Origin: a virus
Direction: 5' to 3' (one strand)
DNA length: 27,343 bases
IMG/VR virus record: IMGVR_UViG_3300025120_000430
Span: 1 to 27,343 of that record
The notes under the pieces were generated by a model. That model saw nothing but the letters and a program-made list of their open reading frames with translations. It was not told the origin of the DNA and did not search any database. The position numbers and the translations under genes are program-made. Shown in pieces: positions 1 to 27,343 of this stretch. How positions within the stretch are numbered: position 1 is the first letter of the stretch; every line of letters starts with the position of its first letter.

Positions 1-27
1 CAGTGTTCGGCTATAGTCCTATCTATC

Positions 28-330
28 TTAATCCAACCCATTGCTGTTTTCTTCTCCTCCGTCTAAGAGATTGTTAATTTCGTTCTTCATCTCTATCTCT
101 CTGATTAGCCTAGAGCAGTTGACAACCGAGCCTAACGCATCGATTAAATCTATCGAAGCTTGACGTATATCTTCATCGTCAAAGTCTTCTGTTCCCGTAG
201 ACATAATTGCGGTGGATAGTGCAAGGAATATACCCTGGAGAGGCGTACCCTCTGCGTGTTTGCTACTTCCAATTTGAAACATAGTATTAACTACTAATGT
301 TAGCTTTTCGTTTAATTCTCTTTCTTCCAT
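28..330 (-). CDS. Hypothetical phage protein, 100 aa
   Basis: I do not recognise this protein. It is acidic and mostly predicted helical, with no membrane segment, cysteine cluster or catalytic motif. The second half (residues about 50-90) is rich in Asp/Glu followed by a helix containing SIDLIDALGSVV. It is the last complete gene of the leftward operon inside the window. Its ATG lies 1 nt from the stop of the next upstream gene, which starts at 463, so the two are probably co-translated. The 27 nt to its left hold no start and may belong to the next gene outside the window. Confidence 0.7.
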   Translation of the reverse strand: MEERELNEKLTLVVNTMFQIGSSKHAEGTPLQGIFLALSTAIMSTGTEDFDDEDIRQASIDLIDALGSVVNCSRLIREIEMKNEINNLLDGGEENSNGLD

Positions 331-331
331 T

Positions 332-463
332 TTAATTTACTTTAATCATTATATATATTAGTATTACTGTTGTTAGGTTCATCATAAACCACATCGGAAA
401 GGTGTACTTCTTAATACTTAGCGTGTTACGCCTGTCCTTACGCCTAATTTGGTATCTCTTCAT
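332..463 (-). CDS. Small single-pass membrane protein, 43 aa
   Basis: The reading frame runs from ATG at 463 to TAA at 332. The first 20 residues are strongly basic (KRYQIRRKDRRN, then KK), followed by a hydrophobic stretch at residues 22-40 (FPMWFMMNLTTVILIYIMI). This gives a positive-inside single transmembrane helix with the N-terminus in the cytoplasm. It fits exactly between its neighbours (1 nt before the 100-aa gene), as expected of a real operon member. Function is unknown; phage micropeptides of this shape are often membrane regulators, which is only inference here. Confidence 0.6.
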   Translation of the reverse strand: MKRYQIRRKDRRNTLSIKKYTFPMWFMMNLTTVILIYIMIKVN

Positions 464-478
464 TTTCTTTTGTTTGGT

Positions 479-661
479 TTAAACTTCAGGAATCCGTTTG
501 CCAAAAACAATTAGGCAGTATCGATTCCAATATTCAGTTCTTATCTTATTCATTCTAATAAGTTTAGCGTCTTTCCCGTGGTGTAAAGCCCTTGCTCCAC
601 ACCTTCCACGCCATGATTTATACTTCTTCCAAATAACTTCTGAATCTTCTCTACCTTGCAT
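479..661 (-). CDS. Hypothetical basic protein, 60 aa
   Basis: I start this gene at the internal ATG at 661 (MQGREDSEVIWKKY) rather than at 709. The later start overlaps the upstream gene by only 11 nt, while 709 would overlap it by 59 nt. The protein is rich in Arg, Lys and Trp (WKKYKSWRGRCGARALHHGKD), suggesting nucleic-acid binding. It has no clear zinc motif. It belongs to the leftward operon. Function unknown. Confidence 0.55.
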   Translation of the reverse strand: MQGREDSEVIWKKYKSWRGRCGARALHHGKDAKLIRMNKIRTEYWNRYCLIVFGKRIPEV

Positions 662-872
662 TGAATATAAAGTTTGATTTATTGACAACTTTAACAGAAT
701 CCCGTTCAACCTGAAACATTGTCTGGCTTACAACATCATCTGCTGGCATCCAATTAACATCAACATATAAGTACTCTTCTTTGGAAGTTGGACGTATAAC
801 TACGCCTTCAATATATTCTCCTTCAAATGTTTTTGCGGAAACCCAATCTCCGTCTTTTAAATTATGATTCAT
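651..872 (-). CDS. Hypothetical protein, SH3/KOW-like beta fold, 73 aa
   Basis: The N-terminal pattern GDWVSAKTFEGEYIEGVVI (residues 8-26) resembles the short beta-barrel of SH3-like or KOW-type domains, in which a GD turn precedes alternating hydrophobic strands. There is no catalytic motif. It ends 11 nt inside the next gene and starts 1 nt from the stop of the 91-aa gene at 874, so it is part of a tightly coupled leftward operon. The fold assignment is inference from pattern only. Confidence 0.65.
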   Translation of the reverse strand: MNHNLKDGDWVSAKTFEGEYIEGVVIRPTSKEEYLYVDVNWMPADDVVSQTMFQVERDSVKVVNKSNFIFNAR

Positions 873-873
873 C

Positions 874-1149
874 TTATTTGTTTTCTAAATAATTCCAACA
901 CAAATCTTCAAGGTCGTGACCTAACTCCTCAAGTAAGTCGGTAACTTCAATTTCAAAATCTTCGTGTTTAAGTAGCTTGGAGTTAAACTTTCGAGTCTTC
1001 CAATACACACCGATATTATCAACTGATGCTGGGCATCCTGGGTCACCGCTACCGTCCGAGTAATATAGTACTGTCGCTTCTTCAGGTTGGTAATCAAATG
1101 CAATCATTACCTCTGCTTCTTCGATTGTTGTTTCAAATTCCATATTCAT
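874..1149 (-). CDS. Hypothetical acidic phage protein, 91 aa
   Basis: A small acidic protein with a central segment DYQPEEATVLYYSDGSGDPGCPASVDNIGVYW and a C-terminal helix with a Glu/Leu pattern (VTDLLEELGHDLEDLC). The shape (beta strands, then an acidic helix) is common in uncharacterised phage accessory proteins. I see no catalytic site. It starts MNMEF, so the ATG at 1149 or the one 6 nt later are both possible. It sits 15 nt from the stop of the DnaA-like gene upstream in the operon. Confidence 0.65.
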   Translation of the reverse strand: MNMEFETTIEEAEVMIAFDYQPEEATVLYYSDGSGDPGCPASVDNIGVYWKTRKFNSKLLKHEDFEIEVTDLLEELGHDLEDLCWNYLENK

Positions 1150-1164
1150 CTTATTTATTTTAGT

Positions 1165-1581
1165 TTAAATTAACTCGTTAACATATCTCACAAACATAGG
1201 GTCTTTTACATCAATAAAGTCATTAGATTTTTTTCTCCAATGTATGACTGTACACCTATCTTTTTCAAAAAACTCTTTAGCTACACGTTCCAAGGTTGAT
1301 GTCCTACCATACTTTATCTCAGAAGCCTTGTAAATCGCCATCCTTTTTGTAGTGTTCTCAAGTCCACGAACATTGTTCTTCTTTCTATCATACTTAATTT
1401 GATTGCACATATTTACCATGTCTGCCTTGATAACATCTGATTTACTTATGTCTATTGGCTCTGGTATGTATATCTGATTAACCTCATAAATTAGTTTTTC
1501 AACAATCCTGCTATCAACACCAATCATATCTCTCCACTTAGCAAGTATATCAATCACCGCTTTCTTATCTTCTTTTTTCAT
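1165..1581 (-). CDS. DnaA domain-IV-like DNA-binding protein, 138 aa
   Basis: The C-terminal 50 residues resemble the helix-turn-helix of DnaA domain IV. Residues 90-125 read as a helix with RTSTLERVAKEFFEKDR, then CTVIHWRKKSNDF. The DRCTVIH piece corresponds to the DnaA signature loop (R-x-H-[ST]-[STV]-[LIV]-x) that contacts DnaA boxes. There is no AAA+ ATPase part: no Walker A or B is present in the 138 residues. It is therefore a stand-alone DNA-box-binding module, possibly an origin-binding or regulatory protein for the phage or one competing with host DnaA. It lies in the leftward operon, just after a 49-aa gene. The function is inferred from the motif. Confidence 0.6.
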   Translation of the reverse strand: MKKEDKKAVIDILAKWRDMIGVDSRIVEKLIYEVNQIYIPEPIDISKSDVIKADMVNMCNQIKYDRKKNNVRGLENTTKRMAIYKASEIKYGRTSTLERVAKEFFEKDRCTVIHWRKKSNDFIDVKDPMFVRYVNELI

Positions 1582-1597
1582 TTTATAATTATAATTT

Positions 1598-1747
1598 TTA
1601 TTTCATAAATTCAATACGTTTGATCCTAACGGCTTTGTCAACTAAACAATTACCGGAGAGTCCGGATAATTCAGCGTACCTAATTGCTGACAATAACTGA
1701 TTGATATTGTCGCAAGTATAAATAATCTTTAACACTCTATTAATCAT
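1598..1747 (-). CDS. Small hypothetical protein, 49 aa
   Basis: The frame runs ATG at 1747 to TAA at 1598 and fills the gap between the recombinase and the DnaA-like gene. The product begins MINRVLKIIYTCDNINQLL and ends with a basic tail (VDKAVRIKRIEFMK). Its stop is 16 nt from the next ATG, and its own ATG is 19 nt from the recombinase stop, both typical of this operon. No family recognised. Confidence 0.5.
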   Translation of the reverse strand: MINRVLKIIYTCDNINQLLSAIRYAELSGLSGNCLVDKAVRIKRIEFMK

Positions 1748-1766
1748 ATCTAATTATTTTATTCAT

Positions 1767-2468
1767 TTACCATTGCTCTTCTACCAATCTTTTCACTGCC
1801 TTTTCCTCGTAGTTATTTCCACGGCTAGTAACGTAGCCTGATTGATTGAGCCGATTAGCTATGTTTCTAAATGACATCCCTTGGCTCCTTAATTCCTGGG
1901 CAAAAGGTCTAGCCACATTCTTATTCTTGTTCTCCATAGACTTAGCTTTGTTGACTTCCACGCTTTTTCTAGTGGCTGCTTTCGTGTCTGGGTTAGGATT
2001 ACCAAGCCTAGTGATTCGGTTACCATTATTGGAGACGTAATAACCATCCTTACGGATTCTATCCTTAATTGATTTAAGACCATCTCTAGTTCTAGATGCA
2101 ATCATATCCGCTTCATGCTCCGCAATCGATGCAATAAGGTGTATGGTGAGCTTATTGGCGTGGGGCATATCGCAACAGATAAAGTCCACGCTTGATTCAT
2201 ATAGACTACTCACAAAATTGACGTTCCTGGCTAGTCTATCTATCTTAGCAATTACTAATGTTGCATTGGACTTCTGACAATGCTCAATTGCTTGTTTTAG
2301 AATAGGTCTCCTCTTCTTCCCCGTGCCAGACTCAAGTTCAGTATACTCATGCACTAAAGTTCCGTTCCTTACATATCCATCGACCATCCTTTTTTGAGCC
2401 TCCAAGCCTAGCCCTGATTCACCTTGTTTCCTAGTCGAAACCCTATAGTATGCTATGTAATTTTTCAT
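1767..2468 (-). CDS. Small serine recombinase (resolvase/invertase family)
   Basis: The N-terminal catalytic domain (about 1-135) has the family hallmark YRVSTRKQ at 8-15, with nucleophile Ser11 and Arg9. IAKIDRLARN at 73-82 supplies the conserved Asp/Arg pair, and EHEADMIASRTRDGL at 117-131 is the start of the long dimer-interface E helix. Residues 190-233 form a DNA-binding helix-turn-helix (ELRSQGMSFRNIANRLNQSGY, TSRGNNYEEKAVKRLV). At 233 aa it is in the resolvase/invertase size range and lacks the large zinc-ribbon and coiled-coil domains of phage serine integrases. It could act in resolution, inversion or integration; I found no obvious paired crossover sites next to it. Its ATG overlaps the stop of the upstream 69-aa gene as ATGA. 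Confidence 0.92.
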   Translation of the reverse strand: MKNYIAYYRVSTRKQGESGLGLEAQKRMVDGYVRNGTLVHEYTELESGTGKKRRPILKQAIEHCQKSNATLVIAKIDRLARNVNFVSSLYESSVDFICCDMPHANKLTIHLIASIAEHEADMIASRTRDGLKSIKDRIRKDGYYVSNNGNRITRLGNPNPDTKAATRKSVEVNKAKSMENKNKNVARPFAQELRSQGMSFRNIANRLNQSGYVTSRGNNYEEKAVKRLVEEQW

Positions 2469-2674
2469 AACGATATAACGTCTTCAGGGTATTCAATATA
2501 CTTCATCACGATATACTCGTAAGGAATGTAATTCATGGTAAAGTAGTCATCACCCTCTCGTATACACCTAGCGATGTCTTTCATGGCAGGTACTTTAGTT
2601 ACCCAAGACCCTTTCACATCTCCATTCTTTTGATGGTAATAACCTGCTGAACGCTTATCTTTCTTTATCTCCAT
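2465..2674 (-). CDS. Hypothetical protein, 69 aa
   Basis: Not recognised. It has a basic N-terminus (MEIKKDKRSAGYYHQKNGDVKGSW) and an aromatic-rich acidic C-terminus (YFTMNYIPYEYIVMKYIEYPEDV). It overlaps the recombinase start by 4 nt (ATGA) and the upstream 63-aa gene by 10 nt, so it is translationally coupled on both sides. This tight fit is the main support for its being real. Confidence 0.65.
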   Translation of the reverse strand: MEIKKDKRSAGYYHQKNGDVKGSWVTKVPAMKDIARCIREGDDYFTMNYIPYEYIVMKYIEYPEDVISL

Positions 2675-2856
2675 GATGTTTTTTTAAATGCATCAAGACC
2701 AGGGTATCCATCATTCCACTCAAAGGATACTATCTCTTTTCCCTTGTTCTTAATATTTACTTTCCAAAATACAAAGTCCTCAATTGAATGGAAATCCCTG
2801 ACTCCGTACCTAACGTCATTATTTTCTTTAATAAAGAATGTTGCTCTCCTTTTCAT
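2665..2856 (-). CDS. Hypothetical protein, 63 aa
   Basis: A short basic protein, MKRRATFFIKENNDVRYGVRDF onward, with alternating strands and ending KKTSWR. No catalytic or metal-binding motif. It overlaps the following gene by 10 nt, and its ATG is 9 nt from the stop of the 48-aa membrane peptide. Function unknown. Confidence 0.6.
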   Translation of the reverse strand: MKRRATFFIKENNDVRYGVRDFHSIEDFVFWKVNIKNKGKEIVSFEWNDGYPGLDAFKKTSWR

Positions 2857-2865
2857 GCCTTTAAA

Positions 2866-3012
2866 TTAGTAAATATTCTTAATGATCCAAGCCTTAATTG
2901 ATATACTTAATGTAAGTAACAGACCCTTTATCGATAGCAATCCATATGACATCACAAATGATATTACTACGTACAGAAGTACACACATAAGTGCTTTATT
3001 GTCAGCATCCAT
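2866..3012 (-). CDS. Small membrane protein, 48 aa
   Basis: The frame runs from ATG at 3012 to TAA at 2866. After a short polar start (MDADNKA) come two hydrophobic stretches, residues 8-24 (LMCVLLYVVISFVMSYG) and 25-43 (LLSIKGLLLTLSISIKAW). It is therefore probably a two-helix hairpin or one long helix in the inner membrane. It fits exactly between genes (3 nt after the upstream stop). No family recognised. Confidence 0.55.
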   Translation of the reverse strand: MDADNKALMCVLLYVVISFVMSYGLLSIKGLLLTLSISIKAWIIKNIY

Positions 3013-3015
3013 AAT

Positions 3016-3387
3016 TTAAAAGTATGGTTCAACTGTTATTGATACATCAAACATATCGTAGTAAGCACCAATTTCCCCATGAACTACGTTATCCTCGCCA
3101 ATACAGAACATTGTTCTACCACCATTCATACAATCTTCCCATTCGTTCTCTTCTATGAATAGGTTAACATCTGTCACGCTAGAAAATGCATCGTACCATT
3201 TCAAATTCTCAAGTTTATAGATGGCATATTTAACTACTTTAATATCACCAAATTCACCAACCTCTAACGGTATGTATTTCTTGTTCTTATCTCCATAACT
3301 CTTGATGTTATGCTTATCTAGAATTGCATCTAATTCTTTTTCGTCCTTCTTTGGAACGGCTATATATACTATTGATTCATATCCCAT
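3016..3387 (-). CDS. Hypothetical protein, 123 aa
   Basis: Not recognised. It starts MGYESIVYIAVPKKDEKELDAILDK, a beta-alpha beginning like a ferredoxin-type fold, and continues with several strands (YIPLEVGEFGDIKVVKYAIYKLENLKWYDAF). It ends in an acidic, aromatic segment (GEIGAYYDMFDVSITVEPYF). No catalytic residues stand out. It lies 18 nt downstream of the methyltransferase-like gene and 3 nt upstream of the 48-aa membrane gene. Confidence 0.7.
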   Translation of the reverse strand: MGYESIVYIAVPKKDEKELDAILDKHNIKSYGDKNKKYIPLEVGEFGDIKVVKYAIYKLENLKWYDAFSSVTDVNLFIEENEWEDCMNGGRTMFCIGEDNVVHGEIGAYYDMFDVSITVEPYF

Positions 3388-3406
3388 GCTTTCTTGTTTT
3401 TATAAA

Positions 3407-4105
3407 TTAAAAAGATAATGCTTGTTGTTTTGGGTTTATGGTCCATTGGTCAGCCATTGCTTTAGCCATACCTTTGAATGTCTTACTACGCAATGTTCTC
3501 CTTTCGGCAGGTGTTTTGGCTGCACATAGTGCTTCGTAATACCATAGTGGTTGGCGTTTCTTCTTGCCCGTTCTACCATCAACCCATTCAAATGATTCTC
3601 CTTGATCAACGACATCTGTATGCTCTAGTAGTGGTAGACCTTTTAACCATAGGCAAGTAGTTTTTCTTGCCCGATCACCAAAGTGATATGGTTGTACAAT
3701 CTGGTCAGGCTTCCTAATGTGAGAACTTATTACAGATACAGGATTCTCAATGGCAATCTTCTCAATTGGCGCATCCATCAACTTCTGCACAAAATCTAGT
3801 GCATCTTGTTGGTCCTTACGTCTGTTTGGATACTTGGGATGTGGTCTTCTCTCCTCAATTGGAAGATTCTTATCGTCAGGATGATACAACCATCTCGCCC
3901 CGGCTACAGTTAAAAATGTACAAGGTGGATGGGCAATCATCATATCCCAACCCTGGTCGATAACTTCAAAGACATCTTGTTGGTAATGCCATTCGGGATG
4001 ACCACCACTACAAGGTAGTAGGTCACAACTATATGATTCGTGACCTAAAGCTCGTAATTCTTTTGTGATTGCTTGTGACTCTTCACACGCTACTAATACT
4101 CTCAT
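3407..4105 (-). CDS. DNA cytosine-C5 methyltransferase-like protein
   Basis: This 232-aa protein has the core arrangement of C5 methyltransferases. A Rossmann-type start MRVLVACEESQAITKELRALGH (1-22) leads to an acidic strand end at SCDLLP (about 26-31). The catalytic-loop motif HPPCTFL follows at 59-65 (Cys62 as nucleophile), then IAIENPVSVI at 117-126, equivalent to the ENV motif VI. There is no evident target-recognition domain, and the sequence is shorter than normal enzymes of more than 300 aa. Such short forms are widespread in phages and their activity is rarely shown; host-restriction evasion or replication roles are possible. The upstream 27-aa peptide overlaps its start (ATGA). Confidence 0.75.
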   Translation of the reverse strand: MRVLVACEESQAITKELRALGHESYSCDLLPCSGGHPEWHYQQDVFEVIDQGWDMMIAHPPCTFLTVAGARWLYHPDDKNLPIEERRPHPKYPNRRKDQQDALDFVQKLMDAPIEKIAIENPVSVISSHIRKPDQIVQPYHFGDRARKTTCLWLKGLPLLEHTDVVDQGESFEWVDGRTGKKKRQPLWYYEALCAAKTPAERRTLRSKTFKGMAKAMADQWTINPKQQALSF

Positions 4106-4185
4106 AATTTAGATTTTAAATAGTCAACTAATTCTAGAACTTTTAACGCCATTAGAAATATGGCTAAATTGATAAGACCTTTCAT
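4102..4185 (-). CDS. 27-aa transmembrane micropeptide
   Basis: The frame from ATG at 4185 to TGA at 4102 encodes 27 residues beginning MKGLINLAIFLMALKVLELV and ending in a charged tail (DYLKSKL). It is one amphipathic or transmembrane helix. Its TGA overlaps the ATG of the methyltransferase-like gene as ATGA. That junction recurs at real gene borders throughout this genome and supports translation. Another 27-aa membrane peptide with the same kind of junction lies at 9760-9843 on the plus strand. Function unknown. Confidence 0.45.
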   Translation of the reverse strand: MKGLINLAIFLMALKVLELVDYLKSKL

Positions 4186-4191
4186 GCTATT

Positions 4192-4413
4192 TCATTTTTT
4201 TGGATAAAATGTTCGGCTAGGTACTGCTTGACGTTTGACTATTTCGTATAGCCAATTCATTTCAGAAATGATTGGATATGGATCCTTGTAATTGTCGATT
4301 AACTGCATATCAGTTATCGTTGCCGTGTATGATTTGCCATAGTAACTGATGGTCACTTGGTAATGTCCATGTCCAGAAAGTCTTACTCTGGTTATTCTTT
4401 CGTGCTTTGCCAT
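4192..4413 (-). CDS. Hypothetical protein, 73 aa
   Basis: A basic protein with a predicted beta hairpin (RVRLSGHGHYQVTISYYGK) followed by a helix (YPIISEMNWLYEIVKRQ). No known motif. It lies between the 161-aa zinc-ribbon-like gene (25 nt gap) and the 27-aa peptide (6 nt gap). Function unknown. Confidence 0.65.
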   Translation of the reverse strand: MAKHERITRVRLSGHGHYQVTISYYGKSYTATITDMQLIDNYKDPYPIISEMNWLYEIVKRQAVPSRTFYPKK

Positions 4414-4438
4414 TATTGAATTTTTATAGCGTTATTAA

Positions 4439-4924
4439 TTAAATGTCTGATGCTTTGCAAGTATCTTCGCAATACTCGCTATGGTCGTATATTTCTCTTC
4501 GGCAAGTTGGACAAGATCCAGTTGGCTCATCATCATCTACAAACTCAGGTATGTCTACACCAGATTTCAATCCAAACTGAAAATTATTATCGGTTAGCTC
4601 CACATTAACTTTGTAATCTCCTGACAAAAGTTGACCTAGTGAGTAACAATCAAAATGCTCATACATCAATTCACAATCATCATTTGAATCATCTGCATTA
4701 ATTGATGATTGATAATGTTTAATCGCTTTGGCAACAATGTTTAACTGAGCAGATGGTATTGTGACATTTTCAATAACTACATTACTCGCTCTATGCAATA
4801 AATCTGCGACCAGATTATGGTCTAGGTTAAACTCACTCACCAACACATCTAGTTGATCAGCATTAATACCAACTGACTTGCATTTGGCGATTGACATTTT
4901 GGTAATCGGATTAAATTTTTTCAT
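4439..4924 (-). CDS. Hypothetical protein with C-terminal zinc-knuckle-like motif
   Basis: A 161-aa acidic protein. Residues 8-75 are predicted helical and residues 105-130 form a short beta region. The C-terminal end holds C138-x2-C141 and C152-x3-C156 with H148 between, a plausible small zinc-binding site. It is the first gene after a promoter-like element at 4940-4984 and probably begins its own transcript as well as being read through from upstream. No function can be assigned; DNA, RNA or protein binding is possible. Confidence 0.7.
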   Translation of the reverse strand: MKKFNPITKMSIAKCKSVGINADQLDVLVSEFNLDHNLVADLLHRASNVVIENVTIPSAQLNIVAKAIKHYQSSINADDSNDDCELMYEHFDCYSLGQLLSGDYKVNVELTDNNFQFGLKSGVDIPEFVDDDEPTGSCPTCRREIYDHSEYCEDTCKASDI

Positions 4925-4939
4925 TTTAATTATTGTTTT

Positions 4940-4984
4940 TAAATGTTTCTGTAAACCTACAAATTAATTATTGGTTTTTGCAAA
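4940..4984 (-). promoter_or_regulatory. Promoter-like element P1 of the left arm
   Basis: On the minus strand TTTG (4981-4984) is followed by 17 nt and then TTTGTAGGTTT (4953-4963), nnn and GAAAC. The same arrangement with identical spacing occurs at 7266-7306. From the second TTTG to the ATG at 4924 is 35 nt. The spacing is 6 nt shorter than the usual Bacteroidota -33/-7 distance, so it may be recognised by a different factor or be an operator. The gap is otherwise AT-rich. Confidence 0.5.
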
Positions 4985-4985
4985 T

Positions 4986-5222
4986 TTAATTTCTAAATCC
5001 GTCAAAGTAAACTTTGCCAAACTCCAACTTTTCCGTGAATCCACCATTGTATTCCATGATTTCATTGAATGACTGACCTTTACCTTTAGAGGATTTCCAA
5101 TTGGCATTATATTCCTTTCTAAGTTTATTAATCACATCCTTTTCAGATGCACCAACAACTTCTATCGAATAACTACCAAGATCAGGTAATTGACCCATCC
5201 AAACACTATCATTCTTTTTCAT
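4986..5222 (-). CDS. Hypothetical protein, 78 aa
   Basis: A small basic protein (MKKNDSVWMGQLPDLGSYS) with the segment EVVGASEKDVINKLRKEYN, typical of a strand-helix pair in which the helix follows a 'G-x-S/T-x-x-E/D' cap. No catalytic motif. It lies between the hairpin at 5242-5266 and promoter-like element P1. Function unknown. Confidence 0.65.
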   Translation of the reverse strand: MKKNDSVWMGQLPDLGSYSIEVVGASEKDVINKLRKEYNANWKSSKGKGQSFNEIMEYNGGFTEKLEFGKVYFDGFRN

Positions 5223-5241
5223 TTGATTTTGATTTGTGATC

Positions 5242-5266
5242 GGATGCCAGGATTAGCCTGGCATCC
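5242..5266. repeat. Perfect 10-bp inverted repeat (hairpin B)
   Basis: GGATGCCAGG (5242-5251) and CCTGGCATCC (5257-5266) are exact reverse complements around a 5-nt loop. It lies between the stop of the gp88-like gene (5281) and the next ATG (5222) in the leftward operon. There is no U-run downstream on the minus strand, so it is not a standard terminator for that operon; processing, stability or attenuation are possible roles. Confidence 0.8.
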
Positions 5267-5280
5267 AATCTTATTTATTT

Positions 5281-5991
5281 TTAATGAATTAAAATCTTTA
5301 CGTCTTTTTTCCCTTTGCCAAGTAAACCACTACATAATCCACACGTAGCACAGTTACTTTTATATCCACCTTCTTTCGATGCCGGACATCCAACTGCTTT
5401 TGAATCATCTGCCTGATTAGGAGTGATTGCTTGGAATGATCGCCATCCTTCAATATCCGTTACATTATGTCTACTTGCCATAAAATATTTAGAGAATTCC
5501 TTTGCCCATTCTTTTTCCCATTGATGAGTATATCCCGTCCAAGATGATGAAAGTTGAGTCATTGCCTTTACCAAGGCAATTGGAATAAGAGATGGCTCAC
5601 CGTACGTTCCAAATCTTACGTAAGAATTTTCAGCCATCTCTAAGATTTCTCCTGCTTTTTTGCGACTATATGGCGTAAGATCTTCTGATTTTATACTACG
5701 TAGCATCGAAAGGAATCCGACATACTGATTGAACTTATGTGTATAGCATCCACCTTTACCACCATTTCCACTAAATGGACAATCCAAGCAGTTACTACCA
5801 TCCAATGAAAAGAAATTCTTCATACCAAATCCCTTACTAGTTGTGGCTAATTTATATTGTTCCATTGAGAATGTGTACGTCTGTACTAATTCCGATCCAT
5901 CGCTGATCTTGTCGTTCGATGTCTTTCCTTTTCGAATTACGAACAGATTCTTACCATCTGTCCAAACTACTCTCTTTATTTTCTTGCTCAT
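5281..5991 (-). CDS. Cys-rich gp88-like phage protein (possible metal or Fe-S cluster)
   Basis: This 236-aa protein has two cysteine groups. The first is C68-x2-C71...GGKGGC82YTHK, the second is C202PASKEGG...C214-x2-C217-x2-C220SG. Between them lies RFGTYGEPSLIP at 127-137. This layout (a CxxC then GCY early, an aromatic/GEP core, a C-terminal Cys cluster) recalls phage 'gene product 88' proteins, which look distantly like radical-SAM or iron-sulphur proteins. That link is from memory of the pattern and is tentative. The spaced cysteines make a bound metal or cluster likely. Hairpins flank the gene on both sides (5242-5266 and 6032-6060), isolating it within the operon. Confidence 0.5.
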   Translation of the reverse strand: MSKKIKRVVWTDGKNLFVIRKGKTSNDKISDGSELVQTYTFSMEQYKLATTSKGFGMKNFFSLDGSNCLDCPFSGNGGKGGCYTHKFNQYVGFLSMLRSIKSEDLTPYSRKKAGEILEMAENSYVRFGTYGEPSLIPIALVKAMTQLSSSWTGYTHQWEKEWAKEFSKYFMASRHNVTDIEGWRSFQAITPNQADDSKAVGCPASKEGGYKSNCATCGLCSGLLGKGKKDVKILIH

Positions 5992-6031
5992 AACTATAGA
6001 TTTAAATTTAGTCTTGGTTTATTATTATTGT

Positions 6032-6060
6032 GGAACGTGACCAGTTTATGATCACGTTCC
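6032..6060. repeat. Perfect 9-bp inverted repeat (hairpin A)
   Basis: GGAACGTGA (6032-6040) pairs exactly with TCACGTTCC (6052-6060) around an 11-nt loop. It lies in the leader of the gp88-like gene, 40 nt upstream of its ATG (5991) and just after the stop of the 212-aa gene (6073). No T-run follows on the minus strand. It could be an RNA hairpin or an operator palindrome. Confidence 0.75.
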
Positions 6061-6072
6061 TAATTTATATTA

Positions 6073-6711
6073 CTAATTAACTGAATTAACATTAACAACT
6101 GTAGATGGTGTATAGTCATCCATCTCAGATAGAACTGCGGCAATAATTTCTTCAAACGTATCACCAACTACCACATCTCTACCAACTTCCGCAACATAGT
6201 CTCCAATAAACTCTTGTTTGAATTCATCACTAGATTTCATAAATGAACAAATGAATCCATTCTGGTCAATCCAAACATAATCACCAATCTCACAATGATG
6301 TACCTGCTGCTCATCAATTGCCATCGCTAAATCTTTAAATCTAGCAATGTTGGAAATAGTAATCTCGTATACACTACCATAAACTGATTTCTCTCTCTTC
6401 ATCAGTTCATCGATACATTTGTCAATGTGCGGCAACATATCAACTGCGGATAACGAATTGTAAATATTCACGAAATAATAGTCGTACATCAATTCTGCTT
6501 GGTCTTCCCACATAGATGATATCTTTGCGATAACGGGATGTAAGCCATTCCAATCATCAATGAACTCAAACTCTTCCCAATTCATAAACTTGGTAATCTT
6601 GTGAGATATTTCGTTGATCATCACTCGCTGATCCTTATCTACTTGTTCAGTTATAACTCGATCTATTACTTTGTTCATGTCGAAATTTAAGGTCTTGTTT
6701 TCCATTTTCAT
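6073..6711 (-). CDS. Hypothetical acidic protein, 212 aa
   Basis: Not recognised. It is mostly helical and acidic, with many Met, Asp and Glu. Segments include FMNWEEFEFIDDWNGLHPVI (39-58), a helical ELMYDYYFVNIYN region, and a beta-like HHCEIGDYVWIDQNGFICSF (about 139-158). No catalytic motif is visible. The ATG at 6711 is followed 6 nt later by a second ATG (MKMENK), so the start may be either. It is part of the leftward operon from the 7266-7306 promoter-like element. Confidence 0.7.
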   Translation of the reverse strand: MKMENKTLNFDMNKVIDRVITEQVDKDQRVMINEISHKITKFMNWEEFEFIDDWNGLHPVIAKISSMWEDQAELMYDYYFVNIYNSLSAVDMLPHIDKCIDELMKREKSVYGSVYEITISNIARFKDLAMAIDEQQVHHCEIGDYVWIDQNGFICSFMKSSDEFKQEFIGDYVAEVGRDVVVGDTFEEIIAAVLSEMDDYTPSTVVNVNSVN

Positions 6712-6735
6712 AAAGATTATAAGGTTATTTTTTGA

Positions 6736-7056
6736 TTACTTATTTGTGTTAAAATTTTTAAACTGTGCTAGATCCCAAGCAGCATTCCAAATTGTACAAT
6801 CGTCATCTGACGATAGATCAATATCGTTTTGAAACATACGATTCCAAGCCTCATCCATTGCCATATTCGCATCACAAAAATCGTTAGTATGACATACTCC
6901 ATCATTCTTATCTACTCTAGCATCATTCCTAGCAACAACTAACTCAAGTTCATCATCAGTTAACCATTCGTGTATTACATCGCAGAACTTAACTGCGAGA
7001 TTGTTTACCATAAAGTTCATTAGTTGGTCTTCGGTGTTTTTTACAGAAATTTTCAT
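6736..7056 (-). CDS. Hypothetical acidic protein, 106 aa
   Basis: An acidic protein (MKISVKNTEDQLMNFMVNNLAV) with a middle region rich in Asp, Asn and Cys (NDARVDKNDGVCHTNDFCDANM) and a tryptophan-containing C-terminus (CTIWNAAWDLAQF). The two cysteines and the histidine near residues 55-62 might bind metal, but the set is incomplete. It is the second gene from the leftward promoter. Function unknown. Confidence 0.65.
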   Translation of the reverse strand: MKISVKNTEDQLMNFMVNNLAVKFCDVIHEWLTDDELELVVARNDARVDKNDGVCHTNDFCDANMAMDEAWNRMFQNDIDLSSDDDCTIWNAAWDLAQFKNFNTNK

Positions 7057-7082
7057 TTTGAAATTATTTTTGAGGTTATTGA

Positions 7083-7250
7083 CTACTTAATAAAACGAAC
7101 TGCTAGAATCCAAATGATTGTAACGATATTGATCATCACTACCAATGGTAATGAGCCATCACTCATCTCTCCGCAAAGGAATAGATAGTTACATAGGATT
7201 GAGTACAGAATGTGAAATGTCACGATAAGTAATTTGATTGTTTTTTTCAT
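7083..7250 (-). CDS. Two-helix membrane protein, 55 aa
   Basis: The frame runs from ATG at 7250 to TAG at 7083. The product has a basic N-terminus (MKKTIK), a first hydrophobic segment at residues 6-26 (containing LLIVTFHILYSILCNYLFL), a polar GEMSDGS loop, and a second hydrophobic segment at residues 33-50 (LPLVVMINIVTIIWILA). It ends VRFIK. Both termini would be cytoplasmic. It is the first gene of the left arm, 31 nt downstream of the promoter-like element. Leading a leftward transcript with a membrane micropeptide suggests an early host-interaction role, which is inference. Confidence 0.6.
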   Translation of the reverse strand: MKKTIKLLIVTFHILYSILCNYLFLCGEMSDGSLPLVVMINIVTIIWILAVRFIK

Positions 7251-7265
7251 AACTGTTTTTCTAAA

Positions 7266-7306
7266 AGTTTCGACAAACCTACAAACATCTAAATGTTATT
7301 TCCAAA
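7266..7306 (-). promoter_or_regulatory. Promoter-like element P2, leftward
   Basis: On the minus strand TTTG (7303-7306), 17 nt, TTTGTAGGTTT (7275-7285), nnn, GAAAC. It matches P1 at 4940-4984 in sequence and spacing. It precedes the first gene of the left arm and is the best candidate for its main promoter. It departs from the host -33/-7 spacing. Confidence 0.55.
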
Positions 7307-7552
7307 TTATTTTTCAGTTATTTTTTTGAGCTTACGAAATTAGATTTGTAAAAGCCTGGAAATTAAGTAGTTAGGTGTATAAAAAAAATTCATCGATGAT
7401 ACGATAATGACAATGTTCCTAGCGTAAAATGCTCATTCGTATATATATAGACATCAATAGACATAAGCGTATAACGTAGTTACTAATAGATGAATGAAAT
7501 AGTTTTGGTTAATAGCAGATGTGGGATGTTTTACCATTGCATATGTAATGAG

Positions 7553-7655
7553 ATCATATCACATCAACATCACATTACATCATCACATCATCACATCATC
7601 ATCTCACATCACATCATCTTCTATTATCATCACATCACATCATCTCTTTACCAAT
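7553..7655. repeat. CATCA-type low-complexity tract lacking G for 103 nt
   Basis: The plus strand has no G between 7553 and 7655 and is made of imperfect units such as ATCACATC, CATCATCACATC and TCACATCACATC. The complementary strand is a GAT/GTGAT run without C. Units vary in length, with no unique spacers, so it is not a CRISPR array. Confidence 0.8.
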
Positions 7656-7805
7656 GGCGAAAGGGAAACGAACATTTCGCTAATGCCATATACGTGTATG
7701 CAAGCATATATCACGTAATGACTATGCAATGTATCCGTCAACAATAACGGATGTAGTTTAAGTTCAGTTTCAATAACAAAATACACCCCTGGCCACAAGC
7801 AGGTG

Positions 7806-7859
7806 GGGGGTAGTTTGCTGAAATTTTTTTAGCCCGGCTTTTAATATATGACTACCCCC
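7806..7859. repeat. 9-bp inverted repeat in a GC-rich block
   Basis: GGGGGTAGT (7806-7814) and ACTACCCCC (7851-7859) are exact reverse complements 36 nt apart. The interior includes a T-run and AGCCCGGCT. Just upstream, CCCCTG and CAGG-T-GGGG can also pair, so alternative structures are possible. The block stands out in an otherwise AT-rich spacer. Confidence 0.6.
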
Positions 7860-7971
7860 ATATACACAACTCCTACCCACACATTTGCCAACCCCGTAAA
7901 AAACTTTCTTTAGGCTCATTGTCATTAGTAAAATAATTACTTACTTGCACCTATAAACAAAAACTAAAGCA

Positions 7972-8193
7972 ATGACTGTAGGAGAATTAAAAGAGTTTCT
8001 AAAAGATGTTGACAATAACGTCAGTATTGACTTTGCGATGGGAGACACTTCGCAATCTAAGATCCACCACAACTTGAACCCGATATTTACATCTATGGAT
8101 AATGGCGGTAAGTCAATTGGTATCGGTGTATCTGTAGACATCGACCAGATTATAGAGGACAGAAGGTACGACACTTTAAAATCAGACCTATGA
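7972..8193 (+). CDS. Hypothetical protein, 73 aa
   Basis: The first gene of the rightward operon. It begins MTVGELKEFLKDVDNNVSIDFAMGD, a pattern common in small phage proteins: a short helix followed by a strand with 'L...D....V.ID'. Its GVSVDIDQIIEDRR end is acidic. No catalytic site. The leader before the ATG is A-rich with no Shine-Dalgarno sequence. Its stop overlaps the next start as ATGA. Confidence 0.7.
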   Translation: MTVGELKEFLKDVDNNVSIDFAMGDTSQSKIHHNLNPIFTSMDNGGKSIGIGVSVDIDQIIEDRRYDTLKSDL

Positions 8194-8450
8194 AAGAAGA
8201 ACACAAGACAGCACTGAAGGCTATGGTCTTCGCCCAGGCGTTTGTAGAGGCACTGGATGACTTTAAGGGTACTAACCACTTCAAGCAGCAGCTAAAGAGG
8301 AAGGGCAATATGTTCGGAGCTGAGGTTGAGTATTTTTTAGACTCTACTTATGGTGGGGGCAGTACCGACACTAATATAATCCACCTCATGGAGGAGTGTC
8401 AGAACGCTTTAGAGTCTGTAATAGATAACCAGGTAGAGTTAGTAGAATGA
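8190..8450 (+). CDS. Hypothetical helical protein, 86 aa
   Basis: A mostly helical, charged protein (MKEEHKTALKAMVFAQAFVEALDDF) with a central GNMFGAEVEYFLDSTYGGGSTD segment. No known motif. It overlaps both neighbours by 4 nt (ATGA), so it is translationally coupled with the 73-aa protein before it and the HEXXH protein after it. Function unknown. Confidence 0.7.
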   Translation: MKEEHKTALKAMVFAQAFVEALDDFKGTNHFKQQLKRKGNMFGAEVEYFLDSTYGGGSTDTNIIHLMEECQNALESVIDNQVELVE

Positions 8451-8749
8451 ATCCATTAATTAAATCTTGGGCTGAGAGGCTTGGAGTCGATGATTGGGAT
8501 ATACGGGCAGAGCGTATCAACCCTATGCAGGTAGAGTATAATGGGGAGGATTACTTTGTGGGTATTGAGAGAGACTTTGACGGCAGGAAGGCTGTCATTT
8601 ACCACGACATACCATTGGACGAGGAGTCTATAGTCCATGAGTTGCTTCACATAGCCTTCCCACAGGCTGAAGATGAGGACTACGATGAATACGAGGATTT
8701 TATTGCTAGAACGACTAAGGATACGATATTTTTACACTACATAAACTAA
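8447..8749 (+). CDS. Zincin-like HEXXH protein, 100 aa
   Basis: Residues 62-70 read IVHELLHIA, the HExxH zinc-binding and catalytic signature of metallopeptidases (H64, E65, H68). The upstream part (WAERLGVDDWDIRAERINP, then EYNGEDYFVGIERDFDGRKAVIYHD) forms the strand and helix that pack against the active-site helix in minimal zincins such as SprT-like proteins. The acidic stretch after the motif (EDEDYDEYEDF) could supply the third ligand, which I cannot identify with confidence. Short proteins of this type are known in phages without assigned substrates. It is coupled to both neighbours (ATGA before; TAATG after). Confidence 0.65.
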   Translation: MNPLIKSWAERLGVDDWDIRAERINPMQVEYNGEDYFVGIERDFDGRKAVIYHDIPLDEESIVHELLHIAFPQAEDEDYDEYEDFIARTTKDTIFLHYIN

Positions 8750-8988
8750 TGATAGCACCGAAAGAACACGTAGAGAGAGTACTGGAGAGATGCTTTGAGG
8801 TCTACCCACCGAAGGGTAGGAAGCATCGCAAGTTTTTCAAGAACCTTGTCAAGCAGGGTGGTATGCCTGAGAGTATGGCTAGTATGATTACCAAGATTAT
8901 TGAGAACCCGAACTGTGTGTACATAGTGAAGGCTGACGGAACCTTGAAGATTCTAAAAGATAAAAATGAAGATATTAAATTTGTATAG
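8749..8988 (+). CDS. Hypothetical basic protein, 79 aa
   Basis: A basic protein (EVYPPKGRKHRKFFKNLVKQGG) with a helical middle (MPESMASMITKIIENPN) and a beta end (VYIVKADGTLKIL). The Lys/Arg cluster suggests nucleic-acid binding. Its start overlaps the previous stop (TAATG). Its last 23 nt overlap the methyltransferase start at 8966, and the base composition changes sharply there. No family recognised. Confidence 0.65.
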   Translation: MIAPKEHVERVLERCFEVYPPKGRKHRKFFKNLVKQGGMPESMASMITKIIENPNCVYIVKADGTLKILKDKNEDIKFV

Positions 8989-9574
8989 TGGAATAGGTGG
9001 AAATAGAAAAGGTTTCGGAAATGAACACGAAATTACATCTGTTGAATACAATGAAAGTATAGCAAGTATTTATAAGGATTTATATCCAAATGATAAGGTA
9101 ATTGTGGCAGATGCACACGAGTATTTGCAAGAAAACTTTAAAGAGTTTGATTTTATTTGGAGTTCTCCCCCTTGCCCAACTCATAGTAGAATGAGATTTA
9201 AAGCCTATTGTAACGGAAAAGGTAAGGCATTGTTTCCAGACATGAAACTTTACGAAGAAATACTATTCTTACAACAATATACAAAAAATACGGATATTAA
9301 ATATGTTGTTGAAAATGTAAAAGGATGGTACAAACCTTTAGTAGAACCGCAATCAATTGGAAGGCATTATTTTTGGTCTAATTTAAAATTGCCAACTATA
9401 AAAATTATAAGCAATTCAACTGGAAATAATAAAGGAATGACATTGCAAAAGAAGATGGATGCTAAAGGTGTTAATATTACCGATTGGCACAACTACAAAG
9501 GAGATAAAAGAACATTGTTAAATAATTGTGTTGAAGATGAGTTAGGTAGGCATATTCTTAATTGTTACGAATAA
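8966..9574 (+). CDS. DNA (cytosine-5) methyltransferase, short form
   Basis: C5 methyltransferase motifs are in order: motif I LNLYSGIGGNRKGFG (4-18), which binds S-adenosylmethionine; motif IV SSPPCPTHS (66-74, Cys70 nucleophile); motif VI VVENVKGW (114-121); and a motif IX/X-like RTLLNNCVEDELGRHIL near the C-terminus. At 202 aa it has only a short variable region in place of a full target-recognition domain. It probably methylates cytosines in phage DNA. No restriction partner is adjacent. Hand counts give about 30-33% G+C in two 60-nt rows here, against 47-50% in rows of flanking genes, which points to recent acquisition. It overlaps the upstream gene by 23 nt. Confidence 0.85.
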   Translation: MKILNLYSGIGGNRKGFGNEHEITSVEYNESIASIYKDLYPNDKVIVADAHEYLQENFKEFDFIWSSPPCPTHSRMRFKAYCNGKGKALFPDMKLYEEILFLQQYTKNTDIKYVVENVKGWYKPLVEPQSIGRHYFWSNLKLPTIKIISNSTGNNKGMTLQKKMDAKGVNITDWHNYKGDKRTLLNNCVEDELGRHILNCYE

Positions 9575-9759
9575 TTACCTACAACTATTTGCTAAGACAT
9601 CGTTGTAATAAGATTGTGAGTAACAAAGATGTGAGTTGTAAACCAATCAGTTTACATAACGCACAATAAAGTAAGCATAATGGTTGCTTTTTGTATAGGA
9701 TATTAAACATTATAAGTGATTTAGTAGATACAAATAGTAATTAAACCAAAACAAAGAAG
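9575..9759. other. AT-rich spacer after the methyltransferase
   Basis: This 185-nt gap interrupts an otherwise coupled operon and shares the AT-rich composition of the methyltransferase. It holds a weak stem AAGCA/TGCTT with a following T-run (9673-9693) that might be a poor terminator. I see no gene and no clear promoter. Confidence 0.5.
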
Positions 9760-9843
9760 ATGCTAATAGCACTGATAATTTTAATAGTAATAGCGTACCC
9801 TCTGTATAGATACAAGAAGGAATACGACAGGAAACAAAGATGA
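9760..9843 (+). CDS. 27-aa transmembrane micropeptide
   Basis: ATG at 9760 to TGA at 9843 encodes 27 residues. The start MLIALIILIVIAYPLY is a strongly hydrophobic helix, followed by a basic tail (RYKKEYDRKQR). The charge pattern places the C-terminus in the cytoplasm. The TGA overlaps the next ATG (ATGA), supporting translation. It matches in size and junction the peptide at 4102-4185, though the sequences are not obviously related. Confidence 0.5.
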   Translation: MLIALIILIVIAYPLYRYKKEYDRKQR

Positions 9844-10034
9844 CTGAGATTGAAGAGTCATACCACAACGCCTACCAGCTACTGATAGGCACTACAGACT
9901 ACGATAAGCTTGCGGAGCAGGAGGTGTTCTACCTACCTAAGAACCACGAAGACCCTGAAGTAATACTACGCTACTACGAGTCTGTGGAGGAATATGAGAA
10001 GTGCAATGAAATAATTAAATACCATGAAAAATAA
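9840..10034 (+). CDS. Hypothetical acidic protein, 64 aa
   Basis: A small acidic, tyrosine-rich protein (TEIEESYHNAYQLLIGTTDYDKLAEQEVFYLPK) that looks helical. No motif recognised. It overlaps the upstream peptide by 4 nt and the downstream 46-aa gene by 11 nt. Function unknown. Confidence 0.6.
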   Translation: MTEIEESYHNAYQLLIGTTDYDKLAEQEVFYLPKNHEDPEVILRYYESVEEYEKCNEIIKYHEK

Positions 10035-10164
10035 GATACTGTCTGCGCTTGGTTTAATGACCATGAGTGAATATGAGAGACTTAGGATATCTTACGAGAA
10101 GTCTCTGAGAATAATATCTTCCAAACAAAAAAGGTTAAGGGTTTATGATAGGAGTAGCGATTGA
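10024..10164 (+). CDS. Small basic protein, 46 aa
   Basis: ATG at 10024 to TGA at 10164 encodes a 46-aa product, MKNKILSALGLMTMSEYERL onward, ending in a basic segment (SSKQKRLRVYDRSSD). It overlaps the RuvC-like gene by 20 nt and the previous gene by 11 nt, in the style of this operon. It could be a coupling peptide; no function can be assigned. Confidence 0.45.
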   Translation: MKNKILSALGLMTMSEYERLRISYEKSLRIISSKQKRLRVYDRSSD

Positions 10165-10672
10165 TCCGAGTTTGAGTAATACGTGTCTTACGGCTTTTGA
10201 TATTAGTGACAGGATTATTGTCATTGATTCGGTGACTATAACGACACAGAAGAACCCTAACAAGAAAATTAGAGCAGCTTCAGACCTTATTGAGAGGTGT
10301 GTAGACCTTTACAGGGGTTCTAAGCAGTTTATAGACCGTTGGAATCCAAAGATTATATTTGCAGAGACACCTAGCGGTAGTCAGAGTGCGAGTGGAATGA
10401 AGAACTACGGTGTAAGTTGTTTTTTGCTTGCGTCATTGCCAGATAGATGCCTGGAAGTAACACCGCACGAGGTTAAGATGGCGAGTGTAGGTAAAAAGAA
10501 CGCCAGTAAGAAGGAGATGATTGAGTGGGCTTACGAGCAGCACCCAGAGGCTCCTTGGCTTATTAGGAATGACTTTCCATTGATGAAGCAGGAACACATG
10601 GCTGATTCGATAGGAGTAATGTATGCAGGAATGCGAACAAAGGAATTTGAATGGTTAAGAAAGATAAGATGA
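10145..10672 (+). CDS. RuvC-like Holliday junction resolvase (RNase H fold)
   Basis: The 175-aa protein begins MIGVAIDPSLSNTCLTAF, the first strand of RuvC-type RNase H folds with catalytic Asp7. The second acidic residue is in IIFAETPSGSQSASGMK (Glu74), and the last site is EHMADSIGVMYAG (His151, Asp154). The order and spacing D...E...H/D and the total length match phage RuvC-like endonucleases, which cut branched DNA intermediates before packaging. The basic segment VGKKNASKKEM (115-125) may contact DNA. It overlaps the 46-aa gene before it and couples to the next gene by ATGA. Confidence 0.8.
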   Translation: MIGVAIDPSLSNTCLTAFDISDRIIVIDSVTITTQKNPNKKIRAASDLIERCVDLYRGSKQFIDRWNPKIIFAETPSGSQSASGMKNYGVSCFLLASLPDRCLEVTPHEVKMASVGKKNASKKEMIEWAYEQHPEAPWLIRNDFPLMKQEHMADSIGVMYAGMRTKEFEWLRKIR

Positions 10673-10869
10673 AAAGAAAACAAAGAATGCACTACTATGG
10701 CATATTAGCCACGTACAACCCATATGACGATACATGGTACGCATTTCACAATGAAGACCTATCTAAATACCTTTCAGAAAGGGACAGTATGGATTTAGGA
10801 AAAGGAGAAGATGCGCTGTCGGCTATGAATGACTATCTGTCTAAGAAGATTACTTCCGCTTTCTCTTAG
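10669..10869 (+). CDS. Hypothetical protein, 66 aa
   Basis: I use the ATG at 10669, which overlaps the resolvase stop as ATGA, rather than the in-frame one at 10651. The protein is MKRKQRMHYYGILATYNPYD onward, with a strand-rich N-terminus and a C-terminal helix (EDALSAMNDYLSKKI). No motif. Its end overlaps the convergent basic-protein gene by 20 nt. Confidence 0.55.
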   Translation: MKRKQRMHYYGILATYNPYDDTWYAFHNEDLSKYLSERDSMDLGKGEDALSAMNDYLSKKITSAFS

Positions 10870-11146
10870 GTTGTTTCTTCTTACAGCCCTTGCCCCTGGT
10901 GTTCTTATCTCCAGGCGTGTCTTTATTAGACCCAAGGTTCTTCTTGGCTGACTTTACCCTTGTTGTAGTCTTGCCGTTTTTAGTAACATGAGCAACGTGT
11001 TCATCCTTACGTAGCTTTGGCTTCCCGTTTTTCTTACGTTTAGCGTTCTCATCAGCTCTTGCCTTGTTACGGGCAGCACGTTTATCTATCTCTTTCTTGG
11101 AAGATTGAAACTTCTTGTACTCTTTTTTGTAGTTACGCTTTGCCAT
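10850..11146 (-). CDS. Small, highly basic phage protein, 98 aa
   Basis: Lys and Arg make up well over a third of the residues. The N-terminus KRNYKKEYKKFQSSKKEIDKRAARNKAR resembles a conserved start of small basic phage proteins that are thought to bind nucleic acid. A middle GKPKLRKDEHVAHVTKNGK and a Gly/Lys-rich tail follow. It is probably cytoplasmic and disordered without a partner. It has its own promoter: TATCTTTG (11151-11158), CTTT, then ATG, so the transcript should begin at or next to the start codon. It is convergent with the 66-aa gene. Confidence 0.7.
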   Translation of the reverse strand: MAKRNYKKEYKKFQSSKKEIDKRAARNKARADENAKRKKNGKPKLRKDEHVAHVTKNGKTTTRVKSAKKNLGSNKDTPGDKNTRGKGCKKKQPKRKRK

Positions 11147-11169
11147 AAAGCAAAGATACGGTATATTTG
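11139..11169 (+). promoter_or_regulatory. Bacteroidota-type promoter for the MazG-like gene
   Basis: TTTG (11139-11142), 19 nt, TATATTTG (11162-11169), GAGA, ATG at 11174. Both boxes and the spacing match the Bacteroidota vegetative promoter. The -33 box lies within the start of the divergent gene. Confidence 0.75.
11147..11158 (-). promoter_or_regulatory. -7 box for the basic-protein gene
   Basis: On the minus strand TATCTTTG (11151-11158) is followed by CTTT and the ATG at 11146. The -7 box is perfect; I see no clear -33 TTG at 19 nt. It lies inside the region of the opposing promoter, so the two divergent promoters overlap. Confidence 0.6.
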
Positions 11170-11173
11170 GAGA

Positions 11174-11545
11174 ATGGAGAGTAACACGAGCAAGCGCATA
11201 TTCGAGGACCTTGTATCCTCAGACATCAAAGGAAAAGAGGAGTACGGTGTAACCGTAGATAGAGAAGACTACTCTAAGGGAGAATGGCTTCAACACGCAT
11301 ACGAAGAAGTTCTTGATACAGCTAAGTATCTAAAGAGGGCTTTGGATACGTCAGGAACAACATCCCCCGTTAAGGCTGCGGTAGATATTATGCTAGAGCT
11401 TGACGCTGGGCTTAATACCGAGATAGGCACAGAGACTACCCCTGCCGAGAGGATGGCATTCAAGAAAGTGTCTGTTCTGATACTTGAGAGATGCAAGCGC
11501 ATAGACCCTGAGAGGTTCGCTATTCCCAGCCAGTTTCAAGAATAG
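11174..11545 (+). CDS. MazG-like (all-alpha NTP pyrophosphatase-like) protein, 123 aa
   Basis: I start at 11174 because a perfect promoter ends 4 nt before this ATG; the longer frame from 11105 would run through that promoter. Residues 15-56 (SDIKGKEEYGVTVDREDYS, then EWLQHAYEEVLDTAKYLKRAL) match a recurrent phage block seen in MazG-like pyrophosphohydrolases. The acidic set E37...E44-E45...D48 could bind magnesium. Such enzymes hydrolyse nucleotide triphosphates, sometimes altering the dNTP pool or alarmones. A second helical part follows (VKAAVDIMLELDAG, AERMAFKKVSVLILERCK). Assignment is by motif, and the substrate is unknown. It overlaps the convergent 74-aa gene by 26 nt. Confidence 0.6.
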   Translation: MESNTSKRIFEDLVSSDIKGKEEYGVTVDREDYSKGEWLQHAYEEVLDTAKYLKRALDTSGTTSPVKAAVDIMLELDAGLNTEIGTETTPAERMAFKKVSVLILERCKRIDPERFAIPSQFQE

Positions 11546-11744
11546 TAAGAAGCATAACGAGCCTGTCGTAGTACGGCATATATGCAGCGTTCCCTGTATT
11601 AGCCTCAAGTATCTTAACGTGAGAGTTAATCATGTTGCCTACGTTTTGCACTTTAGCCTCCTTGCTCAATTGAACCTCCTGTTCATAATTTATGAACGGT
11701 AGTAGTCTTTTCTTTAATTCTTTAAAGTTCTTCGGCTTATCCAT
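11520..11744 (-). CDS. Hypothetical helical protein, 74 aa
   Basis: A helical basic protein (MDKPKNFKELKKRLLPFINYE) with a second helix (NVGNMINSHVKILEANTG). Its start lies 8 nt inside the end of the acetyltransferase gene, so the pair forms a two-gene operon. Its 3' end overlaps the MazG-like gene by 26 nt. No motif recognised. Confidence 0.65.
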   Translation of the reverse strand: MDKPKNFKELKKRLLPFINYEQEVQLSKEAKVQNVGNMINSHVKILEANTGNAAYMPYYDRLVMLLTILETGWE

Positions 11745-12204
11745 TGTATGTAAATATCATTTTATCTCTGAATCCTCTTCTTGTGTTTACAAACTTAGGC
11801 AGTGAGCATACGAGCTTGTAGTTTAGCTTAGTTAGTAGTTGTATGATAGGTTCGTTGTCACTAACGACCTCTGCGTACACATTAAGCCAACCATGCTCTA
11901 GTAGGAAGTGGCTCATTAGCATATGCCCTATCCCCTCTCTTTTACGGGATGGGTTCACACACATAGACACCTCCATGTTCTGTAGATTGCTAAACATAGT
12001 CCCTTGGAAGCCCATAACGACACCAACTATCTCTCCTCCGTCTACAGCTACGTAAACGTGGCAGCTAGGTAACATAACCGTCTTGGATATTGCCCCGTGA
12101 GCATCTACAGCGTCTATCATCATCATACCTGAATCTTCAGCGCATACTTGAACCAAGACCTCTATCCCATACCCTTCGGTTACTTTTGCTTTTCTTATAT
12201 CCAT
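11737..12204 (-). CDS. GNAT-family N-acetyltransferase
   Basis: This 155-aa protein has the GNAT acetyl-CoA fold. Residues 50-68 are strands beta2-beta3 (VYVAVDGGEIVGVVMGF) and MEVSMCVNPSRKREGIGHML (77-96) is strand beta4 plus motif A, with the pyrophosphate-binding loop KREGIG at 88-93. LNVYAEVVSDNEPIIQLLTKLNYK follows (about 107-130), the motif B region with the usual 'N...A..LY..LGF'-type end. It transfers acetyl from acetyl-CoA to an unknown amine. Phages carry such genes to modify host proteins or base-modification intermediates. It lies in the mosaic region with its own divergent spacer. Confidence 0.8.
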   Translation of the reverse strand: MDIRKAKVTEGYGIEVLVQVCAEDSGMMMIDAVDAHGAISKTVMLPSCHVYVAVDGGEIVGVVMGFQGTMFSNLQNMEVSMCVNPSRKREGIGHMLMSHFLLEHGWLNVYAEVVSDNEPIIQLLTKLNYKLVCSLPKFVNTRRGFRDKMIFTYNG

Positions 12205-12256
12205 ATCATAAGTATTTGGTTGCTAATTTAGGAATAGTTTTTACATTGCAGGCGTA

Positions 12257-12288
12257 TTTGATAAAACTATATCAAAACACTAACTTTA
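12257..12288 (+). promoter_or_regulatory. Promoter for the 80-aa gene
   Basis: TTTG (12257-12260), 20 nt, TAACTTTA (12281-12288, one mismatch to TAnnTTTG), then 5 nt to the ATG at 12294. It fits the leaderless pattern of this region. Confidence 0.6.
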
Positions 12289-12293
12289 TAATT

Positions 12294-12536
12294 ATGAAAA
12301 AAGAAGGAGCAGTAAGAAACGAGGAGATAAGAGAGTTAAGGCAAAACGCTATAGATGTCTCTAAGAAAAGCTCCCCAAACCTTAACGATTTGCAGCGTGT
12401 TGTAATCGACAGGAACACGACTATCTACATTAAGGACGGTGAAGACCCGGTAGAGGCAAGGGAAAAGTTTATAGCCAAGATGCAGGGGAGGAAATATAGC
12501 ATACACTACAAAAACTACGATGTAGGCGATGACTGA
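12294..12536 (+). CDS. Hypothetical protein, 80 aa
   Basis: Started at the ATG at 12294, 5 nt after a -7 box; the longer frame from 12090 lies antisense to the acetyltransferase and is rejected. The protein MKKEGAVRNEEIRELRQNAI is charged and helical, then has strands (RVVIDRNTTIYIKDGED) and a C-terminal RKYSIHYKNYDVGDD. No motif. It overlaps the next gene by 8 nt. Confidence 0.65.
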   Translation: MKKEGAVRNEEIRELRQNAIDVSKKSSPNLNDLQRVVIDRNTTIYIKDGEDPVEAREKFIAKMQGRKYSIHYKNYDVGDD

Positions 12537-12738
12537 TGAATTGAAGATGTCCTTATTGAACGAACTTATGTTTGGATTAGATGTCTGTAATCACGAGCAT
12601 CACGAGGAGATAATGTTCCTGCACGACTTTGGATTTGTAAAGGTCTACGATGAGGACTTACAGTTTACAGCTACTACGGAGGAGGGAGTATTGGAATTAA
12701 AAAGGCTAATAAAACTTTATTTTGTATTCTTAAATTGA
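12529..12738 (+). CDS. Hypothetical acidic protein, 69 aa
   Basis: A helical acidic protein (MTDELKMSLLNELMFGLDVC) with a His-rich piece NHEHHEEIMFLHDFGF and a strand-helix end (TATTEEGVLELKRLIKLYF). The shape, with a short 'E..L..L...G' helix, could be a small winged-helix-like module, but I cannot confirm it. It is the second gene of a two-gene unit ending at the terminator at 12797-12828. Confidence 0.6.
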   Translation: MTDELKMSLLNELMFGLDVCNHEHHEEIMFLHDFGFVKVYDEDLQFTATTEEGVLELKRLIKLYFVFLN

Positions 12739-12796
12739 ATGTCTAAATTTGTTGAAAGTATTCATCGCTTTTGTTTTTGTTGTTTATCATGTTTAG

Positions 12797-12828
12797 AAGC
12801 CCTAGCTATCCGCTGGGGCTTTTTTTTA
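12797..12828 (+). terminator. Rho-independent terminator
   Basis: Stem AAGCCCTAGC / GCTGGGGCTT (10 bp, one G.T pair) with loop TATCC, then a T-run. It ends the 12294-12738 unit. The next gene's -7 box (12827-12834) overlaps its end. Confidence 0.85.
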
Positions 12829-12834
12829 TATTTA
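12827..12834 (+). promoter_or_regulatory. -7 box directly after the terminator
   Basis: TATATTTA (one mismatch to TAnnTTTG) is followed by CATT and the ATG at 12839. No clear -33 TTG at 19 nt upstream, where the terminator stem lies. Confidence 0.45.
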
Positions 12835-12838
12835 CATT

Positions 12839-13246
12839 ATGATACCTAGAAAGAAAAAAACGTGCAAGGAGTGTAGTCAAGAGGAGTACATATTCAGCAA
12901 AGGAAGATGTAAGAGGTGCGCTTCTAAGTCATACAAGAAGCCTGGACCGTCTAAGAACGTAAAGGAGAAGATAGACCTTGACACAGCCTTCTACAAGGAG
13001 ATATGGTCAGAAAAAGCACACTACTGCGAGGAGTGCGACAAGGATTTAGGTAGTAAGTGGGAGAGATATATGTTTTCTCACATTTTATCTAAGGGTTCAC
13101 AACCAAAACTTAGACACAATAAAGATAACGTCAATATTCTGTGCCTGGAGTGCCATCAGAGGTGGGAGTTTGGTGATAAAAAATCTATGAAGATATACCC
13201 TGCTAACGAAAAAATGATACAGCTTCTAAAGCTAAGTATTTCTTAA
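12839..13246 (+). CDS. HNH/NinG-like zinc nuclease domain protein
   Basis: This 135-aa protein starts with a zinc ribbon C9-x2-C12...C24-x2-C27. The second half (62-115) has C63-x2-C66, MFSHILSKGS with H81, RHNKDNVNILC with N99, and LC102LECH106. This is an HNH-type treble clef with two Cys pairs and H...N...H catalytic positions. The two-part layout (N-terminal Cys ribbon, then a Cys/His nuclease core after FYKEIWSEKAHYC) resembles the NinG/Rap recombination proteins of lambdoid phages. It likely cuts or binds branched or damaged DNA. Its own -7 box lies 4 nt before the ATG. Confidence 0.65.
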   Translation: MIPRKKKTCKECSQEEYIFSKGRCKRCASKSYKKPGPSKNVKEKIDLDTAFYKEIWSEKAHYCEECDKDLGSKWERYMFSHILSKGSQPKLRHNKDNVNILCLECHQRWEFGDKKSMKIYPANEKMIQLLKLSIS

Positions 13247-13261
13247 TCAACTTATTTTCAG

Positions 13262-13269
13262 TAACTTAG
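13262..13269 (+). promoter_or_regulatory. -7 box upstream of the 68-aa gene
   Basis: TAACTTAG (one mismatch to TAnnTTTG) with an 18-nt leader to the ATG at 13288. The 18-nt gap equals that of the terminase gene. No clear -33 box. Confidence 0.4.
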
Positions 13270-13287
13270 CGTTTAAAGAACACAGAA

Positions 13288-13494
13288 ATGGATAAGAAAT
13301 TATGGAATGTGGTTTATTTTAACCGTCCTGACGTACATAAAACCCTTGTTTGGAGCGATGGTAAGCGTTACTTTGATGGATTCTTAGGTTCAGACAATTC
13401 AGTGTACAGAAAAACATCAGGAACTCCAGTAGAGGAGCCTAACGCTGTATATTGGACGGAAAAACCTTTTAATGCTTCAGACGATCAAGAATAA
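13288..13494 (+). CDS. Hypothetical protein, 68 aa
   Basis: A small protein rich in aromatic and charged residues (MDKKLWNVVYFNRPDVHKTLVWSDGKRYFDG), with strands and an acidic end (NASDDQE). No family recognised. It has an A-rich leader and overlaps the convergent gene at 13477 by 18 nt. Confidence 0.6.
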   Translation: MDKKLWNVVYFNRPDVHKTLVWSDGKRYFDGFLGSDNSVYRKTSGTPVEEPNAVYWTEKPFNASDDQE

Positions 13495-13695
13495 ATCTTC
13501 AGTCCAGCACTTCGGTTTATAGTCGCTTTCAAACTCCCCAAGGACAAATCCTCTGGAGAGCCAAAACTCTTTTCCTTCTTCGTCAGGGTCTTCGCAGAGA
13601 AATATCTCAATATCCTCTCTCTCTTCGTGAGTCTTCAGGATAAAGATAGTCCCTGGAGTCATCCACATGAAACTTTTTTGTAATATTGCAGTCAT
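13477..13695 (-). CDS. Hypothetical protein, 72 aa, starting at the shared CATG
   Basis: I start this gene at 13695 because TTG (13728-13730), 19 nt, TATATTTG (13701-13708) and TCTCC lead straight to that ATG. The longer frame from 13722 would cover the promoter. The product MTAILQKSFMWMTPGTIFIL continues with an acidic strand region (EEREDIEIFLCEDPDEEGKEFWLSRGF). No known motif. Its start codon overlaps the plus-strand start at 13694 in one CATG. It is convergent with the 68-aa gene. Confidence 0.65.
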   Translation of the reverse strand: MTAILQKSFMWMTPGTIFILKTHEEREDIEIFLCEDPDEEGKEFWLSRGFVLGEFESDYKPKCWTEDLFLIV

Positions 13696-14026
13696 GGAGA
13701 CAAATATAGCACAAGCTTTCATAGAAGCAATAGATTATTCGCACGTAAAACACATTATTAGGTCAAATAAGAGCATAAAAGCCTATTGGGGTGGCGTAAC
13801 ACCGTCTATAGCAGACTTAAAGCGTGTAATAAAGAATATGTGGGCAAGAGTGTCCAAGCACGAATCAGCCGAAGACTGCGTGAATGGAATCGTAATGATA
13901 AAAGACGGAAAGAAAGTTAGGATTGATTTTCTTTATCTTTCTTATTCTTCACAAATGGAAGAATCTTCACAGCATAGTGAGGAAGGGTGTTCGCAAGATT
14001 CTGAGCGTGAGATAAAATCTTCTTAG
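13694..14026 (+). CDS. Hypothetical protein, 110 aa, starting at the shared CATG
   Basis: The start at 13694 follows TAATATTG (13681-13688, one mismatch) and CAGTC; the extra 9 codons upstream are inside the opposing gene. The first 75 residues look like a normal protein (METNIAQAFIEAIDYSHVKH, then WGGVTPSIADLKRVIKNMWARV). The last 37 are Ser/Glu-rich (EESSQHSEEGCSQDSEREIKSS) and overlap the opposing 57-aa gene by 110 nt, so the true 3' end may be shorter or both frames are used. No family recognised. Confidence 0.55.
   Translation: METNIAQAFIEAIDYSHVKHIIRSNKSIKAYWGGVTPSIADLKRVIKNMWARVSKHESAEDCVNGIVMIKDGKKVRIDFLYLSYSSQMEESSQHSEEGCSQDSEREIKSS
13701..13730 (-). promoter_or_regulatory. Promoter inside the opposing gene
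   Basis: On the minus strand TTG (13728-13730), 19 nt, TATATTTG (13701-13708), TCTCC, ATG at 13695. Both boxes are perfect matches at canonical spacing, and the promoter lies within the coding sequence of the plus-strand gene. Confidence 0.7.
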
Positions 14027-14090
14027 ATTCCTCCGTTACATCGTATTTGATTACGATCTTCTTTTTTTTTGAGTTGACTTTGATTTCCAT
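13917..14090 (-). CDS. Small basic protein, 57 aa
   Basis: Started at 14090 (MEIKVNSKKKKIVIKYDV) rather than at 14126, because the later ATG lies 16 nt after the phosphoesterase stop and does not overlap it. The product has an N-terminal strand pair, a helix (EESKKILSHAQNLANTLPHY) and a basic tail (KNKKDKENQS). It is the second gene of a leftward pair. It overlaps the plus-strand gene by 110 nt. Confidence 0.5.
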   Translation of the reverse strand: MEIKVNSKKKKIVIKYDVTEESKKILSHAQNLANTLPHYAVKILPFVKNKKDKENQS

Positions 14091-14106
14091 GATTAAAAAT
14101 AATAAA

Positions 14107-14820
14107 TTATAAATCCATCTTAACATTTAACGCTGTGTGACCACCGATTACAACACCGCAAGCAATAGCCTCCTTCTTTCCACCTTGCATATACCCCATA
14201 GCGTAACTTTTAGAGTCTATCCCACAACCTACCTGCATAGCAAACAATGCAGCGAACTTACCAAAGAACCACTCCACATACATTTGAGTATGGAAGTGAC
14301 CTGACACCGTTGAAACCATATCTCGTTTTGTGGCTGTCCTTGCGTTGCTACTCTTATCTCCGTGGATGTATCTAACGTCATCAAAATATACTTCAGTAAC
14401 AAAATTCCACTTTGGAGTCTCTAACACCTCACTAAACTCTTTAATCCATTTGCTTGGTATGTTTGAGGTCTGCGCTTTACGTATTATTATTCTGTCGTGG
14501 TTACCCAGCGTGACATCAGCGTTCGGAAACGCCTTGTACCATTTACTAACCTTTTTAATCGCTAAGTCAAGCTCTGCCTTACCGCCCATTCCGTCCGAAT
14601 CAGTCTCGTGATAGCTTGAATAGTGATTATCTATAATATCACCAATAAAAACCACCTTGTTGCAGTTGTACTTTGCGTATGTTTCTTTACAGAATCGAAG
14701 ATATCCTTTGAGGCAGAACGGCTCGTGCAGGTCTCCTATAACCAACACCCTGTTCTCATCCTTGGTAATATTCTCAAACGCTGCTAATCTGTTCCCTTTT
14801 AATCTTGGTCTTTGTTCCAT
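14107..14820 (-). CDS. Calcineurin-like metallophosphoesterase
   Basis: All five metallophosphoesterase blocks are present: VIGDLHEPF (D30, H32), FIGDIIDN (D61, D64), TLGNHDR (N107, H108), YIHGD (H153), and SGHFHTQM (H175, H177). Together these form a dinuclear metal site that hydrolyses phosphate esters. The 237-aa length is typical of phage members, and it has no signal peptide. Possible substrates include nucleotides, RNA 3' ends or phosphoproteins; the sequence does not decide. A -7 box TATATTAG lies 4 nt before the ATG, just after the terminator of the nuclease gene. It heads a two-gene unit with the 57-aa gene. Confidence 0.85.
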   Translation of the reverse strand: MEQRPRLKGNRLAAFENITKDENRVLVIGDLHEPFCLKGYLRFCKETYAKYNCNKVVFIGDIIDNHYSSYHETDSDGMGGKAELDLAIKKVSKWYKAFPNADVTLGNHDRIIIRKAQTSNIPSKWIKEFSEVLETPKWNFVTEVYFDDVRYIHGDKSSNARTATKRDMVSTVSGHFHTQMYVEWFFGKFAALFAMQVGCGIDSKSYAMGYMQGGKKEAIACGVVIGGHTALNVKMDL

Positions 14821-14824
14821 TCCG

Positions 14825-14852
14825 CTAATATAAACATTTTAAAAAAAACAAA
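14825..14852 (-). promoter_or_regulatory. Promoter of the phosphoesterase gene
   Basis: On the minus strand TATATTAG (14825-14832, one mismatch) then CGGA and ATG. TTTG at 14849-14852 is 16 nt away, short for a -33 box, and it is also the first part of the preceding terminator's T-rich tail. Confidence 0.5.
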
Positions 14853-14877
14853 GGGGCAGTACCCGAAAGCACTACCC
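14837..14877 (-). terminator. Rho-independent terminator of the nuclease gene
   Basis: On the minus strand GGGGTAGTGC pairs with GTACTGCCCC (10 bp, two G.T pairs) around TTTCGG (14853-14877), followed by TTTGTTTTTTTT. It lies 53 nt past the nuclease stop at 14930. The U-tract continues into the next promoter. Confidence 0.8.
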
Positions 14878-14929
14878 CAAGGAAGGAGAAAGGAACACAA
14901 CAAAGATAATAAAAATAACAACGTAAAAA

Positions 14930-15376
14930 TTACGCTATCTTTTTGAATATGCAGACTGACTTGGGAACTCTATAGAATTTATCCATCCCCATCCTGTCTG
15001 ATGTGTTTACGTTTACGTTTTCTATGTACTCATCTTTAAATATCCAGCTTGAGTGTGCTATTATTGCATAACCCGTGCTTGGACACAGTATAACATACCA
15101 AAAGGGGGTGTCTTTCCATTTTGCCTTTCTCGCTAAAAAGGAAACCGTATCAAATCGAAATGACTGCCTACTCGTGAAGCTTATATTAGATTTCACCTCT
15201 GCCTCAAACAGCAAAGTCTTCCCCTCCTTCTCCGCCTCTATGTCCACCCAATAGTCCTCTTCTTTGTCGACTATAGAGTATCCTTTTTTCTCAAGCCATT
15301 TACTAACAGCCTCTACAGCTATAGCGTTATTCTTATCGTATGAAGACTTAACGAAGTCGGATGGTTTTTTATTCAT
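14930..15376 (-). CDS. PD-(D/E)XK-like nuclease, 148 aa
   Basis: The core signature is YWVDIEAEKEGKTLLFEAEVKS: Asp45, then E60-V-K62, with Glu58 as an additional acid. It spans a beta-hairpin as in PD-(D/E)XK nucleases (type II restriction enzyme, VRR-Nuc and resolvase folds). An N-terminal helix (NAIAVEAVSKWLEKKGY) precedes it, as usual in this fold. Residues 91-125 add strands (FWYVILCPSTGYAIIAHSS). It probably cleaves DNA, but substrate and host are unknown. The promoter TTTG (15408-15411), 19 nt, TAAGTTAG, CCAA, ATG makes it a leaderless single-gene unit ended by the terminator at 14837-14877. Confidence 0.6.
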   Translation of the reverse strand: MNKKPSDFVKSSYDKNNAIAVEAVSKWLEKKGYSIVDKEEDYWVDIEAEKEGKTLLFEAEVKSNISFTSRQSFRFDTVSFLARKAKWKDTPFWYVILCPSTGYAIIAHSSWIFKDEYIENVNVNTSDRMGMDKFYRVPKSVCIFKKIA

Positions 15377-15380
15377 TTGG

Positions 15381-15411
15381 CTAACTTATAAAATACTTAT
15401 GTTAAATCAAA
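15381..15411 (-). promoter_or_regulatory. Promoter of the nuclease gene
   Basis: On the minus strand TTTG (15408-15411), 19 nt, TAAGTTAG (15381-15388, one mismatch), CCAA, ATG at 15376. Confidence 0.65.
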
Positions 15412-15415
15412 TACC

Positions 15416-15423
15416 TATTTTTG
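15416..15423 (+). promoter_or_regulatory. -7 box of the terminase gene
   Basis: TATTTTTG (perfect TAnnTTTG) with an 18-nt leader to the ATG at 15442. No clear TTG at 19 nt upstream. It is divergent from the nuclease promoter 5 nt away, so the two may compete. Confidence 0.55.
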
Positions 15424-15441
15424 TAACAAAGAGCAATATTA

Positions 15442-17379
15442 ATGACCAAAGGGAAGGGTCCTGAAATAATCATAAACGGCAAACCAAAGCCACCAAAGTT
15501 TGTTTACGAAGGCAAGCCTAAGGGTATGTCGAAGGCTGAAGAAGCCAAGTGGTGGCTGCAAGAGCAGGAAAGATGGGTGGAAGGACACGCAGGTCTAAAG
15601 GGGCTTCATTACTTCTACCTAACTCAAGTTAAGATTAAGCAGCCGAGAGGTAGCCTTATTCTACCATGGTGGAGAGAGGTAGACGAGTTTGTTATTGACG
15701 AATACTACGAGGCTACAAGGCTTGGGCTAGACATCTGCATATACAAGAGAAGGGGTATAGGTCTTTCGGCTCTCTTTGGTGCTGGAGTTCCGCTTTGGAA
15801 GGCTATGACCGAGCCAGGTTCGACATCACTCCTAACGTCTAACAATAGAAGCAAGACAGAGAAGCTATTCAACGAAAAGCTTGCTGTAGCATACGCAGGT
15901 CTTGATGAATGGATAAGACCAGAGAAAAAGTCCCAGAGACTTACCGGTTATATGACCATAGACATAAAGGACAACACAGGTCTTACATCTGGCAATAACT
16001 CAAACATTCTTGCAAGGCAGACATCTGACAGTAGAAAAGATGCGGCTAACTTTGAATCTGAGAGAGCAAACCACGCATTTATTGATGAGCTGTTCTTACA
16101 CGATTACGCATCAGAGGTACGTCAGTCAATACAAGCCTGTCTTCAGGATGACTTTGAAAAGATAGCACCCGTTGTGTTCGGTGGGTCTGCTGGTATTGTC
16201 TCTGACGATGGTATCAAAGAGGCTGAGTTGATGTGGAAGAATGCATCAGAGATGAATGTCAGGACTGTGTTTATACCTGGAACAAGAGGCGTTAGTCGTG
16301 CGCCAGAGTACGATGAAAACGGAAAACAAACAGGTAGGCTTTACAACTTCTGTCCGAACGGATGGGACGATAAAGAGGGAGCCGCTGAATGGATTTCCAA
16401 GCGTAGAGAGTACCTTGATAATTCAGATGACAAGAGGGACTTAATTGGGTTTATAAAATCATACCCAACCGAAATCAACGACATCTTTGAGATGAATAAT
16501 GTTGGTATCATTCCCGAAGACATACTGCCAAAGATAAACGCACAGAAGAAAAGAATAATAGCCAATCCAAGACCCGTAAACACGTACACTTTAACAGAGC
16601 AAGGCGGAAGGGTTATAGCTGTAGCCAATCCCAAGGGTATGTTTACTATACTTGAGCATCCAGTTCAAGGAGAAGAGTACAGGGCTGGGACTGACCCTAT
16701 ACCTATGGTAGACACAGACGGCATGGACACTAAGAAGGCGTTAAAAACAGGTAAGCGTTCTGTTCATTCCACGATAGTCAAACGCCCAAGCACACAAGAA
16801 TACGTTGCCTACTATCAGCGAAGAACCAACGACCCTATTACCATATACCAAGAGACTATGATGCTACAGCGTTACTACAACGACTGTAAGAATATGATTG
16901 AGCGTAACGAGGGAAGGGTTCTTATCGACCAGTATAGGCAGGGGGGTGCGTGGGCTTACCTTGCGAGTCAGCCTATTATAACGGGTGCTAAGTCATTTGA
17001 CAGAAAGGCTGCAAAAGGCTTCCACAAGGACAGGTGGAATAGGGATACTATATATAATTTCTTCTTTGAGTATCTAAGAACTCACTCAGATAAGATATGG
17101 ATGCTTGAGATAATAAATCAGCTTCCTGACTTCCACGTAAATAACACCGACCTTTTGGATGCACTTGTGTCTTGCGAACTGTACGATAGGGATGAGTATA
17201 AGAAATCCAACAAGAAAGTATCAGTAAAATACAAAGAGGTAAGCTACATAACTACCGATGAATCAGGTCGTAGGGTGACAAAGTGGCAAAAAATACCGAT
17301 ATTTGAAAACGGTGGAGAATTACCCGATAGAAATAGCGTAAATACATGGAACACAAGAACGCCAAGGGAAGAAGTGTGA
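15442..17379 (+). CDS. terL: Terminase large subunit
   Basis: This 645-aa protein has an N-terminal ATPase and a C-terminal RNase H-type nuclease. The ATPase shows a Walker A-like CIYKRRGIGLSA at 99-110 and Walker B HAFIDELF at 211-218 (Asp215, Glu216), then a coupling region (VVFGGSAG, 244-251). The nuclease has YRAGTDPI (Asp418), RVLIDQYRQGG (Asp496) and NTDLLDALVS (Asp570/Asp573) as the acidic triad. The length and order match large terminases that translocate and cut phage DNA during packaging. No separate small terminase gene was recognised nearby. It is the first gene of the structural module, and a small gene overlaps its end by 34 nt. Confidence 0.9.
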   Translation: MTKGKGPEIIINGKPKPPKFVYEGKPKGMSKAEEAKWWLQEQERWVEGHAGLKGLHYFYLTQVKIKQPRGSLILPWWREVDEFVIDEYYEATRLGLDICIYKRRGIGLSALFGAGVPLWKAMTEPGSTSLLTSNNRSKTEKLFNEKLAVAYAGLDEWIRPEKKSQRLTGYMTIDIKDNTGLTSGNNSNILARQTSDSRKDAANFESERANHAFIDELFLHDYASEVRQSIQACLQDDFEKIAPVVFGGSAGIVSDDGIKEAELMWKNASEMNVRTVFIPGTRGVSRAPEYDENGKQTGRLYNFCPNGWDDKEGAAEWISKRREYLDNSDDKRDLIGFIKSYPTEINDIFEMNNVGIIPEDILPKINAQKKRIIANPRPVNTYTLTEQGGRVIAVANPKGMFTILEHPVQGEEYRAGTDPIPMVDTDGMDTKKALKTGKRSVHSTIVKRPSTQEYVAYYQRRTNDPITIYQETMMLQRYYNDCKNMIERNEGRVLIDQYRQGGAWAYLASQPIITGAKSFDRKAAKGFHKDRWNRDTIYNFFFEYLRTHSDKIWMLEIINQLPDFHVNNTDLLDALVSCELYDRDEYKKSNKKVSVKYKEVSYITTDESGRRVTKWQKIPIFENGGELPDRNSVNTWNTRTPREEV

Positions 17380-17561
17380 GGTGGATTGGTAGGGATGGTA
17401 ACGACAAGACAGGTGAGTTCCTTGCGATTGGTTATAGAGGAGATATAAATAACGGATTAAACACTTACGCAATAGTAATAAGACACATTGATGGAAGAGT
17501 ATTTGAACTTCCTTTAGCCGCTTTAAAATTCATAACAGATGATACTGGACAACAGTCATAG
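17346..17561 (+). CDS. Hypothetical protein between terminase and portal, 71 aa
   Basis: A small beta-rich basic protein: RSVRWIGRDGNDKTGEFLAIGYRGDINN looks like an SH3/KOW-like barrel. It overlaps the terminase end by 34 nt and the portal start by 23 nt. A GTG at 17376 would reduce the first overlap to a GTGA junction, so the true start may be there. No family recognised. Confidence 0.55.
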   Translation: MEHKNAKGRSVRWIGRDGNDKTGEFLAIGYRGDINNGLNTYAIVIRHIDGRVFELPLAALKFITDDTGQQS

Positions 17562-19827
17562 CAACGAGATAGTTTACGATAGACCCGATAGCTATTTTGA
17601 CAAGAAAAAAATAGAAGAAAAGTACGGCTCTATTGAGAACTGGTACGCTCAAAATGTAAGGTTTATATCTACAAACTACAATATAGCATCAAACGTAGAC
17701 GAGGTAAAGAACGAGGGCAAGAGAAGCGTGAAAAGATGGGCTGAGTCATCTCCAGTTGACCAGATTATTAACAACTACCGATACTTCATGGGTACGCAGG
17801 AGAACTTTAACTTCGCATACCTAACAGAGGACGATAAGGGTGGCGAACTACCTGCTCCATACGTAAAGGGCGAGCAGATATACGAACTTGTAGAGTATAT
17901 GCGTGGAGGCATAAGAAAGGTACTTAACTCTACCAAGGTAGCGATAGAAAGCCTAGAGCCTTCCAAAATCTCCAAGAAGATGGAGAGAGTCCAGATGATT
18001 AAACTCAAGAAGAATCTTGCTGAGTTTTTCAACAATGCTCAAGAGAAGTATGGTATGGGCTTCTTTCCGGAGGGTATCGGTAATGATATCGATATGGACG
18101 AGGCTGTAGAGAATGTTATGAAGTCCCCTATCGATGACATGGAGGAGTACGGGCTTGACCTTCTGAATGACATAGTTAATAGAAATAGGCTGAAAGACCA
18201 GATGATGAGAGCCTTTACTGACTGCGCTGTAGGAAGATACTGCGGAGTGTATGTAGACGAGATGCATGGAAGACCTTACACAGAGGTTATCCCACCTTAC
18301 AATCTTATCGTTGACTTTAGTAACGACTCAGACTACAATGAAAAGGCTGAGTTCGTGGGTTGGGTATCGTTTATGACACCCGAAGAGATTTACTACCGAT
18401 ACGACCTTGACGATGAGGAAAGAGAGTTGGTGAAGGATTTATCCATTACTTCACCTGGTGCTGGATTTGAACTACTTAATCACTACAACAGTTCAAGTGG
18501 TTCTGATATTGGTTTTAATTGGTGGGGAGGACCTGACGGAAGAAACTACAGGCAGGTTGCTGTCGTTACGGGATTTTGGATTACAGAGGTTTCAGATGAC
18601 AAGAAAGTTAAAAAGGGCAAGAAAGGTGGTAAGGATGTAACTCCAATCCACGGGAATGACTCAGAGCGTTACAGTTACCTAAGAATAGACAGAGCCACAG
18701 TCATAGGCAATGCTATTATTACGGATTACGGTCAGGACTACAACGTAGTGTATGACTCTATGAACCCAAGCAGACCAATGCTACCTGTCCGTACATTTAT
18801 CCCTAATATGATGATGGGGATGAATCGCTCTGTCGTTGACAGGATGAAAAAGCTACAGGACGATATAGACGCATACGAGTACAAGATACGTCAGAACATC
18901 GGTAAAGACCTTGGTAAGGTCTACCTTATTAACGGACATAAACTTGGAGAGGGAGATACTGTACGGGAACTTGTAGCCAACTTAAAGAAGTACGGTATGC
19001 ACGTTACAGATGGTTCTGATGGAGAAGACCCTAACGTACTTGACGGACAGAGAATGGTTGAGACTGTCGATATGACGCTTGACCAAAACGTAATTCGTTA
19101 CACACAGTTGATTCAGGAGAAGGAGCGAATGATGAAAGAGATTATCAACGCATCAAAGGTTTCTATGGGGCAGTTGACAAGCTATGTAGGTTACGGATCT
19201 CAACAGCAGTCTATCAGTCAGAACCAATTAGGCATGGCAACATACTACGATGGCTTTATGACTTACTACACGTATCTATTGCAGTATATACTTAACAAGG
19301 CTAAGATTATGTTGATGGATATGGACGGTGAGGAGGCTGCTGAAGTAATGCTGTCCGAGGATGCTATTAAGTTCTTTAAAAATACGACAGAGTTTCAGTT
19401 GGAGGACATGATGGTCAAAGTTGACGTTGAGGACGTTATCGATGAGCAGTCAAGACAGAGACTACTTACTGTTGCACAGGCTATGGCTCAGAACGCAGAC
19501 AAGACAGGCTTCGATTGGGATGACTACATCGAACTTGAGACTGCACGTACATATACTGAGCTGAAGGATAAGATGACTATGAAAATCAAGAAGCGCAAGA
19601 TGCAGCAACAACAGCAGCAGCAGATGGCTATGATGCAGCAGCAGGCGGAGGCTGAGAAGCAACGACAGTTCGCTATGCAACAGCAGCAGATGGCAGAGGG
19701 CGGCAGGAACGCAAGAGAAGAGGCTAGTCTACGCCAGAGAGCGATGCAGCCTGCTATTGACCAAGAGGCTCAAATTGCAGGGGAACAGCAGCGTCAACAG
19801 CAAGGAATGGACGGTCAGGGTGCATAG
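17539..19827 (+). CDS. Portal protein
   Basis: This 762-aa protein sits in the expected place right after the terminase. Residues about 230-300 have the portal pattern: CGVYVDEMHGRPYTEVIPPY, then NLIVDFSNDSDY, a tryptophan (VGWVSFMTPEE) and an IYYRYDLDDEE helix. A long helical wing and stem region follow (400-570). The C-terminal tail from about residue 686 is very Gln/Met-rich (MQQQQQQQMAMMQQQAEAE), suggesting a coiled-coil or disordered barrel/crown. It forms a dodecameric ring through which DNA enters the head. Assignment rests on position, size and these patterns; no catalytic motif is expected. Confidence 0.85.
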   Translation: MILDNSHSNEIVYDRPDSYFDKKKIEEKYGSIENWYAQNVRFISTNYNIASNVDEVKNEGKRSVKRWAESSPVDQIINNYRYFMGTQENFNFAYLTEDDKGGELPAPYVKGEQIYELVEYMRGGIRKVLNSTKVAIESLEPSKISKKMERVQMIKLKKNLAEFFNNAQEKYGMGFFPEGIGNDIDMDEAVENVMKSPIDDMEEYGLDLLNDIVNRNRLKDQMMRAFTDCAVGRYCGVYVDEMHGRPYTEVIPPYNLIVDFSNDSDYNEKAEFVGWVSFMTPEEIYYRYDLDDEERELVKDLSITSPGAGFELLNHYNSSSGSDIGFNWWGGPDGRNYRQVAVVTGFWITEVSDDKKVKKGKKGGKDVTPIHGNDSERYSYLRIDRATVIGNAIITDYGQDYNVVYDSMNPSRPMLPVRTFIPNMMMGMNRSVVDRMKKLQDDIDAYEYKIRQNIGKDLGKVYLINGHKLGEGDTVRELVANLKKYGMHVTDGSDGEDPNVLDGQRMVETVDMTLDQNVIRYTQLIQEKERMMKEIINASKVSMGQLTSYVGYGSQQQSISQNQLGMATYYDGFMTYYTYLLQYILNKAKIMLMDMDGEEAAEVMLSEDAIKFFKNTTEFQLEDMMVKVDVEDVIDEQSRQRLLTVAQAMAQNADKTGFDWDDYIELETARTYTELKDKMTMKIKKRKMQQQQQQQMAMMQQQAEAEKQRQFAMQQQQMAEGGRNAREEASLRQRAMQPAIDQEAQIAGEQQRQQQGMDGQGA

Positions 19828-19829
19828 TG

Positions 19830-19859
19830 TTGTAAATCAATAAATTATATATAACTTTG
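19830..19859 (+). promoter_or_regulatory. Promoter of the scaffold/capsid unit
   Basis: TTG (19830-19832), 19 nt, TAACTTTG (19852-19859), TAAA, ATG at 19864. A full match to the Bacteroidota consensus. It would drive scaffold, capsid and the 251-aa gene down to the terminator at 23261-23291, independently of terminase and portal. Confidence 0.75.
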
Positions 19860-19863
19860 TAAA

Positions 19864-21057
19864 ATGGAAGAAACGAACGAAGATGTTGTCTTAGATGACA
19901 ACAACGTGAACACTGAAGAAGAAAAGGATCAGGGTTCTTTGAATTATGATGTAGACGTATCTCTTGAGCAAGATGAGGAGCAATCCATCATCTCAAAGCT
20001 CATGGAGGACAATCCAGGCAAGGAAGAGGACGAACTCTCCGAGCAGATTGAGGAAATGAAGTCAAAGACGCTTGAGGGTAAAAAATCTCAGGCAATTGAA
20101 GACTTGAAAAGAATCGATTCTGTGAAAGAGCGTGAGGGTAACTCCGAACTTTCCGATGAAGACGCTTGGGATATTGTACTGCAAGAGAACGAAGATTCTA
20201 AGCAAGAGTCAATCTTGAAAGACCCTTTCTCTTTTAACAATGAGTCTAACAAAGAAGAACCTACAGTTACTGAGAGCCAAAAGCTTCAAGAGATGGAGCA
20301 GAAGGTTTCACAGGCAGAGGCTGTATTGAGCGACCCTCTTATCGATGGGTACTTAAAGTTTAAGCAGTCTGGTAACGGTAACTTCCGAGAGTACTTAAAG
20401 TCTTTTGAGTTAGACAAGGACTATGATGCCATGTCTGACAAGAAGGTGTACGAGATGGGTATTAAAAATCTTGACCTAACAGAGGAAGAAATTGAGTATG
20501 AGATGGATAGGTTCGATGACCTTTCTCCTGTTCAGAAAAAAATTGAAACTCGTAAGATGCGAGCAGAGATGAAATCTGAGCAAGAGTCAAGAATCAAGAA
20601 TGTTGCATTTGAGGCTAACGAACAGTCTGTCGAACAACAAAAGAGAATGCAACAGATACAGAAACAGAATCACGAGCAATTTGTGGGACTTACTAATTCG
20701 ATGAAGGGTAAGGGTTATTACGGTTTAAATCTTACCGAAGACATGACCAAAGCTATTCACGACCACGTAGTCTCAGGAAAAATAGGTTTCGTCAACCAAG
20801 ACGGTACTGTGAATGTCAATAAGATGTTTGACTTCGCTGCGTGGGACTTATACAAGAAGGATGTCCTTCAGAATAAAGTTCACCAAGGCAAGGTTAAAGG
20901 TCAAAAGGCAGAGTTTATCAAAAGGGCTGCACCGAAAAGAACGGGTTTAAAAACCACAAAAGTAGGAGGCAAATCTAATGATCACAACGCATACCTAAAG
21001 GCAAGAGGCGATGCCGCAGGCAGGAGGGGTGTAAATGGAGGGAACATTACACTTTAA
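19864..21057 (+). CDS. Probable scaffold protein, 397 aa
   Basis: Placed just before the major capsid gene. It is highly charged: an acidic N-terminus (MEETNEDVVLDDNNVNTEEE), long helical segments rich in Glu, Lys and Gln (residues 90-280, with a coiled-coil-like QEMEQKVSQAEAVL and SVEQQKRMQQIQKQ), and a basic, Gly-rich C-terminus (KRAAPKRTGLKTTKVGGK). Acidic coiled coils with a basic capsid-binding tail are typical of scaffolding proteins that guide procapsid assembly. No protease motif was seen. Its mRNA is predicted leaderless. Confidence 0.7.
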   Translation: MEETNEDVVLDDNNVNTEEEKDQGSLNYDVDVSLEQDEEQSIISKLMEDNPGKEEDELSEQIEEMKSKTLEGKKSQAIEDLKRIDSVKEREGNSELSDEDAWDIVLQENEDSKQESILKDPFSFNNESNKEEPTVTESQKLQEMEQKVSQAEAVLSDPLIDGYLKFKQSGNGNFREYLKSFELDKDYDAMSDKKVYEMGIKNLDLTEEEIEYEMDRFDDLSPVQKKIETRKMRAEMKSEQESRIKNVAFEANEQSVEQQKRMQQIQKQNHEQFVGLTNSMKGKGYYGLNLTEDMTKAIHDHVVSGKIGFVNQDGTVNVNKMFDFAAWDLYKKDVLQNKVHQGKVKGQKAEFIKRAAPKRTGLKTTKVGGKSNDHNAYLKARGDAAGRRGVNGGNITL

Positions 21058-21080
21058 TAAAAAACTAAAAGAAATCTAAA

Positions 21081-22448
21081 ATGGCACAAAATAGCCCTTT
21101 AAACGTAGCAGAAAACTTGACCATTCGGTCACTTTCTGATCGTAACGATTTCCGAAATGTATATGACCTTTCAGGAGGTTACAACAAGTTCGGAATGATC
21201 GTTAACATTTTGAATCTACCTTTCGGAGGTGGAAAGCAGTTCGACACTGACAAGTATGAGAAATCAGTAATGGGTCGTGGACACGTTATTGCTCAAATCT
21301 CTGCACAGGCTGCTCCAGTTGGAACTACTATTGTTCTTTCTCTTGCACCTCAAGGTACTCCTCCATCAGCAGTTGACACATTCCGTGTTGGTGACGTTGT
21401 AGTAGCCGCTGACCACAGTGTATCAGGTAAAGTAATCGCAACCGTTCCTGGTTCTATTACCATTGAAGCAACTGAGTCAACTATCGCTGCTATGCAGGCT
21501 GCATTTGCAGTTAACGCTTATGTAAAGGTATTGGGAGACAGCTCTCCGAACTTCTACTCTGATGGAAAATCTCCATTGTATGAGTTCCCTGAGTTAATCT
21601 TCAACTACTCTGCTGTTAAGCGTGATACTTACTTAGCTTCTCGAAGAGAGAATATTTCTTCTCGTATTTATTACAAAGATAAGTTCTGGGGAGATGCACA
21701 ACTTGACCTTATGGTTCAGCGATTCCTTCGTCAGATGGAAAAGCAAATGTTGTTCTCTAACCAAGCTCAGTGGACATCTCAAGTAGGTGGTCTTTCTGAC
21801 ATGAACGGTGGTGTAAGATGGTCTATCATCAACAGAGGTGGTGAGTACCTTCCACTTGCTTCTGCTTTAACTCAAGCACAGTTCGACAACTTCCTTGCTA
21901 ATGTATGGAGCCGTAAGGCAAGCCGTACCACTCCATTGACATTGTTCATGGGAAGAGGTATGATGCAGCACATTCAGCGAACTTTTACTGACGGATACAT
22001 TGTGAATGCTGGTTCTATGAACACATTCGGTGGTTCTGAAGTTAAAGGGATTGATGTACGTACATACGCTATCGCTGGTGTTGAAGTAGCATTGGTAGAG
22101 CTTCCAGTTCTTAATGACACTGAGTTCTTCCCAGAGTTAACTACAGTTTCTGGACTTAGCAACCCTTACCGTCAGCAGCATACATTGTTCGCTCTTGACC
22201 TTGACCCAATTGAGGTTAAAGGTGGTGGACTTGCACCTGCTATCGAAAAAATCTACCGAGGACCGTCTGAGTTCTATGCTGGTTACATTAAAGGTATGGC
22301 TGATGCTGGAGTACCTACAGCAGAGAACTTTAAAGACTACTCAGTTGATATCGTAAGTTCAGTTGATGCTCACAGATGTGATGTAATGGCTGACAACGGA
22401 ATCGACATGATCGGTAAGTTCTGTGGAATGATTGAATTGATAGCTTAA
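21081..22448 (+). CDS. Major capsid protein
   Basis: This 455-aa protein follows the scaffold with a 23-nt A-rich leader. The pattern fits an HK97-type capsid. An N-terminal arm (1-60) leads to a beta insertion at about 72-152 (VDTFRVGDVVVAADHSVSGK, then SITIEATESTIAAM). A spine region follows (SSRIYYKDKFWGDAQLDLMVQRFLRQMEKQMLF, 190-230) and then an axial part with LFMGRGMMQHIQRTF. The closing TLFALDLDPIEVKGGGLAPAIEKIYRGP is typical of capsid beta-strands. No cleaved pro-region is evident. Its codon use appears biased toward a small set of codons, as expected of a highly expressed gene; I did not quantify this. Confidence 0.85.
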   Translation: MAQNSPLNVAENLTIRSLSDRNDFRNVYDLSGGYNKFGMIVNILNLPFGGGKQFDTDKYEKSVMGRGHVIAQISAQAAPVGTTIVLSLAPQGTPPSAVDTFRVGDVVVAADHSVSGKVIATVPGSITIEATESTIAAMQAAFAVNAYVKVLGDSSPNFYSDGKSPLYEFPELIFNYSAVKRDTYLASRRENISSRIYYKDKFWGDAQLDLMVQRFLRQMEKQMLFSNQAQWTSQVGGLSDMNGGVRWSIINRGGEYLPLASALTQAQFDNFLANVWSRKASRTTPLTLFMGRGMMQHIQRTFTDGYIVNAGSMNTFGGSEVKGIDVRTYAIAGVEVALVELPVLNDTEFFPELTTVSGLSNPYRQQHTLFALDLDPIEVKGGGLAPAIEKIYRGPSEFYAGYIKGMADAGVPTAENFKDYSVDIVSSVDAHRCDVMADNGIDMIGKFCGMIELIA

Positions 22449-22476
22449 TTTATAAATCTTAAAAAACTTAGAAAAA

Positions 22477-23232
22477 ATGAATAAAGATATCGAAATCGTT
22501 TTAAACACAACTGACGTTCTTGCTGCTGCATTTGACGTAGCTGACGGTGTTGTTTCAGTAGACGGCTTTTCATTCCAATGGAAAAAAATCCAAAGGATGG
22601 AAAGAACTGCTGCTGTCAACGCTGCAACTGGATTGATCACCGTAACTCCTGCTACACCTACTCTTGGTCTTGAGTACAGATTCACTCTTGTTCAGTATGT
22701 AGCTGATGCTCGTAGAGAAATAGCTGTTAGCTATACTGCTGACGCTGCTGACGTAGTTGCTGGTGTTAATGGCATTGTAACCAAATTACAAACACTGATT
22801 ACTGCTTACGTTAGTGGTGGAAGTCTTGATGTTACTTTTGGTCCAAGTGCTTCAACTGTTCAGATTTACTCAACAGTAACTAATCCTTTGATTAATATTG
22901 GTGGGCTTCTTAACGCTGCCGCTACTCCTGCTTTAGCTGGAACTGCTGGTGTTAACATGGGGGCAATCCTTGCATCTGAAGGTGTTAAAGATTCCTTTGA
23001 CGCAACAGTTCCTACATCAGGTCTATTGTACACATCTTGGGAGTTTGAACTAATGTTGCCAAAGGGCTACGGAGGTTTTAATCACCAAACAGATGATCAG
23101 GCTGTAAGCTTAGTACTTTTCCTTGATGAGGGCGGAAGTGAATATGCAGCTTTGAATACTGAAATTCTAAATGTTTCAAATGGATTAGACCCAGACGGAA
23201 CAGCAGCAGAAGAAATCCTTGGACAGGACTAA
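22477..23232 (+). CDS. Probable virion protein, beta-rich, 251 aa
   Basis: A beta-rich Ala/Val/Thr-rich protein with no cysteines. The segment TAAVNAATGLITVTPATPTLGLEYRFTLVQY looks like an immunoglobulin-like sandwich, and the central repeat of Ala-Asp-Ala turns (YTADAADVVAGVNGIVTKL, 80-100) resembles tail-tube or decoration-protein elements. Its place directly after the capsid gene suggests a decoration, head-fibre or head-completion role. It ends the unit before the terminator at 23261-23291. No family recognised. Confidence 0.65.
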   Translation: MNKDIEIVLNTTDVLAAAFDVADGVVSVDGFSFQWKKIQRMERTAAVNAATGLITVTPATPTLGLEYRFTLVQYVADARREIAVSYTADAADVVAGVNGIVTKLQTLITAYVSGGSLDVTFGPSASTVQIYSTVTNPLINIGGLLNAAATPALAGTAGVNMGAILASEGVKDSFDATVPTSGLLYTSWEFELMLPKGYGGFNHQTDDQAVSLVLFLDEGGSEYAALNTEILNVSNGLDPDGTAAEEILGQD

Positions 23233-23260
23233 TCGCTAAGACTAATCAGTTAATTTTAAG

Positions 23261-23291
23261 AAGAGGTGGCATTTTGTCACCTCTTTTTTTT
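23261..23291 (+). terminator. Rho-independent terminator
   Basis: AAGAGGTGGC pairs with GTCACCTCTT (one G.T pair) around ATTTT, followed by a T-run to 23291. It ends the scaffold/capsid/251-aa unit, and a -7 box follows at once. Confidence 0.85.
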
Positions 23292-23298
23292 ATCTTTA
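23291..23298 (+). promoter_or_regulatory. -7 box after the terminator
   Basis: TATCTTTA (one mismatch) abuts the terminator. An ATG two nt later opens only a four-codon frame (M-L-I-N-stop, 23301-23315), and the real ATG is at 23325. No -33 TTG at 19 nt. Confidence 0.45.
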
Positions 23299-23324
23299 CA
23301 ATGTTAATTAACTAATATTTTAAA

Positions 23325-24254
23325 ATGGAAAGAGAAATTGCTGTGATAAAGCCTAAAGGCGTAAATCACATTAAACAAGCCGTAACCCTAACAGCTACCT
23401 ACAGTTTAAAGGGCAGAAACATCTCCCTAAATCAGTACGGAGAGGTAAAACCTGGAAACCTAACTACAAATAGGGGGGACATTAGATTCGCAGGAGAGCT
23501 TGCTACAGAGAGTAAAATTTTCGGTGATTCAGTAGATGAAGTGGAAGATCAAATTGATTTCTGGATGAACCACCCTATGGTTGAGGATATCAATGGTAAA
23601 GGCAAGGATAATTCAAGGTTTACTATTGAGGTTATTGCCGCTACCAAAGACAAGAAGAGAGCAAAGACTGTAAGCGTAAACCGTGTAGTGTCAACTATTT
23701 ACGGTATGTCAGAGGCTGAAAGAAAGGACGTTATGTACTTCTTTAAGCAAGACCCAAGAGACATGAACGATGATGACGTTACTTTGGAACTTGTTGATAT
23801 TGAGGGGGGTCTTCTTTTAAGAGAGCCTAACACATCAAGATTTATTGAGACATTCGGGTCGTTGAACAAGAGTTCAGTAGCTAAGAAGGTTGAGATGTTG
23901 GTGTATGTAAACAAGGGAATTGTATCTGGATTTGTTACAGAAGATGCGGAAAAGTTCTACATCGGTGATGTTCTTATCGGTAAAGATGAGGATGACATTG
24001 CATTGTTCTTCAAGGACAACCCACAGATGTATGACAACCTTGTACGTTCACTTGCTGACGGTGGTGACGATACAGCGTTCAACGAATTAAATGAGGCTGA
24101 AGATGATGACATCACTCCTGCCGAGAAAAGAGCGCACTTTACAAAACTATACAAGAAGTATAAGTTAAAGGGTAAGTTCCCTGCCGACCTTGATAAGGCA
24201 ATTGAACGAATTCACGCATACGAAGAGGAGAACGGAATAGAGTTGTCTGAGTAA
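23325..24254 (+). CDS. Hypothetical structural-module protein, 309 aa
   Basis: A charged, mixed alpha/beta protein. Residues 1-150 are basic-to-neutral with strands (NHIKQAVTLTATYSLKGRN, SRFTIEVIAATKDKKRAKTV), and residues 150-309 are acidic with helices (KIFGDSVDEVEDQIDF, FKDNPQMYDNLVRSLADGG, then AEKRAHFTKLYKKYKLKGKF). It has no cysteines or enzyme motif. Its place between capsid and connector genes suggests a head-associated or core protein. It is a single-gene unit with its own -7 box and terminator (24278-24308). Function unknown. Confidence 0.6.
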   Translation: MEREIAVIKPKGVNHIKQAVTLTATYSLKGRNISLNQYGEVKPGNLTTNRGDIRFAGELATESKIFGDSVDEVEDQIDFWMNHPMVEDINGKGKDNSRFTIEVIAATKDKKRAKTVSVNRVVSTIYGMSEAERKDVMYFFKQDPRDMNDDDVTLELVDIEGGLLLREPNTSRFIETFGSLNKSSVAKKVEMLVYVNKGIVSGFVTEDAEKFYIGDVLIGKDEDDIALFFKDNPQMYDNLVRSLADGGDDTAFNELNEAEDDDITPAEKRAHFTKLYKKYKLKGKFPADLDKAIERIHAYEEENGIELSE

Positions 24255-24277
24255 GAATTAGACACACCCTCTTTTTA

Positions 24278-24308
24278 AAGCCCTGACCTAACGGTTGGGG
24301 CTTTTTTT
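24278..24308 (+). terminator. Rho-independent terminator
   Basis: AAGCCCTGACC pairs with GGTTGGGGCTT (11 bp, two wobble pairs) around TAAC, followed by T's. Its stem base (AAGCCC/GGGCTT) is the same as that at 12797-12828. Confidence 0.85.
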
Positions 24309-24327
24309 ATGTCTGAGTAACATTGCG

Positions 24328-24335
24328 TATCTTTG
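24328..24335 (+). promoter_or_regulatory. -7 box of the connector gene
   Basis: TATCTTTG (perfect) then TTCA and ATG at 24340. It begins 20 nt past the terminator. The expected -33 position falls in the T-run (TTA rather than TTG). Confidence 0.55.
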
Positions 24336-24339
24336 TTCA

Positions 24340-25461
24340 ATGGTTACAGGATTAGATCTTTCAATATTATTCCAAGATAAGATAGACAACAGCTACTCGG
24401 ACTACGTAAGCAATGCTAAGATGCAACGTGCGTTTGACAATGCCTTCCTACGTATTATAGAGAATAAGTACCGTGGTATGGACACTCAGAAGGAGTTCGA
24501 TGAGCTGTCTGAGCTGATGGTTATCGACAAGAGGCTTCTTATAAATAACGATAGGTTTAGAACTGTCGCTGTTCCTATTGCCTCTGTAACTATAGGTACT
24601 CCTACAACTTTCACATTTGCGGCAGAGCATAACCTTGTAGAGGGCGATACCTTTACTGTATCTGATGTGTTAGGAACGCCAACAGGCGTTAACGAAACTC
24701 ACACAGTTACCGCAGTATCTATTATTTCTGATACGATTATAGAACTTGCAACCACATCTACCGGTACGGCTACAGCGAATACAGGCTCCGCTACTACTCA
24801 GCATCTATCTACGGACAGTATGCTCCCTGACTATCTACACGTATTGGCTATCAAGTCTTATATGTACGACACATCTAAAGACGGATACTCTCCATATAAA
24901 ATACAGGCAGGTACGCCTGGAGTTGTTGAGTTTTTTAGACCAAATAAAATAAGAAGCGGTGACTACGTTCATAGCGCAGATTTATCTGAAAATAACCCTC
25001 AACAATTCATCATACTTAAAAGAATAAACGAGTTCAAGTATGAGATTTACGATGCCTCTGATAGGACTATGAACACTCCTATTCCTGTTACTGTTGCCCC
25101 ACCAAACCTTTCTGACTTTGTATTAAGACCAGTTGAAGAGAATTGGGCTAAGTACCTACATAGCGATAGAAGGATATCTCAGTCAGGAAAGCCTACCGTT
25201 AATGAGCCAAGATTTAATCAGCATAAGAACTTTATCCTTATGCACCCTCAGAATGCAAGCTGCCCTTCGGTAGACGTAGACTACATCAGAAAACCTGAGG
25301 TAGTTATCGATGTTACGAACGACATCAGTAACCTAGATTTATTCTACAGTGAGACATTATTGAACAGACTTACAGATGAGGCTGTGAAGATGTTCTACCA
25401 AGAAGTACGTGACCCTAATCAGTATCAGATTGCTGATAGAGAAATGATTGATAATCCGTGA
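24340..25461 (+). CDS. Head-tail connector-type protein with a beta-insert, 373 aa
   Basis: I start at 24340, 4 nt after a perfect -7 box; the in-frame ATG at 24295 lies inside the terminator. The N-terminal 75 residues are helical (MVTGLDLSILFQDKIDNSYSDYV). Residues about 76-152 are an insertion of FCCH/Ig-like type: HNLVEGDTFTVSDVLG, then NETHTVTAVSII, DTIIELATTS. The C-terminal region resumes with STDSMLPDYLHVLAIKSYMYD and ends in helical segments. Position after the capsid and before the tail genes suggests a connector or ring protein. Its stop overlaps the next ATG (TGATG). Confidence 0.65.
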   Translation: MVTGLDLSILFQDKIDNSYSDYVSNAKMQRAFDNAFLRIIENKYRGMDTQKEFDELSELMVIDKRLLINNDRFRTVAVPIASVTIGTPTTFTFAAEHNLVEGDTFTVSDVLGTPTGVNETHTVTAVSIISDTIIELATTSTGTATANTGSATTQHLSTDSMLPDYLHVLAIKSYMYDTSKDGYSPYKIQAGTPGVVEFFRPNKIRSGDYVHSADLSENNPQQFIILKRINEFKYEIYDASDRTMNTPIPVTVAPPNLSDFVLRPVEENWAKYLHSDRRISQSGKPTVNEPRFNQHKNFILMHPQNASCPSVDVDYIRKPEVVIDVTNDISNLDLFYSETLLNRLTDEAVKMFYQEVRDPNQYQIADREMIDNP

Positions 25462-25559
25462 TGAGTATCTCTGGAGATATAGATATATATTGGGAGGTCG
25501 ATATGACCCACGAAGAATTATACGAAGAACTAATATACGAATACATTGAAAACTCTTGA
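25461..25559 (+). CDS. Acidic micropeptide, 32 aa
   Basis: ATG at 25461 to TGA at 25559 encodes 32 residues, MSISGDIDIYWEVDMTHEEL then Tyr/Glu-rich. It starts in the TGATG overlap of the connector gene and ends 14 nt inside the next gene if that uses the TTG start. It may be a real coupling peptide, but the evidence is only the junctions. Confidence 0.4.
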   Translation: MSISGDIDIYWEVDMTHEELYEELIYEYIENS

Positions 25560-26205
25560 GTGCATAGAATTGATACAGATGGCTGACGAAGGTGGAATCT
25601 TCACCGATGAGTCACGCTACGATGTAGGGACAATGCTTACGGTGTTAAACGCTGCAAGAGCATTCGCCATTACTGAGATGTACCGTAAAAATACAAGGGT
25701 ACACCCTAACTTTATTCAGAGAGTCTATCCTGAGTACAAGAAGAACCTACAGCAAGACGATTGCTACACATTGTTTGAGATTCCACGTACAGTAGAAATC
25801 AACGACAAGATGGACGGTCTTATGTACGTAGGTAGCATCAAGGGTGACGAGGCTTTTTGGAAGGTTCGTACACGTATGCAGTTAAGTTCAAGACGGAATC
25901 ATAGGATTCACAAGTTGGCTCAAAAAAAGCACATACACTTTCTGTACGATACTACGAGGGGCTACTTAGAGATATACGACCCAAAGGTTAAGTATCCGTT
26001 GGTTGAGGGTATCTTTGAAGACCCTACAAGCGTTCCTCAGTTTAGCTTCGACCACGATGAGTACCCTATAACTAACGATGCAATGAAGCGTATCGAAGAC
26101 CTTGTGAGAAGGGGTACGATAGTAGACTCTATGAGAATGCCTATCAATAAGATATCAAACTCCCAAGAGGATTCAAATATTCAACGTGACGTTCAAACGA
26201 AATGA
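25546..26205 (+). CDS. Tail/connector-type structural protein, 219 aa
   Basis: The open frame begins with TTG at 25546 (encoding Met as start, K, T, L, E, C...). The first in-frame ATG is at 25579 (MADEGGIFTDESRYDV). The 11 residues before that ATG (LECIELIQ) look like a proper helix continuing into the protein, so I favour the TTG start, with moderate certainty. Features: MLTVLNAARAFAITEMYRKN (helix), VHPNFIQRVYPEYKK, beta segments (TLFEIPRTVEIN, HFLYDTTRGYLEIYDPK). This layout, with a basic helix, FIQRVYPEY and a strand-rich end, is typical of head-tail ring proteins in crAss-like phages, from memory only. It overlaps the next gene by 4 nt. Confidence 0.65.
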   Translation: MKTLECIELIQMADEGGIFTDESRYDVGTMLTVLNAARAFAITEMYRKNTRVHPNFIQRVYPEYKKNLQQDDCYTLFEIPRTVEINDKMDGLMYVGSIKGDEAFWKVRTRMQLSSRRNHRIHKLAQKKHIHFLYDTTRGYLEIYDPKVKYPLVEGIFEDPTSVPQFSFDHDEYPITNDAMKRIEDLVRRGTIVDSMRMPINKISNSQEDSNIQRDVQTK

Positions 26206-26888
26206 TAGAGGTAGGCAAATATAGCATTGTAAGCCTTCAGGAGGCTGTTGAGTCTGCAAAGGAGATGCTACGTATTCAGGACACGACAGAGTTCGATGGC
26301 TTCCTTCTTAGAAAGGCAGACGAGGCTATGCGCCATATCGGTGACGCTACTACATACGCAAAACGTGCGTGTACCGTAGATATCGTTGACGGGAGAGCAA
26401 GGCTGCCTATGGGCTTTATTAGGCTTCTAGGGGCGAGAATGTCCGACTCTAACGGTAACTGCTTCGACCAACCATACCTTGACCTTGCATTCCTAACGGA
26501 TTGTGGGTGCGAGAACGTGGCAAGTACAAACAACGGGTTTAATAACTCCTTTGAGATTCAGGAGGGGTATATAGTATTCCACGTACCTTCAGACCTTGAG
26601 ACAGATAAGATGCGTATAGCGTACATCTCAAGGACTGTAGATGAGGACGGACTGATGTTAATGTCTGAGAGACACGAGAGAGGCATAGAGGCTTATCTTT
26701 GCTATCAGTTTACGGTTAGCTTCTTTGAAAACTATCCTGTCAACATAAGACAAGAGTATCAAAGAACCTGGAAGAACCAAAAGCAACACCTCAAGGGCAT
26801 GAGCCAGAGGGAGAGATTTGAAGAGAACAAGAGGCAGATAGGGGCATTACTTAATGCGTGGATTACCTCTGATAGAAACGATAGATAA
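26202..26888 (+). CDS. Head-tail ring/connector-type protein, 228 aa
   Basis: Couples to the previous gene (ATGA). Residues 1-60 are helical (EAVESAKEMLRIQDTTEFDGFLLRKADEAMRHIGD). Then come strands (KRACTVDIVDGRARLPMGFIRLLGAR) and a Cys pair (LTDCGCENVAS). The C-terminus is helical and basic (RQEYQRTWKNQKQHLKGMSQRERF). VDIVDGRARLPMGFIRLLG is a segment I associate with ring proteins of crAss-like phages, so a role at the head-tail interface is plausible. Its stop overlaps the next ATG (TAATG). Confidence 0.65.
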   Translation: MIEVGKYSIVSLQEAVESAKEMLRIQDTTEFDGFLLRKADEAMRHIGDATTYAKRACTVDIVDGRARLPMGFIRLLGARMSDSNGNCFDQPYLDLAFLTDCGCENVASTNNGFNNSFEIQEGYIVFHVPSDLETDKMRIAYISRTVDEDGLMLMSERHERGIEAYLCYQFTVSFFENYPVNIRQEYQRTWKNQKQHLKGMSQRERFEENKRQIGALLNAWITSDRNDR

Positions 26889-27343
26889 TGAGCGATCAGC
26901 CAGTAAGATTTAACCCTGTCGGAAACATGGACAAGGATAGCGACCCTCGCTATGTACGACAAGGAAACTACATCGATGCAAAGAACATTCAGAAGCTAAC
27001 CGAGAAGGGTGGAACTGGAGGTGCTGTTATTCCTGTTAAGGGTAATGAGCTTGCGTTTACATTGGGAGAGGTTGAGGCTCAGAACAAGAAGTACAGAATC
27101 AACGAGGGTGAAACGGCATCCTATGAAATAGGTGAGTTAGATTACTTGAATAAGGGCATTTATCTTTTTTTCTTATCAGTTACAATCCCAAGCCTACCTA
27201 ACGTAAATGGTCTACTTGTTGGTGGTGATTTGATTATAGACGGGGCTACTCCAGCTCAATTAAACAGAACTTGGACGATACGATCAATTAATGGTAACAC
27301 TATCTTTTTGGTTGTCCCTTTTCAAACAATAAATTCAATCTCT
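26888..27343 (+). CDS. Partial tail stabilisation-type protein (right edge)
   Basis: The frame is open from ATG at 26888 to the window end (152 codons). It begins MSDQPVRFNPVGNMDKDSDP and continues RYVRQGNYIDAKNIQ (21-35). That form, with an early N- or R-containing 'G-Y/N-I-D-A-x-N' block, is typical of P22 gp10-like and crAss-like tail stabilisation proteins (multi-blade beta-propellers that clamp the portal). Residues 95-147 hold an inserted beta-domain of the same type as in the 24340 gene (LLVGGDLIIDG, then NRTWTIRSINGNTIFLVV). The 3' end is missing, so the family call is tentative. Confidence 0.55.
   Translation, partial: MSDQPVRFNPVGNMDKDSDPRYVRQGNYIDAKNIQKLTEKGGTGGAVIPVKGNELAFTLGEVEAQNKKYRINEGETASYEIGELDYLNKGIYLFFLSVTIPSLPNVNGLLVGGDLIIDGATPAQLNRTWTIRSINGNTIFLVVPFQTINSIS

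Follow-up and report, generated by a model that had tools for sequence, protein, structure and literature searches.

The Bacteroidota begin translation without Shine-Dalgarno pairing in a manner still to be explained, and leaderless mRNAs are usually dismissed in this phylum as accounting for a few per cent of cases. The locus considered here raises that question from the side of a virus: why should ten promoter-like boxes end 4 or 5 nt before an ATG, where they would leave an mRNA with little or no leader? We address it with a 27,343-bp virus record (IMG/VR IMGVR_UViG_3300025120_000430; G+C 39.5%), the whole of which is referred to below as the window, and with 11 further IMG/VR contigs that were found with its capsid protein (87 to 98% identical) and read fully or almost fully, which together give a comparison set of 12 contigs.

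A marker gene is nearest to those of Nonlabens, Tenacibaculum, Cellulophaga, and Flavobacterium phages, and from this affinity and the type of box we infer a Bacteroidota host; the sequences probably represent a phage family infecting marine Bacteroidota. Scans of genome contigs with the capsid and the P12024L primase found neither host nor prophage, and the window's terminase and portal, used as queries against INPHARED, found no relative. In a test for crAss-like phages, the portal matched phrog_6547 (E = 7e-29), and the match to CrAss_Ring_1 was weak, under its cutoff.

All ten boxes that the original prediction described are present in the window, with their spacings and −33-like TTGs; five are perfect copies of TAnnTTTG and the other five carry one mismatch. 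The boxes, and the divergent gene pair that opens the series, are as follows.

10850..11146 (-): predicted leaderless gene for a 98-aa Lys/Arg-rich protein, on the left of the divergent pair; no Pfam match.
11151..11158 (-): −7 box TATCTTTG, spacer CTTT, 4 nt before ATG 11146(-); box and spacing identical in 9/9 orthologues.
11162..11169 (+): −7 box TATATTTG, spacer GAGA, 4 nt before ATG 11174(+); TTTG 19 nt upstream.
11174..11545 (+): predicted leaderless gene for a 123-aa protein, on the right of the divergent pair; start and box kept in 17/17.
12281..12288 (+): −7 box TAACTTTA, one mismatch, 5 nt before ATG 12294(+).
12827..12834 (+): −7 box TATATTTA, one mismatch, spacer CATT, 4 nt before ATG 12839(+) of an HNH-like nuclease gene.
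13681..13688 (+): candidate −7 box TAATATTG, one mismatch, 5 nt before ATG 13694(+), within the opposite gene.
13701..13708 (-): −7 box TATATTTG, 5 nt before ATG 13695(-); TTG 19 nt upstream.
14825..14832 (-): −7 box TATATTAG, one mismatch, spacer CGGA, 4 nt before ATG 14820(-) of a metallophosphoesterase gene.
15381..15388 (-): −7 box TAAGTTAG, one mismatch, spacer CCAA, 4 nt before ATG 15376(-); TTG 19 nt upstream.
19852..19859 (+): −7 box TAACTTTG, spacer TAAA, 4 nt before ATG 19864(+); TTG 19 nt upstream.
24328..24335 (+): −7 box TATCTTTG, spacer TTCA, 4 nt before ATG 24340(+) of a 373-aa structural-region gene.

Pfam assigned no function to most of the predicted leaderless genes; the product of 19864(+) is a 397-aa acidic protein, scaffold-like by its position.

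The boxes match the −7 element of the sigma-ABfr (Bacteroidota housekeeping) promoter and are conserved. That promoter has the −33/−7 elements TTTG/TAnnTTTG (PMC6847099, PMC7366714, PMC9723704); a TTTG or TTG lies 5' of the box at 5/10 of our sites, ending 19 nt from it at four and 20 nt from it at one. The coincidence of 4/10 TTGs at a single distance has a probability of 3.8e-5, or ~1e-3 once 28 distances are allowed for; the −33 element is weak in F. johnsoniae as well (PMC6847099). A sigma-70 promoter scan of the region gave 36 matches versus 29 in shuffles and was uninformative. Many F. johnsoniae transcription starts lie 4 or 5 nt past the −7 element, placing its G at −5 (PMC6847099). 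Carried over from that species, this rule predicts that +1 falls on the A of the ATG where the spacing is 4, and that a leader of 0 to 1 nt precedes it where the spacing is 5. The start position in the actual host may differ by 1 to 2 nt from that of F. johnsoniae, which would give a leader of 1 to 2 nt. Host promoters of the sigma-ABfr type usually have leaders of 20 to 30 nt, whereas about half of the recognizable promoters in the phage clade are predicted to be leaderless.

If the arrangement is real, the distance from box to ATG should peak at 4 to 5 nt, as the original prediction anticipated, and on the related contigs it does. Perfect boxes upstream of the ATGs of called ORFs number 48 at 4 nt and 13 at 5 nt in the 12 contigs, which are related and not independent samples; the next commonest distance is 18 nt, with 8 cases, and none of the remaining distances up to 30 nt exceeds 4. 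We also applied a test free of bias in the choice of starts to orthologous ORF families present in at least 4 genomes, taking as the start the codon common to most members and comparing with Markov shuffles of those same families' upstream sequences. A perfect box lies at 4/5 nt in 6/44 families (shuffle mean, 0.05; maximum, 2), and a box with at most one mismatch in 10/44 (shuffle mean, 0.93; maximum, 5). An annotation-free count agrees, though with less force: 25 ATGs lie at a distance of 4/5 nt from non-redundant boxes, where 11.6 would be expected (p = 4e-4), and the significance is only modest because chance matches make up most of the boxes within coding DNA. The ORFs of at least 60 aa that open 4 nt after a perfect box begin with ATG in 48 cases, and with GTG or TTG in none.

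Conservation among the relatives separates the sites into stronger and weaker ones. At 11146, 11174, 13695, 19864, and 24340, the box, the spacing, and the ATG are kept in every orthologue found (9 to 11 sequences per site, among them 11/11 with the box at 4 nt for 19864 and 10/10 with identical box and spacing for 24340), while the encoded proteins are 42 to 99% identical and the bases of the 4-nt spacer differ between orthologues (GAGA, GAAA, AGAT, AATA, ATAC). Most relatives retain the arrangement at 12294 and 12839. The 12294 box is present in 8/10 aligned orthologues, with at most one mismatch in 76% of the family; the 12839 arrangement is absent from three relatives (G003, G009, G011) and kept in 62% of its family. 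That at 14820 and 15376 is common only to the window and its closest relative, G001. An unrelated lineage (L119:9995) carries a perfect TATATTTG 4 nt before its own metallophosphoesterase gene, the counterpart of 14820; in the window, a perfect box 80 nt upstream of 14820 is also present and could serve that gene. The one-mismatch box of 13694 is constant among relatives and sits in the opposite gene. The prediction of leaderless transcription is well supported at 7 to 8 of the ten sites; it is weaker at 14820 and 15376, where the arrangement extends to the closest relative only, and at 13694, where the box is imperfect.

Most of the predicted leaderless genes are first cistrons: six of them face away from a divergent neighbor (11146, 11174, 12294, 13694, 13695, and 15376), and three have a terminator directly upstream (12839, 14820, and 24340). 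The gene at 19864 starts 36 nt past the portal gene, and at sites such as this one transcripts reading through from upstream operons could contribute leadered forms. The three terminators, and the box of a leadered gene that serves as an internal control, are placed as follows.

12795..12823 (+): intrinsic terminator; its U-tract extends into the 12839 box.
14853..14878 (-): intrinsic terminator immediately 5' of the 14820(-) box.
24277..24304 (+): intrinsic terminator preceding the 24340 box.
15416..15423 (+): terminase −7 box TATTTTTG, 18 nt before ATG 15442.

These terminators are the richest in G-C pairs of the region, and their U-tracts reach or enter the box. Leadered promoters of the same box type occur in these phages beyond the terminase gene: the box of gene 23325 stands 26 nt before its start, and elsewhere the distance is 18 or 26 to 29 nt. 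The portal, the capsid, and the genes downstream resemble internal cistrons, with A-rich sequence upstream and no box 4/5 nt from the start. Among genes that lack a box at this distance (n = 34, versus 10 with one), A tends to occupy positions −1 to −3 and −6 to −8; in these small groups, the positions match the Kozak-like preference reported in F. johnsoniae. No left-arm gene has a box 4/5 nt before its start, as had been noted at the outset. The broader claim of systematic leaderlessness in late and accessory genes is overstated, and that every late gene is leaderless can be rejected: of the structural-region genes only 19864 and 24340 have such a start, and the terminase gene is leadered.

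Two divergent arrangements bring the boxes especially close together. Only 27 bp separate the start codons of 11146(-) and 11174(+), and this gap, in which both boxes lie and are conserved, is a predicted bidirectional promoter with back-to-back elements serving divergent genes. We searched 2.9 million viral contigs for the pattern CAT-N4-CAAANNTA-N3-TANNTTTG-N4-ATG and found it in 16; in every one, the ORFs that begin at the two ATGs reach 80 codons or more. Twelve of the 16 carry orthologues of the 11146/11174 pair, or at least of its 11146 half; the remaining 4 belong to two unrelated phage kinds (L165/L167/L176; L170) in which the module stands between other genes. The same module with 6-nt spacers had zero matches in the 2.9 million viral contigs. 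E. coli bidirectional promoters likewise have symmetric elements, divergent genes, shared DNA, and room for one polymerase at once, but their start sites are mostly 10, 18, or 23 bp apart (PMC12825309), compared with ~27 bp and two predicted leaderless mRNAs in the phage module. The second arrangement dispenses with a gap altogether.

13693..13696 (no strand): CATG palindrome that supplies the start codons of both 13694(+) and 13695(-); conserved in 10/10 phages compared.

Because one CATG is common to both genes, there is no intergenic DNA, and each promoter would lie in the other gene, the 13695(-) box falling within codons 3 to 5 of the plus-strand gene 13694. In codons 2 to 12 of 13694/13695, codon identity at the same amino acid is 93 to 94%, versus ~57 to 74% further in (terminase control, 63% versus 43 to 59%), an extra constraint that fits embedded promoters. 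A face-to-face pattern built on the palindrome (TANNTTTGN4CATGN4CAAANNTA) was tried as a general module and rejected, as its 36 contigs offered mainly short ORFs.

From these sequence patterns we consider it very probable that many first cistrons of the clade are transcribed as leaderless mRNAs from host-type promoters located right at the start codon. Host housekeeping-sigma promoters (TAnnTTTG, sometimes with a TTG ~19 nt further 5') would be set against the ATG, and RNA polymerase would start at its A, or no more than 1 to 2 nt off, so as to yield a leaderless mRNA whose 5'-terminal AUG ribosomes would bind without Shine-Dalgarno or leader contacts, presumably by 70S-type initiation. Such starts would mark first cistrons, in divergent pairs or right behind a terminator, while genes further along the same operons would have A-rich leaders of the ordinary kind. 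Compactness would be the likely benefit, with 27 bp holding two promoters and the other pair needing one CATG.

It is scarcely credible that the spacing merely reflects chance and a reader's own choice of start codons. One mismatch was indeed allowed, and at 13694 and 13695 the original prediction took an internal ATG and not the longest ORF; the orthologue-defined starts and the shuffles exclude this reading, however, and the internal ATGs are backed by orthologues that conserve the start (16/16 and 14/14), although chance may still account for 15376 alone. Ordinary short-leader promoters, whose transcripts begin a few nucleotides earlier or whose true start codon lies downstream, so that translation is in no way special, are a more serious alternative but an improbable one. 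Promoters do vary by one or two nucleotides in their choice of start, and the 5-nt sites of the window would themselves have a leader of 0 to 1 nt; a start within the spacer, however, leaves at most 4 to 5 nt, which is too short for normal ribosome contact, and the N termini of the orthologues are conserved from this very ATG. The near-constant distance to the ATG is also what a ribosome signal would display, and the box might be a translational or regulatory motif (a ribosome-contact element or a phage-repressor operator) and not a promoter. We regard this as very improbable, given that the box matches the known Bacteroidota −7 element with a TTG at 19 nt, that terminators stand immediately upstream, and that the divergent layout is palindromic; a fixed ribosome signal is rejected because the distance from box to start varies (18 to 29 nt) at other genes.

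Leaderless starts on host-type promoters could also be a general habit of compact Bacteroidota phages and not a trait of this clade, an account compatible with the favored one that we think unlikely, if less so than the preceding alternatives. Where a perfect box occurs within 40 nt, it lies at 4/5 nt in 13/25 clade families versus 7/63 elsewhere (Fisher p = 1e-4), the latter from 78 other phage loci found via the metallophosphoesterase gene, a non-random choice with partly dependent families; 11/23 is the safer clade figure, because 2 of the 13 seem to have been split off from another family. Other Bacteroidota phages thus stand at 11% versus about half in this clade. The 7/63 families do indicate that the spacing-4 class exists elsewhere, and in isolates a box at 4/5 nt recurs once or twice apiece in P12024L (2/7), 11b (1/7), and B124-14 (1/11), as well as in FCL-2 (1/7); the FCL-2 case and one of the P12024L cases are probably spurious, both being within annotated genes. 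Cultured phages with the arrangement are Flavobacterium phage 11b at PHG11b_43 (5 nt), Nonlabens phage P12024L at P12024L_31 (4 nt), and Bacteroides phage B124-14 at B124-14_055 (4 nt). Against a general habit stand the contrast between the clade and the other loci, and crAss001 (0/7) and phi14:2 (0/2). Host baselines, which are published figures and not products of the orthologue-based method used on the phages, are 5.5% leaderless in F. psychrophilum (PMC9723704), 3.7% with leaders under 10 nt in B. thetaiotaomicron (PMC7366714), and ~13% with leaders of at most 10 nt in F. johnsoniae (PMC6847099).

Whether this amounts to an unusual translation strategy, as originally proposed, depends on the frame of reference: within the Bacteroidota the description is fair, but overall it has a precedent in Thermus phage phiYS40, most of whose middle and late mRNAs are reported to be leaderless (PMC3594737). 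Both would be phages with many genes on leaderless mRNA, but the two differ in phylum, in promoter, and in the type of phage; for phiYS40 the leaderless state is a measured trait, for the present clade a predicted one, and the clade gives no sign of altering initiation factors. Phage transcripts have been remarked in one paper to be often leaderless (PMC5312081), and in a full-text search of the open-access literature we found no report of leaderless transcripts in Bacteroidota phages. A survey of leaderless genes by TA-like signals likewise relied on a promoter box at a fixed distance from the start codon (PMC3160421); its signal was TAnnnT, its subjects were cellular genomes, and many Bacteroidetes genes were scored as atypical.

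A bolder reading, which we consider less likely than not, is that these phages form a lineage in which leaderless is the commonest recognizable form of promoter, in which 27 bp would serve as a bidirectional promoter and a single CATG would supply two start codons together with two RNA start sites, and in which, within hosts whose ribosomes make scant use of Shine-Dalgarno pairing, translation might start in a phage-specific manner, possibly with a phage factor that favors it. The rule of box, 4 nt, and ATG offers a means of finding leaderless genes from sequence, by which gene starts in such phages would be corrected, and the 33-bp divergent leaderless cassette would be usable as a compact two-way expression part. 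A clade with about half of its recognizable promoters on the start codon would, above all, provide natural, conserved test cases.

The 33-bp module in which two predicted leaderless genes diverge, CAT-N4-box-N3-box-N4-ATG, also occurs in viral contigs unrelated to the phage studied here, where different gene pairs flank it:
L165, 3390-3422, 33-bp module
L167, 242-274, 33-bp module
L176, 2482-2514, 33-bp module
L170, 4922-4954, 33-bp module
The flanking pairs in these contigs encode a lipoprotein-like protein of 80 aa with a 646-aa protein, or products of 208 and 177 aa.

At 13693-13696, a single CATG supplies the start codons of both divergent genes, leaving no intergenic DNA in any of the 10 phages compared, and the predicted promoter of each gene sits within the opposite gene. 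The U-tracts of terminators reach or enter the following -7 box at 12795-12839, 23258-23300, and 24277-24340, so that transcript end and next predicted promoter almost overlap. A second box type, TAnnTTAGC, lies upstream of several genes at a spacing of 4 or ~18 nt and may mark a class of promoters that is weaker or under different regulation:
13262-13269, box of gene 13288(+)
12223-12230, box of gene 12204(-)
14825-14832, box of gene 14820(-)
15381-15388, box of gene 15376(-)

A repetitive CATCAT-rich stretch (7490-7747) lies between the two arms, close to the start of the leftward operon. The left arm carries a serine recombinase gene (1767-2468; Resolvase domain, E=2e-23), whose presence suggests that the element is temperate or mobile. 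The portal gene (17539-19827) matches phrog_6547, the 26202-26888 product weakly matches CrAss_Ring_1, and no INPHARED entry matches the terminase; judged from these sequence comparisons, the phage may belong to a group of podoviruses that are distant relatives of the crAss-like phages.
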